Origin: an uncultured Bacteroidia bacterium
GTDB lineage: Bacteria > Bacteroidota > Bacteroidia > Bacteroidales > UBA932
Direction of reading: 5' to 3'
DNA: 64,000 nt
Assembly: GCA_902779765.1 (NCBI GenBank)
Contig: CACZCQ010000003.1
Coordinates: 62,001-126,000 of the forward strand
The position numbers were made by a program, and so were the translations under genes. Below the pieces are notes generated by a model, which searched no databases, was not told where the DNA came from, and worked only from the letters and a program-made list of their open reading frames with translations. Positions 1-64,000 of this stretch are shown one piece after another (the stretch's first letter is position 1; each line of letters begins with the position of its first letter).

Positions 1-1689
1 TGCCTTGAAGCCGGAGAGGTCTTCCATCATCTGAAGGTCGAAAGGCTTGAGGAACCTGACATTGTACACTGCCGGGCAGAGTCCGGTCTCTTCCTTGAGC
101 CTCGCGGCAGCTTCCACAGCCTTCCATACCACAGGACCGAGGGCCAGGACGGCCACACCGGATCCTTCTGTCATCAATTCACTCTTTCCGGTCTCGATCG
201 GGGAGGGTTCGGAATCCTTCCAGCCGGAGCCTTCGCCGAGACCTCTCGGATACCTTATTATAAAAGGACCGTCCTTGATCCCGAGACCCTTGTAGAGAAG
301 GTCCCTGAGTTCGGCCTCATCCTTCGGGGCGGCGATCACCGTATTCGGAATGCTCCTCATGGCGGCCAGGTCGAATACGCCCTGATGGGTGGCGCCGTCC
401 TCGCCCACCAGTCCGGCCCTGTCGAAACAGAACACTACCGGCAGATGCTGGAGAGCCACGTCGTGGACTATCTCGTCATATGCCCTTTGGGCGAAGGTGG
501 AATATATGGAGCAATACGGCTTCATCCCGCCTGCGGCAAGTCCTGCGGCGAACGTTGCGGCGTGCTCCTCGGCGATGCCAACGTCGAAGAACCTTTCCGG
601 GAATTCTTCAGCAAAAGCGGTCATTCCACTGCCGGTGGCCATTGCGGGGGTGATTCCCACAACCTTCGGATCCTTTCTGGCCAGTTCGCAGAGTACCTCT
701 CCGAAGACATCCTGGTAGCGGACCCTGCCGGACCCTGAGCCTGTCGAAGGGACCTGGGCCGCGCTCTTCCTCTCGCCGGTTTCAGGATCGAACTTCCCGG
801 GAGCATGCCATGTGGTCGGGTCCGCTTCGGCGGGGGCATATCCCTTGCCTTTAACGGTGCAGGTGTGGAGGATCTTAGGTCCCTTGATGTCCTTGAGCCT
901 CTTCAGGGTCTGGACGACAAGGGCGACATTGTTGCCGTCGATAGGACCGAAGTACCTGAATCCGAATGCCTCGAAGATATCTCCTCCGGACTTGTTCACG
1001 AGCCCGGATTTCGTATTCCTGATCACTCTCTGGAGCCAGTTCCTGAAATTACTGGAACCCAGTTTGTTCCAGACGTGGGTCTTGAGTCTGTTGTAGGCCG
1101 GGTCGGTGGTTATCTTCAGCAGGTAGGAATGCATCGCGCCCCTGCTTCCGTCGATGGCCATGTCGTTGTCGTTCAGGATGACCAGCAGGTCGGTGTCTGA
1201 ATCGCCGGCGTTGTTGAGGCCTTCGAGTGCAAGGCCACCGGTCATCGAGCCGTCACCTATCATCGCGACCACCTTTTCGCCCGATCCGGTGAGCTGGGCT
1301 GCCTTGGCCAGGCCGAGGGCTGCGGAGATGGAAGTGGAAGCGTGACCGGCTCCGAATGCATCATAGGGGCTCTCGTCCCGGTTCGGGAATCCGCTTATCC
1401 CGTCTTTCCTGCGATTGTTCCTGAAAACTTCCTTCCTGTCCGTGATTATCTTGTGGGCGTAGGCCTGATGACCTACGTCAAAGACCACCTTGTCGGACGG
1501 GGTGTCAAAGACATAATGGGTTCCGACGATCAGTTCCACGGCGCCCAGGCTCGAGGCGAGGTGCCCCGGATTCGAGGCGCAGCATCTGACTATGTAATCC
1601 CTTATTTCGTCGCAGAGCCCGGGCAACTCGGAAACATCCAGCTTCCTGAGGTCCTGCGGAGTGTTGACTTTGTCCAGAATCTTGTACAT
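1..1689 (-). CDS. dxs: 1-deoxy-D-xylulose-5-phosphate synthase, C-terminus off the window
   Basis: Thiamine-diphosphate enzyme that condenses pyruvate with glyceraldehyde 3-phosphate, the first step of the MEP isoprenoid pathway, and also feeds thiamine and pyridoxal synthesis. Reading the minus strand from the ATG at 1689 gives about 563 residues before the left edge; the family is usually about 630. Visible hallmarks are the ThDP motif GDGSMTGG, the catalytic-Glu region GIAEEHAATFAAG, and the transketolase segment DRAGLVGEDGATHQG. The linker between the ThDP domain and the pyrimidine-binding domain (residues about 312-320, PSTGSGSG) is encoded by a dispersed repeat (730-754). A minus-strand -7 box, TACCTTTG, lies at 1709-1716, about 20 nt before the ATG. 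Identification is firm; only the 3' end is missing. Confidence 0.97.
   Translation of the reverse strand, partial: MYKILDKVNTPQDLRKLDVSELPGLCDEIRDYIVRCCASNPGHLASSLGAVELIVGTHYVFDTPSDKVVFDVGHQAYAHKIITDRKEVFRNNRRKDGISGFPNRDESPYDAFGAGHASTSISAALGLAKAAQLTGSGEKVVAMIGDGSMTGGLALEGLNNAGDSDTDLLVILNDNDMAIDGSRGAMHSYLLKITTDPAYNRLKTHVWNKLGSSNFRNWLQRVIRNTKSGLVNKSGGDIFEAFGFRYFGPIDGNNVALVVQTLKRLKDIKGPKILHTCTVKGKGYAPAEADPTTWHAPGKFDPETGERKSAAQVPSTGSGSGRVRYQDVFGEVLCELARKDPKVVGITPAMATGSGMTAFAEEFPERFFDVGIAEEHAATFAAGLAAGGMKPYCSIYSTFAQRAYDEIVHDVALQHLPVVFCFDRAGLVGEDGATHQGVFDLAAMRSIPNTVIAAPKDEAELRDLLYKGLGIKDGPFIIRYPRGLGEGSGWKDSEPSPIETGKSELMTEGSGVAVLALGPVVWKAVEAAARLKEETGLCPAVYNVRFLKPFDLQMMEDLSGFKA
730..754 (-). repeat. 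Dispersed in-frame repeat, copy 1 (inside dxs)
   Basis: Near-palindromic segment with core CCCTGAGCCTGTCGAAGGG, bounded by GGACC at the start and GGACC at the end. It is read in frame by dxs as a Ser/Gly-rich linker. The same core recurs inside three other unrelated genes in this window (5619-5642, 55231-55331, 58556-58596). Confidence 0.7.
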
Positions 1690-1708
1690 CCCGTAAAACT
1701 TGGATGGA

Positions 1709-1716
1709 CAAAGGTA
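1709..1716 (-). promoter_or_regulatory. -7 promoter box for dxs
   Basis: Minus-strand TACCTTTG matches the Bacteroidota -7 consensus TAnnTTTG and sits 20 nt upstream of the dxs ATG. No clear TTTG was seen at the ideal upstream distance, so this is a partial promoter match. Confidence 0.45.
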
Positions 1717-1771
1717 CGATTTTATTTCAATTATACTTAAATTCGCGGAGTCAAGACAACAGTTGATTATT

Positions 1772-3388
1772 ATGAATGCTAAAACGACACTGAGGGATTC
1801 TGCCGCGATGCGTTGGACAGCCTTGCTGCTCCTCGCCCTGGCGATGTTCTGTTCCTACATTTTCATGGATATCCTTTCGCCTATCAAGGATCTGATGGCG
1901 GAGACACGCGGTTGGGATTCCACGGCTTTCGGCACGATGCAGGGAGCTGAAACCTTCCTCAACGTATTCGTTTTCTTCCTGATCTTCGCCGGTATCATCC
2001 TGGACAAGATGGGAGTCCGCTTCACGGCGGTCCTTTCGGGTGCGGTGATGCTCATCGGTGCCATAATCAAGTGGTACGCCGTGAGCAATTCCTTCATCGG
2101 AAGCGGTGCCGAGACCTGGTTCACGAACAACCTGAATTACATTCCCCTGTTCGACGAACTCGGAGTCTCTCCCTTCTACCGCGGGATGCCCGCCTCCGCC
2201 AAACTTGCCGCCTGCGGATTCATGATATTCGGATGCGGCGTGGAAATGGCCGGAATCACCGTGAGCCGCGGTATCGTCAAATGGTTCAAAGGTCGCGAAA
2301 CCGCGCTGGCAATGGGCTCTGAAATGGCCCTCGCCCGCCTGGGAGTCGCCACCTGCATGATATTCTCCCCCTTCTTCGCCAAGTTGGGAGGCAGTGTGGA
2401 CGTGTCCCGTTCGGTTGCGTTCGGAGTCGTCCTCCTCTGCATCGCCTTGATAATGTTCATAGTCTACTTCTTCATGGACCGCAAGCTGGATGCCCAGACC
2501 GGTGAGGCAGAAGAGAAGGACGATCCTTTCAAGGTGAGCGACATCGGTCAGATCCTCCGCAGCGGTGGATTCTGGCTGGTGGCCCTGCTCTGCGTGCTCT
2601 ACTATTCGGCAATCTTCCCGTTCCAGAAGTATGCCGTGAACATGCTCCAGTGCAACCTCACGTTCAGTCCCGTGGATCCTTCGTCGTTCTGGGGCGGCAG
2701 CGCCGTGACGATAGTCCAGTACCTGATAATGCTGGTCGTCGCAGCTACATCATTCTCCAGTAATTTCGTCAAGGACAAGTCTTTGAAGTACGGCCTCCTG
2801 ATCACTGCAATCGTCGCCCTGGTCGTGTATTGTTACATGGGTTACATGCGCCAGAGCGCAGAGACCGTATTCGCAGTATTCCCGCTCCTTGCCGTCGGTA
2901 TCACCCCGATCCTCGGAAACTATGTCGACCATAAAGGAAAGGCAGCCTCGATGCTGGTGCTCGGTTCCCTGCTGCTCGTGTTCTGCCATCTCACCTTCGC
3001 CTTCATACTGCCCGCATTCAAGGGTAATGCAGTAGGTGGGGTTATCGTGGCTTACGTGACCATCCTCGTGCTCGGAGCATCATTCTCCCTGGTACCTGCG
3101 GCCCTCTGGCCGAGCGTCCCGAAGCTGGTGGATTCCAAGATCATCGGTTCGGCTTACGCGTTGATATTCTGGATCCAGAACATCGGTCTCTGGCTCTTCC
3201 CGCTCCTTATCGGTAAGGTGCTTGACAAGACCAATCCCGGCGTCACCGATCCGACCCAGTTCAACTACACCGCACCCCTGGTGATGCTTGCATGCCTTGG
3301 AATAGCCGCACTGCTCCTGGGACTCTTGCTCAAGGTAGTCGACCGCAAGAAGCATCTCGGCCTCGAAGAGCCGAACATCACGGAATAA
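1772..3388 (+). CDS. MFS transporter (paralogue 1)
   Basis: Inner-membrane major facilitator of 538 residues from the ATG at 1772. An in-frame ATG at 1700 would add 24 residues without transporter character, so the later start is preferred because the first hydrophobic helix follows soon after it. Many hydrophobic segments, the loop motif LDKMGVRFT after helix 2 and SVPKLVDSKIIGSAYALIFW near helix 10-11 support the family. It is clearly paralogous to the convergent MFS gene at 4898-6310 (shared motifs GW-S--G, RGIVKWFKG/RSIAKWFKD, LVPAA-WPSVPK). No substrate can be read from the sequence. A strong terminator follows at 3406-3430. Confidence 0.88.
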   Translation: MNAKTTLRDSAAMRWTALLLLALAMFCSYIFMDILSPIKDLMAETRGWDSTAFGTMQGAETFLNVFVFFLIFAGIILDKMGVRFTAVLSGAVMLIGAIIKWYAVSNSFIGSGAETWFTNNLNYIPLFDELGVSPFYRGMPASAKLAACGFMIFGCGVEMAGITVSRGIVKWFKGRETALAMGSEMALARLGVATCMIFSPFFAKLGGSVDVSRSVAFGVVLLCIALIMFIVYFFMDRKLDAQTGEAEEKDDPFKVSDIGQILRSGGFWLVALLCVLYYSAIFPFQKYAVNMLQCNLTFSPVDPSSFWGGSAVTIVQYLIMLVVAATSFSSNFVKDKSLKYGLLITAIVALVVYCYMGYMRQSAETVFAVFPLLAVGITPILGNYVDHKGKAASMLVLGSLLLVFCHLTFAFILPAFKGNAVGGVIVAYVTILVLGASFSLVPAALWPSVPKLVDSKIIGSAYALIFWIQNIGLWLFPLLIGKVLDKTNPGVTDPTQFNYTAPLVMLACLGIAALLLGLLLKVVDRKKHLGLEEPNITE

Positions 3389-3405
3389 TATTCCTAACTC
3401 CATAG

Positions 3406-3430
3406 CCCGGGTTTTTCACCCGGGTTTTTT
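3406..3430 (+). terminator. Rho-independent terminator after MFS gene 1
   Basis: Perfect 7-bp stem CCCGGGT / ACCCGGG with a TTTTC loop (3406-3424), followed by six T residues (3425-3430). It lies 18 nt after the MFS stop codon. Confidence 0.85.
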
Positions 3431-3458
3431 GTTGGGAAGCGGATCCTTTCCCGCCCTC

Positions 3459-3659
3459 CCATGAGGTGCTTCCAGCGCCATGGTCTTTTGGGAGAACCAC
3501 ATGGCGGGCATATGCCCCATTTCCAGCCATGTGGTCCTTCCCCCTGCACCACATGTCCCGTTTCCGTACCTTTTTCCGGCCATGTGGTCCTTCCCCTGAA
3601 CCACATGTCCCGTTTCCGTACCTTTTTCCGGCCATGTGGTCCCTGATCTGAACCACATG
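3459..3659. repeat. Left REP-like cluster: three hairpins plus one degenerate copy
   Basis: Each unit is CCATGTGGT, an 11-12 nt loop, then ACCACATG, giving an 8-9 bp stem. Intact copies are 3527-3555, 3580-3607 and 3632-3659. A degenerate copy begins CCATGAGGT at 3459-3467 and closes with ACCACATGG at 3496-3504. The 24-nt spacers at 3556-3579 and 3608-3631 are identical, so 3556-3607 and 3608-3659 form a 52-bp tandem duplication differing only in the loop. This and the terminator explain the gene-free stretch 3389-3742. Confidence 0.85.
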
Positions 3660-3693
3660 TATTGTTGGAGGAGCAGTTGCGGTCTGGGTTATA

Positions 3694-3725
3694 TTTGGGG
3701 ATTCCGGAGGGATTATATATCTTTA
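3694..3725 (+). promoter_or_regulatory. Probable promoter of the RAYT gene
   Basis: TTTG at 3694-3697, a 20-nt spacer, and TATCTTTA at 3718-3725 (one mismatch to TAnnTTTG), 17 nt before the ATG at 3743. Confidence 0.45.
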
Positions 3726-3742
3726 AGAAAACTTAGACAGAT

Positions 3743-4702
3743 ATGAAAAATTTCATTAAAGATCATGTTTCCTGCCGAGAGGCCCCGGCGTCATCATTTC
3801 CAAAAACACTGGCGAATCTTCGAAGCCAAGGGGCGCCCATCGAATACTATTTCGTGACAACCGACCATCTGACGGAGAGCATCTGGTTCCGGGATGACCA
3901 GGACTTCAAAACCGGGATGAATTATGTTGCAATCATAGCCCTTGTTTCAGGAATAAAGGTACTTGCATTCATCCTTATGTCCAATCACGTCCATCTTGTC
4001 CTTCAAAGCACGGAGGCGGAAGCAGAATGGTTCGCCTATGAACTGAAAAGGCGGTATTCTGAATATCTGAACAGGCGTTACGGAACAGATGATTTCCTCA
4101 GGCTCAACAAGGTGGACATTCAAAAGGTATCCCTTGAAGATGAGTCCCTGGAAAGGGCGTTTGCGTATACGCTTATGAACAGTGTCGCGGCGAATATCTG
4201 CCTGACTGCCTCCGATTATCCTTGGTCAAGTATCGGCGCATATTTTAAGGTCACCCCCTCCAAAGGAGTAAGATTCGGAGAGATGTCATTGAGTTCCCGC
4301 AGAAGAATCCTGCACAGCCGGTCCATCATACCGGATGATACGGTCATCGGAGAAGGCGGGTTTATTCTCCCTGAGTCATTTATTCCTGTCGAATTCGTGG
4401 AATCCATATTCAGGACGCCTAAAAGACTTAATTACTTTCTGATGAACTCCTCGAAGGCAAAAAGACGGCTGGAAGTATCCGGAAAGGGATTACCTTCTTT
4501 CAAAGACCAGGTAATCCTGGCAGCAGTCCCGGACATATGCATGTCGGTATTCCGGAAAAAGTATACTTCAGAGTTGGATCCGGAAGAAACCGTGGAACTG
4601 ATTAGGCAGGTCAGGAGACGTTTCTGCGCGGATATCAGCCAGATTGCCCGGGTCTTGGGAATCCCATATTCCCAAGTCACCAGAATGCTGGAAAGCTTTT
4701 AA
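3743..4702 (+). CDS. REP-associated tyrosine transposase (RAYT), Y1/HUH family, with C-terminal extension
   Basis: Single-strand DNA endonuclease-type transposase of 319 residues. The metal-binding HUH motif is H82-V-H84 in the segment MSNHVHLVL. Candidate nucleophile tyrosines follow in the helix LKRRYSEYLNRRYG (Y105, Y108, Y113), and the conserved YPWSS segment is at 160-163. These are family hallmarks of IS200/IS605-like and RAYT proteins. The core occupies residues about 30-170. The remaining ~150 residues end in a helix-turn-helix-like stretch (ISQIARVLGIPYSQVTRML), longer than many RAYTs and possibly DNA-binding. The gene is flanked on both sides by palindromes, which would be its expected substrates. 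Which tyrosine is catalytic cannot be decided from sequence alone. Confidence 0.85.
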   Translation: MKNFIKDHVSCREAPASSFPKTLANLRSQGAPIEYYFVTTDHLTESIWFRDDQDFKTGMNYVAIIALVSGIKVLAFILMSNHVHLVLQSTEAEAEWFAYELKRRYSEYLNRRYGTDDFLRLNKVDIQKVSLEDESLERAFAYTLMNSVAANICLTASDYPWSSIGAYFKVTPSKGVRFGEMSLSSRRRILHSRSIIPDDTVIGEGGFILPESFIPVEFVESIFRTPKRLNYFLMNSSKAKRRLEVSGKGLPSFKDQVILAAVPDICMSVFRKKYTSELDPEETVELIRQVRRRFCADISQIARVLGIPYSQVTRMLESF

Positions 4703-4736
4703 GCCGTTTCCCTCAAACACTTCTGCCCTTTCCCGG

Positions 4737-4871
4737 CCATGTGATTCTAATTCCGAACCACATGGCATGTTTTTCAGGGATATTCTGGCCATGTGGTTCA
4801 TCATTCAGCACCACATGGTTGGATTTAGGGGTATATTCTGGCCATGTGGTGCTTCTCTCGGCACCACGTGG
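4737..4871. repeat. Right REP-like cluster: three hairpins
   Basis: Three hairpins of the same design as on the left: 4737-4765 (first arm CCATGTGAT, one mismatch), 4789-4818, and 4842-4871 (second arm ACCACGTGG). Loops are 11-12 nt. The 23-nt spacers (4766-4788 and 4819-4841) both end in TATTCTGG but are unrelated to the left-hand spacer, so the two clusters are different subtypes with the same arms and the same 52-53 nt period. Confidence 0.85.
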
Positions 4872-4897
4872 CGAGCTTTGGCCGTTTATTTCAGGGG

Positions 4898-6310
4898 TCA
4901 TTTCCCTGAAGGGCTGTCGAGCTTCAATTCCGGACGCCGGGCAGAGGAGCGCCTTAGGCCTAATGCGAGCAGGAGGGCGACTACGCAGACGGTGACGAAC
5001 ATCACTTCGACTGCAACTGCACCGGCTGCGCTTTCAGGGCCGCTGGAAGAACTACCGGCATTTGCAAGGGCGGCTTTAGCCAGGATTCCCCCGGCGAACA
5101 TCTTGAACAGCATGAGCCCTAGGTTCTGCACCCAGTAGATCAATGAATATGCAGTCCCGAGAACTTTGGACGGGACGATCTTGGGCACCGAAGGCCACAT
5201 CGCCGCGGGAACCAGGGAATATCCGAACCCCAGGAAGACCATCGACAGGTAGCCGTAAGCCGGCACACCTTCTGGAGCGAAGGCCAGAAGGATGTGGGCG
5301 ATCAACGCAAGTATGGCGCCTGCGACCATCCAGCGGGTACCTTTGCCGATCTTGTCCACCATTATTCCGAACAGGGGAGCGAAAATCACTGTAGAGAACG
5401 GCAGCATCGAGACCATCCAGCTGGCAGCCTCGACCGGCACACCGAATCTCGGTATCAGGATGGCGCTGGCGAATTTCTTGAACGAAATAATACTGCTGTA
5501 GAAGAATACGCAAAGCAGCGCGATCATGATGAACTGCTTGTTTTTCAGCAATCCCAGCACATCTGAGAAACGGAACTTGTCCTCCTCCTTGCCCTTTCCC
5601 TCGGCAGCCTCAGGATCCGGTTGGTGAGCCTGTCGAACCACCGCCATGTGTGCCTTGTCAAACCTTGCATCCATAGCAACGAATACCGCCCAGAGGATCA
5701 TGCCCGCCGCCATCAGCGCAAGTCCGAGGAAGGCAGGCCTGGCGGTTTCGGCCAGGGAGTAGATCTCTCCCGGCGCCTTCGCTGCAACCAGCCTTGGAGA
5801 GATGATCAGGGCAAAGGCGGTTCCCAACCTTGCGATGGCAAGCTGCAGCCCCATCGCGAAGGCCATGGGCCCGTCCTTGAACCATTTCGCTATGGACCGG
5901 GTGACGGCCACGCCGGCAATCTCACTTCCAAGTCCGAAGAGCATGCACCCCACGTAAGCCACGCTCAGGGAAGTCTTCGGAGCCATCCCGGAAGTTATCG
6001 CCCAGGCGACGAGGGCTGCTCCTCCGGCCATCATGCCTACGAATATCGAACCGGTGATCCTTACACCCCATTTGTCCAGGAGCATCCCGCAGATCACCAG
6101 GCCTCCGAACACGCAGAGGACTGAATATCCGCTCGTGTATAGACCATAGTCGGCAGAATTCCACCCTAACTCGATCAGGGATGGGTTCTCGAACAAATGG
6201 GAGAGGGTGCTGAACATGTCGTCGAAGAAGTACGAAGCGAACATAGGCACCACAAGGCACGCCAGAGCAATCCATGGCAAAGCCTTCATTGATTTAGGAT
6301 TATTATTCAT
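4898..6310 (-). CDS. MFS transporter (paralogue 2)
   Basis: Inner-membrane major facilitator of 470 residues starting at the ATG at 6310. It is paralogous to the gene at 1772-3388 (LDKWGVRITGS, RSIAKWFKDGP, SLVPAAMWPSVPKIVPSK). The long central cytoplasmic loop carries the sequence VRQAHQPDPEAAEG at residues about 221-234, encoded by a dispersed repeat (5619-5642). It is transcribed towards paralogue 1 and ends 27 nt from the last REP-like hairpin. A minus-strand -7 box lies at 6331-6338. The substrate is unknown. Confidence 0.88.
   Translation of the reverse strand: MNNNPKSMKALPWIALACLVVPMFASYFFDDMFSTLSHLFENPSLIELGWNSADYGLYTSGYSVLCVFGGLVICGMLLDKWGVRITGSIFVGMMAGGAALVAWAITSGMAPKTSLSVAYVGCMLFGLGSEIAGVAVTRSIAKWFKDGPMAFAMGLQLAIARLGTAFALIISPRLVAAKAPGEIYSLAETARPAFLGLALMAAGMILWAVFVAMDARFDKAHMAVVRQAHQPDPEAAEGKGKEEDKFRFSDVLGLLKNKQFIMIALLCVFFYSSIISFKKFASAILIPRFGVPVEAASWMVSMLPFSTVIFAPLFGIMVDKIGKGTRWMVAGAILALIAHILLAFAPEGVPAYGYLSMVFLGFGYSLVPAAMWPSVPKIVPSKVLGTAYSLIYWVQNLGLMLFKMFAGGILAKAALANAGSSSSGPESAAGAVAVEVMFVTVCVVALLLALGLRRSSARRPELKLDSPSGK
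5619..5642 (-). repeat. Dispersed in-frame repeat, copy 2 (inside MFS gene 2)
   Basis: Core GGTGAGCCTGTCGAACC, flanked by GGTT and ACCACC. It encodes part of the hydrophilic loop between the two transporter halves, where extra residues should be tolerated. It shares GAGCCTGTCGAA with the dxs copy. Confidence 0.7.
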
Positions 6311-6330
6311 TCGAAGTCAGTATGGATAAT

Positions 6331-6338
6331 CAAAGATA
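6331..6338 (-). promoter_or_regulatory. -7 promoter box for MFS gene 2
   Basis: Minus-strand TATCTTTG, a perfect TAnnTTTG match, 20 nt upstream of the ATG at 6310. No clear -33 element was seen. Confidence 0.5.
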
Positions 6339-6363
6339 CGAAGAATTATAATTATTCGGTCAT

Positions 6364-6397
6364 TTTGAGGGAAATCGGCGATTTATTCTTAACTTTA
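6364..6397 (+). promoter_or_regulatory. Probable promoter of the dap operon
   Basis: TTTG at 6364-6367 and TAACTTTA at 6390-6397, 22-nt spacer, 28 nt before the dapE ATG. The whole divergent gap is about 115 nt, too short for a lysine riboswitch, and none was recognised. Confidence 0.35.
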
Positions 6398-6425
6398 TAA
6401 GTTTTTATGAAATGTCGATTTGGAG

Positions 6426-7451
6426 ATGGACCTTGAGCTGTTCATAGAGATGCTGGGCATATGCTCGACTTCCGGTGAGGAAAGACGCATGGCGGATTTC
6501 CTGAAGGAGAATCTGCATGCACCCGGGATCATCGAGCAGGAGGTCGGGGATGGAACTGTCAACCTTCTGTTCGACTGGTCCGGGACGGGCAATCCCTCCT
6601 TCGTGTTCTGCACCCATATGGACACTGTGCCTCCCTATATTCCCCCGAGCGTGGAGCTGACGAATGAAGGGGAAACCATAGTGAAAGGCCGCGGCAGCTG
6701 CGATGCCAAAGGGCAGATATTCTCGATGTACAACGCCTGCCTCCGCCTTGAAAAGGAGGGGTACCGTAACTTCGGACTTCTGCTGCTATCCGGTGAGGAG
6801 ACCGGCTCCCACGGTGCCAAGGCATATTCAAGGGACAATCCCGGGAGCGATTTCGTGCTGGTGGGAGAGCCTACCGACAACTGCCTGGCAACCGCTGCCA
6901 AGGGGACCAAGTCCTTCGAGGTGACGATTCCCGGGAAGGCCTGTCATTCGGGGTATCCTGAACATGGTTCCAGTGCGGTGGAGAGATTCGTGGAAGCGAT
7001 GGACAATCTCAAGGACCGGGGTTTCCCGGCCGACCCCGTCCTCGGCGAAACCACTTGGAACGTCGGCGATCTCCACAGCAACAATCCACAGAATGTCCTG
7101 AGCCCTGAAATCAGTTTCCGTATCTATTTCAGGACGACCTTCACGACAGACGGACTGGTCCAGCAACATCTTCTCGAAGCATGCCCTGCCGGTACCGTGA
7201 TACATGCTTTCGGCGGAGACTCACCGAGCATGTATTTCAGCGAGGTCGAGGGAATCGATTCCAAGCCGGTTTCGTTTGGCAGCGATGCCCCACGGCTCGG
7301 GAAGTTTGCAAGGAGGGCCATATGCGGTCCCGGATCCATACTCACAGCCCACACGCCTGAAGAATTCGTACTCGTGTCCGACCTCCGGAAGGCGGTGGAA
7401 CAGTACGTCAAGATATTCAAGACAGTGACAAAGGAACAAAACAACATATAA
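6426..7451 (+). CDS. dapE: M20 family deacylase, probable succinyl-diaminopimelate desuccinylase
   Basis: Zinc peptidase-fold enzyme of 341 residues from the ATG at 6426 (a TTG at 6420 would add two residues). It has the M20 metal and catalytic motifs in order: THMDTVPP near residue 64, RGSCDAKGQ near 93, SGEETGSHG near 124, GEPTD near 148, and a late AHTPEEF His. M20 enzymes with this layout include ArgE, DapE and LysK. The choice of DapE comes from context: it heads an operon with lysC, dapB, dapA, dapD and dapF, and dapD commits the pathway to succinylated intermediates. It would release succinate from N-succinyl-LL-diaminopimelate. The family call is firm, the substrate well supported by neighbours. 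Confidence 0.85.
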   Translation: MDLELFIEMLGICSTSGEERRMADFLKENLHAPGIIEQEVGDGTVNLLFDWSGTGNPSFVFCTHMDTVPPYIPPSVELTNEGETIVKGRGSCDAKGQIFSMYNACLRLEKEGYRNFGLLLLSGEETGSHGAKAYSRDNPGSDFVLVGEPTDNCLATAAKGTKSFEVTIPGKACHSGYPEHGSSAVERFVEAMDNLKDRGFPADPVLGETTWNVGDLHSNNPQNVLSPEISFRIYFRTTFTTDGLVQQHLLEACPAGTVIHAFGGDSPSMYFSEVEGIDSKPVSFGSDAPRLGKFARRAICGPGSILTAHTPEEFVLVSDLRKAVEQYVKIFKTVTKEQNNI

Positions 7452-7463
7452 AACAAACTTGAC

Positions 7464-8819
7464 ATGATCGTAATCAAATTCGGAGGAACCTCCGTACAGA
7501 ATGAGGAAGCTATCGGGAGGGTTATCTCGATAGTCAGGAGCAGGCTGAAAGAGCGGCCGCTGGTGGTCGTTTCTGCATTGGCGAAGGTCACGAAGCTCCT
7601 CTGCCTTGTCGCCGAGGAAGCCGAGGCACAGCACGAGGACAGCGTAAAGGAACTTCTCCGCCAGCTGAGGGAAAGGCATTTCAACCTTGCCAAGGCCCTC
7701 CTTCCCGAGAATTCAAAGCTGCTCGGCAACTGCCTCGAGGATGTCGAAAGACTGATTTCCGAACTCGGGACATTCGTCAGCGGTGTGTGCCTGATCGGCG
7801 AGCTGTCCCCCCGCAGTGAAGCCAGGATCATCTCCACCGGAGAACTCCTTTCGTCGACCATCATCGCTTACGCATTCAATGCGCAGGGAATCTCCTGCAA
7901 CTGGATCGATGCCCGCAGGATGATAACGACCGACGACAATTACCTCTCAGCCAGGCCCGACCTGGAAGTTACCGAGGCCAATGTCAAAAGGATCGTGGGT
8001 CTCGAGTCCAAGGGTACCGACCTGATCCTCACGCAGGGTTTCATCGCCTCTACGGTCAATGGAGTCACCTCTGTCCTCGGGTTCGAGGGGTCTGACTATT
8101 CGGCCGCCATATTCGGAATGTCACTCGGTGCCGAGAGGGTTGAGATCTGGACCGATGTGGACGGTATCCGTACTGCCGACCCCCGGGTGATCGGGAACAC
8201 CGGCAAGATCGATGTGATCTCCTACGAAGAAGCGGCGGAAATGGCTGCTATGGGAGCCAGGGTGCTCCACCCGCTGACCATCGAACCCGCACGCAAGAAG
8301 AATATTCCTATCAAGGTCCTGAATTCCACGAATCCTGACTGCGAAGGTACCTTGGTGATAAGGGGCGACGAAGCTCCCGACGGTCCCAAGTCGATCTCCA
8401 GCATGGACAGCATCCTGTTCATCAAGGTCTCTGCCAGGAGGCTTGAAGGCGTGACGAGGATGCTGGGCAAGGTTTTCTCCTCCCTGTATCCCAGGAGGAT
8501 CCCGGTTACTTTGGCCAAGGCCGGAGAGTCGGAGGTATTCCTGGTGGTTCCCGAGGAGAGGGATGCCCTTGCAGAGGCATTGGAAGAGATCGGCGCATGG
8601 GCCGATGTCACCGTGTACCGCGACAAGGCGATGGTCTCGGTGGTCGGACGAAACATAGTCGGTTTCGAAGGTCTCGGTGACAAGGTCATCAGCCTTGCAG
8701 GAAAGGTCTATCTGGCCAATGTGGGCGCCGGGATGATGAGCGAGAATTTCGTGGTCGACAAGGACAGGCTCCAGATTGTTATGGAAGGTATGCATGACTT
8801 CATCTTCAACAAGGTATGA
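7464..8819 (+). CDS. lysC: Aspartate kinase, monofunctional
   Basis: Phosphorylates L-aspartate with ATP, the entry step to lysine, threonine and methionine. The 451-residue protein opens with the kinase motif MIVIKFGGTSV, has the segment TLGFGGSDYSA-like GFEGSDYSAAIFG and the EIWTDVDGIRTADPR motif, then a C-terminal ACT region (from about residue 310) typical of end-product inhibition. No homoserine dehydrogenase domain is fused. It starts 12 nt after dapE and overlaps dapB by 4 nt (ATGA), indicating translational coupling. Because the operon contains only diaminopimelate genes, this is probably the lysine-responsive isoenzyme; that part is inference. Confidence 0.94.
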   Translation: MIVIKFGGTSVQNEEAIGRVISIVRSRLKERPLVVVSALAKVTKLLCLVAEEAEAQHEDSVKELLRQLRERHFNLAKALLPENSKLLGNCLEDVERLISELGTFVSGVCLIGELSPRSEARIISTGELLSSTIIAYAFNAQGISCNWIDARRMITTDDNYLSARPDLEVTEANVKRIVGLESKGTDLILTQGFIASTVNGVTSVLGFEGSDYSAAIFGMSLGAERVEIWTDVDGIRTADPRVIGNTGKIDVISYEEAAEMAAMGARVLHPLTIEPARKKNIPIKVLNSTNPDCEGTLVIRGDEAPDGPKSISSMDSILFIKVSARRLEGVTRMLGKVFSSLYPRRIPVTLAKAGESEVFLVVPEERDALAEALEEIGAWADVTVYRDKAMVSVVGRNIVGFEGLGDKVISLAGKVYLANVGAGMMSENFVVDKDRLQIVMEGMHDFIFNKV

Positions 8820-9493
8820 TAAAGGCAGTCATTAGCGGATACGGCCGGATGGGCCATATGGTGGAAGCCGCCCTCGAGGCAAGAGGAATAGCAGTCGCCG
8901 GAGCCAGCGAAGACATCGCTTCGTTCGACAGGGCGATTGCCGGGGAGTGCGTATGCATCGACTTTACGACACCTGATGCATTCAGGGCGAACTACAAGGC
9001 TCTGGCGGACAATTTCAAGGCCGTTGTCGTGGGCACCACCGGATGGAACGACATAAAGGACGAGGTCATCGGTTATTTCGAGTCCAAGGGCACTCCGATG
9101 ATATATTCTTCGAATTACTCTGTCGGGGTCAATGTGCTTTCCGCCGCCGTGGGCCTGATTTCGAAGTATCTCGGCAAGGCCGGCGGCTATGCCCCCTACA
9201 TAGTCGAAAAGCATCATATCCATAAACTGGATGCTCCCAGCGGAACCGCAAAGTCCCTCGCCGAAGTCGTTGAAGAGGGAATGTCCGCAAAACCCGATGT
9301 CGCTTCGGTGCGCGTCGGGGAGATCGCAGGAATCCATACCGTGGGTTTTGAAGGTGGAAACGACAGGATCACCATCACCCACGAAGCATTCTCCCGAAAG
9401 GGATTCGCCGAAGGAGCCGTAGTCGCAGCAATGATGACGGAAGGCCTTACAGGTGTCCACGAATTCAAGGAACTGTTTTTCAAGGAAGTTTAG
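8816..9493 (+). CDS. dapB: 4-hydroxy-tetrahydrodipicolinate reductase
   Basis: NAD(P)H-dependent reductase forming tetrahydrodipicolinate. The protein has 225 residues, shorter than the ~270 of the E. coli enzyme. It has the nucleotide-binding GYGRMG near the N-terminus, the catalytic EKHHIHKLDAPSGTAK segment (His-His and Lys) in the middle, and a GGNDRITITHEAFSR stretch near the C-terminus. It overlaps the lysC stop by 4 nt and is followed by dapA after 3 nt. The compact length is common in Bacteroidota. Confidence 0.95.
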   Translation: MIKAVISGYGRMGHMVEAALEARGIAVAGASEDIASFDRAIAGECVCIDFTTPDAFRANYKALADNFKAVVVGTTGWNDIKDEVIGYFESKGTPMIYSSNYSVGVNVLSAAVGLISKYLGKAGGYAPYIVEKHHIHKLDAPSGTAKSLAEVVEEGMSAKPDVASVRVGEIAGIHTVGFEGGNDRITITHEAFSRKGFAEGAVVAAMMTEGLTGVHEFKELFFKEV

Positions 9494-9496
9494 AAC

Positions 9497-10366
9497 ATGG
9501 AAATCAAAGGATGCGGAACAGCCCTTGCCACTCCGTTCAGGGACGGGAAAGTGGATTATGAGGCTTATTCAAGGTTGGTCATAAGGCAGCGCGATGCGGG
9601 AATGCATTTCCTGGTCCCCCTCGGGTCCACCGCGGAGACACCCTGCCTTGAGGACGATGAGAAATGCCGTCTCCTCAGCATAACCCGCGAGCTCTGTCCG
9701 GATATTCCCCTGGTTGCCGGAGTCGGTACCAATTCACCCGCCGCCACCATCCGGAACATAAGGATGCTGGAAGGTTACGGGCCGGATGCCTGGCTCGTGG
9801 TCGTCCCATATTACAACAAGCCCACCCAGGAAGGTATTTATCAATATTTCAAGGCGATTGCCGCCTCCACTTCCAAGGGTATCGTCGCTTACAACGTTCC
9901 CGGAAGGACAGGTTCCAACATGACGGCCGAGACCGCCCTGCGTGTCGCGGGTATCCCCGGAGTCATCGCAGTCAAGGAGGCTTCCGGCAAGCTCGACCAG
10001 ATCCGTGAGATCGTGGAAGGCAGGAGCGGCGGATTCAAGGTATTCAGCGGGAATGACGACCAGACCCTCCAGATCATGGGATTCGGAGGAGACGGAGTGA
10101 TCAGCGTTGCATCCAACGTGGCGCCTGTCCAGATGGTCCGGTTCGTCGAAGCCCTGATGTCCGGTGACATGGAAGCTGCCGGAGAGTGGGAGAGGAAGCT
10201 TATGCCGTTGTTCGATGCCTGCTTCGTCGAGAGCAATCCGATTCCGGCCAAGGCGGCCCTTTCGATACTCGGACTGTGCACTCCGGAGATGCGTCTCCCT
10301 CTGACGGATGCAGTTCCTTCGACTTTCGATGCAATGAAACGCGTACTTGTGGATTTAGGATTATGA
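9497..10366 (+). CDS. dapA: 4-hydroxy-tetrahydrodipicolinate synthase
   Basis: TIM-barrel aldolase of 289 residues that condenses pyruvate with aspartate semialdehyde through a Schiff-base Lys. The lysine is in [10 protein letters not shown] (about residue 160), the catalytic Tyr in [12 protein letters not shown] and the carboxylate-binding Arg in [10 protein letters not shown]. The usual GTTGE motif reads GSTAE, a conservative Thr-to-Ser change in the proton-relay position. The stop codon overlaps the dapD start (ATGA at 10363-10366). Confidence 0.96.
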
Positions 10367-11124
10367 TGGAATTCCAAGAAGTGATAAAAGCCCTTGAAAA
10401 AGGGGAGGTCAGGGTGGCCGAGAAGACCGCCGGGGGCTGGAAGGTCAACTCCTGGGTCAAGGAAGCCATCCTTGAAGGATTCAGGATCGGAAAGCTTGCC
10501 GACATGTCCAAGGAGGAATATTCCTTCTTCGACAAGGATACCCTTCCGCTGAAGAAGTTCTCCCTCGAGGACAGGGTGCGTATCGTGCCCGGCGGCAGCA
10601 GCGTGCGTTGCGGAGCCTATCTGGCCCCGTCTGTGATAATGATGCCGCCTTCCTATGTCAATATCGGCGCGTATGTTGACGAGGGGACTATGATCGATTC
10701 GCATGCACTCGTCGGTTCTTGTGCCCAGGTTGGCAAGCGGGTGCATATCTCAGCCGCCTCCCAGATTGGCGGAGTCCTGGAACCTGCCGGAGCGCTTCCG
10801 GTCATCATCGAGGACGACGCCTTCATCGGAGGCAACTGTGGGATATACGAAGGTACTATTGTCGGTGAGTCGGCCGTCCTCGCTTCAGGGGTGATCCTTA
10901 CCAAGGGTACACCCGTCTATGATGCCGTCAACGGGACTTTCCTTCAGAAGTCCGAATCCGGACAGACGGTCATCCCTTCCGGGGCGGTGGTCGTCGCAGG
11001 CAGCAGGCCGGCCTCCAAAGGTCCCGCCGCCGAGGTCGGAATACAGATTTATACCCCTGTCATAGTCAAATACCGCGACGGCAAGACCGCCGCTTCGGTC
11101 GAACTGGAATCCCTGTTGAGATAG
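10363..11124 (+). CDS. dapD: Tetrahydrodipicolinate N-succinyltransferase
   Basis: Trimeric left-handed beta-helix acyltransferase that transfers succinyl from succinyl-CoA to tetrahydrodipicolinate. The start at 10363 overlaps the dapA stop (an ATG at 10366 is equally possible); 253 residues. The hexapeptide-repeat region runs from about residue 85 to 190, with signature segments [34 protein letters not shown] and [14 protein letters not shown]. Its presence shows that this organism uses the succinylase branch rather than the LL-DAP aminotransferase branch, and agrees with an M20 desuccinylase at the operon head. Confidence 0.95.
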
Positions 11125-11964
11125 ATGCTGCAGAAGTTTTTCAAATATCACGGAGCCGGGAACGATTTCCTTCTTGCGGACAACCGCGACGGGCTGCTGT
11201 CCCTCAATGCTTCCCAGATAAGGCATCTCTGTGACAGGCACACCGGTTTCGGTGCCGACGGGGTGATGCTCCTCGAGAGGAGTGATACCCAGGACTTCCG
11301 GATGGTGTTCTTCAATCCCGACGGTTCAGGGGGGATGATGTGCGGGAACGGAGGCCGTTGCATAGTTGCATTCGCCGCCGACCTCGGGGTCGTTTCCGGA
11401 CAGTTCCCCGTAGTTTTCGAGGCCCCGGACGGGCTTCATACTGCCGTGATACTGAGCGCGGAGAAAGGTCTTTATTCCATCCGCCTGAAGATGAAGGACG
11501 TCAACGGTATCGAGGAGGTCGAAGGGGAGGACGGTTGCTTCCTGGACACAGGTACACGTCATGTTGTCAAACCGGTGACGGGACTGGAAGGGTATCCGGT
11601 CGTCGAGGAGGGACGCAGGCTCAGGAACGATCCGCGTTTCGCCCCTGAGGGGACGAACGTGAATTTCGTGGAATATGAGTCCACGCCTTCCGGGACGGTC
11701 CTCCATATCCGTACCTTCGAGAAGGGGGTCGAAGACGAAACCCTTGCCTGCGGCACGGGAATTGTCGCTTCAGCCCTTGCCGCCTATCACCGGAAGATCC
11801 GGGCCGAAGTGTCTCCGGAGGGGCGTGTATCCTACGGAATCCGTTCGGCGATAGCCGACCTTTCCGTTGATTTCCTTCCCGGATCGGAAGATCCTTTAGA
11901 GGTCTCCGACATATGGCTTACAGGTCCTTCCGAGTTCGTGGGCACGATAGAGTGTTTCCTTTGA
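11125..11964 (+). CDS. dapF: Diaminopimelate epimerase
   Basis: Cofactor-independent racemase converting LL- to meso-diaminopimelate for peptidoglycan and lysine. The 279-residue protein has both catalytic cysteines in conserved settings: MMCGNGGRC near residue 73 and ETLACGTGIVASA near residue 210, plus the substrate segment KYHGAGNDF at the N-terminus. It begins directly after the dapD stop with no gap and is the last gene of the operon. Missing from the operon are asd, the succinyl-DAP aminotransferase and lysA. Confidence 0.96.
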   Translation: MLQKFFKYHGAGNDFLLADNRDGLLSLNASQIRHLCDRHTGFGADGVMLLERSDTQDFRMVFFNPDGSGGMMCGNGGRCIVAFAADLGVVSGQFPVVFEAPDGLHTAVILSAEKGLYSIRLKMKDVNGIEEVEGEDGCFLDTGTRHVVKPVTGLEGYPVVEEGRRLRNDPRFAPEGTNVNFVEYESTPSGTVLHIRTFEKGVEDETLACGTGIVASALAAYHRKIRAEVSPEGRVSYGIRSAIADLSVDFLPGSEDPLEVSDIWLTGPSEFVGTIECFL

Positions 11965-12000
11965 ATATGTTTAAAAACCAACAATAAATAATCTAAAGAC

Positions 12001-12750
12001 ATGAAAAATTCAATCAAATTCCTGGTCGCAGTCATTGCTGTACTTGCTGTCTATTCCTGTAACAAGCCGGGGCATTCAAGTGCGTCTTATAACCTGGGCG
12101 TCACTTTCGAGGTCAATATCTCCGAGAATCCACAGATGAAGGACAGCATCGTTACTGCTCCTCATTATTCCTGGGACCAGGTCATCTATTTCAATTCCCA
12201 GGCGTCCGATGTCAATGTCGGATATACGGGAGGCTTCGCGCTTTCTGCAAAGAAAGGCAGCGCAGAGGATTCCGAAGACCAGGCAAGGTTCGTTTCTGCG
12301 GACTCCGGGGCCGGGTCCGGCAAGAGCAACTGCTATATGGGTTTCCTGCAGACTACTTCGATGCCTAAATACGACATCCAGCTGGAGCTTGCAGAATTCT
12401 ATTCCGCAACTTCTTCCATAGTCGGATGCATGATCTGCAATTCCGAGTCGACCAAGCGCTATGCTGAAGAGGTCGGATTCGAGCCCGGGGATTTCCTCAG
12501 GGTATCCTTTGAATTCTACAAATCAGACATGCCGGTCGGTTCCCTTGAAAAATACCTGGTGGACTATGTTTCCGGAACCGAACTCAAGATGGTGAACGAA
12601 TGGGAGGTTTGGGATATGTCTGAGAAAGAGACCAAGGTGAACATCCCCACTTTCGACGCCATCAAGATAAGGGTGGAGACTTCCCGTCAGCAGATCGAGC
12701 CCTGCTTCTGCATGGATGACTTCGTGGTTTTCCTGAGTGTGGAATATTGA
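12001..12750 (+). CDS. DUF4465-type secreted lipoprotein
   Basis: 249-residue protein with a lipoprotein signal (hydrophobic stretch followed by VYSC, Cys at residue 20). The pattern of Trp/Asn/Ser-Asp near the N-terminus, Y-GGF, a central SNCYMGF and the terminal PCFCMDDFVV resembles DUF4465, a family of extracytoplasmic proteins of unknown function common in Bacteroidota. It begins 36 nt after dapF but is probably not part of that pathway. No enzymatic motif is visible. The domain name comes from pattern recall and is moderately certain. Confidence 0.65.
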   Translation: MKNSIKFLVAVIAVLAVYSCNKPGHSSASYNLGVTFEVNISENPQMKDSIVTAPHYSWDQVIYFNSQASDVNVGYTGGFALSAKKGSAEDSEDQARFVSADSGAGSGKSNCYMGFLQTTSMPKYDIQLELAEFYSATSSIVGCMICNSESTKRYAEEVGFEPGDFLRVSFEFYKSDMPVGSLEKYLVDYVSGTELKMVNEWEVWDMSEKETKVNIPTFDAIKIRVETSRQQIEPCFCMDDFVVFLSVEY

Positions 12751-12766
12751 TAACTGCGTTTGCCGG

Positions 12767-13531
12767 ATGAAAGAGAACAGAGATTACAAGAATGAGGCGC
12801 TTGCCGCCCTGAAAGGGAACTGGGCACCTGCGGTCCTTGCGATGCTTGTGTATACGGGCGTCGTCCTGGTCCTCCTGGTGCCGTATTTCATAAAGTCCCT
12901 TACCCTATCCGATCTGACCGACCTCGCCGCTGCCAAGGGTGTTATGACCTGGTTCTGGATAGGCATGGCAGGGGCCCTTCTGGTGGCCGGACCTATGCTC
13001 GTCGGCTTGGTCAACGCTTTCAAGAGGCTTCTTGTCGCAGGTGACGACAGATTGGTCTCCAATGAATTCAAGATCGGTTTCGGGAACTGGCTACATCATG
13101 TCTGGGGCTATCTTCTCAGGACCATCCTTGTGTTTTTGTGGAGCCTTCTGTTCTTCATCCCCGGCATCATCAAGTCCCTTTCCTATGCGATGACGAACTA
13201 TATACTGGTAGACTATCCCCAACTTTCTGCCAACAGGGCCATCGACCTCAGCCGTGCCATGATGAAAAACCATAAGTATGATCTCTTCTATCTTTACCTC
13301 GGCTTTGCCGGGTGGTTCTTCCTAAGCATAATTACCTTTGGTATAGGATATTTCTGGCTGGTTCCCTATGCCCAGACGGCACAGGCTTCTTTCTATCAGG
13401 ATGTGAAGGCTGAATGGGAGGCCGGGCGTACCCTCGCTGCGGAACCGGCCGCTTCGAGGCCTGAACCTGTCCAGGCTCCGCCAGTCAGGGAGGTCCGTGA
13501 AGAGAACCCTGAGGACTACATGCCAAAATAA
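12767..13531 (+). CDS. DUF975 family integral membrane protein
   Basis: 254-residue membrane protein. The ATG at 12767 (MKENRDYKNEAL) is preferred over an upstream in-frame ATG at 12737 because the DUF975-like soluble start, Leu-rich first helix and GNW segment follow it directly. About five or six hydrophobic segments are seen (near residues 25-45, 65-85, 115-145, 160-205), then a Pro/Glu-rich cytoplasmic tail. The family has no defined function. It follows the DUF4465 gene by 16 nt. Confidence 0.7.
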   Translation: MKENRDYKNEALAALKGNWAPAVLAMLVYTGVVLVLLVPYFIKSLTLSDLTDLAAAKGVMTWFWIGMAGALLVAGPMLVGLVNAFKRLLVAGDDRLVSNEFKIGFGNWLHHVWGYLLRTILVFLWSLLFFIPGIIKSLSYAMTNYILVDYPQLSANRAIDLSRAMMKNHKYDLFYLYLGFAGWFFLSIITFGIGYFWLVPYAQTAQASFYQDVKAEWEAGRTLAAEPAASRPEPVQAPPVREVREENPEDYMPK

Positions 13532-13563
13532 ACGAACAAGACAAATACAATCAAAAGATCACA

Positions 13564-14991
13564 ATGGGAGGATTTTTCGGAACCATTTCAAAGGAGGAGT
13601 GTGCAAACGACCTGTTCTACGGAACTGATTACAACAGTCATCTTGGTACCCGCAGGGGAGGTCTTGCAACCTATGATTCAAAATTGGGATTCCTTCGCGG
13701 GATCCACAGCCTGGAGAACGGCTATTTCAGGAACAGGTTCGAGGACGAACTGGGTAAATTCACCGGAAAGGCGGGAATAGGTGTCATTAGTGACACTGAT
13801 GCCCAGCCGATGCTTGTGAATTCGCATCTGGGACGCTTCGCACTGACCACGGTGGCAAGGGTCAACAATGCCGAGGCCCTTGCGCGGAAATTCCTGGACG
13901 AAGGCATGTATCTGACTGAGTTCAGCAGCGGTAAGATCAATGTCACCGAGCTTGTCAGCCTGCTGATCGTCCGCGGAAAGACTTTCGTCGAGGGTATCGA
14001 AAATGTGTTCCGGGAAGTTAAAGGGTCCTGTTCCATGCTGATCCTGACGGAAGACGGTATCATCGCAGCCCGTGATTCATGGGGACGTACTCCCATTTCC
14101 GTAGGCATCAGGGAGGATGCCATGGCCGTAAGCAGCGAAAGCACATCCTTTGCGAACCTGGGATTCAAGACCCATTCCTATCTTGGACCGGGAGAGATCG
14201 TACGCCTGAGGGCGGACGGGATAGAGCAGCTGCGACCGCCGAATCCCCGGAAGCAGGTGTGTTCTTTCCTTTGGATTTATTATGGATTCCCCACTTCATG
14301 CTATGACGGGAAGAACGTCGAGGAATCCCGTTTCCGTTGCGGTTATACCATGGGAGAGAACGATGATGTCGATGTCGATTGCGCTTGCGGAATACCGGAC
14401 AGCGGAATCGGCATGGCTGTCGGTTATGCGGCCGGGCGCAAGGTCCCGTACATGCGTACCATTGCTAAGTACACCCCTACCTGGGCACGTTCCTTCATGC
14501 CTTCCCATCAGAGCAGGCGCGACCTTGTCGCAAAGATGAAGCTGATTGACAACGAGGATATGCTCCGTGACAAGAGGGTCCTGTTCTGCGACGACAGCAT
14601 TGTCCGTGGAACCCAGTTGAGGGACAATACCCGTCAGCTGTATGAGAACGGAGTGAAGGAGGTCCATATGAGGATCGCCTGCCCTCCTCTGGTCTTCGGC
14701 TGTCCGTTCCTGAATTTCTCGGCAAGCAAGACCGAGTTGGAACTTATCACCAGGAGGGTGATCAGTGACCTGGAAGGAGATATGAACAAGAACGTCGAGG
14801 CATATACGGATCCCGGGACTCCGGAATTCAAGAATATGGTAGGGGAGATATGCCGCCGCCTGAGCCTGGATTCCCTCAAGTTCAGCACCATAGAGACCTT
14901 GGTAAAGAGCATCGGACTCCCGAGGGAGGACCTGTGCCTGCATTGTTTCGACGGTTCTTCCGCCTTCTCACTGGAGGAAGAGAACAAGTAA
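13564..14991 (+). CDS. PurF-like phosphoribosyltransferase lacking the glutaminase nucleophile
   Basis: 475 residues with the two-domain layout of amidophosphoribosyltransferase (glutamine PRPP amidotransferase). The C-terminal phosphoribosyltransferase domain is intact: PDSG at 278-281, the RSFMPSHQSRR flexible loop near 309-319, and the PRPP loop VLFCDDSIVRGT at 339-350. The four Fe-S cysteines of Bacillus-type PurF seem conserved (C233, C380, C458, C461). The N-terminal Ntn-hydrolase domain, however, begins MGGFFG instead of MCGI-G, so the nucleophilic Cys is absent, and the usual HTRY arginine and NG oxyanion residues are also replaced. It may use ammonia, serve another PRPP-dependent reaction, or be regulatory. 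A canonical PurF is presumably elsewhere in the genome, but this cannot be checked here. Confidence 0.8.
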   Translation: MGGFFGTISKEECANDLFYGTDYNSHLGTRRGGLATYDSKLGFLRGIHSLENGYFRNRFEDELGKFTGKAGIGVISDTDAQPMLVNSHLGRFALTTVARVNNAEALARKFLDEGMYLTEFSSGKINVTELVSLLIVRGKTFVEGIENVFREVKGSCSMLILTEDGIIAARDSWGRTPISVGIREDAMAVSSESTSFANLGFKTHSYLGPGEIVRLRADGIEQLRPPNPRKQVCSFLWIYYGFPTSCYDGKNVEESRFRCGYTMGENDDVDVDCACGIPDSGIGMAVGYAAGRKVPYMRTIAKYTPTWARSFMPSHQSRRDLVAKMKLIDNEDMLRDKRVLFCDDSIVRGTQLRDNTRQLYENGVKEVHMRIACPPLVFGCPFLNFSASKTELELITRRVISDLEGDMNKNVEAYTDPGTPEFKNMVGEICRRLSLDSLKFSTIETLVKSIGLPREDLCLHCFDGSSAFSLEEENK

Positions 14992-15016
14992 TAAACTATT
15001 GTATTATAATGAATAA

Positions 15017-15100
15017 GGCCGACGCTTTCCCCAAAGCGCCGGCCAGTTGTATATAAAACGAACTTAACAAATAGACAACAAAAAGAACTTTTGTCTGTCT
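15017..15100 (-). ncRNA. Candidate small RNA with two hairpins
   Basis: A perfect Bacteroidota promoter (15106-15136) reads leftward into a region with no open reading frame or ATG. The predicted RNA would start near 15100, fold a first hairpin at about 15073-15100 (AGACAGACAAAA pairing with TTTTGTTGTCT, one bulge), continue through a U-rich linker and close with a 12-bp hairpin at 15017-15044 (GGCCGGCGCTTT, GGGG loop, AAAGCGTCGGCC). The second stem is fully paired, with one G-U, only on the minus strand; on the plus strand the same site has an A-C mismatch, which favours a minus-strand function. A weak U-rich tail follows. It is convergent to the PurF-like gene. No known family was recognised. 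Confidence 0.42.
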
Positions 15101-15105
15101 GGCAG

Positions 15106-15136
15106 CAAAGGTATCAAGAATAATTGAAAAAGCAAA
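15106..15136 (-). promoter_or_regulatory. Consensus promoter of the candidate sRNA
   Basis: On the minus strand: TTTG (15133-15136), a spacer of exactly 19 nt, then TACCTTTG (15106-15113). This matches both elements of the Bacteroidota housekeeping promoter, as does the tRNA-Leu promoter at 28721-28751. No protein gene lies downstream on this strand within 15 kb of readable frame. Confidence 0.6.
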
Positions 15137-15219
15137 TAAATTTCCCTAAAAAATTAAAACGGTTTTTATTTAAAATTTTAGGCGGAAATACTAAACTGCT
15201 TTAAAATCCTAAGCAAAAA

Positions 15220-16137
15220 CTACCCGTTGCGATATTCGCTGGGTGTCATGCCGGTGTGGGTCTTGAAGAACCGGTAGAAAACCGACGGATTCGGGAAGTG
15301 CAGCTTGTAGACTATCTCCTTGATACTCGCTCCGGTATACTTCAGCATGTTCTTGGCCTCGAGGATTACGAACGAGTCGATCCATTCCGGAGCCGCATTG
15401 CCGCTGTACTGTTTGACCAGCTTCGAGAGATACTTGGGAGTAAGGCCGAGGCGGTCGGCATAGAACGCCATTCCACGTTCGGAGGTGTGGTTCTCCGATA
15501 CCAGTTCCATGAATCTGTCGAATATAAGTCTCAGGCGTACCTGCGAAGAAGTCAGAGGAGTCTGTTCCTTCGTTGCTATGGCTTTTTTCTCGGACAGGCC
15601 TGAGAGGACATAGAATATCGAGGAGAACAGGGATCCGAGGGCATCCCTGGCTCCCGGGATCTTCAGGTCCATTATGTCCCTGATGATATTCACGTAATTG
15701 AGCAGGAAAGTCTTGTCCTTGTCTCCCAGTTGCAGGCAGGGTGTATCCGAGAAGACCATATGACCCTCAGTCAACCGTCTTACGTCAAGTTTAACCTCCG
15801 AGAGGAAGCTCTTGGAAAAGGCGACGACGATGAAACGCCCGTCGCTTATTTCCTTGGACAGCGGAGTTATGACCCTCAGTATGCTTCCGGGAATGCTCAC
15901 GAGAAGCGTATTCTGCTCCATCTTATAATGCTTCAGGTTGATCTCGACGTCTAGGCCCCCGTCCCTGCAGAAAACGAAGAAGTATGCATCTGCCCGGAAT
16001 GGATAGTTCATGAATCCAAGGTTCTCGCCGTTTGCAACGTCGATCAGCATGAAATCTTCTCCAAGACGGATTCCATCACTGGATGGGATGATCCTGAAAA
16101 TCTGTTGCAGTCCTATTATCTGTAATTCTTCAGTCAT
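15220..16137 (-). CDS. AraC family transcriptional regulator
   Basis: 305-residue regulator starting at the ATG at 16137; an upstream in-frame ATG (16218) would add a low-complexity stretch and is not favoured. The N-terminal ~190 residues form a cupin-like sensing region. The C-terminal ~100 residues contain the two AraC helix-turn-helix motifs: MAFYADRLGLTPKYLSKLVK, and IKEIVYKLHFPNPSVFYRFF ending in the signature FKTHTGMTPSEYRNG. It is divergent from a TolC/HlyD/ABC-2 export operon, which it probably controls. An inverted repeat at 16150-16170 lies just before its own start and could be an operator. Confidence 0.9.
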   Translation of the reverse strand: MTEELQIIGLQQIFRIIPSSDGIRLGEDFMLIDVANGENLGFMNYPFRADAYFFVFCRDGGLDVEINLKHYKMEQNTLLVSIPGSILRVITPLSKEISDGRFIVVAFSKSFLSEVKLDVRRLTEGHMVFSDTPCLQLGDKDKTFLLNYVNIIRDIMDLKIPGARDALGSLFSSIFYVLSGLSEKKAIATKEQTPLTSSQVRLRLIFDRFMELVSENHTSERGMAFYADRLGLTPKYLSKLVKQYSGNAAPEWIDSFVILEAKNMLKYTGASIKEIVYKLHFPNPSVFYRFFKTHTGMTPSEYRNG

Positions 16138-16149
16138 AATGATAATGTC

Positions 16150-16170
16150 ATTCCTAAGCAAAATAGGAAT
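16150..16170. promoter_or_regulatory. Inverted repeat ATTCCTA-N7-TAGGAAT before the AraC gene
   Basis: Perfect 7-bp arms at 16150-16156 and 16164-16170, spacer AGCAAAA. On the minus strand the spacer forms TATTTTG, close to a -7 box for the araC-type gene. The same arms occur at 34732-34751, again over a -7 box. It could be an operator or an RNA hairpin. Confidence 0.4.
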
Positions 16171-16319
16171 AAAAACGGTCAATAAGAAAAACTTCTTCAA
16201 AAATCGACCAAATGACAATTATTGGGTGGGATTTATAATTATTTTGTGTCCTTTTTGGCAATTAATTTGTAGCAATGGCTGACGCCAAACCAGATAGTAC
16301 GAAAAGAATAATTATAGTC

Positions 16320-17864
16320 ATGAGCAAAAAAATCCTATTGATCGTTGTCATCATGTCTGTCATTCCGGCAGGAACATGGGCCCAAAGGACCCTGACCCTT
16401 GAGCAATGCCGCGAGATGGCAGTCAAAAGTGACAAGAATCTCGAACAGGCCGGTACCAAGGTGGAGATGGCGGGTTACGACCGGAAGATCGCCTTTGCGA
16501 ACTATCTCCCGAACGTGTCCGCCACCGGAGCCTACCTTTACAATCCCAATGATGTATCGGTGATAAGCGACGCCACTTCTGCGACCCTCCAGGGGATGGG
16601 AACCACAATCCACGGTATTTCACAGGAATACCAGAAGGCGGTCATGAACGATATCACGACCTATATCCAGCAACTGGCCGCGAAAGATCCGGCAAGCGCG
16701 GTGAAGTACATGCAGCTGATGCAGGATCCGTTGCTCCAGATGCTTCTGGGAAAGCTTTCACAGACTGACATGAGTGAAATGATCAATGCCATCGGCAAGG
16801 ATATCGACGATGCCCTGCATCCGGACCTTCAGAACATCCTGATCGGATCGGTGACTGTTCAGCAGCCGATATTCATGGGAGGAAAGATAGTAGCCGCCAA
16901 CAGGATTGCCAAATTGGCAGAACAACTGTCAGAGGCCCAGTACGACCAGCAATACCAGCAGACCATCGTAGACGTCGACCAGGCCTACTGGCAGATCGTT
17001 TCGATATCGGCAAAGAAGAAGCTGGCCGAATCGTATGCAGACCTCCTTCACGGTATGGAACACGATGTCAACCTCTCCGTGCAGGAAGGTGTGGCCACGG
17101 AATCCGATGCTCTCCAGATCAAGGTCAAGGCCAACGAGGCCGACATGCTCAAGACCAAGTCCGAGAATGGGCTCACGCTCTCCAAGATGCTCCTCTGCAA
17201 GAGGATCGGACTGCCCCTTGACACTGAGATCGTACTTGCCGACGAACAGCTTGACAGGATACCTGTCGCGAAGATCGATTCCGGCAAGAGCATGGAAGAG
17301 ATATACGCCGACAGGCCTGAAACCAGGAGTCTGGAACTCGCCTCCAGGATATATGACGGAAAGGTCGCCGTCGCAAGGGCGGACATGCTTCCCAAGGTTG
17401 CTGCCATGGGTGGATACATGGTGTCCAATCCCAGCCTGAAAAACGGATTCGAGAAGCAGTGGAACGGCTATTGGGGAGTAGGAGTGGTCGTGAACGTGCC
17501 GATTTTCCATGGTTTCGAGGCACTCAACAAGACCCGGAAGGCAAAGGCCGAGGCAACGCTCTACAGGTCCCAGCTGGACGAGGCCAGGAACCTGATCAAT
17601 CTCCAGGTCAACCAGCTGCGCAGGCAGGAGACCGAGGCCCTCGAGAAACTGGCGATGTCCGAGAGCAACCTTTCCAGCGCTGAAGAGAACCTGCGCACCG
17701 CCACCATCGGCTTCAACGAGGGAGTCATAAACGCAAACACGGCCCTGGCCGCCCAGACAGCCTGGCTCCAGGCCCACTCTGAATATATCGACGCGGGTAT
17801 AGAGCTCCAGATGCTTGCAGCCAACCTTGACAAGGCCGAGGGTAATCACAAGGGTAATTTATAA
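16320..17864 (+). CDS. TolC family outer membrane efflux protein
   Basis: Outer-membrane channel component of 514 residues. The ATG at 16320 gives a clear signal peptide (MSKKILLIVVIMSVIPAG...WAQ); an in-frame ATG at 16275 would put charged residues before it. The two-fold repeated helical layout is typical: TLEQCREMA at the start of the mature protein, a long coiled-coil region near 200-300, and the second repeat with coiled coil near 400-500 (ETEALEKLAMSESNLSSAEENL). It begins a four-gene export operon with HlyD-like and two ABC-2 genes. The AraC regulator is divergent upstream. Confidence 0.92.
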   Translation: MSKKILLIVVIMSVIPAGTWAQRTLTLEQCREMAVKSDKNLEQAGTKVEMAGYDRKIAFANYLPNVSATGAYLYNPNDVSVISDATSATLQGMGTTIHGISQEYQKAVMNDITTYIQQLAAKDPASAVKYMQLMQDPLLQMLLGKLSQTDMSEMINAIGKDIDDALHPDLQNILIGSVTVQQPIFMGGKIVAANRIAKLAEQLSEAQYDQQYQQTIVDVDQAYWQIVSISAKKKLAESYADLLHGMEHDVNLSVQEGVATESDALQIKVKANEADMLKTKSENGLTLSKMLLCKRIGLPLDTEIVLADEQLDRIPVAKIDSGKSMEEIYADRPETRSLELASRIYDGKVAVARADMLPKVAAMGGYMVSNPSLKNGFEKQWNGYWGVGVVVNVPIFHGFEALNKTRKAKAEATLYRSQLDEARNLINLQVNQLRRQETEALEKLAMSESNLSSAEENLRTATIGFNEGVINANTALAAQTAWLQAHSEYIDAGIELQMLAANLDKAEGNHKGNL

Positions 17865-17894
17865 TAATAGGAAAACAAAAAACAGACAGATATC

Positions 17895-18881
17895 ATGGAA
17901 AAGAAGAACAACAGTTACAATCTGGTGATCGGAGTAGCGGCATTGATCGTTATCATCCTGGTGATCGCGATCATCGGTTACATCGTGTCCAAGCCGAAAC
18001 CGCTGGTGATCCAGGGCGAAGCCGAAGCCAGTGAATACAGGGTCTCCGGCAAGGTCCCCGGAAGGATCGAGGAGATGTTCGTAAAGGAAGGACAGATGGT
18101 CCACAAGGGCGACACTATAGCTTTCATAGACTCTCCTGAAGTCAGGGCGAAGCTCATCCAGGCCAACGCTGCGAAGAGCGCTGCTACGGCCCAGAGCAAC
18201 AAGGCTAGTAACGGAGCCCGTTCCGAACAGATACAGGGGGCCTACCAGCTCTGGCAGCAGGCTCTTGTCCAGGAGGATGTGATGAAGAAATCCCTTGACA
18301 GGGTACAGAGGCTGTATGAGCAGAAGGTGGTGGCTGCACAGAAATATGACGAGACGAAGGCGAAGTACGATGCGGCAGTCGCCCAGACCCTTGCTGCCAA
18401 GAGCCAGTATGACATGGCGGTAAGCGGAGCGAGGTCCGAGGACAAGGCAGCCGCCCGCGCCCTTGTCGAGCAGGCTTCCGGAGCTGTCCAGGAGGTTGAG
18501 TCATACCTTGGTGAGCTCTATCTGACATCTCCTGCAGACGGTATCGTCTCTGCCACATATCCGAAGGTCGGAGAACTGGTCGGACAGGGTTCTCCTGTCG
18601 CCAGCGTCATCGACCTGAGCGACATCTGGTTCACGTTCAATGTCCGCGAAGACTATCTCCACGGAATGAAGCAGGGCGACAGGATCACCATCATCATTCC
18701 GGCCCTCGACGGGAAGGAGGTTTCCGCCACGGTCAACTATATCGCCGTACGCGAGTCTTACGCAACGTGGAAGGCGACCAAGGAAACCGGAATGTACGAT
18801 GCCAAGACATTCGAGGTCAGGGCTGTGCCGGACAGCAACATCGAAGGAATACTTCCGGGAATGTCCGCAATAGTGAAATAA
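17895..18881 (+). CDS. HlyD/MFP-type periplasmic adaptor
   Basis: 328-residue membrane-fusion protein: one N-terminal transmembrane helix (about residues 10-31), a lipoyl-like half (YRVSGKVPGRIEEMFVKEGQMV), a long alpha-helical hairpin rich in Ala and Gln (about 85-205), the second lipoyl half (LTSPADGIVSATYPKVGELV) and a beta-barrel region with WFTFNVREDYL. It connects the inner-membrane exporter to the TolC channel. Spacing of 30 nt after tolC and 1 nt before the ABC-2 gene supports one operon. The pattern resembles YhiI/EmrA-type adaptors. Confidence 0.92.
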   Translation: MEKKNNSYNLVIGVAALIVIILVIAIIGYIVSKPKPLVIQGEAEASEYRVSGKVPGRIEEMFVKEGQMVHKGDTIAFIDSPEVRAKLIQANAAKSAATAQSNKASNGARSEQIQGAYQLWQQALVQEDVMKKSLDRVQRLYEQKVVAAQKYDETKAKYDAAVAQTLAAKSQYDMAVSGARSEDKAAARALVEQASGAVQEVESYLGELYLTSPADGIVSATYPKVGELVGQGSPVASVIDLSDIWFTFNVREDYLHGMKQGDRITIIIPALDGKEVSATVNYIAVRESYATWKATKETGMYDAKTFEVRAVPDSNIEGILPGMSAIVK

Positions 18882-18882
18882 T

Positions 18883-20052
18883 ATGGGTAACTGGCAAAGA
18901 ACACTTCAGGTCGCGCGTCGCGAGCACAGGATAATCAGGAACCGCCCTCTTTATTTCATGGGCTCGGTGGGCGTGATCGTTTTCTGCGCCATCTTCTTCC
19001 TGACCTTCCTGAAAGGGGGACTGCCCCACGACATCCCCATAGGGCTTGTCGATGAAGATTACTCCACTACTTCCAGGAATTTCTGCCAGCAGCTTGACGC
19101 AACCCAGCTCGGCAAGGTAGTAAACTATGATTCTTTCGCCGCGGCGAGGGAAGACATGATCAGCGGGAAGATATCCGCAGTGTGCGTGATCCCGAAGGGA
19201 ATGAACGAGGACATCCAGGCCTTCCGCCAGCCGAAGATCACATTCTATGTCAACGGACTGTATTTCGTCAGCGGAGCACTTGCCTGGAAGGATCTCCTTC
19301 AGATGGTTTACCTGACCAACGGCGCGGTGCAGCGGGAGGTATTCAGGGCTAAAGGATATAACGACGACCAGATCATGGGGCTTATACGCCCGGTAGAGAT
19401 AGATACCCACCAGATAGGCAACGTCACCACGAACTACAACTATTACCTTACCTGTATCCTCCTTTCCGGGATACTTGAGATGATAGTTATCCTGGTCCTC
19501 ATATATTCGCTGGGCGCGGAGCTCAAGTTCAGCACCTCCAGACACCTTCTGGAGACTTCCGGGGGTTCTATCGTGACGGCGCTGGCCGGTAAGCTCCTGG
19601 TATGGACCATCATCTTCTCGTTGATCGGTTTTGCACTGATCATGCTGCTGTATCACTGGCTGCATTTCCCCATCAACGGAACCGTCTTCAATATGTATTT
19701 GGACATGTTCCTGATGATAATGGCAAGCGAGGCGGTGGCCATATTCATTTTCGAGATGCTTCCCATACCGAGGCTCGCCCTCAGTGTCGGTGCGCTGTAC
19801 AGCGTCCTCGGCCTTTCCCTTTCCGGATTCACCCTGCCCATAGAGGCAATGCCTCCGTATATCCAGGGCCTTTCCGTAGCCTTCCCGTTGAGGCACTACT
19901 ACCTGTTCTATGTACAGGAAGTGTTATTCGGTGCCGGATTCGCCGGTTGGTGGAAGGAAGTGGTCTGGATGCTTTGCTTCCTGTTCGTACCGCTCTTTGG
20001 ATTGAAGAGGCTCAAGAACGCCTACATCCATCAGAACTTCCCTAAAGATTGA
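18883..20052 (+). CDS. ABC-2 type transporter permease (first of pair)
   Basis: 389-residue inner-membrane protein with the YhhJ-like layout: one N-terminal helix (about 25-45), a large periplasmic domain of about 170 residues (AVCVIPKGMNEDIQ...), then five or six C-terminal helices, including the conserved segment SGFTLPIEAMPPYIQGLSVAFPLRHY. Such permeases normally need an ATP-binding subunit, but none is encoded in this operon. It starts 1 nt after the adaptor and is followed by a paralogue after 5 nt. Confidence 0.88.
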   Translation: MGNWQRTLQVARREHRIIRNRPLYFMGSVGVIVFCAIFFLTFLKGGLPHDIPIGLVDEDYSTTSRNFCQQLDATQLGKVVNYDSFAAAREDMISGKISAVCVIPKGMNEDIQAFRQPKITFYVNGLYFVSGALAWKDLLQMVYLTNGAVQREVFRAKGYNDDQIMGLIRPVEIDTHQIGNVTTNYNYYLTCILLSGILEMIVILVLIYSLGAELKFSTSRHLLETSGGSIVTALAGKLLVWTIIFSLIGFALIMLLYHWLHFPINGTVFNMYLDMFLMIMASEAVAIFIFEMLPIPRLALSVGALYSVLGLSLSGFTLPIEAMPPYIQGLSVAFPLRHYYLFYVQEVLFGAGFAGWWKEVVWMLCFLFVPLFGLKRLKNAYIHQNFPKD

Positions 20053-20057
20053 GAATC

Positions 20058-21338
20058 ATGGAAAAGAATGGATACATAAGGACTTGGGTCCGGGACTGGT
20101 TGGAGATATTCAGTCACGAGATCAGGGAAATATTCCATGACGGAGGTGTAATGCTGATATTCTTCGTGGCCGGACTCGCATATCCCCTGCTTTACAATCT
20201 GGTCTATCTCAACGGTATACTCTCCGAGACCCCGGTAGCCATCGTCGATGAGGCCGCCTGCTCCGACAGCCGGCGCTTCATAAGGGAGATCGATGCGACC
20301 AGGGAGGTAGAGGTGGCATACAGATGCATCAACATGGCTGAAGCCGAAAAGCTGATGCAGGAAAGGAAGGTCAACGGAATAGTCTATTTTCCCCGTGACT
20401 TCGGAGAGAAACTCGCAAGGAAAGAGACAGCCACACTTTCGCTGTATGCCGACATGAGCAGTTTCCTGTATTACAAGAATGCTATGATGGCGACCAATTT
20501 CGTGATGCTGCATGAAATCGGCCAGATACAGATGGAAAGGTATTCGCTGGCCGGGATGACGGAACAGGAGGTTTCGCAGACAGTGACGCCTGTCGGATAC
20601 GAAGACAACAACCCTTACAACAGGGCTTTCAACTACAGCTTCTTCCTGATTTCGGCCATCCTGATGATCATCATCCAGCAGACGATGTTCTACGGCATGT
20701 CCCTCCTGGTAGGAACCCGCAGGGAGAAGAGCCGGAACTATTCATCCCTGCCCGAGAATTATGCCGGATACGGGACGATGAGGATCGTTTTGGGAAGGGG
20801 TGCGGCTTACTGGCTGCTGTATCTCGGGATCGGAATATACATTGCCTTCATTGTGCCGGCAATCTTCGGTATTCCTCAGAGAGGACAGTTCCTGGATATC
20901 CTGGCGTTGCTGGTATTCTTCGTTACGGACTGCGTCTTCTTCAGCATGACATGCTGCATGCTGATCACCAGGAGGGAGTCGGTATTCCTGCTGTTCCTGG
21001 CCATATCGCCGATCTGCCTGTTCCTGACGGGATGCTCGTGGCCGACAGTGGCTTTCCCGAAATTCTGGAAGATAGTCTCGTTCATCTTCCCGTCGACTTT
21101 CGGAGTCCAGGGATACATGAACCTGAATACGGCAGGAGGAGATATCTCAGCCGCCGGTTTCCAGATGACCATCATGGTCGTCCAGACCATAATCTACTTC
21201 ATCCTGGCCTGTGCAGGGGTATTCTTCGAGCACTGGGTGATCCGTAACATCGACAGGCTCAGGGAGACACGCGACGACATCGCGCAACTCGCCGGCATCG
21301 ACCGTGAGGAGGATGCCAGGATCATCAAGGGCAACTGA
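20058..21338 (+). CDS. ABC-2 type transporter permease (second of pair)
   Basis: 426 residues from the ATG at 20058 (a TTG at 20049 is in frame but overlaps the upstream stop). It has the same layout as its neighbour: N-terminal helix, periplasmic domain (VNGIVYFPRDFGEKLARKETATLSLYADM split over it), then a helical bundle with the FLTGCSWPTVAFPKFWK segment. The tandem paralogues probably form a heterodimeric permease. It is the last gene of the export operon and is convergent with the aldolase gene 17 nt further on. The exported substrate is unknown. Confidence 0.86.
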   Translation: MEKNGYIRTWVRDWLEIFSHEIREIFHDGGVMLIFFVAGLAYPLLYNLVYLNGILSETPVAIVDEAACSDSRRFIREIDATREVEVAYRCINMAEAEKLMQERKVNGIVYFPRDFGEKLARKETATLSLYADMSSFLYYKNAMMATNFVMLHEIGQIQMERYSLAGMTEQEVSQTVTPVGYEDNNPYNRAFNYSFFLISAILMIIIQQTMFYGMSLLVGTRREKSRNYSSLPENYAGYGTMRIVLGRGAAYWLLYLGIGIYIAFIVPAIFGIPQRGQFLDILALLVFFVTDCVFFSMTCCMLITRRESVFLLFLAISPICLFLTGCSWPTVAFPKFWKIVSFIFPSTFGVQGYMNLNTAGGDISAAGFQMTIMVVQTIIYFILACAGVFFEHWVIRNIDRLRETRDDIAQLAGIDREEDARIIKGN

Positions 21339-21355
21339 CAAGGATAGCAGTCTGC

Positions 21356-22663
21356 CTATTCACCGACATGGAACGCGACGCGGAGATCTTCGATTTCCGC
21401 GTCCGTTATCGGTTTAAGGGAGCCCAGCGGTGCGGCGAGTATCAGTGACCTTGCACTGAAATCAGCCACTTCCAGACGGTCGAAGGTGTTGATAAGCTTG
21501 TCACCGGTGACCACCACGGAATCATTCTCCAGCATCACGAACGGGCGGTGCCTGAACTCGTCGGCGAGTTTCGGAAGGTTGTCGTCGTACTGGCTTCCGA
21601 AGGGGAAGGTGGGGATGTCCTGTAGGAATATCCAGCTTTCGGGTATCGTTCTGACATCGAAGTTGACTCCCGTCGTGCAGAAACCCATCAAGGCGGGGGA
21701 CTGGGTGAGGATTATTGAATTCACCTTGGGGTTGCGGCGGTAGATCTCGTAATGGAGGGCCACCGAGCGGCTGGCCATCTTGCCTGCCTCCACCATCCCG
21801 TCCTTGATCTGGACTATGTCTTCGGGATCGATGTCCCAACGCTGCACGTTGGAAGGCGTGATCAGGAAGTCGTTGCCCCTCCAGCGGATCGAAGCCGTTC
21901 CGTATGAACTGCACATCAGGCCCTGGGAGCAGGCCCTGCGCACTATCTGGCAGATTTCTGTGCGGATAGCCCTCTCGTCGGAAGGATGGTCCACGTTCAT
22001 GAAATGCTCGAAAGGAGTGTTCACGGCCATCTCATGCCTGTTGATCTGCTCCTCGGAGAGATACTTCGGCTCACCCAGGGTCTTGGCATTGAGTATGGTG
22101 CGGGCGCAGAGTTCGAGCGTCTCGAAACGCTGGTATGCATCGGCGATGTCCTCTCCGAAGAGTACCACGCCGTGATTTTCCATTATGACAGCCTTGTACT
22201 CGGGGTTCTTCCTGAACTCCTCGACTATCTTGCTGCCAAGCAGTTCGCTGCCGGGGAGGGCATATTCGGCGAAACCGACAGGGCCGCAGACAGCCCTTGC
22301 CTGGGGAATGATGCTGGTGTCGGGAATCTGGTGCACGACACTGAAGGTCACCAGTCCCGGGGGATGGGCGTGAATGACCGAATGCGCCTTCGGGTTCATC
22401 TTGTAGATGGCCTTGTGGAAAGGATATTCCGAAGACGGCCTGTGCGGACCGACTATCGAACCGTCGGCCTTGACGCACATTATGTCGGAAGGCTTGAGGG
22501 ATCCCTTGTCTATTCCGGCGGGGGTTATCCACATGTCCCCGTTGCTGTCCATTATCGAGAGGTTACCGCCGGATGTGGTTGTCATGCCGCTGCGGTAGAT
22601 CCTGCCGATGATTATCGCAATCTGCTCGGCAGGGTGCATCAGTTTGATATCCAGTTGTTTCAT
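21356..22663 (-). CDS. Double-domain class II aldolase, second domain degenerate
   Basis: 435 residues made of two successive class II aldolase/adducin domains. The first (about 10-200) keeps the FucA-type active site: catalytic Glu in SSEYPFH (E79), zinc ligands H98 and H100 in HAHPPG, and H164 in ENHGVVLFG. The second (about 230-430) has the fold pattern (GTASIRWRGNDFLITPSN) but lost the metal ligands: the HxH segment reads TQSPALMG and ENHG reads ENDS. It may be an intramolecular structural partner, since class II aldolases form their active site at subunit interfaces. It is translated right after the aldolase-dehydrogenase fusion (1-nt gap). A fuculose- or rhamnulose-1-phosphate substrate is inferred. 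Confidence 0.85.
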   Translation of the reverse strand: MKQLDIKLMHPAEQIAIIIGRIYRSGMTTTSGGNLSIMDSNGDMWITPAGIDKGSLKPSDIMCVKADGSIVGPHRPSSEYPFHKAIYKMNPKAHSVIHAHPPGLVTFSVVHQIPDTSIIPQARAVCGPVGFAEYALPGSELLGSKIVEEFRKNPEYKAVIMENHGVVLFGEDIADAYQRFETLELCARTILNAKTLGEPKYLSEEQINRHEMAVNTPFEHFMNVDHPSDERAIRTEICQIVRRACSQGLMCSSYGTASIRWRGNDFLITPSNVQRWDIDPEDIVQIKDGMVEAGKMASRSVALHYEIYRRNPKVNSIILTQSPALMGFCTTGVNFDVRTIPESWIFLQDIPTFPFGSQYDDNLPKLADEFRHRPFVMLENDSVVVTGDKLINTFDRLEVADFSARSLILAAPLGSLKPITDAEIEDLRVAFHVGE

Positions 22664-22664
22664 A

Positions 22665-24623
22665 TTATGCTAGCATTACCTGGCCACCGGTAACGGGGAT
22701 GGCCTGCCCTGTCTCTCCGGTCTGCTCCATCGCATAGAGGATGGCCTTGCACACATCCTCGGGATTGCAACCCTTGCGCATGGGGACCTTGGAGAGGTAA
22801 TAGTCCTTGACATCCTGCACGGTCTTGGCACCCGGAGCCTTGCCGGCCTTCAGGTACTGGATGAAGAGTCCCTTCTCGGGATCGCTCCAGAGAGGTCCGT
22901 CATAATAGTTGCCGGGGCAGATGGAGTTCACCTTGATTCGGAACGGTGCCAGTTCAAGGGCGAAGGACTGGGTAAGTCCGATGCCGCCGAACTTGCCTCC
23001 TGCATAGGCGAAATTGGCCTTGCTGCCGACCAGTCCGCTCTTGGAATTGATCTGTACGATGTCGGCGAAATATTCGGGATCGTGGGCGGTCTCGACCTTC
23101 ATGACGTGGCTCGCTACCTTGGCACAGAAGAAATAGGCCTTGTAGTTGATATTCGTCACGAACTCGAAGTTCTCGGGAGTCATCGCCTCCAGGTCTCCGG
23201 CGCGGACGACTCCGGCATTGCTGACAAAGGCGTCAAGCGCGCCGAAATTGACGACGGTCTCCTTGATGAGCGCCCTGAGGCTGTCCATGTCGGCTACGTT
23301 GGTCTTTACGAACATGGCTTTGTTGGCTCCTGCGATTTCGTTGAAACCGGCGGCGGTCTTCATTCCCGTGACCTCGTTCAGGTCGGCCACCACTATGTTG
23401 GCGCCCTGCTTGATGAGTTCGCGGGCTATTCCTTCACCGAATCCCTGGGCTGCACCGGTCACTATGATGGTCTTGCCTTCGACACGGCCCTTTGACGCGG
23501 CCGAGGCTACCTTGCGGCGGTAGTTCTCCACCTCCCAGTTGTCGATGAAGGCGATCTGGCGGGCGGTCATAGGGTGCTGTCCGCCGAAACTGGCCGCATA
23601 CCACGCTACCTTCATCGAATCCAGGAACACTTCCGTCACGGTCTGGGCTTCCCTGGCGTTTGAACCGACAGCCACCAGGCCTATGCCCTTTATCAGCAGC
23701 ACCTTGGGAGTATGTCCTCGCCTGGAAACGTAGGCCTCGATCTTCCTTTCCGCCTGCTTGACCAGGTCCTCGGGATCCTTTGGATCCATGAATATGTATT
23801 CGCTCTTGCAGTACACGATTCCGTCCGGGGTGAACGGCTTCATCACGGCGGCCACATCGTCCTTCCCGCCGATGAAACTGCTGACAAGCGCATTGTTGGT
23901 GACCTTGAGGGTCTTCAATCCGCGTCCGCCGCGGCTCAGGATCGTACGGATGGCGGGGACCGTCTCGCTGACGCAGTCACATATCGGAGCGTCTCCTTCC
24001 GGCAGGGTTTTTACCATTGTCTCGAGTTTCGACATGATTCCGTCGTAGATGGCATCTATCTCCTCGGTCGTGTCGGCTCCGACGAAGATTCCGTGGTTCT
24101 GGAGGAAGATGACCTTCGGATCGGCTCCGTGATGTTTCCTGTAGGACTGGATCTTGTCATATACCTTCTTGAAAAGCGTGTATCCCGGATCCGTGTAAGG
24201 GATATACAACGCTTCCGGGAAGAAATGGGCGCAGAGGGACGCGGCATCAGAAGAACACATCAGTCCGTTTACCAGGGTGGGGTGCAGGTGCACTACGAAG
24301 GCCGCCTCCAGGCAGTTGTGGAGGGATGTCTCCACCGAGGGACGCCTGTCCTTCGTGATGCATGCTGCCGCCAGGTCGTTCTTGACCTGTTCCTCACGGA
24401 TACTCGTATCGCTGCTGTATACCTTTTCTCCCATGGGGTTCAGCAACGCCCGGTCCAGGACGGCGAATCCGTCCTCGCCTATGGTTGCTAGGGCGTGGCC
24501 GCTGGCCTTTACCCAAAGCTTTTCAGCTGTCTTGAAAGAGGTGTTACCGCCTCCGGCTATCACAAACCTGTCGTCGCTTCCATACCTGCGCGACACTTCA
24601 ACCAACTTCTCAATATCAGACAT
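22665..24623 (-). CDS. Bifunctional class II aldolase / short-chain dehydrogenase (rhamnulose-1-phosphate aldolase type)
   Basis: 652-residue fusion. The N-terminal half is a class II aldolase domain (HLHPTLVNG around residue 115 and LQNHGIFVG around 175). The C-terminal half, from about residue 385, is a Rossmann dehydrogenase with the cofactor motif GAAQGFGEG, NAGVV, and the catalytic Y-x-x-x-K in YAGGK. Proteins of this architecture split rhamnulose 1-phosphate and oxidise the lactaldehyde formed to lactate. It is encoded between a PHP-domain gene (4-nt gap) and the double-domain aldolase, and opposite a GH78 rhamnosidase, which supports rhamnose use. Kinase, isomerase and permease genes are not in the window. 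Confidence 0.88.
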   Translation of the reverse strand: MSDIEKLVEVSRRYGSDDRFVIAGGGNTSFKTAEKLWVKASGHALATIGEDGFAVLDRALLNPMGEKVYSSDTSIREEQVKNDLAAACITKDRRPSVETSLHNCLEAAFVVHLHPTLVNGLMCSSDAASLCAHFFPEALYIPYTDPGYTLFKKVYDKIQSYRKHHGADPKVIFLQNHGIFVGADTTEEIDAIYDGIMSKLETMVKTLPEGDAPICDCVSETVPAIRTILSRGGRGLKTLKVTNNALVSSFIGGKDDVAAVMKPFTPDGIVYCKSEYIFMDPKDPEDLVKQAERKIEAYVSRRGHTPKVLLIKGIGLVAVGSNAREAQTVTEVFLDSMKVAWYAASFGGQHPMTARQIAFIDNWEVENYRRKVASAASKGRVEGKTIIVTGAAQGFGEGIARELIKQGANIVVADLNEVTGMKTAAGFNEIAGANKAMFVKTNVADMDSLRALIKETVVNFGALDAFVSNAGVVRAGDLEAMTPENFEFVTNINYKAYFFCAKVASHVMKVETAHDPEYFADIVQINSKSGLVGSKANFAYAGGKFGGIGLTQSFALELAPFRIKVNSICPGNYYDGPLWSDPEKGLFIQYLKAGKAPGAKTVQDVKDYYLSKVPMRKGCNPEDVCKAILYAMEQTGETGQAIPVTGGQVMLA

Positions 24624-24627
24624 ATCG

Positions 24628-25737
24628 TTAGATGTTTGTTTTTTTCATGATGATTTCCTCACCGGCATCGGCCGAATCCTTTCCGGCCTGGTGCGCGACC
24701 ACCTTGCAGGCACCAAGGAAATTGGTCCTGCGAAGCTTCTCGCTCAGGCCTTCCGGATGGTCGCTTGTGCGGAGTTTGACAGGCTCCATGGCCGGGGTGT
24801 TGTGCTCCGATCCGAAAGTGACCGTGAAACCCTCGTCCACAAGATAATCGGAATACTCTTCGAGTACCTTGGTGGTATTCCTGGTGGTGATGAATTCAGC
24901 AGAGGTGATGCCGCGTTTCTTCAATGTGTCGGCTGCCTTCTGGAGATCCCCTTCGAAGTCCGTGAACTCTCCCTTGGCATTGTCCGCGAGGAAGGGATAT
25001 GTCGGGATGCCGCCCGCGGCCTTGATGATTCCGCAGACCGTTTCCATCGGAAGGAATGCCTTGGGGTCCTCGGGCACGAAGGCTGCGCCTCCGGCCTTCA
25101 GGAGCCTGCTGCGGATCTCGTTCTCCACTGCGGCTGCATTGTCCAGGGGCGATTTCATAGGAATGCCTCCGAAAGCCTGTTCATAGAAGGCCAGCCTCTT
25201 GGCGCCGTCCTTGAACCTGGCCTCCACGGCAAGCCTGAGCGCCTTTGCCAGATGCCTTTCCCTGACGGAACCCTTGGTGAGTTCCTTGACTATCTTGATG
25301 AAATCCAGGTTGAATCCGGCTTTCAGCGCATCCAGGTGTGCGTTCAGCTTCGAGCACATCTTTTCGACCTGGGAATTGGACTCGGCCTTCACCTTCGAAA
25401 GCATCGCTGCAGCTTCACCCCGGAGAATGACCGGATATGAAAGGCCCTTGCCGCTGATATAGGTACGTCCGGGATTGTTGGGGTCGTTGACCCTCAGTCC
25501 GGCGGCCTGGTCCTCGCTGTTAAGGGATATGAATTCGATGCCGAAAATAGGGCATAGATGCCTCGAAGTGCAGCCGTCGTTCCATGCGTGATAGCCGTCA
25601 GTGCTGTAAAAGTCATTGATGCCCACTACCTTGACGCCTTCGGATGCTGCCATGTCAAGGGCTTGGTCAACGCCTGAGAATGCACTGAATGAATAAGGAG
25701 TGTGCAGATGGGCGTTGACATCGATGATAGTCTTCAT
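24628..25737 (-). CDS. PHP-domain protein of the deoxysugar operon
   Basis: 369-residue protein whose start HLHTPYSFSAFSG and later GINDFYSTDG, FGIEFISL and FGSEHNTPAM segments fit a PHP metal-dependent hydrolase. It is longer than the simple PHP phosphatase at 52294-53142, with a helical insertion at about 130-200. It is the first gene of the leftward operon with the two aldolases, so it may dephosphorylate or otherwise process a sugar-phosphate intermediate, or remove a toxic one; no specific substrate is known to me. A perfect -7 box is at 25758-25765. Confidence 0.72.
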   Translation of the reverse strand: MKTIIDVNAHLHTPYSFSAFSGVDQALDMAASEGVKVVGINDFYSTDGYHAWNDGCTSRHLCPIFGIEFISLNSEDQAAGLRVNDPNNPGRTYISGKGLSYPVILRGEAAAMLSKVKAESNSQVEKMCSKLNAHLDALKAGFNLDFIKIVKELTKGSVRERHLAKALRLAVEARFKDGAKRLAFYEQAFGGIPMKSPLDNAAAVENEIRSRLLKAGGAAFVPEDPKAFLPMETVCGIIKAAGGIPTYPFLADNAKGEFTDFEGDLQKAADTLKKRGITSAEFITTRNTTKVLEEYSDYLVDEGFTVTFGSEHNTPAMEPVKLRTSDHPEGLSEKLRRTNFLGACKVVAHQAGKDSADAGEEIIMKKTNI

Positions 25738-25757
25738 TGGGGATAGTTTTTAATATT

Positions 25758-25765
25758 CAAAGATA
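25758..25765 (-). promoter_or_regulatory. -7 box of the deoxysugar operon
   Basis: Minus-strand TATCTTTG, 20 nt before the PHP gene ATG at 25737. It lies 13 nt from the opposite-facing -7 box of the GH78 gene, so the two promoters are nearly back to back and could share a regulator. Confidence 0.55.
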
Positions 25766-25778
25766 CGTCATTTTTTTA

Positions 25779-25786
25779 TATTTTTG
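25779..25786 (+). promoter_or_regulatory. -7 box of the GH78 rhamnosidase gene
   Basis: TATTTTTG matches TAnnTTTG and ends 5 nt before the ATG at 25792. With the usual geometry the RNA would start at or next to the initiation codon, giving a leaderless or nearly leaderless mRNA. The signal peptide begins directly at this ATG, so a later start is unlikely. Confidence 0.4.
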
Positions 25787-25791
25787 TATTT

Positions 25792-27534
25792 ATGAAAAGG
25801 ACAGTTTTTTATCTGACGGTCGCCGCCTGTCTATTATCTTTCCTGTGCATAGATGCCCTGGCACAGAACCCCGGCGGGAACCAGAGGAAGGAAGCCGAAT
25901 TCGTGGAAGAGTATATCCTCCCGGTCAGGATCATGAAGACGGAGGGGGAGGTGTCCGAAAGCGGGAACCTGCTCAAGCCATATGTCGGCCAGGTATCCAC
26001 CGATGAACCCGTAACGACCACTTTCAAGACCACCAGGAGAAAGAAGGCTTCGGTCCTTCTCGATTTCGGGAAAGAGCTCCAGGGAGGAGTGCAGATAGTC
26101 CGTGCCATATCAGGCGACCATTCTGCCGCAGTCTTCCACCTTTGCTTCGGAGAATCCGTGTCCGAGGCGATGAGCGACGTGTCGGCCGAAGGATCCACGG
26201 CGACGAACGACCACTCGGTCAGGGATTTCGAGACTGCGGTTCCCTGGCTGGGCTCCGCCACGGTGGGGGAGACGGGTTTCCGTTTCCTGAGACTGGACCT
26301 TGTAAGCGAGGATGTTGAGGTTCCGGTGGTCGCCGTAAGGGCGGTATCCAGGTACAGGGATATTCCGTATCAGGGAAGTTTCAAGTGCAACGACGAGCGG
26401 ATCAACAGGATCTGGGAGACCGGAGCCTATACGGTCCATCTGAATATGCAGGACTATCTCTGGGACGGAATCAAGAGGGACCGCCTCGTCTGGATGGGAG
26501 ACATGCACCCGGAGGTGATGACCATCGGTACCGTATTCGGCAATCACGAAGTGGTCAGGAAGAGCCTCGACTATGTCCGCGACGGTACCCCGGTGGATTC
26601 ATGGATGAACGGGATATGCTCATATTCATTGTGGTGGATCATAATCCATCACCATCTGTACTGGTATTACGGTGACAAGGAATATCTCGCCGCGCAGAAG
26701 GACTATCTCACGCAACTGCTCAGGAATGTGATCAGGAATACGAAGGGGAACAAGGAGAACTACAAGGAAGGAAGGTTCATCGACTGGCCGACCAATGACA
26801 ATCCGGATGCCATCCATGCAGGCCTCCAGGCACTTACGGTAAGGGCCCTTGAAGCCGGTGCCGAAATTGCCGGCTGGCTGTCGGACCCCGTCCTCCAGAA
26901 CCAGTGCAGGGAAACCGCAGCCAGGCTGAGGACCTATGTCCCTGATCCCAAGGGCAACAAGGAGGCCGCCGCACTGCTGGCGATAGAAGGTATGCTGGAC
27001 GGCAGGACAGCACGCGATATTATCGTCCGCGACGGAGCCAGGGACTTCACGTCCTTCATGGGTTATTATATGCTTGAGGCTCTGGCCGAAAACGGCAATT
27101 ATGACGATGCCGTAGAACTTATCTCAGAATATTGGGGAAGAATGCTGGACCTTGGCGCCACCACATTCTGGGAGGACTTCAACTACGGGGATTCCAAGAA
27201 TGCCGCAAGGATCGATGAATTCGTACCTGAGGGAAAGTTCGACATACATGCCGACGGCGGAGCCTATTGCTATGTCGGCCTGCGCCACAGCTTCTGCCAC
27301 GGCTGGGCTTCCGGCCCTACCGCCTGGATCAGCGAGCATCTGCTGGGAGTTGAAATCGTCGAGCCCGGGTTCAAGATGGTCAGGATCAGGCCGCATCTAG
27401 GGCCCCTCAAATGGGTGGAAGGCGATTTCCCTACACCCTACGGTCCCATACATGTCTCCCATAGCCGTCAGGAAGACGGACGTATCTCATCTAAGGTAGT
27501 CCTGCCCGAAGGGGTGGAACTGGCCATGGATTAG
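25792..27534 (+). CDS. GH78-type alpha-L-rhamnosidase, secreted
   Basis: 580-residue glycoside hydrolase that removes terminal alpha-L-rhamnose from glycans or glycosides. It has a signal peptide (about residues 1-24, ending DALAQ) for periplasmic or surface location. An N-terminal beta-sandwich domain is followed by an (alpha/alpha)6 barrel with the GH78-type segments WDGIKRDRLVWMGDMHPE (catalytic acid region), FIDWPTNDN and HGWASGPTAWISEHLLGVE, then a short C-terminal sandwich. It is shorter than many GH78 enzymes. It is divergent from the aldolase/PHP operon, linking rhamnose release and catabolism. Confidence 0.88.
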   Translation: MKRTVFYLTVAACLLSFLCIDALAQNPGGNQRKEAEFVEEYILPVRIMKTEGEVSESGNLLKPYVGQVSTDEPVTTTFKTTRRKKASVLLDFGKELQGGVQIVRAISGDHSAAVFHLCFGESVSEAMSDVSAEGSTATNDHSVRDFETAVPWLGSATVGETGFRFLRLDLVSEDVEVPVVAVRAVSRYRDIPYQGSFKCNDERINRIWETGAYTVHLNMQDYLWDGIKRDRLVWMGDMHPEVMTIGTVFGNHEVVRKSLDYVRDGTPVDSWMNGICSYSLWWIIIHHHLYWYYGDKEYLAAQKDYLTQLLRNVIRNTKGNKENYKEGRFIDWPTNDNPDAIHAGLQALTVRALEAGAEIAGWLSDPVLQNQCRETAARLRTYVPDPKGNKEAAALLAIEGMLDGRTARDIIVRDGARDFTSFMGYYMLEALAENGNYDDAVELISEYWGRMLDLGATTFWEDFNYGDSKNAARIDEFVPEGKFDIHADGGAYCYVGLRHSFCHGWASGPTAWISEHLLGVEIVEPGFKMVRIRPHLGPLKWVEGDFPTPYGPIHVSHSRQEDGRISSKVVLPEGVELAMD

Positions 27535-27547
27535 TATTGTTACAAGA

Positions 27548-28072
27548 TTAGACCAACCCTTCGGGAATCCTCATGGAGATCCGGAGGGTTTCTTCGTCTA
27601 TGTCGATGATGAGGTCTTCGTGGAGTGGAACCATCACCGTATCGGAAACGGTTTCCACATATAGGCAGGGATTGCCGGGGATGGGCTCGTATCCTGTGAC
27701 CGACCCCACCTTGTTCCCGTTTTCATCAAGGAGCTCCCAGCCTACCAGGTCTTCGACCGACAGGCCGTCCCCGTCGTCCCGGCCGCCGTCGACGGCGTCG
27801 GGCCTTGCGAATACGTCCCTGCCTGCGATTTCCTCCGCGTCAGAAAGACTCTTTATTCCGGTAAGCCGGACGAGGGCCCGCGAAGTGCCCCTGGTCTGGA
27901 AAGATTCAATAAAAAAGGGAACCGGAAGTCCATCGAAAATGATGAACACCGGTTCCTCGAGGTTCAAGTCCTCGGGATCGATATCGCGGAAACCCATAAG
28001 GATTTCCCCTTCGGTACCGTAGGACTTCAGTACCCGGGCGATCCGCAGAAATCCTGTAGAAGCCCCGGACAT
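27548..28072 (-). CDS. rimM: Ribosome maturation factor RimM
   Basis: 174-residue 16S rRNA processing factor that binds S19 in the assembling 30S head. The ATG at 28072 (MSGASTGFLRIARVLKSYGTEG) is chosen because it gives the N-terminal RimM beta-barrel directly; a longer frame would read through rpsP. The PRC-barrel half holds LVGWELLDENGNKVGSVTGYEP and VPLHEDLIIDIDEE. It follows rpsP by 4 nt, the widespread rpsP-rimM pair. Confidence 0.94.
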   Translation of the reverse strand: MSGASTGFLRIARVLKSYGTEGEILMGFRDIDPEDLNLEEPVFIIFDGLPVPFFIESFQTRGTSRALVRLTGIKSLSDAEEIAGRDVFARPDAVDGGRDDGDGLSVEDLVGWELLDENGNKVGSVTGYEPIPGNPCLYVETVSDTVMVPLHEDLIIDIDEETLRISMRIPEGLV

Positions 28073-28076
28073 CTGA

Positions 28077-28625
28077 TTAAGCCTCCTCTGCAGGTGCTTC
28101 CTCGGCGGCCTCTTCAGTTGCCTTTGCGGCAGCTTCCTCGGCAGCCTTGCGCTGAGCCTCTGCAAGTTCCTCAGCCTTCTTTGCGATGGCTTCGGCCCTT
28201 TCAGCATTGACCTTCTTCTCAGCTGCGGCAGCAGCCTTCGCCTTGTCGGCAGCGGCCTTTACAAGACCTTCCTTCTTGGCGTTGATCTTGGCATCTCTCT
28301 GAGCCTTCCACTCGTTCCACTTCTGGTCAGCCTGCTCCTGGGTGAGGGCGCCCTTGGCAACACCGCCCTGGAGGTGCTTGCGGAGAAGTACTCCCTCGTA
28401 GGAGAGGATCCTGCGGGTGACAAGAGTGGGCTGGGCACCTACGTTGAGCCAAGCGAGAGCCCTCTCACCGTCGAGGATGATGGTGGCGGGGTTGGTGTTG
28501 GGGTTGTAGGAGCCGAGTTGCTCGATGAAACGACCGTCGCGAGGTGAGCGAGAGTCAGCCACAACAATGTGGAAGAATGCGAAATTCTTCTTTCCGTGGC
28601 GCTGAAGTCTGATTTTAACAGCCAT
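28077..28625 (-). CDS. rpsP: 30S ribosomal protein S16 with long C-terminal tail
   Basis: S16 core at residues 1-85 ([39 protein letters not shown]) followed by about 95 residues rich in Ala, Glu and Lys that look helical. The total of 182 residues is about twice the E. coli length; such tails are common in Bacteroidota. It is the promoter-proximal gene of rpsP-rimM. The roughly 60-nt leader contains a small hairpin, CTCCCA / TGGGAG at 28665-28681, that could be a regulatory element. Confidence 0.95.
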
Positions 28626-28685
28626 TGTGAATCTGTTTTAAATTAATAAATTATGAACCATTGCCTCCCAACCCGTGGGAGCGTG

Positions 28686-28716
28686 CAAAGATAAGAATAA
28701 TTATGAAACCATGAAA
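28686..28716 (-). promoter_or_regulatory. Promoter of rpsP-rimM
   Basis: Minus strand: TTTC at 28713-28716 (one mismatch to TTTG), 19-nt spacer, then TATCTTTG at 28686-28693, a perfect -7 box. It faces away from the tRNA-Leu promoter, which begins 5 nt beyond. Confidence 0.6.
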
Positions 28717-28720
28717 AAAT

Positions 28721-28751
28721 TTTGGTATTTACGGAATATTACCTATTTTTG
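28721..28751 (+). promoter_or_regulatory. Consensus promoter of tRNA-Leu
   Basis: TTTG at 28721-28724, exactly 19 nt, then TATTTTTG at 28744-28751. This is a full match to the Bacteroidota housekeeping promoter and the best evidence in the window for the phylum. Confidence 0.75.
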
Positions 28752-28779
28752 CAGTCCCGTCTGACGGGAAAACATACTT

Positions 28780-28862
28780 GCGGTAGTGGTGAAATGGTAT
28801 ACACGCTACTTTGAGGGGGTAGTGGGCGTTAGCCCGTGTGAGTTCGACTCTCACCTACCGCA
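28780..28862 (+). tRNA. tRNA-Leu (anticodon GAG)
   Basis: 83-nt class II tRNA. Acceptor arms GCGGTAG and CTACCGC pair fully; the D stem is GTG/CAC; the anticodon stem CTACT/GGTAG holds the loop TTGAGGG with anticodon GAG; the long variable arm is GGGC-GTTA-GCCC; the T arm is GTGAG-TTCGACT-CTCAC. The discriminator base is A. The CCA end is not encoded (the gene is followed by CAAG). It has its own promoter and terminator. Confidence 0.95.
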
Positions 28863-28864
28863 CA

Positions 28865-28896
28865 AGAGACGACCTTCGAGGCCGTCTCTTTTTTTT
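28865..28896 (+). terminator. Terminator after tRNA-Leu
   Basis: Stem AGAGACG / CGTCTCT (28865-28871 with 28883-28889) and a run of eight T residues, starting 3 nt after the tRNA end. Confidence 0.9.
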
Positions 28897-28922
28897 GTTT
28901 CGACCGGTAATCCTCCTTATAT

Positions 28923-29438
28923 TCAGTCAATTTGAGTCACGAATTCCTTAACGGGCACACGGCTTCCGTGTAGCGCAGAGGGGGTGCTGTCGGGAGATGG
29001 ATAACCTACGTTTATGATGGCGACGAGGTCGTAACCGTCGGTCCCGGGAAGTATCTCCTTCAGCAGGGCCGGGTCGAATGAGCCGACCCAGAGGGTGGAC
29101 AGCCCCTCATTCTCCGCTGCGAGCATCAGGTATGTGGCCACGATCGAAGCATCCACCTCCGCCCCGTTCTTGCCGTCGTACCGCCGCACCCATGCGTCGG
29201 CAGGGCGGCATCCGACGACAAGGAGCAGAGGCGCACCGTAGTTGGAGCGCGTGACACCCTTGATGGCCTCCAGCGTGTCCGGATCGGAGACTGCCCACAC
29301 ATGGACCGGCTGCTTGTTCACGGCCGTGGGTGCGATCCGTCCGGCTTCGATGATCCGGGCGGTTTTCTCCTGCTCGACGGCCTGTGCCGCGAATGCCCTG
29401 CAGGAGTATCTTCTTTGTAAGACGGTGTTGAATTCCAT
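28923..29438 (-). CDS. Nitroreductase family flavoprotein
   Basis: 171-residue FMN-dependent oxidoreductase of the nitroreductase fold. The N-terminal LQRRYSCRAF is the typical FMN-phosphate binding start, followed by IAPTAVNKQPVHVWAV; the mid-protein DASIVATYLMLAAENEGLSTLWVGSF and the terminal VAIINVGYP segment are also characteristic. It is at the short end for the family. It stands alone, convergent with the tRNA-Leu transcription unit. Physiological electron acceptor unknown. Confidence 0.88.
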   Translation of the reverse strand: MEFNTVLQRRYSCRAFAAQAVEQEKTARIIEAGRIAPTAVNKQPVHVWAVSDPDTLEAIKGVTRSNYGAPLLLVVGCRPADAWVRRYDGKNGAEVDASIVATYLMLAAENEGLSTLWVGSFDPALLKEILPGTDGYDLVAIINVGYPSPDSTPSALHGSRVPVKEFVTQID

Positions 29439-29504
29439 GACGATAATATCCGTTGGTGTTACGTAAAATTACCAAATAATCTGGAGAATTACATTCCAAG
29501 AAAA

Positions 29505-29533
29505 TTGTTTTTAATGATTTTTTATTAGATTTG
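29505..29533 (+). promoter_or_regulatory. Promoter of the MFS-ROK operon
   Basis: TTG at 29505-29507, 18-nt spacer, TAGATTTG at 29526-29533 (perfect -7 box). The leader to the ATG at 29590 is about 50 nt. Confidence 0.5.
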
Positions 29534-29589
29534 TGTAATGTACCACAGTAAGACACGTATTATCATTAATTTCATAAAACTGTTTCTGC

Positions 29590-30879
29590 ATGGAAAAGAA
29601 AAAAACTAACATGGTGGCCATCGTGACGATGTGCTTCATCTTTGCGATGATTTCCTTCGTCACCAACATGGCAGCTCCTTTCGGCAACATCTGGGGCAAC
29701 AAGTTCGAGTGGTCCAAGATGGCCGGAAACCTCATGAACTTCGCGGCTTATCTCTTCATGGGTATCCCCGCGGGCAAGATGCTCCTCAAGATCGGTTACA
29801 AGAACACGACCCTCGCCGCTCTCGCGACCGGTTTCATCGGAATCGTCATCCAGTGGCTTTCCAGCAAGATCGGTGCTGACACCTCGGCGATCATCGTCTA
29901 CCTGATCGGTGCATTCGTCTGCGGTCTCTGCGTCTGCATGCTCAACACCGTTGTCAACCCGATGCTGAACATCCTCGGAGGCGGTGGAAACAAGGGTAAC
30001 CAGTACATCCAGATCGGTGGAACCCTGAACTCCCTGACCGGAACCCTCACTCCGCTCCTCGTAGGTGCCCTCATCGGTACCGTGACAGCCAACACCTCGA
30101 TGTCCGATGTCGCGCCTCTGCTCTTCATCGCCATGGGTGTCTTCGCACTTGCCTTCATCATCATCTCGCTCGTCAAGATTCCCGAGCCGGCAAGGGAGCG
30201 TAACGCCACCGTCTATGAGCACAGCGCATGGAACTTCCGCCACTTCGTACTCGGAGCCATCGCAATCTTCTTCTATGTAGGTATCGAGATCGGTATCCCT
30301 TCACAGGTGAACTTCTACCTCGCCGACGCTACCGGAAGGGGAGCTTTCCCTGCCGGATTCGCAGGTGCCGCCGCCATCGGTGGAGCTATCGCTGCCATCT
30401 ACTGGCTGCTCATGATGGTCGGCCGTCTGTGCAGTACGTTCATTTCAGGTAAGGTCAGCACCAGGGCCCAGATGATCACTGTAAGTTCAGTCGCCATCCT
30501 CCTCGTGCTCATCGCGATATTCATTCCCAAGACCGTCACCGTCAACATGCCCGGCTACAGCGCCGCGGACGGATTCTCGATGTTCCAGGTCCCGCTCAGC
30601 TGTCTGCTCCTCGTCCTCTGCGGTCTCTGCACCTCCCTCATGTGGGGCGCCATCTTCAACCTCGCAGTCGAAGGACTCGGCAAGTACACCGAAGCTGCTT
30701 CCGGAATATTCATGATGCTCGTCGTCGGTGGCGGTATCATGCCGTTCATCCAGGACTTCATCGCCAAGGGTGCCGGTTACATGAACAGCTACTGGCTCGT
30801 CATCGCGATGCTCTGCTACCTCCTCTACTACGCACTTGTCGGTTGCAAGAACGTTAACAAGGACATCCCTGTCGACTAA
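29590..30879 (+). CDS. MFS sugar transporter, probably hexose/H+ symporter
   Basis: 429-residue inner-membrane transporter resembling the FHS (fucose-galactose-glucose) branch of the MFS: N-terminal MISFVTNMAAPFGNIWG, GIPAGKMLLKIGYKNTTL after helix 2, NPMLNILGGGGNKGNQYIQIGGTLNSLTGTLTPL in the helix 4-5 region (read with gaps), and late WGAIFNLAVEGLGKYTEAASG. Codons are strongly biased to C-ending forms, suggesting high expression. It is translationally coupled to a ROK sugar kinase (TAATG, 1-nt overlap), so it likely imports the sugar that the kinase phosphorylates. Confidence 0.85.
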   Translation: MEKKKTNMVAIVTMCFIFAMISFVTNMAAPFGNIWGNKFEWSKMAGNLMNFAAYLFMGIPAGKMLLKIGYKNTTLAALATGFIGIVIQWLSSKIGADTSAIIVYLIGAFVCGLCVCMLNTVVNPMLNILGGGGNKGNQYIQIGGTLNSLTGTLTPLLVGALIGTVTANTSMSDVAPLLFIAMGVFALAFIIISLVKIPEPARERNATVYEHSAWNFRHFVLGAIAIFFYVGIEIGIPSQVNFYLADATGRGAFPAGFAGAAAIGGAIAAIYWLLMMVGRLCSTFISGKVSTRAQMITVSSVAILLVLIAIFIPKTVTVNMPGYSAADGFSMFQVPLSCLLLVLCGLCTSLMWGAIFNLAVEGLGKYTEAASGIFMMLVVGGGIMPFIQDFIAKGAGYMNSYWLVIAMLCYLLYYALVGCKNVNKDIPVD

Positions 30880-31853
30880 TGATTATGAATATGGATAATA
30901 TCGATCAGAACCTCGTAATAGGTGTTGATGTAGGCGGACAGACTTCCAAATGCGGAATCGTCGATGCCAGGGGTACCGTCATAGCCCAGACCGTCATCAG
31001 GACTGACAACTTCGATACAGTCGAACCTTACATCGCCGAGCTTGCGGAAGCTTTGACCAAGCTTGTCAAGGAGACCGGCGCGGAAGGCAAGATCCGTGGT
31101 ATCGGTGTCGGAGCCCCCAACGCGAATTACTATACCGGCGACATCGAGAACGCCGTCAACCTTTCCTGGGGCCGTTCTGGTTCCATCCATTTCGCGGCAA
31201 TGCTGAGGGATGCGATGGGAGGCATTCCTGTCACCCTGACCAATGATGCCAATGCTGCCGCGATGGGTGAGATGACCTACGGAGCTGCAAGGGGTATGAA
31301 GAATTTCATCACGATTACCCTTGGAACCGGAGTCGGCAGCGGTATCGTCATCAACGGTGAGATGGTCTACGGCCACGATGGTTTTGCCGGCGAGCTCGGC
31401 CACACCACCCTCGTCCGTCATAACGGCCGTCTCTGCAACTGCGGAAAGAACGGTTGCCTCGAGGCATATTGCTCGGCGATCGGAATCGCCAGGACTGCCC
31501 GCGAGTGGCTGGATATGACCGATGAGCCTTCGCTCCTTAGGAAGCTTGACAAGATCACTGCAAAGGACATCTATGATGCAGCCAAGGAAGGCGACCAGAT
31601 CTCTTTGAGGTTGTTCGACTACACCGGCACGATGCTCGGAATGGCTTTCGCAGACTTCATCGAGTTCTCTTCACCTGAGGCCATAGTGCTCTTCGGCGGA
31701 ATGGCAAAGAGCAAGGAATTCCTTACCGAGCCTATCGAGAGGGCTATGAACGCGAACGTCCTTCCTCTCTGGAGAGGCAAGGTCAAGCTCGTCTACTCAG
31801 CCCTCAAGGAATCCGACGCCGCCATCCTCGGCGCTTCAGCCCTCGCCTGGTAG
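30879..31853 (+). CDS. ROK family sugar kinase (glucokinase type)
   Basis: 324-residue cytoplasmic kinase with the ATP phosphate motif [12 protein letters not shown] at the N-terminus, [12 protein letters not shown], the [16 protein letters not shown] segment, GELGHTT and the ROK zinc motif [14 protein letters not shown]. This group includes glucokinases and N-acetylhexosamine kinases. The start at 30879 overlaps the transporter stop; an in-frame ATG at 30891 is also possible. Pairing with an FHS-like importer suggests glucose or a related hexose. A strong terminator follows at 31873-31921. Confidence 0.9.
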
Positions 31854-31872
31854 GGCCGGGACAGTTTCTGAA

Positions 31873-31921
31873 AGAATTGGTCGTGAGCCGGAGTCCGGCA
31901 GGCGGCCAATTCTTCTTTTTT
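31873..31921 (+). terminator. Terminator after the ROK kinase gene
   Basis: Long stem AGAATTGG (31873-31880) with CCAATTCT (31906-31913), containing an inner GCCGGA/TCCGGC hairpin, followed by a T-rich tract to 31921. Confidence 0.85.
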
Positions 31922-31923
31922 GC

Positions 31924-31931
31924 TAACTTTG
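31924..31931 (+). promoter_or_regulatory. -7 box of uvrA
   Basis: TAACTTTG, a perfect TAnnTTTG match, directly after the preceding terminator and 6 nt before the uvrA ATG at 31938. No -33 match was seen, as that position is occupied by the terminator stem. Confidence 0.45.
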
Positions 31932-31937
31932 TATTCA

Positions 31938-34739
31938 ATGAGCGGTAAAGGCAAGGAATATATAAAGGTACGTGGGGCCAAGGCCCACAATCTTAAAGGT
32001 GTGGACGTGGACATCCCCCGCAACGAGTTCGTCGTGGTGACCGGACTCAGCGGCAGCGGGAAGTCTTCCCTAGCCTTCGATACCATCTATTCCGAAGGCC
32101 AGAGGCGCTATATGGACACCTTGTCCACCTATGCCAGGCACTTCATGGGAATCCTCGAGAAACCGGAGGTGGAAAGCATCGACGGCCTGAGTCCCATCAT
32201 TGCCATTGAACAGAAGACCACCGGCAACAATCCCCGCTCGACAGTCGGAACCATCACGGAGATATTCGATTTCCTCCGCCTGCTCTACGCAAGGGCTTCC
32301 AGGGCATATTCCCCGGCTACTGGCAAGGAGATGGTCCGCTATACCGACGAGCAGATCGTGGACCTGATCATGGAGGGCTACAAGGGGAAGAAGTGCTATC
32401 TCCTGGCTCCTCTCGTAAGGGGCCGCAAGGGACACTACCGCGAGTTGTTCGACCAGCTCCGGAGGCGCGGCTATACGGAGGTACGGGTGGACGGAGAAAT
32501 CCAGCCCCTGAATGAGATAGATGCACTGGACCGCTACAAGGGCCATTTCATCGAACTGGTGGTCGATAAACTCAAACCTTCCGAAGGTGACACCAAGAGG
32601 GTCAGGGATTCGGTCATGACAGCCCTGAATCTTGGAAAGGGATCCATCGCGATGCTTGAGAGCGGTTCGGACACCCTGCGCCATTTCTCCAAGCACCTGG
32701 TCGATCCGGATACCGGCCTGTCCCTCCAGGAACCTGCCCCTCATTCCTTCTCTTTCAACTCTCCGGAGGGTTACTGCCCTCACTGCAAGGGACTTGGCAT
32801 GATCGTGGACGTGAATATGGATACGATCATCCCGGACCGCAGCGTTTCCATAGCTGACGGCGGGATAGTACCGCTGGGGAGGGTTCGCGAGAACAAGAAA
32901 TTCGACATAATCCGCTCGATTGCGAGGAAGTACAACTTTTCCCTGTACGATCCCATCGAGACCGTACCGGACGAGGCCATATCCCACATCATATTCGGAA
33001 GCGACGAACTGTTCAGGGTCGGGGAGGGCAACCTTTCCGAGATGGTGTCATTCCCGGGAATCGTGGATGACATCGACGATAAGATAGAATGTCCCGTCTG
33101 CCATGGCACCCGTCTCAACGAGAATACGAAGTGTTTCAGGATCGATGGCAAGACCATCTCGGAAGTCGCTGCGATGGAGATGACGGATCTGAAGGAATGG
33201 CTCGCATCCCTTCCCGGGAAACTTTCCGAGAGGGAGAACAACATTGCCAGGGATATTCTCAAGGAACTCGACGAGAGGGTCCGTTTCATGCTCGACGTGG
33301 GGCTTGACTACCTGACCCTCGACAGGCCCACCGGATCCCTTTCCGGAGGCGAGAGCCAGAGGATCAGGCTGGCCACCCAGATCGGTTCCAAGCTCGTGGG
33401 GGTGCTTTACATCCTTGACGAACCTTCCATCGGCCTTCATCAGAGGGACAACCGCAAGCTCATTACCTCATTGAAGGAGCTTCGTGACGAGGGAAACTCC
33501 GTGATGGTCGTGGAACACGATATGGAGACCATGATGAGCGCCGACTGGATAGTCGACGTGGGGCCCGGAGCCGGAGAGAACGGCGGGAAGATATGCCTCA
33601 GCGCTCCGTTGGGTGCCCTGATGAAGTACTCTCCCGAAGACGGAAAGATACCCTCTTCCCTGGACAGGGAAGAATCCGGTCACTGCATTTTCGGCCGGTC
33701 CCTTACCCTGGACTATCTCCAGGGACGCAAAGAGATCCCTGTGCCCGCGACCCGCCGCAGCGGAAACGGTCTTTCACTCGTCCTTAAAGGTGCGAGGGGC
33801 AACAACCTCAAGGATATAGACGTAACCTTCCCCCTCGGCCGTTTCATAGGTGTGGCCGGAGTGAGCGGAAGCGGCAAGTCGTCGCTCATCAATGAGACTC
33901 TGATGCCTATCCTGAAGAACAAGCTCCACAGGGCCAAGCTGCGTCCGCTTCCGTACGACTCCATCGAAGGGATCAGGAACATCGACAAGCTTATCGAGAT
34001 AGACCAGAGCCCTATCGGTCGTTCCCCGAGATCCAATCCTGCGACTTTCACGGGCGTGATGGGCGACATCCGGAGCCTGTTCGAGGATACCCCTGATGCG
34101 AAAGTCCGCGGCTTCAAGGCAGGACGGTTCTCTTTCAACGTGCCTGGAGGGCGTTGCGAGGCTTGCAACGGTGCCGGAATCAAGGTCATAGAGATGAACT
34201 TCCTCCCCTCTGTCAACGTGGTCTGCGATGAATGCCGCGGAAGACGTTACAAGGAGGATACCCTTGCAGTCCATTACAAGGGAAAGAACATCAATGATGT
34301 CCTCGAGATGCCCATCAGCGAGGCCTATGAATTCTTCAAGCCCATCCCCTCCATCGCCAGGAAACTGAAAGCCCTCGTCGACGTGGGCCTGGGCTATGTC
34401 CATCTAGGGCAGAGCGCCGTGACCCTCTCCGGCGGGGAGAGCCAGAGGATGAAACTGGCTGCGGAACTGTTCCGCAAGGCTACCGGGAACACCCTCTACA
34501 TCCTTGACGAGCCTACCACCGGCCTGCATTTCGAGGATATCAAGGTCCTGCTGGGAGTCCTTCAGCAACTGGTCGACCAGGGGAACACGGTGATCATCAT
34601 CGAGCACAACCTGGACATCCTCAAGAGTGTGGACTATATCTTCGACCTGGGCCCTGACGGTGGCCAGGGTGGAGGAAGGATCGTGGCGGAGGGCACTCCG
34701 GAGGAATTCCATATTGATGATTTATGGAATTATTCCTAA
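31938..34739 (+). CDS. uvrA: Excinuclease ABC subunit A
   Basis: 933-residue damage-recognition ATPase of nucleotide excision repair, starting at the ATG at 31938. Two ABC modules are visible: Walker [10 protein letters not shown] (36-44) and GVSGSGKSS in the second half, with signatures LSGGESQR twice and Walker [10 protein letters not shown]. The second zinc module is complete (CEACNGAG and CDECRGRR). The first keeps only CPHC: the preceding CxxC pair of E. coli UvrA is replaced by a [20 protein letters not shown] stretch, which I recall as usual in Bacteroidota. Standard length otherwise. Confidence 0.96.
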
Positions 34740-34751
34740 ATTTGTAGGAAT
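34732..34751 (+). promoter_or_regulatory. Inverted repeat ATTCCTA-N6-TAGGAAT over the -7 box of the MBL gene
   Basis: Perfect arms at 34732-34738 and 34745-34751. The TAAATTTG box (34737-34744), a TAnnTTTG match, starts on the uvrA stop codon and lies inside the repeat. The ATG of the MBL gene is 18 nt downstream. The same arms occur at 16150-16170. Confidence 0.45.
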
Positions 34752-34768
34752 AGCCTTTTATCGGTTTT

Positions 34769-35473
34769 ATGGATCCTCGGAGCACCATCAATATCAAGTC
34801 GTTCTGCTTCAATCCGTTCCGTGAGAATACGTATATTCTCTGGAGCGAGGGGGATAACTGCGTGATTGTCGATCCGGGTTGCTACGATGATTCCGAGCAT
34901 GCCGTGCTGGAATCCTTTGTGGGAAGGAAGGGGCTGAAGCCCTGTGCAATCTGGCTCACACACGGCCATTTCGACCATATATTCGGAGTCTCCCGTCTTG
35001 TCCGAGATTATCAGGTCCCGGTATTCATGTCCCGGGAGGACAGGTTCATACTGGATAAGGACGGTGAATATGCTTCCGGGGTCGGGCTGATGAGACCCGA
35101 TGCCACTTTTGAAACTGACGACCTTTCCGAAGGTCAGATACTGAGGATCGGCCCTGATGACGATGCCCCTGCTTTCAGGGTCATATCCACTCCCGGCCAT
35201 ACTCCCGGCGGAGTCTGTTTCTATAGTGAGGAGTGCGGGGTGCTTCTTTCCGGGGATACCCTTTTCGCAGGAGCCATAGGAAGGACCGACCTGGAAGGCG
35301 GTGATTACGACAAGGAGATCGTGGGAATCATGGAAAAACTCATGGTACTGCCCGGAGATGTGGATGTCCTTCCCGGACACGGCCCCAGGTCATCCATCGC
35401 CGAAGAAAGGACCGGCAACCCTTTCCTACAGCCTTTCAACGAACCGTGGGAAACCGAAATTGAAACTGATTGA
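34769..35473 (+). CDS. MBL-fold metallohydrolase (glyoxalase II-like)
   Basis: 234-residue cytoplasmic hydrolase with the metallo-beta-lactamase fold: first strand NPFRENTYILW, the metal motif THGHFDH, then STPGHTPGG, LLSGDTLF and DVLPGHGPRS, all in order. Such short proteins are usually annotated as hydroxyacylglutathione hydrolase-like or general thioesterases; the substrate is unknown. It begins a rightward cluster with two deoxynucleoside kinases (4-nt gap to the first). Confidence 0.9.
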   Translation: MDPRSTINIKSFCFNPFRENTYILWSEGDNCVIVDPGCYDDSEHAVLESFVGRKGLKPCAIWLTHGHFDHIFGVSRLVRDYQVPVFMSREDRFILDKDGEYASGVGLMRPDATFETDDLSEGQILRIGPDDDAPAFRVISTPGHTPGGVCFYSEECGVLLSGDTLFAGAIGRTDLEGGDYDKEIVGIMEKLMVLPGDVDVLPGHGPRSSIAEERTGNPFLQPFNEPWETEIETD

Positions 35474-35477
35474 GAAT

Positions 35478-36110
35478 ATGCATATCGGAATAGCAGGCAA
35501 CATTGGCAGTGGCAAGACCACGCTTACGAGGCTTCTGGCCAATCACTATGGCTGGACTCCGAAGTATGAGTCCGTGACCTACAATCCCTATCTCGAGGAT
35601 TACTATAAGGATATTCCCAGGTGGTCCTATAACCTGGAGACCTATTTCCTCGCCCAGAGGTTCAAGGATGTCCTGGAGATATCCAAGAGCAAGGACGTCA
35701 TAATCCAGGACAGGACCCTGTTTGAAGGCGTCTACATTTTCGTGGCCAACAATTACGCCATGGGCAACCTGTCCAAACGTGATTACGACACTTACATGGA
35801 CCTCTTCGGGGTGATGTCATCCATGGCCGGAAGGCCCGACCTGATGATCTACCTCAAATGCTCCATCCCGCATCTCGTCGCCCAGATCCAGAAGAGGGGC
35901 CGCGATTACGAGCAGTCCATAGGCCTGGACTACCTCGCCGGCCTGAACGACCGTTACGACAAGTGGATCGCCGAATACAAGGGCAGGGTGCTCACCATAG
36001 AAACCGACAACCTGGACTTCGAGAACCGCCCCGAGGATTTCGCCCTGATCACAGACAAGATCGACGCAGAGCTTTACGGTCTTTTCCCGATAGACAATAA
36101 TATTAAATAA
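35478..36110 (+). CDS. Deoxynucleoside kinase, copy 1
   Basis: 210-residue kinase of the dCK/dGK family from the ATG at 35478 (an in-frame upstream extension lies inside the MBL gene). P-loop GNIGSGKTT (7-15), the catalytic QDRTLFEG motif (the DRS/T motif), and the LID segment QKRGRDYEQSIG. It salvages deoxynucleosides to monophosphates with a nucleoside triphosphate. It lies 7 nt upstream of a close paralogue; tandem pairs are known to form deoxyadenosine/deoxyguanosine kinase heterodimers in lactobacilli, so the same is possible here. Confidence 0.9.
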   Translation: MHIGIAGNIGSGKTTLTRLLANHYGWTPKYESVTYNPYLEDYYKDIPRWSYNLETYFLAQRFKDVLEISKSKDVIIQDRTLFEGVYIFVANNYAMGNLSKRDYDTYMDLFGVMSSMAGRPDLMIYLKCSIPHLVAQIQKRGRDYEQSIGLDYLAGLNDRYDKWIAEYKGRVLTIETDNLDFENRPEDFALITDKIDAELYGLFPIDNNIK

Positions 36111-36117
36111 CAACAAT

Positions 36118-36753
36118 ATGCACATCGCGATAGCAGGAAACATAGGCAGTGGCAAGACCACCCTTACCAAGATGCTGGCCGCCCATTACGGCTGGACTCC
36201 CAAGTTCGAGTCCGTCGACTTCAATCCCTATCTTGCCGACTTCTATGCCGACATGGAGCGCTGGTCGTTCAACCTTCAGATATACTTCCTGAACAAGAGG
36301 TTCAAGGATGTGGTTGAGATTTCCAGATGCAGCGATATAATCATCCAGGACAGGACCATCTACGAGGATGCCCGTATCTTCGCTCCCAACCTCCATGGCA
36401 TGGGTTTGATGAGCACGAGGGATTTCGAGAACTATTCGGACCTCTTCGACCTGATGATGTCCCTGGTGAGCAAGCCGGACCTCCTGATCTACCTTCGTTC
36501 CTCCATTCCCAACCTGGTCGCCCAGATCCAGAAGAGGGGCAGGGAATATGAGAGCAGTATCAGGATCGATTACCTTACCGGCCTGAACAAGCGTTACGAG
36601 GACTGGATCAAGGAATATGACGGTCATCTCCTCATCATCAACGTGGATGACATCAAGTTCGAGAACCGTCCGGAGGATTTCCAGACGATAACCGACAGGA
36701 TCGATGCCGAACTCTTCGGTCTCTTCCCTGAAGTGAAGCAGATAGATGAATAG
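36118..36753 (+). CDS. Deoxynucleoside kinase, copy 2
   Basis: 211 residues, closely similar to copy 1 across the length (GNIGSGKTT, QDRTIYEDARIF, QKRGREYESSIRIDYLTGLN, ENRPEDF). The residues after the DRT motif (YEDARIF against FEGVYIF) and around YNLETYF/FNLQIYF differ, a likely basis for different nucleoside preference. It overlaps the next gene by 8 nt. A recent duplication with possible subfunction is inferred. Confidence 0.9.
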   Translation: MHIAIAGNIGSGKTTLTKMLAAHYGWTPKFESVDFNPYLADFYADMERWSFNLQIYFLNKRFKDVVEISRCSDIIIQDRTIYEDARIFAPNLHGMGLMSTRDFENYSDLFDLMMSLVSKPDLLIYLRSSIPNLVAQIQKRGREYESSIRIDYLTGLNKRYEDWIKEYDGHLLIINVDDIKFENRPEDFQTITDRIDAELFGLFPEVKQIDE

Positions 36754-37894
36754 GTTCCTGACCATACTGGCATTCGTTGCCGTTATCATGGCATCACAGG
36801 GATGCCACGGGAATGGTGATATTCCCACGCCTGCACCCAAGCCGGAACCGGTGATCTCGGTCGACTTCGCGAGCGGAGCGGATATCAGCTGGGTCTCCGA
36901 GATGGAGGCCGAGGGGCTTGTTTTTACAGACAGCCACGGTTCCGACGATATCCTCAGCGTACTTGACTACCTTGGAATGAACGCCATAAGGTTGAGGGTT
37001 TGGGTCAATCCTTATGACACCAAAGGTTGGAGCGGGCAGGCGGACGTGATAAGCATGGCTAAAAGGGCTTTCGACCAGGGTTTCGCCGTGATGCTCGATT
37101 TCCAGTACAGCGATATTTTCACGGCCCCCGGCCGGCAGACTGCCCCTGCTGCCTGGGCAGGTTTTTCCGGATCCGTCTCCCAGGTCGCCGAGGCTGTCTC
37201 TTCCTATACGGAAGAATTCCTGAAAGCCTTCAAGAATGTCGGTGGCGTTCCCGCATGGGTCCAGGTGGGTAACGAGACCAATAACGGCATGGTATGGGAT
37301 GCCGGCAGGATCGATTGGAACAAGACCGGCTCGGAACGCTATGCGGGCTATGTGACTGTGAGCAATGCTGGTTACGATGCAGTGAAGAAGGTTTTCCCCG
37401 ATACCAAGGTAATCGTCCATGTTGCAGATGCTTACAGCGCCGCGGATAACGAGTGTTCGTTCTTCAAGGAATTCAAGGAGGCCGGAGGCAAGTTCGACAT
37501 CATCGGTCTTTCGCATTATCCCATGAACGTGACCGAGATAGGGAATATACCTGTCACCTGGCGCGACGTGAACAGGCTGGCTCTGGATGCCATCAAGGCG
37601 CTTTCTTCCCGTTTCTCCTGCCAGGTCATGGTATGCGAGACCGGGGTGAAGCCTTCTTCCGAGGGGGCTTCGTGCATGACTTCGTTCATGGAGTCGGTGA
37701 AACGCCTAGGAGCCAAGGTCTGCAGCGGTGTCTTCTACTGGGAACCCGAGGTGGACGGTACGTGGAAACCGGCTATATACAGCAATCCCAGTCTGATCTG
37801 CAATGGATGGCCGGCCTATGACCTGGGAGCCTTCGTCCGCTCGGGGAACAGGTTCACGCCGATAACATCAGTGCTTGAGCCGATTGGTAAATAA
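36746..37894 (+). CDS. GH53 endo-beta-1,4-galactanase lipoprotein
   Basis: 382-residue glycoside hydrolase cutting beta-1,4-galactan side chains of type I rhamnogalacturonan. A lipoprotein signal ends at Cys20 (ASQGC), suggesting surface or periplasmic anchoring. GH53 marks: MNAIRLRVWVNPYD, FQYSDIF-APG, the acid/base Glu in WVQVGNETNNG and the nucleophile Glu in MVCETGVK, with GVFYWEPE near the C-terminus. It overlaps the second deoxynucleoside kinase gene and is followed by a thioredoxin-like lipoprotein and a GH106 enzyme. Confidence 0.93.
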   Translation: MNRFLTILAFVAVIMASQGCHGNGDIPTPAPKPEPVISVDFASGADISWVSEMEAEGLVFTDSHGSDDILSVLDYLGMNAIRLRVWVNPYDTKGWSGQADVISMAKRAFDQGFAVMLDFQYSDIFTAPGRQTAPAAWAGFSGSVSQVAEAVSSYTEEFLKAFKNVGGVPAWVQVGNETNNGMVWDAGRIDWNKTGSERYAGYVTVSNAGYDAVKKVFPDTKVIVHVADAYSAADNECSFFKEFKEAGGKFDIIGLSHYPMNVTEIGNIPVTWRDVNRLALDAIKALSSRFSCQVMVCETGVKPSSEGASCMTSFMESVKRLGAKVCSGVFYWEPEVDGTWKPAIYSNPSLICNGWPAYDLGAFVRSGNRFTPITSVLEPIGK

Positions 37895-37921
37895 TTATAT
37901 CAGAACACAATACAAATCAAT

Positions 37922-39058
37922 ATGAAAAAGCTTGTCAATTATTTTGCAGCGGCTGCCATGCTGCTGGCTTGCATCTCCTGCGCGAGCAAGAGTGCCGTTT
38001 CAGGTCATGTCGACGGACTGGCCGGTGATTCCGTCAAGGTCGAGGTATTCGACATCCTCAGTCCCAGGACTCCGCTCCAGACACTGGTGATTCCCGCCAC
38101 CGGCGGAAACATCACTTTCGATTTCGCAGATTCTACCGTCAGGGGACTGCGCATCAGCGATCCCGCAGCTGAAGGAGGCAAGGTCGCTTCTTTGACCTAT
38201 GTCCCCGGCGAGACCGCGAAGATCAGCGGTACATTGGACTCGCTTGTCGTCGACGGAAGCAAGTTCTACCAGGACCAGAAGGCTTATGAGGCCCTCTGCG
38301 CAGAGGATCAGGCCAAGATGAAGGCGATTGTCGAAGAATACAGGGCAGCTGAGGGAGACGAGGCCAAGCAGGATTCCATCATGGAGTCCTACAATGAAAT
38401 CAGCGAGCATGTCACCTCCCTGACCAAGGATTTCGTGAAGAACAATCCTGCCAGCCTGTATGCTGCGACTCTCCTTACCCGCCTGATCGGTGAAGATGGC
38501 AAGGACGCGCTCGAGGCTCTTGAGGCCATGCCGGCAACTGTCAAGGAAGGTGTGATGAAACCCCTTGTCGACAGGGCTCAGACTGCTGCTGAAAAGACGA
38601 AGGCCAGGGCGGAGGCTGCTGAACTGGTAAAGGACGGAATGCAGGCTCCTGACTTCACCCTCAAGAACGAGAAGGGTGAGGACTTCACCCTGTCTTCGAT
38701 CTACAACCAGGGCAAGTTCATCATCCTCGATTTCTGGGGAGAGTGGTGCTACTGGTGCAAGAAGGGTATTCCTGACATGAAGCAGCTCTACAAGGATGCA
38801 AAGGGCAAGATCGAGATCCTGAGCATCGACTGCGGTGACACCGAGGAGGTATGGAAGAAGGCTATCGTCGACCACGAGCTGCCTTGGCTCCATGTCTACA
38901 ATCCGGGCAAGGACGGCAAGGATGTCTCCCTCACTTATGCGATCCAGGGCTATCCGACAAAGGTTATCCTCAATCCTGACGGTACGATCAACAAGACTGT
39001 CATAGGCGAGGATCCCGAGTTCTATTCATACGTCAAATCCCTCATAGGGAAGAAATAA
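37922..39058 (+). CDS. TlpA-like thioredoxin-fold lipoprotein with DUF4369-type N-terminus
   Basis: 378-residue lipoprotein (Cys at about 17-20, LACISC). The N-terminal ~110 residues resemble the DUF4369 beta domain, the middle is helical and rich in Ala, Glu and Lys, and the C-terminal 140 residues form a TlpA/ResA thioredoxin domain with active site C276-Y-W-C279 (FWGEWCYWCKKG). It is probably a periplasmic thiol-disulfide reductase. It lies between two glycosidase genes (27 and 7 nt gaps) and might help fold their products; that is inference. Confidence 0.88.
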   Translation: MKKLVNYFAAAAMLLACISCASKSAVSGHVDGLAGDSVKVEVFDILSPRTPLQTLVIPATGGNITFDFADSTVRGLRISDPAAEGGKVASLTYVPGETAKISGTLDSLVVDGSKFYQDQKAYEALCAEDQAKMKAIVEEYRAAEGDEAKQDSIMESYNEISEHVTSLTKDFVKNNPASLYAATLLTRLIGEDGKDALEALEAMPATVKEGVMKPLVDRAQTAAEKTKARAEAAELVKDGMQAPDFTLKNEKGEDFTLSSIYNQGKFIILDFWGEWCYWCKKGIPDMKQLYKDAKGKIEILSIDCGDTEEVWKKAIVDHELPWLHVYNPGKDGKDVSLTYAIQGYPTKVILNPDGTINKTVIGEDPEFYSYVKSLIGKK

Positions 39059-39065
39059 TCCCATC

Positions 39066-42000
39066 ATGTCACGCCACCTTCTGATTGCCGCGTCCGTCGT
39101 GGCATTGGTTTGCAGTAATATGTGCGCCACCGCCCAGGTGGCGGCCATCGCTCCTGACGGAGACCTGCTCCAGGCTCCTTTCTCCGCACAGGATGAAACG
39201 AATTTCCAGCAGCCTCCAAAGGTATTCTACCCGGAGACGTGGTTCCATTTCATAGGTGGCAACGTGTCCAAGGAGGGAATTGATGCGGATCTGAAAGCGA
39301 TCCGGGATGCCGGAATATCCGGAATACAATGGTTCCACGGCTACTTCGGAGGACCATGGCCCGGAACCGGCCACCAGCTCACGACCCTGAGTCCCGAGTG
39401 GGAGGATATGGTAGGCTATCTCGGACGCAAGGCCGAGAGCCTGGGGCTCAGGCTGACTGTCCAGACATGCCCCGGATGGTCGATGGCCGGAGGCCCGTGG
39501 ATCACTCCCGAAAACGCCATGAGGGAGCTGGTTTGGTCCAGGACTGACGTCCCCGTCGGGACGAAGGTTTCCGGTCCGCTTCCGAAAGGCATCGTATCCA
39601 ACGAGGCTTGGAGGGATTACCGTGACATAATGGTGCTTGCTTTCCCTACTCCTCTGGGAGATACGGGAGAGCCGCTCCGTCCCTCGGTGACAGAAGCCGG
39701 CGATGAGTCCTGGAAAGCATTGCTGGAGGGCAGTAACGAAAAGGATCTCAGCCTCAAGCCCGGTTCTTCCGGTACGGTTTCCTTCACCCTGCCGAAGGGC
39801 AGCGTGATCCGTACCCTGGAACTCCCTCCGGTCGGCGCATTTTCCCACAATTTCTGCTATGATCCCGGAATATCTGTAAAGCTCACTGCCAGGACAGCTT
39901 CCGGAGAGGAGAAGGTCCTTGTGGACGCCAGCCTTCCCATGAGCAACTGGCAGGACGGCAACCCGTACAACATGGTGCTGGCCTGTAATGAGGTGGAGGA
40001 TGCCGAGAGTTATACCTTCACTCTCAGGAATGCCCATCCTGCGAACGTGCGTTTCGTCCGTTTCTTCTCGGCAGCCAGGAAAAACAGCTGGAGGGGAGAG
40101 GCCGGATGGTCGCTGATCGCCAAGGAACCTTACCAGCAGCACACCGAACAGAATCCTCTTGCTTTTGTCAGGACCAGGGACATAATCGACATCACGGACA
40201 GGATGGACGCTTCCGGAAAACTTGACTGGACGGCTCCGGAAGGCAACTGCCCCGAAGGCAGTTGGACGGTCCTGCGCATAGGTCATGTCAATCCCGGACG
40301 CAGGAACTCCCCTGCACCTCCTGAGGCAACCGGTTGGGAATGCAGCAAGTTCGATCCCAGGGGTGCCGAGGTCCAGTTCGCCAACTACGTTGGGATGCTG
40401 CAGGACGGACCGCTGGGCGGCCGGGCCGGAGGTATGCTGATGGACAGCTGGGAGTGCCATACCCAGACCTGGACCGATTCCATGGAGGAGGACTTCTCCA
40501 GGTCCGCCGGTTATTCCCTGCGCGAGCGTGTCCCGGCGCTGATGGGCTATGTGCTTGACAGCCAGGAGGAGACCAGCCGCTTCCTGATCGACTGGAGGCG
40601 TACGGTCAACGGGCTGTATTGCGAGAATTTCTTCAAGAAGATGACCGACCTGGCTCACGCCAAGGGGATGGAGGTTCAGTTCGAGACTGCCGGCAGCGAC
40701 GTGGTGACGATGGACCCGATGGAGTATTTCAAATACGCCGACGTTCCGATGTGCGAGTTCTGGCAGCCTATTATGGAGGGATATGTCGGAGACCTTGACT
40801 TCAAGCCCATCCACCCGACAGCTTCTGCTGCACATATCTATGGCAAGCCGAGGGTGGCTGCGGAGAGTTTCACCAGTTTCTCCCTTACCTGGGACGAGCA
40901 TTGGCAGATGCTCCGTGAGGTCGCCAATCTCAACATGAGCGAAGGCGTGACCCATAATGTCTTCCATACCTATACCCACAACCCCCAGGTGGGATTCCTC
41001 CCGCCCGGAACAAGTTTCGGCAGCGGTATAGGAACTCCGTTCCTGCGCGGACAGACCTGGTGGAAATATATGCCGTATTTCACCGGTTTCCTGGCCCGTA
41101 CCAGCTATCTGCTCGAAAGGGGATTGCCCGTCGCGGACATCTTGTGGTACCTCGGAGATGAAGTGGGCCACAAGCCCAGCCAGTATACCGGCAACGGTGA
41201 GCGCCAGTCCGGCTCGATCCGTTTCCCGGATGGTTTCAAATACGATTATTGCAATCCCGATGTGCTCCTCAACCGCCTCAGCGTAGTTGACGGCAGGATC
41301 TGTACTCCGGAAGGAATTGCATATGAAGTCCTGTGGATTCCGGAGAACGAGAGGATGATGACTGAGACCGTGGCCAGGATCCTCGAACTGGTCAAGGCCG
41401 GTGCGAAGGTCGTTGCCAATCCTCCGGTGTCTCCTGCAACCTTGAAGGGTGGAGATCAGGCTGATGCTTCATTGAAAGAGGCTGTTGATGCCCTTTGGGG
41501 CGGCACCTCGGAAGGCAAGGTTACCAGGATCGGGAACGGAGCCATCGCGGTCGGGATGACCCTGGACGAGGCCCTTAAGGCATTCAAGCTCCGTCCGCAT
41601 CTGGTGAGCCCGGATCCCGATTTCCTCTGGTCCGAGAGGAAGGCTGACGGAGCGCACTGGTACTTCGTCGCCGCTCCCGTAGGCAAGGACTTCCATGGAA
41701 CCGTCCGTATACAGGGCAAGGGCAAGGCCCAGTGGTGGAATCCCGTGGACGGCAGCGTCCGCAAGCTCAAGGCTAGGGGCTGGGGAAGGTACAGGAAGGT
41801 CCGTCTTGACCTCGAGCAGGCTGAAGGAGGATTCATAGTCTTCCGTCAGGATGCCGGAGCCGTGGCCCCCGTACAGACTGCTTTCGCTTCCACCGTCGGG
41901 AACCGTCAGACAGAATTGAAAGACTGGTCGGTATGCTTCCCTGAAGGTTGGGGAATCCCTTCCGAGCCTATAAAGCTGGATAACCTGGCCCCTTGGAAGG

Positions 42001-42377
42001 ACCTCGGTCTTGGAGAGGAGGGCAGCGCATTCTCGGGTACGGCTACATATTCCGCGACATTCGAAGTCCCTGCAGGCCAGGTCGGAAAGGAAATGGTGCT
42101 GGACCTCGGCAAGGTCGATTTCATCGCTGACGTGAAGGTCAACGGCGAGCCTGCCGGTGTTTGCTGGACCGTACCTTACAGACTGTCCATCGGAGACCTT
42201 GTCAAAGCCGGTGAGAATACCGTCACCGTGGATGTCACCGGAACATGGTACAACCGCCTTGTCTATGATGCCGGGCAGGAAGAAACTGCCCGCAAGACCT
42301 GGACCATCAACGGTCCCGCTGCGGGCAGTGAACTCCATGAATCCGGCCTGATGGGCCCTGTCAGGATTCTATATTAG
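39066..42377 (+). CDS. GH106-type alpha-L-rhamnosidase, secreted
   Basis: 1103-residue glycoside hydrolase with signal peptide (ends near CATAQ, residue 24). The N-terminal segment PETWFHFIGGNVSKEGIDADLKAI is characteristic of GH106, followed by barrel segments (TVQTCPGWSMAGGPWI, MLMDSWECHTQTW, FETAGSD, AAESFTSF) and a C-terminal galactose-binding-like sandwich (GVCWTVPYRLSIGDL, NRLVYDAGQ). GH106 enzymes release rhamnose from rhamnogalacturonans. With GH53 in the same cluster this points to pectin use. It starts 7 nt after the thioredoxin-like gene and is convergent with DUF1015. Confidence 0.9.
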   Translation: MSRHLLIAASVVALVCSNMCATAQVAAIAPDGDLLQAPFSAQDETNFQQPPKVFYPETWFHFIGGNVSKEGIDADLKAIRDAGISGIQWFHGYFGGPWPGTGHQLTTLSPEWEDMVGYLGRKAESLGLRLTVQTCPGWSMAGGPWITPENAMRELVWSRTDVPVGTKVSGPLPKGIVSNEAWRDYRDIMVLAFPTPLGDTGEPLRPSVTEAGDESWKALLEGSNEKDLSLKPGSSGTVSFTLPKGSVIRTLELPPVGAFSHNFCYDPGISVKLTARTASGEEKVLVDASLPMSNWQDGNPYNMVLACNEVEDAESYTFTLRNAHPANVRFVRFFSAARKNSWRGEAGWSLIAKEPYQQHTEQNPLAFVRTRDIIDITDRMDASGKLDWTAPEGNCPEGSWTVLRIGHVNPGRRNSPAPPEATGWECSKFDPRGAEVQFANYVGMLQDGPLGGRAGGMLMDSWECHTQTWTDSMEEDFSRSAGYSLRERVPALMGYVLDSQEETSRFLIDWRRTVNGLYCENFFKKMTDLAHAKGMEVQFETAGSDVVTMDPMEYFKYADVPMCEFWQPIMEGYVGDLDFKPIHPTASAAHIYGKPRVAAESFTSFSLTWDEHWQMLREVANLNMSEGVTHNVFHTYTHNPQVGFLPPGTSFGSGIGTPFLRGQTWWKYMPYFTGFLARTSYLLERGLPVADILWYLGDEVGHKPSQYTGNGERQSGSIRFPDGFKYDYCNPDVLLNRLSVVDGRICTPEGIAYEVLWIPENERMMTETVARILELVKAGAKVVANPPVSPATLKGGDQADASLKEAVDALWGGTSEGKVTRIGNGAIAVGMTLDEALKAFKLRPHLVSPDPDFLWSERKADGAHWYFVAAPVGKDFHGTVRIQGKGKAQWWNPVDGSVRKLKARGWGRYRKVRLDLEQAEGGFIVFRQDAGAVAPVQTAFASTVGNRQTELKDWSVCFPEGWGIPSEPIKLDNLAPWKDLGLGEEGSAFSGTATYSATFEVPAGQVGKEMVLDLGKVDFIADVKVNGEPAGVCWTVPYRLSIGDLVKAGENTVTVDVTGTWYNRLVYDAGQEETARKTWTINGPAAGSELHESGLMGPVRILY

Positions 42378-42378
42378 T

Positions 42379-43620
42379 TTAGTCCAGAGAATGGATGAAG
42401 AGTCCGGAACGGAGTTTGGGCTCGAACCAGGTGGTCTTCGGCGGCATGATGTTGCCCGTGTCGGCGATATCGATGAGCTGCTTCATCGAGACCGGATAAA
42501 GGGCGAAAGCAACCTTCATCTCTCCGGAATCGACGCGGCGTGAAAGCTCGCCGAGTCCGCGGATACCTCCGACGAAATCGATCCTCTTGTCGGTGCGCAG
42601 GTCCTTGATGCCGAGGATGGCGTCAAGCACCAGGTTGGAGAGGATGGTAACGTCCAGGACTCCGATGGGATCCTTGTCATCATACCTTCCCGGAAGGGCT
42701 TCGAGTGAGTACCACTTGCCGTCCAGGTACATCGAGAAGTTGTGCAGATGGTCGGGATGATATATCTCCGTACCCATTTCCTTCACCGTGAAGTCCTTTG
42801 CGACAGCTGAAAGGAACTCCTCCTTCGAAAGGCCGTTGAGGTCCTTGACCACGCGGTTGTAGTCCAGGATCTTGAGCTGGCTCTCGGGGAAGCAAACGGC
42901 CATGAAGAAGTTGTACTCCTCGTCGCCGGTGTGGTTCGGGTTATGCTCCCTCTTCTCGGCTCCGACGCGGGCAGCAGCTGCTGTCCGGTGGTGTCCGTCG
43001 GCGACATAGAAAGCTTCCACGTCACCGCAGAACAGGCGGGTGATCTGGTCGATGGTCTTGTCGTCGTCGATGACCCAGAACTTGTGGCCGAAATTGTTCT
43101 CGTCGATGAAATCGTACTCGGGTTCGCGGGTGACGGTCTGGGCTACGATCTTGTTGAGGATGTCGTTGTCCTTGTAGGCGAAGAATACGGGCTCGATGTT
43201 GGCATTCTGGATGCGGACGTGGACCATACGGTCATCTTCCTTGTCCTTGCGGGTCAGCTCGTGCTTCTTGATCTTGCCGGTTGCATAGTCGTCGGTGTGG
43301 GCGCAGAGCACGAGGCCGTACTGTGTCCTGCCCTCCATGGTCTGGGCATAGACGTAATAGCACTCCTTCGCATCACGGCGCAGCCAACCCTTGGCCTGCC
43401 ATTCCTTGAAATTCTCGACGGCCTTGTCATAGACCCTCTGGTCGTGGTCCTCGAGCATGGGATCGAAGTCGATCTCAGGCTTGGTGATATGGAGGAGGGA
43501 CTTCTCTCCTGCCATCTCCTTGGCTTCCGCGGAATTCAGTACGTCGTACGGCGGGGCTGCAACTTCCGTGACAATGCCCTTGGGCGGCCTGATCGCCGCG
43601 AACGGTTTTACTCTTACCAT
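42379..43620 (-). CDS. DUF1015 protein of the serine operon
   Basis: 413 residues from the ATG at 43620 (an upstream in-frame ATG lies within serA). DUF1015 features: N-terminal KPFAAIRPPKG and AAPPYDV, HITKPE, the charged HELTRKDKEDDRM (120-132) and DGHHRTAAAAR with GHHR at 209-212. GHHR recalls the ParB/sulfiredoxin-type phosphotransfer motif found in the free-serine kinases SerK and SbnI. It is the last gene of serC-serA-DUF1015 (7-nt gap). No serB is present in the window, so a role at the serine/phosphoserine step is an attractive but unproven inference. Confidence 0.82.
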   Translation of the reverse strand: MVRVKPFAAIRPPKGIVTEVAAPPYDVLNSAEAKEMAGEKSLLHITKPEIDFDPMLEDHDQRVYDKAVENFKEWQAKGWLRRDAKECYYVYAQTMEGRTQYGLVLCAHTDDYATGKIKKHELTRKDKEDDRMVHVRIQNANIEPVFFAYKDNDILNKIVAQTVTREPEYDFIDENNFGHKFWVIDDDKTIDQITRLFCGDVEAFYVADGHHRTAAAARVGAEKREHNPNHTGDEEYNFFMAVCFPESQLKILDYNRVVKDLNGLSKEEFLSAVAKDFTVKEMGTEIYHPDHLHNFSMYLDGKWYSLEALPGRYDDKDPIGVLDVTILSNLVLDAILGIKDLRTDKRIDFVGGIRGLGELSRRVDSGEMKVAFALYPVSMKQLIDIADTGNIMPPKTTWFEPKLRSGLFIHSLD

Positions 43621-43627
43621 GACCCGA

Positions 43628-44548
43628 TTATTTGTTGACCTGGAACCTGGTGTTGCCTGTGGCGAAGAAGTCGCAGATCTGGCGTGCGGCGGCAAGGCCG
43701 GCGTTCATGTTGGCCTCGGCTGTCTGGGCACCCATCTTCTTGGGAGTCGCGAACACGCGGAGTCCGAACTTTTCCTGCAGGAGAGCGTAATTGTCAGGCA
43801 TGACGTCGGTGACGTACTTGAGGTCGGGACGCTCCTCGAGGGCCTTCTCCAGGCCTTCCTCGTCGATGACCTCCTTGCGGGCGGTGTTCACGAGAGTGGC
43901 TCCCTTCGGCATCTTGGTGATGAGGTCGTAACCGATGCTCTTGATGGTTGAAGGAAGGGCAGGAATATGGATGGAGACGTAGTCGGAACTGGAATAGAGC
44001 TCGTCAAGATTGAATACGGGTTTTGCTCCGCCTGCCTCGATCTGTTCGGGAGTGAGGAACGGGTCGAGGGCGAGGATCTCCATTCCGAGGGCCTTGGCCT
44101 TTGCACCGACCAGACGGCCGACGTTTCCGAAAGCCTGGATTCCGAGGCGCTTGCCCTGGACCTCGCTTCCGGTAGCGGGGGTGAACTGGGTGCGGGCCAT
44201 GAAGATCATCATGGCGACCGCCAGCTCGGCCACTGCGTTGGAGTTCTGTCCGGGAGTATTCATTACGACCACATTGTGGGCGGTGGCCGCTGCCAGGTCG
44301 ACATTGTCGAAGCCTGCACCTGCGCGGACGACGATCTTGAGGTTCTTTGCGGCATCGAGTACCTCGGCAGTCACCTTGTCTGAGCGGATGATGAGGGCGT
44401 CCACATCGGCCACGGCTGCGATGAGCTCGGAGGCGTCTGCATATTTCTCAAGGGCGGCGAACTCGTGTCCGGCTCCTGTCACGATCTCCTTTATTCCCGC
44501 TACAGCGGCTGCGGAGAAAGGCTTCTGGGTTGCAACTAATATCTTCAT
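43628..44548 (-). CDS. serA: D-3-phosphoglycerate dehydrogenase, short type with Lys at the His position
   Basis: 306-residue NAD-dependent dehydrogenase for the first step of serine synthesis. The Rossmann motif is GIQAFGNVG (136-144) and the catalytic Arg is R224 in NTARKEVID. Where most family members have TPHIGAST, this one reads TPKKMGAQT (268-276), so the catalytic His is replaced by Lys270. There is no C-terminal ACT or intervening regulatory domain, so the usual serine inhibition is unlikely. The same replacement is, as I recall, seen in Bacteroidales and Entamoeba enzymes. It lies 6 nt after serC. Confidence 0.92.
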   Translation of the reverse strand: MKILVATQKPFSAAAVAGIKEIVTGAGHEFAALEKYADASELIAAVADVDALIIRSDKVTAEVLDAAKNLKIVVRAGAGFDNVDLAAATAHNVVVMNTPGQNSNAVAELAVAMMIFMARTQFTPATGSEVQGKRLGIQAFGNVGRLVGAKAKALGMEILALDPFLTPEQIEAGGAKPVFNLDELYSSSDYVSIHIPALPSTIKSIGYDLITKMPKGATLVNTARKEVIDEEGLEKALEERPDLKYVTDVMPDNYALLQEKFGLRVFATPKKMGAQTAEANMNAGLAAARQICDFFATGNTRFQVNK

Positions 44549-44554
44549 GACCTG

Positions 44555-45628
44555 TTATTTCTTAAGAGTCTCGAATTCCTTCATGCAGTCCACGAGGGCC
44601 TGGACATCTTCTAGGGTGCAGGCGTTGTAGAGGGATGCCCTGAAGCCTCCGACCGAACGGTGTCCCTTGATTCCGATCATGCCGCGCTCCTTCGCGAAAG
44701 CGAAGAATTCGTCCTGCAGGGTCTCGTAACCGGGAGCCATGACGAAGCAGACGTTCATGATGGAACGGTCTTCCTTGGCAGCGGTTCCCATGAACAGGGA
44801 GTTGCGGTCGATCTCGCCGTAGAGGAGGTTGGCCTTCTCGGTGTCGATCTTATGGATGGCCTCGACTCCGCCGATGCCCTTCAGCCACTTCAGAGTCTCG
44901 TTCATCATGAAGATCGAGAACACGGGAGGGGTGTTGAACATGGAGAGCTTGTCGATATGGGTGCGGTAATCGAGCATGGTAGGGATGTACCTGCTGACCC
45001 TGCCGAGGGAGTCCTTCTTGATGATGGCGAAGATGACACCGGCAGGACCGACGTTCTTCTGGGCGCCGCCGTAGATGAGGTCATACTTGGAAACGTCCAC
45101 AGGACGGCTCATGATGTCGGAGCTCATGTCTGCGATGAGGGGCACGGGGCAGTCGATATCTTCCTTGATCTCGGTACCGTAGATCGTATTGTTCGTCGTG
45201 ATGTGGAAGTAGTCGATGTCGGTCGGGATCTCGAAACCCTTCGGGATGTAGGAGTAGTTCCTGTCGGCGGAGCTGGCAAGGGCGTAAGCCTCGCCGATAC
45301 CCTTCGCCTCCTTGAGGGCCTTCTTGGCCCAGACGCCCGTCTCGAGATAGGCGGCCTTCTTCTCAAGGTAGTTCATGGCTACATAGAGGAACTGCAGGGA
45401 GGCGCCGCCGCCGAGGAATACCACCTCGTGGGTGTCAGGAATATGAAGGAGTTCCCTCCAGAGGGCGCGGCACTCGTCCATGGTCTCGTCCCATTCCTTG
45501 GTACGGTGGGAGATGCTGAGGACGGAGACTCCGGTTCCCTTGAAGTCTTTCAAAGCTTCGATGGCGTTGTCGATGGCCACCTGGGGCAGCAGGCAGGGAC
45601 CTGCATTGAAAACATGAACCTTTTTCAT
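44555..45628 (-). CDS. serC: Phosphoserine aminotransferase
   Basis: 357-residue PLP enzyme converting 3-phosphohydroxypyruvate to phosphoserine (and acting in pyridoxal synthesis in some bacteria). Segments: [11 protein letters not shown] at the start, [10 protein letters not shown], the PLP lysine in [12 protein letters not shown], and [15 protein letters not shown] near the C-terminus. It is the first gene of the serC-serA-DUF1015 operon with a -7 box at 45693-45700. Confidence 0.96.
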
Positions 45629-45692
45629 GATAGTTATTAAGGATTTTAACTGATATTAATTTATATGATTTTAAATCAAAACCTATCGGCGT

Positions 45693-45724
45693 CAAAGATA
45701 GTCATATTATCAGTAATTAACCAA
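45693..45724 (-). promoter_or_regulatory. Promoter of the serC operon
   Basis: Minus strand: TTG at 45722-45724, about 21-nt spacer, TATCTTTG at 45693-45700 (perfect -7 box), about 65 nt before the serC ATG. Confidence 0.5.
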
Positions 45725-45735
45725 CTATTTCCGGA

Positions 45736-46641
45736 TTATCTGTACCCGAGCAGATAGGAGATGATGGCCATCCTGACATACATTCCGCCGCCTGCTTCCT
45801 GGAAGTAGTATGCATAGGGTGTGGTGTCCACGTCCGTGGCGATCTCGCCGACCCTGGGGAGGGGATGCATGATCTTCATTCCAGGCCTTACTCCGCCCAG
45901 CATCGATGCCGTAAGGCGGTAGACATCCTTTACCTTTTCGTATTCTTCCATGTCGGGGAACCTCTCCTGCTGGACCCTGGTCATATAGAGGATGTCGCAT
46001 TCGTTCAGCCCATCTTCAATCCTGGTGACCTGCCTGTAAGGTACACCGTCCCTGTCCAGCATCTCCAGGTATTTCTTCGGCATGTCGAGCTCCTCCGGGG
46101 AAGTGAAGGTGAACCGGGGATTGAAGTGCCTCAGGGCTTCCACCAGGGAATGGACGGCACGGCCGTACTTCAGGTCGCCTACCATATTCACGTCCAGTCC
46201 TTCCAGCCTTCCCTGCGTCTTCTTGATCGCGTACAGGTCGAGGAGTGTCTGGGTGGGATGCTGGTTGGCGCCGTCTCCGGCATTGATCACGGGTACGGAA
46301 GCCACGGATGCCGCTATGTCTGCGGCCCCTGCCTTCGGGTGTCTCATCACGATCATGTCGACATAGTTCGAAACGATCCTGATCGTATCCTCCAGGGTTT
46401 CCCCCTTGGTCTGGCTGGTGTTGCGGTTGTCAGGGAAACCGATGACCCTGGCTCCCAACCTGTTGACGGCGGCCTCGAACGAGAGGCGGGTCCTGGTGGA
46501 GGGCTCGAAGAAAAGGCAGGCTACTACCTTTCCGGAAAGGAAACTCTGTTCGCGGTTCTTTTCGAACTCGGCGGCGACGTCCAGGATGTGGAGTATTTCC
46601 TCCTTGGAGAAATCCTGGATTGAAATCAGACTCTTAGGCAT
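45736..46641 (-). CDS. pyrB: Aspartate carbamoyltransferase catalytic subunit
   Basis: 301-residue enzyme of pyrimidine synthesis that joins carbamoyl phosphate to aspartate. The carbamoyl-phosphate motif FEPSTRTRLSFE (near 45-56), the TKGET loop, GDGANQHPTQTLLD and HPLPRV are intact. It follows the YigZ-type gene by 12 nt. No pyrI regulatory subunit gene is adjacent: the next gene downstream is serC after about 107 nt. Confidence 0.96.
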   Translation of the reverse strand: MPKSLISIQDFSKEEILHILDVAAEFEKNREQSFLSGKVVACLFFEPSTRTRLSFEAAVNRLGARVIGFPDNRNTSQTKGETLEDTIRIVSNYVDMIVMRHPKAGAADIAASVASVPVINAGDGANQHPTQTLLDLYAIKKTQGRLEGLDVNMVGDLKYGRAVHSLVEALRHFNPRFTFTSPEELDMPKKYLEMLDRDGVPYRQVTRIEDGLNECDILYMTRVQQERFPDMEEYEKVKDVYRLTASMLGGVRPGMKIMHPLPRVGEIATDVDTTPYAYYFQEAGGGMYVRMAIISYLLGYR

Positions 46642-46653
46642 ATATTCTCTTTG

Positions 46654-47274
46654 TTAAAGTTCTTCGATCCTGCAGCCTTCCACTCCGGAAAGCCTGTCCT
46701 TGAAATCATCTTCCATGGAAAGCCTTACCCAGGCCTTCAGGGAACACTCGTTACCGAAATCCTGGTCCTTCTGGCGGAGATCCATGTCCTTCAGCACCTT
46801 CATGACCTGGTTCATGGCTCCGTATCCGAAATCTATCCTGAACCACTTCCCGGCAATCTTCTCCACCGTGCCTGCGTTGTCCAGGGCCTCAGCCGTGGAA
46901 GTCTTGTAGGCCCTTATCAGACCCGGGATTCCCAGCTTTATCCCTCCGAAATATCGGACCACCACAACAAGCACATCGCTCAAGCCACGGGAATCTATCT
47001 GGCCCAGGATCGGACGACCTGCCGATCCGGAGGGTTCACCGTCATCATTGGCCCTGAAACGGTCTCCCAGGTAGCCCAGGCGGTAGGCGTAGCAATGATG
47101 CCGGGCATCGTGGTACTTCTTCTTCAGCTCGGCCACGATGTCCTTGATCTCTTCTTCTGTCTCGACGGGGAATGCAAATGAGATGAAGCGGCTGCCGTTG
47201 TCCTTGAACAACCCTTCGGCAGGAGCGGGAATGCTCTTGTAGGAGTCTCGGATGATTGTTTCGGTTGCTTCCAT
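46654..47274 (-). CDS. YigZ/IMPACT family protein
   Basis: 206 residues from the ATG at 47274. The signature is RFRANDDGEPSGSAGRPIL in the N-terminal IMPACT domain, with ARHHCYAYRLG before it and RYFGGIKLGIPGLIRAY after it, then a C-terminal ferredoxin-like domain. The eukaryotic homologue IMPACT acts in translational stress signalling; the bacterial role is unclear. It is encoded just upstream of pyrB on the same strand. Confidence 0.9.
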   Translation of the reverse strand: MEATETIIRDSYKSIPAPAEGLFKDNGSRFISFAFPVETEEEIKDIVAELKKKYHDARHHCYAYRLGYLGDRFRANDDGEPSGSAGRPILGQIDSRGLSDVLVVVVRYFGGIKLGIPGLIRAYKTSTAEALDNAGTVEKIAGKWFRIDFGYGAMNQVMKVLKDMDLRQKDQDFGNECSLKAWVRLSMEDDFKDRLSGVEGCRIEEL

Positions 47275-47305
47275 TCTCAATCTACGAAATTAGCGATTTT
47301 TTTCG

Positions 47306-47313
47306 TACATTTG
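47306..47313 (+). promoter_or_regulatory. -7 box upstream of the pRiA4b-ORF3-like gene
   Basis: TACATTTG, a perfect TAnnTTTG match, 17 nt before the ATG at 47331. Confidence 0.45.
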
Positions 47314-47330
47314 AAAACTATTTGAGTTAT

Positions 47331-47909
47331 ATGGTTTATCAGTTCAGAGTAACGCTTACCGGAATCAAGGGATTCTACCGGGTATACCAGATGGATGGCG
47401 GCTGCACGCTTTATGACTTCCACAAGCAGATGCGCGCCGATATGGAATTTCCTCAGGACCAGCTCATCATGTTCAAGGCTCTGGGTGCTGACGGTGCCGT
47501 CATCGCCCGTTACGGCCTCTTCGACCTGGGAGCCGGGACTGTCGACAATATCACCATTGAACAAGTAATCGATGAGGGAGTTGCAAGCTTCGTCTACTTC
47601 TATGACGTTCCCAACAAGAAGAGTGTCAACGTGACATTCGAGGGGGTTGAGGAACGAAGGGGTTTCCCTCCCCAGATCGTCGATGTGAAGGGACCTAACC
47701 CGATCGAGTTCGAGAACGGCTACGTCGCTTTCGAAGACCTCCCTGATTCGCAGCGCCATCTTCCCGGCCAGAAACCGGATTGGGGTCTTGGCGCCCTTCT
47801 GTCATCCGACGAGCCCGGAGGCTCCGACGACGATGATCCTGAAGAGGAGGAAGATGACGACGAGGACGGCAAGGAGGTTTTCGACGGCACCGAGGACCTG
47901 GATTTCTAG
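47331..47909 (+). CDS. Plasmid pRiA4b ORF-3-like (IS1096 passenger TnpR-type) protein with acidic tail
   Basis: 192 residues from the ATG at 47331. The start VYQFRVTLTGIKGFYRVYQMD and TLYDFHKQM match the ubiquitin-like fold of the pRiA4b ORF-3 family, found on plasmids and transposons but also as chromosomal genes in Bacteroidota. Residues 165-185 are almost entirely Asp and Glu. There is no transposase or repeat nearby, so nothing suggests current mobility. It is followed by miaA after 3 nt. Function unknown. Confidence 0.75.
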   Translation: MVYQFRVTLTGIKGFYRVYQMDGGCTLYDFHKQMRADMEFPQDQLIMFKALGADGAVIARYGLFDLGAGTVDNITIEQVIDEGVASFVYFYDVPNKKSVNVTFEGVEERRGFPPQIVDVKGPNPIEFENGYVAFEDLPDSQRHLPGQKPDWGLGALLSSDEPGGSDDDDPEEEEDDDEDGKEVFDGTEDLDF

Positions 47910-47912
47910 GCG

Positions 47913-48773
47913 ATGTCCCGCCGGCTCGTCATAATCCTTGGGCCGACTGCTGTGGGAAAGACGGACTACAGCATCAGCAAGGCCTTGGAATATGGCTCCC
48001 CGGTGATTTCCTGCGACTCCAGGCAGATATATAAAGGTATGACCATAGGGACGGCTGTCCCGGATGCTTCACAGCTCGCCGCCGTGAAGCATTATTTCAT
48101 CCAGACGGTTCCTCTCACGGAAACATATACGGCAGGGGATTATGAACGGGATGCCTTGGCACTCGTACGGTCCCTTTTTGACCAGGGCCACGAGACCCTT
48201 GTCATGACCGGAGGTTCTATGTTCTATATCGATGCCGTCTGCAACGGTCTGGACGACCTTCCCGACGGGGACCCTGCGGTCCGGGAACGGCTATGGGCCC
48301 GATTGGCGGAAGAGGGAGTCGGCAGTCTTGCGGAGGAGTTGAAGGCCAAGGATCCGGAGACATATTCCAGCATAGATGTCCGGAACAGCCAGAGGGTGAT
48401 CAGGGCCTTGGAAGTACTTCTGGTTTCCGGCCGTCCCCTGTCTTCCTTCAAGACGGGAGTTCGTAAAGAAAGGGATTTTGAGATAGTCAAGGTCGGCCTG
48501 ACCCGTCCCAGGGAGGAGTTGTATTCCAGGATTGACGCGAGGGTACTGAATATGATGGAAGCGGGCCTCGTGGAAGAAGTCCGCTCCCTGCTGCCATACC
48601 GTAACTGCCAGGCCCTTCAGACCGTAGGGTATAAGGAATTATTCGATTATCTGGACAATAAAACAACGCTGGACGAGGCTGTCCGCCTCATCCAGCGTAA
48701 TACCCGCCACTATGCCAAAAAGCAACTCACCTGGTGGCGCAGGGATCCTTCTATCGAATGGATCAGCCTATAA
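47913..48773 (+). CDS. miaA: tRNA dimethylallyltransferase
   Basis: 286-residue enzyme that prenylates A37 of tRNAs reading U-starting codons. P-loop GPTAVGKTDYS (10-20), DSRQIYKGMTIGTA, the substrate region TGGSMFYIDAV and the C-terminal TRHYAKKQLTWWRRD are all present. It is co-transcribed with the pRiA4b-type gene and ends back to back with DUF3127 on the other strand, with no gap between the two stop codons. Confidence 0.96.
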   Translation: MSRRLVIILGPTAVGKTDYSISKALEYGSPVISCDSRQIYKGMTIGTAVPDASQLAAVKHYFIQTVPLTETYTAGDYERDALALVRSLFDQGHETLVMTGGSMFYIDAVCNGLDDLPDGDPAVRERLWARLAEEGVGSLAEELKAKDPETYSSIDVRNSQRVIRALEVLLVSGRPLSSFKTGVRKERDFEIVKVGLTRPREELYSRIDARVLNMMEAGLVEEVRSLLPYRNCQALQTVGYKELFDYLDNKTTLDEAVRLIQRNTRHYAKKQLTWWRRDPSIEWISL

Positions 48774-49166
48774 CTAGAACGGAAGGTCGTTGAAATCTTC
48801 TTCGGCCGGCATGTCTTCGATCGACGGGGCCGGGGCCTGCGGGGCCTGAGCCGGCTGTGCCGGTTGGGAAGCCTGGGCGGCCTGTCCGGCAGGGGATATG
48901 CGCCATACGCGCACATCGTTGTACCAGCGGCCGTTGAATTCCCGGGCCCTGATATTGAAGGAGACCTTCACTTCGTCACCGACTCCGTACTTGTCCAGTT
49001 CGGCGACCTTGTCGTTGCCGAAGGAGGTGAAGCATACTTCAGAGGTGAAGCTGCCATCCTGGAACTCAAGGATGAAGTCCTGCTTCATCCACGGGCCCCT
49101 GGCGCTCTGTCCGCTCTGCTTCGCGAACTTCTGCGCAATCCTGCCTTCAATTTCAAGAGCTGCCAT
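48774..49166 (-). CDS. DUF3127 protein with SSB-like acidic C-terminal tip
   Basis: 130 residues. The OB-fold-like core (about 1-92) has the DUF3127 pattern: WMKQDFILEFQDG, VCFTSFGNDK, VGDEVKVSFNIRAREFNGRWYNDVRVW. A Pro/Ala/Gln linker (93-115) leads to the tip AEEDFNDLPF, which looks like the acidic DFDDDIPF-type tip by which single-strand DNA-binding protein (SSB) recruits repair proteins. This architecture (OB fold, flexible linker, acidic tip ending in Pro-Phe) suggests a nucleic-acid-binding partner hub. It lies 2 nt after the FKBP gene on the same strand. Confidence 0.78.
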   Translation of the reverse strand: MAALEIEGRIAQKFAKQSGQSARGPWMKQDFILEFQDGSFTSEVCFTSFGNDKVAELDKYGVGDEVKVSFNIRAREFNGRWYNDVRVWRISPAGQAAQASQPAQPAQAPQAPAPSIEDMPAEEDFNDLPF

Positions 49167-49168
49167 CC

Positions 49169-49957
49169 TTAGTTCTCTTCAGGCTGTACGAAGTGCTTGA
49201 GGGAATCAAGCTGGATGTCGAAGATAAGGGTGGAGTTGGGCTCGATGGCGTTGGCACCGCGCTCACCGTAACCGAGTTCAGCAGGAACATAGAGAGTAGC
49301 CTTGCCACCCTCGCCGATGAGCTGGAGACCCTCGGTCCAACCGGGGATGACCCTGTCAAGGAACAGCCTTACTGAAGGAACTTCCTCGATGACGGTACCG
49401 TCCTTGAGAGTAAGCTTGTAGTGTACGAACACGGTATCCCTGGGACCCGGCTTGTTGTCGCTGCCGGCTTCCTTGATAATGTATGCAAGGCCTGAAGGAG
49501 TGGTCTCGACACCGCTCTTCTTCTTGATCTCGTCGAAGAACTTGACCTCGGCTTCCTTGTTGACGGCTGCGGTGTAAGCGGACCTCTTCTCGATGAATCC
49601 GTTGATTATGCGCTGCATCTCTTCGGGATTGATCTTGAACTGCTTCACGAAATCGGTGTCACGCTGGTTGCCCTTGGAGTGGACGAAATCGTTTATACCC
49701 TTCTTCATCTCGTTGAAGTTGAGGTCTCCCATGTTGTATCCCTTGATCATGGAACCGAAGTTGATTCCGAGAAGGTAGCTGACGGAGTCGATCTCAGCTT
49801 TTGAAGGAAGGAGTTCCTTTGTAGGAGTAAAATTCTGGACGGCAGGGGCGACACCGGTGCTGTCTGCGTCTGCTGTCTTTCCAGCAGGCTTGTTGGAGTT
49901 ACATGCGACTGCGGCTATGATCATTGCCGCTGCAGCGAACAAATTGAGTGTCTTCAT
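49169..49957 (-). CDS. FKBP-type peptidyl-prolyl isomerase lipoprotein
   Basis: 262 residues from the ATG at 49957 (an ATG at 49963 adds two). Lipoprotein signal with Cys near residue 18 (AAVAC). The N-terminal FKBP dimerisation domain (about 45-150) is followed by the FKBP catalytic domain (PGPRDTVFVHYKLTLKDGTV, VIPGWTEGLQLIGEGGKATLYVP, LGYGERG). It is a periplasmic or outer-membrane folding catalyst of the FkpA/Mip type. Confidence 0.94.
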   Translation of the reverse strand: MKTLNLFAAAAMIIAAVACNSNKPAGKTADADSTGVAPAVQNFTPTKELLPSKAEIDSVSYLLGINFGSMIKGYNMGDLNFNEMKKGINDFVHSKGNQRDTDFVKQFKINPEEMQRIINGFIEKRSAYTAAVNKEAEVKFFDEIKKKSGVETTPSGLAYIIKEAGSDNKPGPRDTVFVHYKLTLKDGTVIEEVPSVRLFLDRVIPGWTEGLQLIGEGGKATLYVPAELGYGERGANAIEPNSTLIFDIQLDSLKHFVQPEEN

Positions 49958-50035
49958 AATCATTTGCTTTTCAAAAAATCGGCGCAAATATCGTAAAAAT
50001 AATTCATAATAACACATTATTTTACAACCATTTCT

Positions 50036-50067
50036 TTTGTTAATACGGAAAAAGTTGACTATATTTA
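50036..50067 (+). promoter_or_regulatory. Probable promoter of recQ
   Basis: TTTG at 50036-50039, 20-nt spacer, TATATTTA at 50060-50067 (one mismatch to TAnnTTTG), 19 nt before the recQ ATG. Confidence 0.5.
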
Positions 50068-50086
50068 TACATAAATCAGCATTGCC

Positions 50087-52297
50087 ATGGAGATAGATTC
50101 CGAACTTCTTTATTCCAAGCTGAAAACTTTCTTCGGCTATGATGCCTTCAAGGGAGACCAGGAAGCCATTATCCGGAACCTCCTGGAGGGCAAGGATACC
50201 TTTGTCCTGATGCCGACCGGAGGAGGCAAGTCGTTGTGCTTCCAGCTCCCTGCCCTGGTGATGCCCGGTACCGCGATCGTGATATCTCCGCTGATCGCGC
50301 TGATGAAAAACCAGGTCGATGTCATCAGGGGGTTCGAGGAGAAACAGACGGGGATAGCCCATTTCCTCAATTCCTCCCTCGGCAAGGCTCAGATCCAGGA
50401 AGTCAGGAACGATGTGCTGTCCGGGGTTACGAAACTCCTGTATGTGGCACCGGAATCGCTCACCAAGGATGAGAACGTGGAGCTGCTGAAGGATGTCAAC
50501 ATCTCATTCTATGCCATAGACGAGGCACACTGTATCTCCGAATGGGGCCACGATTTCCGTCCTGAATACAGGCGGATCAGGAATATGGTCCAGATGATCG
50601 GGAGGGCTCCCATAATGGCCCTTACCGCGACGGCGACGCCGAAGGTCCAGAGCGATATCCAGAAGAACCTGGGCATCATGGACGCTACTGTATTCAAGTC
50701 TTCCTTCAACCGTCCGAACCTTTATTATGAGGTACGTGACAAGGTCGAGCCGGAAAAGGATATCATCAGGTATATAAAGCAGAATCCCGGCAAGTCCGGA
50801 ATAATCTATTGCCTAAGCAGGAAGAAGGTTGAGGAAATAGCCAACCTTCTCAATATAAACGGGATACGCGCCCTTCCGTACCATGCCGGTCTGGATGCCA
50901 AGACCAGGGCCGACAACCAGGACCGCTTCCTGATGGAGGATGTCGAGGTGATAGTGGCCACCATTGCATTCGGAATGGGTATCGACAAGCCGGATGTCCG
51001 GTTTGTCATCCATTACGACATTCCGAAGAGTATAGAAGGATATTACCAGGAGACAGGACGAGCCGGCCGTGACGGGGAACAGGCGGACTGTATCACCTAT
51101 TACAGCTATAAGGATATCCAGAAACTGGAAAAGTTCATGCTCGGGAAACCGATCTCCGAGCAGGAGATAGGACGCCAGCTCCTGATGGAGACCGTGGCCT
51201 ATGCCGAGTCCAGCCAGTGCCGCAGGAAACTGCTCCTGAATTATTTCGGAGAGGATTATCCACGGGATAACTGCGGGATCTGCGACAACTGCCTGAACCC
51301 GAAGCAGACGTTCGACGGCCGCAAGGAGATGAGCCTGGTTATCAAACTGATCAAGTCCTTGCCGGAGCACTTCAAGCTCGAGCACATAGCCCTGATCCTT
51401 TCCGGGAAGGCCAATGCGATGGTCAAGTCATACAACCACGACAAGGTTCCGCTCTACGGTGCCGGTAGCGACCATAACGAGAAATTCTGGTCGGCCGTCA
51501 TACACCAGGGCCTGATCCTGCATCTTCTCGAAAAGGAGATAGAATCATACGGACTCCTGTATGTGACGGAGAAAGGCGAGGAATTCTTCCGGAACCCGTA
51601 TGAGATCCGCCTCGTCGAGGACCGGGTGTTCAAGGGTACCGCAGGAGGAGGGGAGGATGACGATGACGCCATCTCCGACAAGGCTGCTATGAAGGGCGGC
51701 GGTGGTGATCCGGTCCTGCTTTCAATGCTTAAGAACCTGCGCAAGGACATGTCCAAGAGACTTCATCTGCAGCCTTGGATCATATTCGGGGATCCCGCTC
51801 TGGACGACATGTCGATCCTCTATCCCATTACCTTTGACGAGCTCCACAACTGCCAGGGCGTAGGCGAGGGAAAGGCCAGGAAATACGGAGCCGAGTTCAT
51901 CGAGCTGATCAAGAGATACGTCGAGGAGAACGACATAACCAGGCCCGAGGATTTCGTGGTGAAGTCCGCCCCTACAAGGTCGTCCAACAAGATCTACATA
52001 ATCCAGAGTGTGGACAGGAAACTGTCCCTGGAAGACATTGCGGATGCGAAGGGGATGGAGATGGATGAGCTGCTGGATGAACTGGAGGTCATCGTATCGT
52101 CCGGAACCAAGTTAGACCTGAACTATTACATCCGCCAGATGGTGGATGACGACATAGTAGAAGACATATTCGAGTACTTCAAGGAAGAGGCTACTTCAGA
52201 TTCCGTGGAGGAGGCCAGGGAGAAACTGGGCCCCGATTATGACGACTTCGAAATCAGGCTGGTGAGGATCAAGTTCCTTTGCGAGGTTGCATCCTAG
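50087..52297 (+). CDS. recQ: ATP-dependent DNA helicase RecQ
   Basis: 736-residue 3'-5' helicase. The superfamily 2 core has Walker A MPTGGGKSLCFQLPAL (K48), DEAH box near 144 and QETGRAGRDG; the zinc module is C-RRKLLLNYFGE-C-GICDNC; a winged-helix RQC region follows, then an HRDC domain at about 545-605 (SKRLHLQPWIIFGD) and a ~110-residue acidic C-terminal extension. It is longer than E. coli RecQ (about 610) because of this extension. It overlaps the convergent PHP phosphatase stop by 4 nt. Confidence 0.95.
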   Translation: MEIDSELLYSKLKTFFGYDAFKGDQEAIIRNLLEGKDTFVLMPTGGGKSLCFQLPALVMPGTAIVISPLIALMKNQVDVIRGFEEKQTGIAHFLNSSLGKAQIQEVRNDVLSGVTKLLYVAPESLTKDENVELLKDVNISFYAIDEAHCISEWGHDFRPEYRRIRNMVQMIGRAPIMALTATATPKVQSDIQKNLGIMDATVFKSSFNRPNLYYEVRDKVEPEKDIIRYIKQNPGKSGIIYCLSRKKVEEIANLLNINGIRALPYHAGLDAKTRADNQDRFLMEDVEVIVATIAFGMGIDKPDVRFVIHYDIPKSIEGYYQETGRAGRDGEQADCITYYSYKDIQKLEKFMLGKPISEQEIGRQLLMETVAYAESSQCRRKLLLNYFGEDYPRDNCGICDNCLNPKQTFDGRKEMSLVIKLIKSLPEHFKLEHIALILSGKANAMVKSYNHDKVPLYGAGSDHNEKFWSAVIHQGLILHLLEKEIESYGLLYVTEKGEEFFRNPYEIRLVEDRVFKGTAGGGEDDDDAISDKAAMKGGGGDPVLLSMLKNLRKDMSKRLHLQPWIIFGDPALDDMSILYPITFDELHNCQGVGEGKARKYGAEFIELIKRYVEENDITRPEDFVVKSAPTRSSNKIYIIQSVDRKLSLEDIADAKGMEMDELLDELEVIVSSGTKLDLNYYIRQMVDDDIVEDIFEYFKEEATSDSVEEAREKLGPDYDDFEIRLVRIKFLCEVAS

Positions 52298-53142
52298 ATG
52301 GTGACCATCCTGAGCTTTCGCCCCTCGAAATGCCCCAGGCGCCTGAATCCGAACATCTTTACATACTGAGCGAAATAGTCGAATTTGAATCCGACCTGGT
52401 CGGCCTTATGCGAGTCCGATCCGAGGCAGATTATGTCACCGCCCAGTTCCATGTACCGGATGAGTATCTCCCGGTCGAGCTGCGGGGTGCGGAGACCGTA
52501 TGTCCTGTAGGACTTGGTGTTGATTTCAAGTCCTTTACCATTCTCTATCAAGTATTTGAGTATCTCATCGATAAGCCCGGGGAAGTCCCTGTACAGGATG
52601 CTCTCCTTGGGATAGGGAGCATACCGGACGATATAGTCGAAGTGCCCCATTATGTCGAAATCCTCAAGCCTCTTCATTTCCCTGAGGAGGGTTTCCAGAT
52701 AACGGCCGTAGGCCTCCTTCCAGTTCTTTCCTTTGTAATAAGGACCGAAATAAGGATCGGTGTCCTCGAGGTAATGGACCGAAGCGATGACCTGGTCGAA
52801 GTTCTGTGCGGCCAGCAGGTTGCGGTTCAGGTCACGGCTATTCTCTTCGAGGCCTATCTCGATTCCCTTGAGGACCTTGAATTTCCTGGCATTCCTGCCG
52901 AAGGCGCCTTCGGATACGAGTCCGCCCACCCGGTCTATCTCCGCCTGCTGTGCTTTTACGTCGAAGACCTCATTGACGATCGGTTCGAACTCCTCCTTCA
53001 TCTTGGGGACGAAATAGTCGCAATGGTCGGTAAAGCATATCCCTCCCAGACCCTTTTCCACCGCGGATCTGACGCTCTCCTCTACCGACGTGCCTCCTCC
53101 ATCGAACGAGAACTGGCTGTGATTGTGTGTGTCGAAAAACAT
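52294..53142 (-). CDS. PHP-family histidinol-phosphatase-like protein
   Basis: 282 residues from the ATG at 53142. It has the PHP metal motifs DTHNHSQFSFDG at the N-terminus, CFTDHCDYF, GIEIGLE, IASVHYLE, MGHFDYI and GSDSHKADQVG, as in the HisK-type histidinol-phosphate phosphatases. No other histidine-biosynthesis gene is near, so the substrate could be another small phosphate ester. The gene is convergent with recQ. Confidence 0.82.
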   Translation of the reverse strand: MFFDTHNHSQFSFDGGGTSVEESVRSAVEKGLGGICFTDHCDYFVPKMKEEFEPIVNEVFDVKAQQAEIDRVGGLVSEGAFGRNARKFKVLKGIEIGLEENSRDLNRNLLAAQNFDQVIASVHYLEDTDPYFGPYYKGKNWKEAYGRYLETLLREMKRLEDFDIMGHFDYIVRYAPYPKESILYRDFPGLIDEILKYLIENGKGLEINTKSYRTYGLRTPQLDREILIRYMELGGDIICLGSDSHKADQVGFKFDYFAQYVKMFGFRRLGHFEGRKLRMVTI

Positions 53143-53167
53143 ATTCACGAATATAGCAAATTTTAAT

Positions 53168-53175
53168 TAAATTTG
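53168..53175 (+). promoter_or_regulatory. -7 box upstream of the DUF308 gene
   Basis: TAAATTTG, a perfect TAnnTTTG match, 22 nt before the ATG at 53198, in the short gap to the divergent PHP gene. Confidence 0.45.
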
Positions 53176-53197
53176 TAATTCAAACCCTCTCCCAGAT

Positions 53198-53872
53198 ATG
53201 TTCTTCGTAGGATACAAAACAAAGTTCGACAGTATCACCAGGGCCGTCGCTGCCATAGGCATAGGCCTGGTGATGATATTCGGTAACAACGCCCCGGTCA
53301 AGGTCGTGAAGATTATCGCCCTCCTGCTCATTGCGGCCGGTGTGGCATCGCTGGTATACGGCCTGATCAAGTCCAAGGACCAGCGCGGCATGTATCAGGT
53401 ATTGATCGTCAATGCCGTCCTGGACGTAGTGCTTGGCCTGCTGCTGTTCTTCAATCCCCAGTGGGTGGCCGGATTCATAGTGTCCATAATAGGTATCGTC
53501 CTGATCCTGTTCGGAGCCCTTCAGCTTTTCGTGCTGGCAGGTGCGATGTCATTGATCGGGACAGGTTTCTCCTCGCTGATCCTTTCCATTTGCGCGGTTG
53601 TGGGCGGAGCCTTCCTCCTCTTCAATCCGTTTACCATCAATGTCATGAGTATAATCGCAGGGTGCTTCCTCGTGCTTTACGGAGTTTCCGAACTGATCTC
53701 TACCTGGAGGGTTCTCAAGGCCAGGAATGAATATGAGATCCGTCGAGCACCGGCCCCTGAGAGTCCCGAGGCTCCCGTTCCCGGAAAGATCGACGCTTCC
53801 GGTATAGGCGATGCCCAGGAAGTTGAATTTGAGAGGATCGACGATCCGGATGACCTCGACGACATGAATTGA
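53198..53872 (+). CDS. DUF308 (HdeD-like) membrane protein
   Basis: 224 residues with about six hydrophobic helices in residues 12-165, arranged as repeated short hairpins (GIGLVMIFG, DVVLGLLLFFNPQWVAG, VVGGAFLLFNPFTINVM) typical of DUF308/HdeD proteins, then a ~55-residue acidic, Pro-containing cytoplasmic tail. HdeD is linked to acid resistance in E. coli, but the role here is unknown. It is followed by dnaG after 4 nt. Confidence 0.82.
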   Translation: MFFVGYKTKFDSITRAVAAIGIGLVMIFGNNAPVKVVKIIALLLIAAGVASLVYGLIKSKDQRGMYQVLIVNAVLDVVLGLLLFFNPQWVAGFIVSIIGIVLILFGALQLFVLAGAMSLIGTGFSSLILSICAVVGGAFLLFNPFTINVMSIIAGCFLVLYGVSELISTWRVLKARNEYEIRRAPAPESPEAPVPGKIDASGIGDAQEVEFERIDDPDDLDDMN

Positions 53873-53876
53873 TGGC

Positions 53877-55967
53877 ATGATCCCCCAGGAAACGGTACAG
53901 AGAATCCTTGACACCGCCCGTGTAGAAGAGGTGGTGGCTGATTTCGTATCCATGCGGAAGCGTGGTGCGGAATGGTGGGGATGCTGTCCTTTCCATAATG
54001 AGAAAACCCCCTCGTTCCACGTTGTCCCGGCTAAAGGGATATACTATTGCTTCGGCTGCCATAAGGGTGGGTCTGCGGTCGGCTTCGTGATGGACCATGA
54101 ACATATGTCCTATCCCGACGCCCTCCGTTACCTGGCCAGGAAATACGACATAGAGATAGTCGAAGAAGAGGTGAGCGCCGAAGACCTGGCTGCACGGCAG
54201 AGGAACGAGAGCCTGACCCTGGTGTCGGAGTTCGCTGCAGGGTTCTTCCGGGAACAGCTTGGAAGCGTTGAAGGTAAATCCATCGGGCTCAATTATTTCC
54301 ACACCCGCGGGTTGGAAGATGAGATTATCTCCAAATTCGGCCTGGGCTGGGCGCCGTCGGACAAGCACTCCTTCACTGATGCCGCCAAGGCCAAGGGGTT
54401 CAAGGACGAATATCTCCTAGAGACCGGACTGTGCGCCAAATATGACAACAGCGAGGAACTCCACGACAGGTTCGTGGAGCGGGTGGTATTCCCTATCCAC
54501 TCCGTGAGCGGCAGGGTGATCGCCTTCGGTGCCAGGACCCTGAAATCGAAAGAGGACGGGAAGCCATACGCCAAGTATGTGAATTCCAAGGAGAGTCCCA
54601 TATATGTCAAGAACCAGTCCCTGTACGGAATCTGGTTCGCCAAGGGGGATATGGCCAAGAAAGACAGGTGCTACCTTGTCGAAGGCTATCTGGACGTCAT
54701 CTCCATGCATCAGCTGGGCATCACCAACGTGGTGGCTTCCAGCGGGACCGCCTTGACCGACGGGCAGATCCGGCTCATAGGGAGGTTCACGAAGAACGTC
54801 ACCATTATGTATGACGGCGATCCGGCTGGTATAAAGGCGGCTTTGAGGGGAATCGACATGTTCCTTAAGCAGGGCATGGATGTAAAGGTTGTCCTCCTAC
54901 CCGACGGAGATGATCCGGATTCGTTCTCCCGCAAGCATACGCTTGAGGAAGTGGAAGAGTTCCTTGCCTCGTCGGAACAGGATTTCGTGGACTTCAAGAG
55001 CTCTCTTCTGATGGAGGACACTGCCGGGGATCCACTCAAGAGGGCGAATGTGATCAATGAGATAGCTGACACCGTGGCTGATATCCCGGATGCGGTGAAG
55101 CGGGAGACTTACATCGATTTCCTCAGCAGGAAGTTCGACATAAGGCGCGACGCCCTTGAAGACAGGGTCGGGGCGACAAGGGCCAAGAACATCATCGCAG
55201 AACGTAAAGCCGCCGAACGGGTCCATCCACGGTCCCAGAGCCGTGTCGAAGGGTCGCAGCAGAACGCAGAAGGTGGGTCCCTTGTTCAGGAAGGTGAGTC
55301 CTTTGTTCCGGTTGGTGAGCCTGCCGAACCACGGCCGGGAATCGACTCAAGGGTGCAGGGAGGTGATTTTTCTTCAAGCCTGGCCAGGCTTGAAGAAAAC
55401 AAGATCATGGCCAAGGCCGAACGCGACCTCCTGAATTTCATCCTGACCTACGGTACCACAACCCTGGAGTTCCAGAGTGACTCGGAATTCTATGCCGATT
55501 CCGAGGATGAACGTCGGACGGTCTTCGACTTCATCAGCCAGGCACTTGAGGAGGACGATGCCCATTTCTCCAACTCGGTGTACAAGGCCACTTACGATGC
55601 TTATGCCGATGACTATTATGATGGCTATGCCCAGGATGAGATTGTGAAGCACCTGCTGGACGGACCGGACAGGAATATCGCCTATGTCGTTTCGCAGCTC
55701 TCCATGACCGAGGTCTATGAGCTGACCATCAAGAATCTGCGGGATGCTATGATGTCCAGGGGTTCGTGGCTCACCAAGTTCGTTCCCAAGGCGATCCTGG
55801 TTTTCCAGAGCTGCCGGTTGGAGGACAAGGAGAACAGCCTGAAACAGGAGCTCGCCCAGGCCCAGAAGGATGCGGATTCCGGACGCATCCTCACCGTGAT
55901 GAATGAACTCATTGAAATCCGCAAGACCATGAAGGCCGTCAAGGTCCGCCTCGGCCGCGAGAAATAG
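53877..55967 (+). CDS. dnaG: DNA primase with repeat-derived linker
   Basis: 696-residue primase. The zinc-binding domain (CPFH near 38-41, CFGCHKGG near 60) comes first, then the RNA polymerase core with TOPRIM motifs VEGYLDVISMHQLG and DGDPAGIKAALRG. At residues about 452-485 a low-complexity insert is encoded by dispersed repeats (55231-55331), including three successive 7-residue units (EGGSLVQ, EGESFVP, VGEPAEP). The remaining ~210 residues form the helicase-interacting C-terminal region. The insert lies in the linker between the catalytic core and the helicase-binding domain, where length is free to vary. Confidence 0.95.
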   Translation: MIPQETVQRILDTARVEEVVADFVSMRKRGAEWWGCCPFHNEKTPSFHVVPAKGIYYCFGCHKGGSAVGFVMDHEHMSYPDALRYLARKYDIEIVEEEVSAEDLAARQRNESLTLVSEFAAGFFREQLGSVEGKSIGLNYFHTRGLEDEIISKFGLGWAPSDKHSFTDAAKAKGFKDEYLLETGLCAKYDNSEELHDRFVERVVFPIHSVSGRVIAFGARTLKSKEDGKPYAKYVNSKESPIYVKNQSLYGIWFAKGDMAKKDRCYLVEGYLDVISMHQLGITNVVASSGTALTDGQIRLIGRFTKNVTIMYDGDPAGIKAALRGIDMFLKQGMDVKVVLLPDGDDPDSFSRKHTLEEVEEFLASSEQDFVDFKSSLLMEDTAGDPLKRANVINEIADTVADIPDAVKRETYIDFLSRKFDIRRDALEDRVGATRAKNIIAERKAAERVHPRSQSRVEGSQQNAEGGSLVQEGESFVPVGEPAEPRPGIDSRVQGGDFSSSLARLEENKIMAKAERDLLNFILTYGTTTLEFQSDSEFYADSEDERRTVFDFISQALEEDDAHFSNSVYKATYDAYADDYYDGYAQDEIVKHLLDGPDRNIAYVVSQLSMTEVYELTIKNLRDAMMSRGSWLTKFVPKAILVFQSCRLEDKENSLKQELAQAQKDADSGRILTVMNELIEIRKTMKAVKVRLGREK
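55231..55331 (+). repeat. Dispersed in-frame repeats, copy 3 group (inside dnaG)
   Basis: A degenerate copy at 55231-55255 (core CAGAGCCGTGTCGAAGGG) is followed by three tandem 21-bp units at 55269-55289, 55290-55310 and 55311-55331. The last contains GGTGAGCCTGCCGAACC, matching the MFS copy with one change. All are in frame with dnaG. Confidence 0.7.
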
Positions 55968-55974
55968 CCTGCCG

Positions 55975-56739
55975 TCAGAACTTGAACGAGAGGCCGCCTG
56001 TGAAGGAGAAGAACCAGCGGAGGGGCTGCTCTGTTGAGGTTAAGACTCCTACGTCAGACCCGTTCTCGAACCGCACTGATTCGGTGTTGAAGATGTAATT
56101 CCTGGTCAGATTGTAATGGAAGGCCGGATTGAGTTTCAGGTCGAATCTCCAGATCCTGTAGTTGAAACAAGCGCCTGCATCCAAGGAAAGGGAGAACCGT
56201 CCGTTCCTTTCGGTCCATGTCCTGTCGATATCCATAAATCCCGGCCCCCAACTGGCCGTTGAAACCGGAGAACTCTCCCCTGAAATGTATCCGGGAGTGA
56301 GTCCGGCGTGGAATTCCACATTGCTGAACAAGTTTATCAGGAAAGCGGCGAGGGCACCTTGCAGCGGCTGAGGATTACCCATTATCACATCATAGCCGAA
56401 TGAGGTTCCCGCTGCCTCGACCCCTCTCCTGGCCCGGTTGGAGGAATTCAGGGACCTGGTCCGGTAGGCGAAGGCTACCGGTATTCCGAATGCATTGTCT
56501 ACTTCAGCAACCCGGGAGGCCAGTTGGAATCCCGTCCTGTATCCTATCCCGTTCGAGTAAAAATGAGCGTATGTAATCCCGAATACGGCATCGGCTTCCT
56601 CTCCTTTGTACATCGGATCATAGACTCCGGCATAGAAGCCGATGTCATCCGAAAGGTTCGAGCGCTTTTCTGCAGCAGTCTGTGCATCGGCGCAGATGGA
56701 GAGAACCAGCATGGACGTAAAGATAATGAGTCGTCTCAT
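55975..56739 (-). CDS. Outer-membrane beta-barrel-like protein, function unknown
   Basis: 254 residues from the ATG at 56739, with a signal peptide (MRRLIIFTSMLVLSICADAQ). The mature part alternates short polar and aromatic stretches (FYAGVYDPMY, HFYSNGIGYRTGFQLA, FSLSLDAGACFNYRIW, FDLKLNPAFHYNLT) and ends in SFKF, a C-terminal Phe typical of outer-membrane barrels. No close family was recognised. It is convergent with dnaG (7-nt gap) and divergent from metG. Confidence 0.6.
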   Translation of the reverse strand: MRRLIIFTSMLVLSICADAQTAAEKRSNLSDDIGFYAGVYDPMYKGEEADAVFGITYAHFYSNGIGYRTGFQLASRVAEVDNAFGIPVAFAYRTRSLNSSNRARRGVEAAGTSFGYDVIMGNPQPLQGALAAFLINLFSNVEFHAGLTPGYISGESSPVSTASWGPGFMDIDRTWTERNGRFSLSLDAGACFNYRIWRFDLKLNPAFHYNLTRNYIFNTESVRFENGSDVGVLTSTEQPLRWFFSFTGGLSFKF

Positions 56740-56790
56740 ATCGTTTTTGCCTGTGAAAATTTTATATGCAGCCGTGTAAGGCAACAAATA

Positions 56791-56831
56791 ATGTTCCTTA
56801 TCGGAACATCCGTCGGTTTTTCTTACCTTTG
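56791..56831 (+). promoter_or_regulatory. metG -7 box and adjacent inverted repeat
   Basis: TACCTTTG at 56824-56831 is a perfect -7 box, 20 nt before the ATG at 56852. A perfect inverted repeat, ATGTTCC-TTATC-GGAACAT, at 56791-56809 covers the place where the -33 element would lie, a good position for a repressor operator. A hairpin role is the alternative. Confidence 0.45.
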
Positions 56832-56851
56832 CAGGTTGAATACAATCATTT

Positions 56852-59125
56852 ATGGAAAAGAATTTCAAGAGAACGCTAGTGACATGCGCGTTGCCGTACG
56901 CCAACGGCCCCGTGCATATCGGCCATCTGGCCGGAGTCTATGTGCCTGCCGACATATACGTGAGGTATCTCAGGATGAGGGGCAAGGATGTGCTCTTTGT
57001 CTGTGGATCCGACGAACACGGTGTGCCTATCACGATCAAGGCACGCGCCAACGGCGTGACTCCCCAGGACATAGTCGACAAGTATCATGGAATAATCAAG
57101 GATTCCTTCCTCAGGCTTGGAATCAATTTCGACATCTATTCCCGCACGACCTCGAAGGTTCATCACAAGAATGCCTCCGAGTTCTTCCGCGAACTGTACG
57201 ACAAGGGCAAGTTCATCACCAAGGAGAGCGAGCAGTATTATGATCCGGAGGCTAAGACTTTCCTTGCCGACCGTTACATAGTGGGTACCTGCCCCAAGTG
57301 CGGCAACCCGAACGCTTATGGTGACCAGTGCGAGAAGTGCGGCAGCACCTTGAGCCCCGAGGAACTGATTGACCCGAAGTCCAAGCTCAGCGGCGCCCAG
57401 CCCATAAAGAAGAAGACCTCCCACTGGTACCTTCCTCTGGACCAGTACGAACCCTGGCTCCGCGAGTGGATACTCGAAAACCACAAGGAGTGGAGGACGA
57501 ACGTCTACGGCCAGTGCAAGTCCTGGCTGGACGGAGGCCTGCAGCCCAGGGCTGTCAGCCGCGACCTTGACTGGGGAGTTCCCGTCCCCGTGGAAGGAGC
57601 TGAAGGCAAGGTGCTCTATGTCTGGTTCGATGCCCCGATCGGCTACATATCCAATACACAGGAGCTTCTTCCCCAGAGTTGGGAGAAGTGGTGGAAGGAC
57701 GAAGATACCCGCCTGATCCATTTCATCGGAAAGGACAACATCGTATTCCATTGCATAGTCTTCCCTTCTATGCTGAAGGCGCGTGAGAACTATATCCTTC
57801 CGGATAATGTCCCTTCCAACGAGTTCCTGAACCTCGAGAGCGACAAGATCTCGACCTCCCGCAACTGGGCCGTCTGGCTCAATGAATATGTGGACGAGTT
57901 CCCCGGCCAGGAAGATGTCTTGCGCTACGTGCTATGCGCCAACGCTCCCGAGACCAAGGATAACGACTTCACCTGGAAGGATTTCCAGCAGAGGAACAAC
58001 AGCGAACTCGTGGCCATACTCGGAAACTTCGTAAACAGGGCGGTGGTCCTGACGCAGAAGTATTTCGGCGGCAAGGTCCCCGCCAACCTGAAGCCGGAAG
58101 CGATTGATACGGAGGCTTTGGGACAGATTCCCGGACTGCGCCGCAGCCTTGAGGCCAATCTGGAGGGATTCCATTTCAGGGAGGCGCTCAAGGATGCGAT
58201 GAGCATCGCCCGAATAGGCAACAAGTATATATCCGACACTGAGCCCTGGAAGGTCGCTAAGACCGATATGGACAGGACCGCTTCGATCCTCTACACTTCG
58301 CTCCAGATCTGCGCCAGCCTGTCGATCGCGTTCGAGCCGTTCACTCCGTTCTCGGCAGAGAAACTGCGCGGGATACTGAACGTCGGACTGGATGCCGGTT
58401 TCGACCATCGTGCCGGAGAGGGCGAGCCTACGGTCAACTTCTTCAAGCCCGGAGAGGCCCGTGCACTGCACACGGTCCCTGAGCTTGCCGGAAGTTCGGC
58501 GGCAGCCCCGGACCATGGATGTCCGGCCGACATCGTATTCCCGGTACACGGCAAGCCGGTCCCTGAGCCTGTCAAAGGGCTTGTCGAAGGGCCGGTATTC
58601 AAGTGGGATGACCTGGGCAGGGCCGACCTTCTGCCCGTCGGTCATCAGCTCGGAGAGGCCGTGCTGCTCTTCAGCAAGGTCGAGGACAGCGTGATCGATG
58701 CCCAGATCGCTAAACTGAACGCCACCAAGGAGGCTAACGAGGCTGCTGCAAAGGCAGCTGCCGCAGCTGAGGCCGCCCAGAAGGTTGAGCCGCAGAAAGC
58801 CGAGGTGACCTTCGATGACTTCGGTTCCATGGATATCCGTACGGCCACCGTCCTTGAGGCTGAGCGTGTCCCCAAGACCGACAAGCTGCTCAAGCTTACC
58901 ATCGACACCGGCATAGACAAGCGTACGATCGTTTCCGGAATAGCCGAATACTATTCACCCGAAGATATGCTCGGCAAGCAGATATGCATACTCGCGAACC
59001 TGCAGCCCAGGACAATCCGCGGCATTGAATCCAAGGGAATGATCCTGATGGCCAAGCAGGGCGACGGCAAGATGCGCTTCATAACTCCGCAGGAGGTCGT
59101 GACCAATGGAGCAGTTGTCGGTTAA
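56852..59125 (+). CDS. metG: Methionyl-tRNA synthetase with C-terminal tRNA-binding domain
   Basis: 757-residue class I synthetase. HIGH motif H22-IG-H25, zinc-knuckle pairs CPKCG and CEKCG (about 147-168), and the KMSKS counterpart KISTS (near 340) in [13 protein letters not shown]. The anticodon-binding helical domain is interrupted after residue about 510 by a region of about 75 residues ending in repeat-encoded [16 protein letters not shown] (about 567-582). After an Ala/Glu linker an EMAP/Trbp111-type OB domain ([19 protein letters not shown] to the end) gives dimerisation and tRNA binding. Confidence 0.95.
58556..58596 (+). repeat. Dispersed in-frame repeat, copy 4 (inside metG)
   Basis: Core GTCCCTGAGCCTGTCAAAGG followed by a second partial core CTTGTCGAAGGG, bounded by CCGG on both sides. 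It encodes part of a Pro/Glu/Val-rich insert in the anticodon-binding region. It matches the dxs copy with one change in the GAGCCTGTCGAA core. Confidence 0.7.
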
Positions 59126-59156
59126 CAGACAGGAAATTATTTAAAATCTTATAGTT

Positions 59157-60296
59157 ATGGTAAAGAAATTGTTCGTTCTCCTTTCCGCTGCGGTTATGGT
59201 AATGTCCTGCGGACAGGAAAAGACCACCCTCACCAAGTCAGGGCTCGATCCTGAAAGTTTCGTCGCTGAGAGGGACGGTGCCAAGACCATCCTCCATACC
59301 CTTACAAACGAGGCCGGAATGGAAGTCTGTGTCACCAACTTCGGTGGCCGTATCGTTTCCGTGATGGTCCCCGACCGCAATGGCGACTTCAAGGATGTCG
59401 TCCTCGGTTTCGACAACATCAATGATTATTTCCCCGAGAACAACCAGACTGATTTCGGAGCTACCATCGGACGTTATGCAAACCGTATCGCCCAGGGCAG
59501 GATCACCGTGGATGGTGTTGAATATCAGCTGCCCCAGAACAATTACGGACACTGCCTTCACGGCGGTCCCGATGGATGGCAGTACAAGGTCTTCGATGTG
59601 GTGGAGGCTGATCCTTCCCATATCAAGCTGAAGGTTGTCTCTCCTGACGGAGATGCCAACTTCCCCGGAACCGTGACCGCTTTCGTCACTTTCACCCTGA
59701 CAGAGGACAACGCCATCGACATCGACTACGAGGCGACTACGGACAAGACCACCGTCATCAACATGACGAACCACTCCTATTTCAACCTTGCCGGAGATCC
59801 CGCAGGACACAGCATCGTCGACGATGAACTCTACATCAATGCTACCTGCTTCACTCCGGTTGACAGCACTTTCATGACTACCGGTGAGATCGTCCCTGTC
59901 GAGGGCACTCCGATGGATTTCAGGACTGCCAAACTTGTCGGAAGGGATATCGAGGCTGATTACGACCAGCTCCATAACGGCAAGGGTTATGACCACAACT
60001 GGGTCCTTGATACCAATTGCGACGATACCGTCCTTGCTGCAGAGCTTTACTGCCCCGAGACGGGAATCGTGTTGAAGCAGTACACCAACGAGCCCGGTGT
60101 CCAGGTCTATGCCGGCAACTTCCTCGACGGTACCGTCACCGGAAAGAAGGGAGTGACTTACGAGTTCCGCCATGCGATCTGCCTCGAGACCCAGAAGTAT
60201 CCGGACACGCCCAACAAGCCCGAGTGGCCTTCAGCCCTTCTCCGTCCCGGCGAGACCTATCACAGCCATTGCATCTTCGCTTTCTCGACGAAGTAA
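59157..60296 (+). CDS. galM: Aldose 1-epimerase, lipoprotein
   Basis: 379-residue mutarotase interconverting alpha and beta anomers of galactose and other hexoses. Lipoprotein signal with Cys18 (VMSCG), so it acts outside the cytoplasm. Catalytic groups: His in NNYGHCLHGGPDGW, His in MTNHSYFNLAG, and Glu in ICLETQKYPD near the C-terminus. It follows metG by 31 nt; a shared transcript is possible. A strong terminator follows at 60317-60348. Confidence 0.94.
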   Translation: MVKKLFVLLSAAVMVMSCGQEKTTLTKSGLDPESFVAERDGAKTILHTLTNEAGMEVCVTNFGGRIVSVMVPDRNGDFKDVVLGFDNINDYFPENNQTDFGATIGRYANRIAQGRITVDGVEYQLPQNNYGHCLHGGPDGWQYKVFDVVEADPSHIKLKVVSPDGDANFPGTVTAFVTFTLTEDNAIDIDYEATTDKTTVINMTNHSYFNLAGDPAGHSIVDDELYINATCFTPVDSTFMTTGEIVPVEGTPMDFRTAKLVGRDIEADYDQLHNGKGYDHNWVLDTNCDDTVLAAELYCPETGIVLKQYTNEPGVQVYAGNFLDGTVTGKKGVTYEFRHAICLETQKYPDTPNKPEWPSALLRPGETYHSHCIFAFSTK

Positions 60297-60316
60297 GAGA
60301 AGCTGCACATAAAGAT

Positions 60317-60348
60317 TAAGCCATCCCTTGGGAACAAGGGATGGCTTA
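60317..60348. terminator. Bidirectional terminator between galM and GH109
   Basis: Perfect 14-bp stem TAAGCCATCCCTTG / CAAGGGATGGCTTA with a GGAA loop, T-rich on the plus side. Its symmetry would also serve the convergent GH109 gene, which ends 26 nt further on. Confidence 0.85.
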
Positions 60349-60373
60349 TTGTTATTATATTATGTATGCTCCG

Positions 60374-61759
60374 TTACTTTGCAAAGGCGTAGGAGAAGCC
60401 CTGGACCTGATTCCAGGCGCCGCGGGTGAAGTCAGGGACCTCGACAGGCATGTTGCCGTTCTGGATCGAGATGGCTCCGAGTTCGGCCAGGCAGCACCAT
60501 TCGGCCATGTCATAGACATCCATGTCGAGAGGCAGGCCGTTGCGCAGGCAGTATACCAGACGGTAGTCCATGATGAAGTCCATTCCACCGTGGCCTCCGA
60601 CCTCCTTTGCAAGAGCCTCGAGTTCGGGAGTCAGGATCGGATTGCGGTACTTCTCCTGGAACTCGGCGATTTCCTCAGGTGAGAGTCTCTTCTCCGTGTT
60701 GAAGTCCTCGATGCTGGGAGTCTCCTTGAACTGGTCACCGCGAAGTACTATCTGCTGGACGGGATATTTCCCAGCATAGCCTTCGGTTCCGACAAGTTGG
60801 TACATCCTGCTGTAGGGCCTGGGAGTCATGACATCGTGCTCGATGAGGATGGTCTTGCCGTTTTCGGTGCTGATCATCGTGCTGGTCTCGTCTCCGTTCT
60901 GGAAATCCTCGCTTTTCCGTCCATGTCTCTTCTCGACATTCCTCGGACCGTTGACAGCCTTGGTCTCCATAGCCACGAGAGTCTTGAAGCGGTCACCCCT
61001 GTGGATGTTGAGTACCTGTGCCACGGGTCCCAGACCGTGGGTGGCATAGACGTCTCCCTTGTGCTTTTCGTTGAAGTCAAGCCTCCAGTTGTTCCAGTAT
61101 TCATCCCAGAAAGGATCCAGGTTGTGAAGGTATGAGCCTTCGACGTGCAGTATCTCTCCGAACACCCCGGCCTGGGCCATTGACAGGCAGGACAGTTCAA
61201 AGAAGTCATAGCAGCAGTTCTCCAGCATCATGAAGTGCTTCCTGGTCTTTTCGGACATGTCGATGACAGACCAGATCTCGTCGAGAGAGGTGGCTGAAGG
61301 AACCTCGCATGCTACGTTCTTGCCATGCTCCATGGCATAGAGGGCCACGGGAATATGATGCACCCAGTCAGTGCAGATGTAGACGAGGTCGATGTCGTCA
61401 CGTTCGCATAGCTGCTTGTAAGCTTCGGTGTCACCTGAATATTCGGCAGCCCTGGGGAATCCTCTTTCCTCCAGTGTCTTCTGTGACCTTTCGACGTTTT
61501 CGGGCAGGACATCGCACAGGGCGACGATCTTGACTCCGGGAATATAGGTAAAGCGCGGCACGGCTCCCGAGCCCCTCATTCCGAGGCCCACGAATCCGAC
61601 CCTCACGGTATCCATGGCGGGAACTGTAAGGCCGATGACGTTCTCCTGTCCTGCAGGACGTGCAGGGACTTTGACCTTGATGGGCCCTGCAGTCTTGTTC
61701 GATGTACATGCAACGGCTGCCACTAGCAGCGATGCAATCAGCAGGTTCTTGATTTTCAT
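60374..61759 (-). CDS. GH109-type NAD-dependent glycosidase lipoprotein (Gfo/Idh/MocA fold)
   Basis: 461 residues with a lipoprotein signal (Cys18, AAVAC). The Rossmann motif GFVGLGMRGSG starts near residue 54, then IVALCDVLPENVE, CEVPSATSLDE, and the GH109-like segments HLDPFWDEYWNNWRL-type stretch and VGGHGGMDFIMDYRLV. Enzymes of this kind use bound NAD to cleave N-acetylgalactosamine or related glycosides. The distinction from plain Gfo/Idh oxidoreductases rests on these segments and secretion. It is 24 nt downstream of the GH29 fucosidase, in one operon. Confidence 0.82.
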   Translation of the reverse strand: MKIKNLLIASLLVAAVACTSNKTAGPIKVKVPARPAGQENVIGLTVPAMDTVRVGFVGLGMRGSGAVPRFTYIPGVKIVALCDVLPENVERSQKTLEERGFPRAAEYSGDTEAYKQLCERDDIDLVYICTDWVHHIPVALYAMEHGKNVACEVPSATSLDEIWSVIDMSEKTRKHFMMLENCCYDFFELSCLSMAQAGVFGEILHVEGSYLHNLDPFWDEYWNNWRLDFNEKHKGDVYATHGLGPVAQVLNIHRGDRFKTLVAMETKAVNGPRNVEKRHGRKSEDFQNGDETSTMISTENGKTILIEHDVMTPRPYSRMYQLVGTEGYAGKYPVQQIVLRGDQFKETPSIEDFNTEKRLSPEEIAEFQEKYRNPILTPELEALAKEVGGHGGMDFIMDYRLVYCLRNGLPLDMDVYDMAEWCCLAELGAISIQNGNMPVEVPDFTRGAWNQVQGFSYAFAK

Positions 61760-61783
61760 GTTATAAGGTATATAATAGTATGA

Positions 61784-63229
61784 TTATTCAGTTATCTTGT
61801 CGAGATACAGCCCGAAACCGTTGATCAGGGCAGGGGCAAGGGACTCCTTGACCGTAATCCTGACCTTGCCGGTCGTGACCTTGTCCGTAAGGACTATCCT
61901 CTTGTATCCGATGGTGGTCTCCGAAGCGATCTCCTTCCAGGTTCCGTCAGGTCCTTCCGCTTCTACAGTGAAGGCCTTCACCCTCTGTCCGAGGGGGATA
62001 TATTCCTGGAGAAGCACCCTGTTGAAGGTTTTCTCCCCATCGAGGTCGAATGTGACGGTTGAGCTGACGGCGTCCTTCGCTGCAGCCCAGTAAGAATCGT
62101 AGTTCCCGTCAAGGATGTTCTTAGCTCCGTATCCGCGTCCCCAGGAATCGGTTGCGGAAGCCTTCGCCCTGTCGGCGAGGTTCTCCTTGAATATCTCATC
62201 CAGGGCGCCCTTGAATTCCAGGAGCCTGACCGAATCGACGGGATTGATGCGTCCGGTTGTGTCCGGAGGTACGTTGAGCAGGAGCAGGGAATTGCGACCT
62301 ACGCTGGTGTAATATATTCCGACCAGCTGTTTCACAGACTTTACCTTGTCGTTTTCGCTTTCCCTCCAGAACCATCCCGGACGGATGGATACATCGGTCT
62401 CTGCCGGATGCCAGCATTCTCCGCCCATGTCTCCGGAATTAAGGTTCCTGGAAGGTGGTGCTCCCGCTCCGGGGGTGAAACCTTTGGAATTCAGGGTACT
62501 CCAGTTCGTCCTTCCGGCCACGCCGCTCTCATTGCCTACCCAGCGGCAGCCGGGGCCCACGTCGCTGAACATGATTGCGCCGGGCTGAAGCCTTCTGACG
62601 GTCTCGTGGAAGAGAGGCCAGTCGTATACCTGCTTCTTGCCGTTGGGACCTTCGCCGTTGGCTCCGTCGAACCACTGCTCGAAGACCTCCCCGTAATTTC
62701 CGAGAGCACTCTCGAGAGTCTTGACGTAGACGTCGTTGTATTCAGGAGTGCCGTAATGAGGGTCGTAACGGTCCCAGGGGGAGATATACACTCCGAATTT
62801 GAGGCCCTCCTTCGAACAAGCCTCGGAAAGCTCCTTGAGCACGTCGCCTTTACCGTCTTTCCAGGGACTCTGCGCCACAGTGTGCATGCTTACAGGATTC
62901 GGCCACAGGCAGAAGCCGTCGTGGTGCTTGGCTGTAATGATTATTCCCTTGAAGCCGGAGGCCTTTGCGATGGAGGCCCATTGTCCGCAATCGAGACCGG
63001 TGGGATTGAATATATCCTCCGCCTCGTTGCCGAGACCCCATTCCCTTCCTGTGAATGTGTTGGGCCCGAAGTGGGTGAACATGTTCATCTCCATCTTCTG
63101 CCATTCTATCTGCTGGGGAGTCGGAAGCGCTCCGTACGGCTCGGGCGGTGCAACCTTGCCGCAGGCGGCAACCAACGCCACCGCGAAGACTGCTATCATC
63201 GATGCCGGAAAAGAAGTCCTGTTCATCAT
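61784..63229 (-). CDS. GH29 alpha-L-fucosidase with C-terminal discoidin-type domain
   Basis: 481 residues from the ATG at 63229 (63226 is also possible). Lipoprotein signal (LVAACGK). GH29 core: MFTHFGPNTFTGREWG, ITAKHHDGFCLWPN, VYISPWDRYDP, and the nucleophile Asp in EQWFDGANGEG. From about residue 345 a beta-sandwich resembling an F5/8 type C (CBM32-like) domain follows. It removes terminal fucose from host or plant glycans. With GH109 downstream it suggests use of fucosylated, N-acetylgalactosamine-containing glycans. Confidence 0.92.
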   Translation of the reverse strand: MMNRTSFPASMIAVFAVALVAACGKVAPPEPYGALPTPQQIEWQKMEMNMFTHFGPNTFTGREWGLGNEAEDIFNPTGLDCGQWASIAKASGFKGIIITAKHHDGFCLWPNPVSMHTVAQSPWKDGKGDVLKELSEACSKEGLKFGVYISPWDRYDPHYGTPEYNDVYVKTLESALGNYGEVFEQWFDGANGEGPNGKKQVYDWPLFHETVRRLQPGAIMFSDVGPGCRWVGNESGVAGRTNWSTLNSKGFTPGAGAPPSRNLNSGDMGGECWHPAETDVSIRPGWFWRESENDKVKSVKQLVGIYYTSVGRNSLLLLNVPPDTTGRINPVDSVRLLEFKGALDEIFKENLADRAKASATDSWGRGYGAKNILDGNYDSYWAAAKDAVSSTVTFDLDGEKTFNRVLLQEYIPLGQRVKAFTVEAEGPDGTWKEIASETTIGYKRIVLTDKVTTGKVRITVKESLAPALINGFGLYLDKITE

Positions 63230-63307
63230 GGTGCTCTGATTATTAGTGTATAACAAATATGGCAATAATATTCGTCATTCGGAAATCAGATCGATAAAGA
63301 AATATGA

Positions 63308-64000
63308 TCACAGGAATACGAGGGAAGAAGTGGTCTCGGGGTCGAAAATCTTCCTTGCGATTTCCTGCAGTTGCTCCGCCGTTATCGCTTCTATGGCTTC
63401 CCTGTTCTGGGCGTCCGTGGATACCGTTCCGAACGAAACCAGGCTCTTGCCCATCGACAGGCATTGTGTCTCCCCGTTGTCCGAACTGATGGAAAGCTGC
63501 CCGAGCAGCTGTTTCTTGGCAGCCTTGAGCCGGGCGTCACTGAGCCGGTCCTCCTGCATCCTTCCGATGACCTTGCCGACGGCCTTCATGCATTTCTCGA
63601 GGTTGCCGCGGTCACATCCCAAGGTTATTGCGAACACTCCGGATTCGGAGTACTGGGTATACGAACTCTCGACACCGTACACCCATCCGTTCCTTTCCCT
63701 CAGCAGGTCGTTGAGCATCGAGTTGGAAGCGGGGCCTCCGATTATGTTGCCGAACAGGATGGCAGGGAAGCGGAGGTTTTTCTCATACAGCGAGGGGGCG
63801 AGGTTGCCTATTACAGCATTGACCTCGTGATTCCTTTTCTCAACTCTCCTGCAGAACTTTTCAGGAGCTTTGATTTCGGACAGTATGCGCTCACCGCTTT
63901 CAGGCCATTTGCCGTCGAAAACCTTCCAGGCGAGTTTCTGGATAGCCGCTTCCATCTTCTTCTCATCCAGGTCGGCAACCACTGCAAGTGCCATGTTGCC
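63308..64000 (-). CDS. M16 (insulinase) family peptidase, N-terminus off the window
   Basis: The C-terminal 231 residues of an M16 peptidase-like protein; the gene runs in from the right edge. Segments FPAILFGNIIGGPASNSMLNDLLRER and NGWVYGVESSYTQYSESGVFAI, then the long helical end, are typical of the second M16 domain. The HxxEH zinc site would lie in the missing part, so activity cannot be judged. It ends 78 nt upstream of the GH29 gene. Confidence 0.85.
   Translation of the reverse strand, partial: GNMALAVVADLDEKKMEAAIQKLAWKVFDGKWPESGERILSEIKAPEKFCRRVEKRNHEVNAVIGNLAPSLYEKNLRFPAILFGNIIGGPASNSMLNDLLRERNGWVYGVESSYTQYSESGVFAITLGCDRGNLEKCMKAVGKVIGRMQEDRLSDARLKAAKKQLLGQLSISSDNGETQCLSMGKSLVSFGTVSTDAQNREAIEAITAEQLQEIARKIFDPETTSSLVFL

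Follow-up and report, generated by a model that had tools for sequence, protein, structure and literature searches.

Short palindromic repeats of the CGTC-tagged class (CGTC-tagged REPs) are dispersed in many phyla, have no known dedicated transposase and include some copies that lie in frame inside genes; most REPs are intergenic, the tag often takes the form TGTC, and RPE-4 and RPE-6 have been placed in this class (PMC3733652). The repeat that we describe here from the genome of an uncultured Bacteroidia bacterium resembles CGTC-tagged REPs in being short, palindromic and dispersed over many phyla, in having units inside genes (48 of 54 in this genome), and in that no transposase gene is flanked by it among the Y1 loci examined, one of which has a copy about 1.3 kb away (PMC3733652). 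It differs from the same class, as characterized there, in that its units end in CCGG rather than in an unpaired CGTC, TGTC or CCTC, in that its stem is CCGG plus NNNT, with neither an A-T start nor a CCA tail, instead of 8–9 bp with an A-T start, a loop of 4–5 and a CCA tail, and in that it is mostly intragenic in this genome while CGTC-tagged REPs are mostly intergenic (PMC3733652).

The analogy to Rickettsia palindromic elements drawn by the initial annotation holds insofar as the repeat is palindromic, tolerated and found in frame within unrelated genes, and breaks down on length, since the unit is about 28 bp and not about 150 bp; the organism is also different, and the repeat gives rise to three peptides where the Rickettsia elements have a conserved one (PMC10969869, PMC3733652). 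With GTAG-tagged REPs and REPINs, which are associated with RAYT, the repeat shares short hairpin units, non-autonomy and patchy occurrence in related genomes, whereas its aligned ends contain no GTAG, it is not mainly extragenic in this genome, and it flanks none of the Y1/RAYT genes examined (4 loci in this genome, 21 in carrier genomes and 30 of 43 in high-copy genomes) (PMC3733652). Our best reading is that the repeat acts in the manner of Rickettsia palindromic elements and of intragenic CGTC-tagged REPs, yet fails the defining features of both. In literature searches covering text outside figures and supplements, which may hold the repeat, the exact string GAGCCTGTCGAA occurred only in papers unrelated by title, no paper contained the exact strings GAGCTTGTCGAAGG or CTTCGACAAGCTCAG or combined ATTCTGAGCG with CGAAGAAT and the word repeat, and five encoded peptides gave an unrelated match only.

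The window, by which we mean the whole stretch of 64,000 nucleotides that was analyzed, contains six matches to GAGCCTGTCGAA at up to one mismatch (at 737, 5626, 55317 and 58565, and on the minus strand at 21249 and 24775) compared with 0.40 expected, and at least six were reached in none of 100 shuffles. Four of these are the near-palindromic copies in dxs, an MFS gene, dnaG and metG that had been pointed out initially (Table 1), and the peptides ascribed to them are encoded as claimed. The hosts are indeed unrelated chromosomal genes, with the products of dxs, dnaG and metG above NCBIfam cut-offs and the MFS host matching MFS transporter subfamilies below cut-off only. The dnaG repeat had been placed at 55231–55331, where one unit is clear and a second, degenerate one is only possible; the clear unit sits in a linker past the TIGR01391 match (residues 1–420 of 696). 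For the match at 21249, which has no paired stem, the frame within its called gene is of the FDRLR type (NIDRLRE).

Table 1. Repeat copies and the Y1/RAYT-like gene in the window.
Feature	Position	Strand	Description
Repeat copy in dxs	728..755	+ (gene on -)	antisense frame, peptide PSTGSGSG, CCCT/AGGG stem
Gene for a Y1/RAYT-like transposase (319 aa)	3743..4702	+	different repeat on flanks (CCATGTGGT...ACCACATGG), judged to be separate from the present element
Repeat copy in MFS-type transporter gene	5617..5644	+ (gene on -)	peptide VRQAHQP, TGGT/ACCA stem
Possible degenerate copy in dnaG	55235..55253	+	6 mismatches to the 19-base consensus
Repeat copy in dnaG	about 55308..55335	+	sense frame, peptide VGEPAEP, TGGT/ACCA stem
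Repeat copy and second half-copy in metG	58556..58595	+	sense frame, 12-residue peptide

The genome-wide search called for by the initial annotation places the core far above control. Across the 2.48 Mb, CTGAGCYTGTCGAAGG occurs 33 times exactly (0 for the reversed control), 54 times at up to one mismatch and 69 times at up to two (4 for the control), and CTGAGCCTGTCGAAGG has 45 copies at up to one mismatch, again with 0 for its reversed control; the MFS and dnaG copies fall outside the set of 54 because of their TGGT/ACCA stem. Alignment of the 54 copies, which have CCGG at both ends, gives a consensus unit of about 28 bp, approximately CCGG-T-NNNT-GAGCYTGTCGA-ANNN-CCGG, in which CCGG and one additional T precede a stem of four bases, the loop GAGCYTGTCGA is near-constant, and the complementary stem is followed by CCGG again; the lengths of stem and loop depend on how G-A mismatches are counted. 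Some copies carry stem alterations on both sides. Among 62 loop sites the stem is fully paired as CCCT/AGGG in 30, TGGT/ACCA in 3, TCCT/AGGA in 2 and CGGT/ACCG in 1, and once more as TGCT/AGCA at C1:279705, a probably native copy; the remaining 25 have no fully paired stem, and some of these are native matches. As DNA, four consensus forms of the hairpin fold only modestly better than shuffles (z of −1.3 to −1.8).

Called genes, obtained with a home-made caller, contain 48 of the 54 copies, not all of them independent where they share one gene, which is about as the window's coding density of 93.4% predicts (p = 0.17). In the in-frame test, run on all 54 copies, three of the five stop-free frames account for 47 of the 48 intragenic copies, the 48th being native LigA sequence (SFDRLN, C12:28958) whose residues are shared by relatives. 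Genome G090 behaves similarly, with 29 of 44 copies inside genes and 27 of the 29 in the three frames used here. The frame is kept, as had been proposed, and the same DNA, read in three frames and from both strands, supplies three unrelated peptides to unrelated hosts. That chance, or native Pro/Gly/Glu-rich linkers with coincidentally shared codons, could produce this pattern is hardly credible: the LigA match and C1:279705, which is probably native to judge from the identical residues of its relatives, are of this kind, but the counts relative to controls and the use of one DNA in three frames and on both strands contradict it for the set as a whole.

Comparison with relatives leads in the same direction. 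Sister-species orthologues either do not have the repeat residues or have other residues there (e.g., Dxs, the MFS protein, MetG, RadA, MurF and thiamine diphosphokinase; for DnaG, eight relatives were aligned), so that, apart from LigA and probably C1:279705, we do not see the same linker encoded by unrelated DNA. The clean insertions anticipated by the initial annotation are only partly seen: gaps in the orthologues do face the repeat, but anything between 4 (FolA) and about 32 (MetG) additional residues is seen, and therefore one clean inserted unit is not defined. The repeat is also patchy, with carriers making up 56 of 392 genomes in a sample of the phylum and the exact core present in 4 of 24 genomes of the same genus. 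A sequence retained because it serves as protein linker or as DNA or RNA binding site, with copies that are selected rather than selfish, would be consistent with an exact 23-mer found across many phyla and with the use of three of the five open frames; we regard it as improbable given that one DNA yields three unrelated peptides in hosts that are themselves unrelated, that orthologues manage without the repeat and that 20 of 24 same-genus genomes lack the exact core.

We therefore favor, as the likely explanation, a REP-like, non-autonomous palindrome of about 28 bp that has multiplied in the genome and is tolerated in protein linkers, with several families using the same linkers. The source of new copies would be a single-stranded hairpin on which some enzyme acts, insertions that shift the frame or fall in conserved regions would be lost, and those in hydrophilic linkers, reading PVPEPVEGP, GPSTGSGTG or ALRQAQGP, may survive as near-neutral protein segments. 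Being open to several palindrome families, the same linkers could then hold different families at one site in sister species. The initial interpretation, a tiny mobile element creating new protein segments, is supported by dispersed, patchy and in-frame copies, with qualifications as to length and unit and with mobility itself suggested by dispersal and patchiness.

One candidate for the enzyme is a RAYT (Y1/IS200-like) transposase resident in the genome, for instance the product of the gene in Table 1, and four Y1_Tnp genes in the genome as well as Y1_Tnp matches in all 11 high-copy Bacteroidota carriers tested speak for it. The Y1 loci themselves make it unlikely that such an enzyme mobilizes the repeat. 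All four Y1 genes of this genome are surrounded by other repeats, with the present one absent at up to three mismatches; in a set of 23 carriers that counts one genome twice, 15 give no Y1_Tnp match and an exact copy is near just one of 21 Y1 loci, at about 1.3 kb; and in the 11 high-copy genomes, where 30 of 43 Y1 matches had a locus for inspection and 13 had none, the exact CTGAGC-N-CGAAG core is found at 0 of 30 loci, with a one-mismatch match at two. The RAYT gene of the window, although it lies between two copies, is an unlikely mover because its surrounding repeat differs and the other Y1 loci examined are not flanked by the present one.

Sites in close relatives are found in three states: empty, occupied by the same repeat, or occupied by another family. 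In two sister species, different CTGAGC-N-CGAAG palindromes occupy the same protein sites in 22 of 72 site-genome pairs (36 sites, with neighboring copies merged and both relatives required, and with C12:28958, C7:154973, C19:3693 (no orthologue) and C1:279705 omitted); other indel-tolerant positions in these proteins, some of them indels that are repeat insertions themselves, give 4.9 on average. A uniform null, under which 47 of 80 matches lie within 20 residues compared with 7.1 expected (C12:28958, C7:154973 and C19:3693 omitted), was rejected as too lenient because 25% of columns are within 20 residues of an indel. The sister family TGTCATYCTGAGCGNAGCGAAGRATCT begins with TGTC and has CTGAGC-N-CGAAG in common with the present repeat. 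Tentatively, and with somewhat less than even confidence, we suggest that some protein-coding sites are long-lived docking places: as species diverge, other palindrome families would take over from the resident insert without breaking the frame, and the same linkers in many housekeeping proteins would be rewritten in each lineage by the repeat that dominates there.

In-frame genic palindromes are already on record from Rickettsia, and from REP-rich genomes in which they make up a minority of copies; here, intragenic copies are the rule. Since empty, same-repeat and other-family sites are all available in close relatives, a single genus allows a test of selfish DNA as a builder of new protein segments. 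The same variety of sites makes testable there both the replacement of one family by another in place and the enzyme that moves such repeats without an adjacent transposase.

The core of the repeat is matched at six places in the window when at most one mismatch is allowed, against an expectation of 0.40, and none of 100 shuffles reaches six; four of these places (dxs, an MFS gene, dnaG and metG) are the ones named in the initial annotation. In the genome-wide search proposed there, the window's own genome (31 contigs, 2.48 Mb) contains CTGAGCYTGTCGAAGG in 33 exact copies, 54 with at most one mismatch and 69 with at most two, well above the 4 matches at up to two mismatches for the same search with the reversed string (the reversed control), while CTGAGCCTGTCGAAGG gives 45 copies at up to one mismatch and 0 in the control. 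When all 54 copies are aligned, conservation extends from about −7 to +20 relative to the core, the flanks are flat, and the consensus reads CCGG, T, CCCT, GAGCYTGTCGA, AGGG, CC(N)G. Across 62 loop sites in the stretches analysed, fully paired stems are CCCT/AGGG (30), TGGT/ACCA (3, the type of the window's MFS and dnaG copies), TCCT/AGGA (2), CGGT/ACCG (1) and TGCT/AGCA (1, at C1:279705 in contig:position form, probably a native match); the other 25 lack full pairing, several keeping 3 of 4 pairs and some being native matches. Since the consensus as DNA folds only slightly better than its own shuffles, the argument for a palindrome rests on the covariation of the stems, in which there are few events.

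A gene caller based on codon usage, for which 46 ORFs of the window served as training set, places 48 of the 54 copies inside genes and 6 outside, which at a window coding density of 93.4% (p=0.17) means that genes are not visibly avoided. The use of different frames and strands, claimed initially for four genes, extends to the whole genome, with 47 of the 48 intragenic copies spread over three frames: sense PE(P/L)VE (21), antisense PST(G/S)SG (14) and antisense LRQAQ (12). Antisense FDRLR occurs once, in LigA, with identical residues in both relatives; sense LSLSK is absent and the sixth frame holds a stop. In the relative G090, 29 of 44 copies are in genes (35 stretches around its exact copies; coding density 75.1%, same caller), 27 in the three main frames and 2 as LSLSK. 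Among the matches listed for the exact 23-mer, which include contigs titled Microbacterium, Sphingomonas, Nitrospirae, Gemmatimonadota, Chloroflexi, Treponema and others, rough gene calls trained by G+C bin place 70 of 181 exact cores in genes (118 stretches, Bacteroidales included; 62 in the main three frames, 5 LSLSK, 3 FDRLR), and the repeat there is therefore mostly intergenic, like an ordinary REP.

The exact core is present in 4 of 24 same-genus genomes, 1 of 16 others of the order and, in a phylum sample, 56 of 392 genomes (the window's own included) from 40 of 179 genera, with no reversed-control match among the matches listed. The richest, a 6.4-Mb genome of the same class, has 203 exact cores. 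With at most one mismatch, 14 of 20 chosen relatives have a match, eight of them just one or two, and the reversed control is nonzero in 4 of the 20; G090 has 61 copies, G003 15, G077 10 and G052 6. In another sampled genome (G494, contig C10, ~625900-626566), nine exact cores spaced 81-82 bases apart apparently form a tandem array.

Segments of 44 host genes were sought in the relatives G077, G052 and G017, and orthologues were aligned for the 48 intragenic copies (C19:3693 has no orthologue and C7:154973 only a fragment). As for the clean insertions that the initial check was to look for, orthologue gaps face the repeat in Dxs, MurF (C4:107409), thiamine diphosphokinase (C10:126068) and RadA (C19:4804), among others, and at C3:257685 and C1:185188, whose hosts have no match in the protein-family naming search, but gap size varies from 4 residues in a FolA-like host (FolA family match below its cut-off) to ~32 in MetG of G077. 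The same linker residues from unrelated DNA in distant Bacteroidota were initially put forward as evidence against the reading; in the aligned orthologues the residues are shared, and the match native, for LigA and probably for C1:279705, and elsewhere there are gaps or other residues. Among the further hosts are SSB, UvrB, an aminotransferase and an activator of the sigma-54 type. At the dxs site 2o1s_A, the best match to Dxs among solved structures, is shorter by 8 residues, and the MFS site is shorter by ~11 residues in G054 and G085 and holds other residues in G090, G052, G017 and G077. The DnaG site is a long variable linker where G090 carries an ALRQAQ copy, and G090 MetG has PVPELVEGPV at the site of the window's repeat peptide, which may reflect either shared descent or parallel insertion. 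A further recurring peptide, about RVHSRFAAAEYGLSS with GGCCGTACTCAGCCGCAGCGAAGCGAG-like DNA, is seen in MetG and DnaG of G052, G090 and G017 (L327, L345, L094-L096).

A flanking RAYT as mover of the repeat is not supported. The window's Y1/RAYT-like gene was overlooked by the gene caller because its codon usage is atypical, and all four Y1_Tnp genes of the genome are surrounded by repeats other than the one studied. In 23 carriers (one genome entered twice, as G003 and G138), 1 of 21 Y1 loci has an exact copy, ~1.3 kb off, and in 11 high-copy genomes none of the 30 Y1 loci covered, out of 43 Y1 matches, has an exact CTGAGC-N-CGAAG core, two having a one-mismatch match. A RAYT acting at a distance could still move the repeat. 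A Y1_Tnp match is present in all 11 high-copy Bacteroidota, but 15 of the 23 carriers have none.

Core matches and Y1/RAYT-associated features
Feature	Position	Strand	Remarks
Core match	window 21249		native context
Core match	window 24775		at most one mismatch
Y1/RAYT-like gene, 319 aa	window 3743-4702	+	Y1_Tnp match
Palindromes flanking this gene, both sides	window ~3450-3670, 4735-4870		CCATGTGGT...ACCACATGG, 52-base-spaced
Other Y1_Tnp matches of the genome	L031 (C5:177728), L033 (C8:29719), L034 (C17:5007)		own differing repeats around each

The principle of in-frame palindromes within genes is already known, from Rickettsia palindromic elements (PMC10969869) and intragenic GTAG and CGTC REPs (PMC3733652). 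The family studied here does not have the end tags that define either REP class, and no report of it was found for its strings in the literature text searched. It is like the CGTC REPs, as the latter source describes them, in that no transposase was found with it.

Where the window's genome carries the repeat, the protein of a relative often contains a different repeat peptide (ILRSAQND, CHSERSEES, VILSEAKDL, RSLSGAEG), encoded by TGTCATYCTGAGCGNAGCGAAGRATCT in G077 and by TGTCATYCTGAGCGNAGCGAAGRATCT plus a CCGGTCCCTGAGCGGAG(C/T)CGAAGGGCC type in G052; both types share CTGAGC-N-CGAAG with the studied repeat. Inside the host orthologue genes of these two relatives (L261-L336), TGTCATYCTGAGCGNAGCGAAGRATCT reads as ILRSAQND, HSERSEES or VILSEAKDL by frame. 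Counts of CTGAGCN{3,5}CGAAG (reversed control in brackets) are 51 (3) in the window's genome, 102 (2) in G077, 161 (5) in G052, 171 (3) in G090, 18 (4) in G017 and 4 (4) in G054. In host orthologues, 47 of 80 such matches (at most one mismatch) fall within 20 residues of the site in the window's genome, compared with 7.1 under a uniform expectation. For 36 sites and two relatives, exact cores occupy 22 of 72 site-genome pairs (19 of the 36 sites), against a uniform-position value of 1.1. Under the stricter control, 300 draws at other indel-tolerant positions in the same proteins average 4.9 and never exceed 9, and when one mismatch is allowed the figures are 31 of 72 pairs against 6.8. Of 38 pairs, not independent of one another, 29 have the same orientation, and reading phase is the same in some and different in others. 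This sharing of protein sites by other families is the part of the finding that we did not see described in the literature examined, and it would follow from a few very permissive linkers or, equally, from one family displacing another at the same position.
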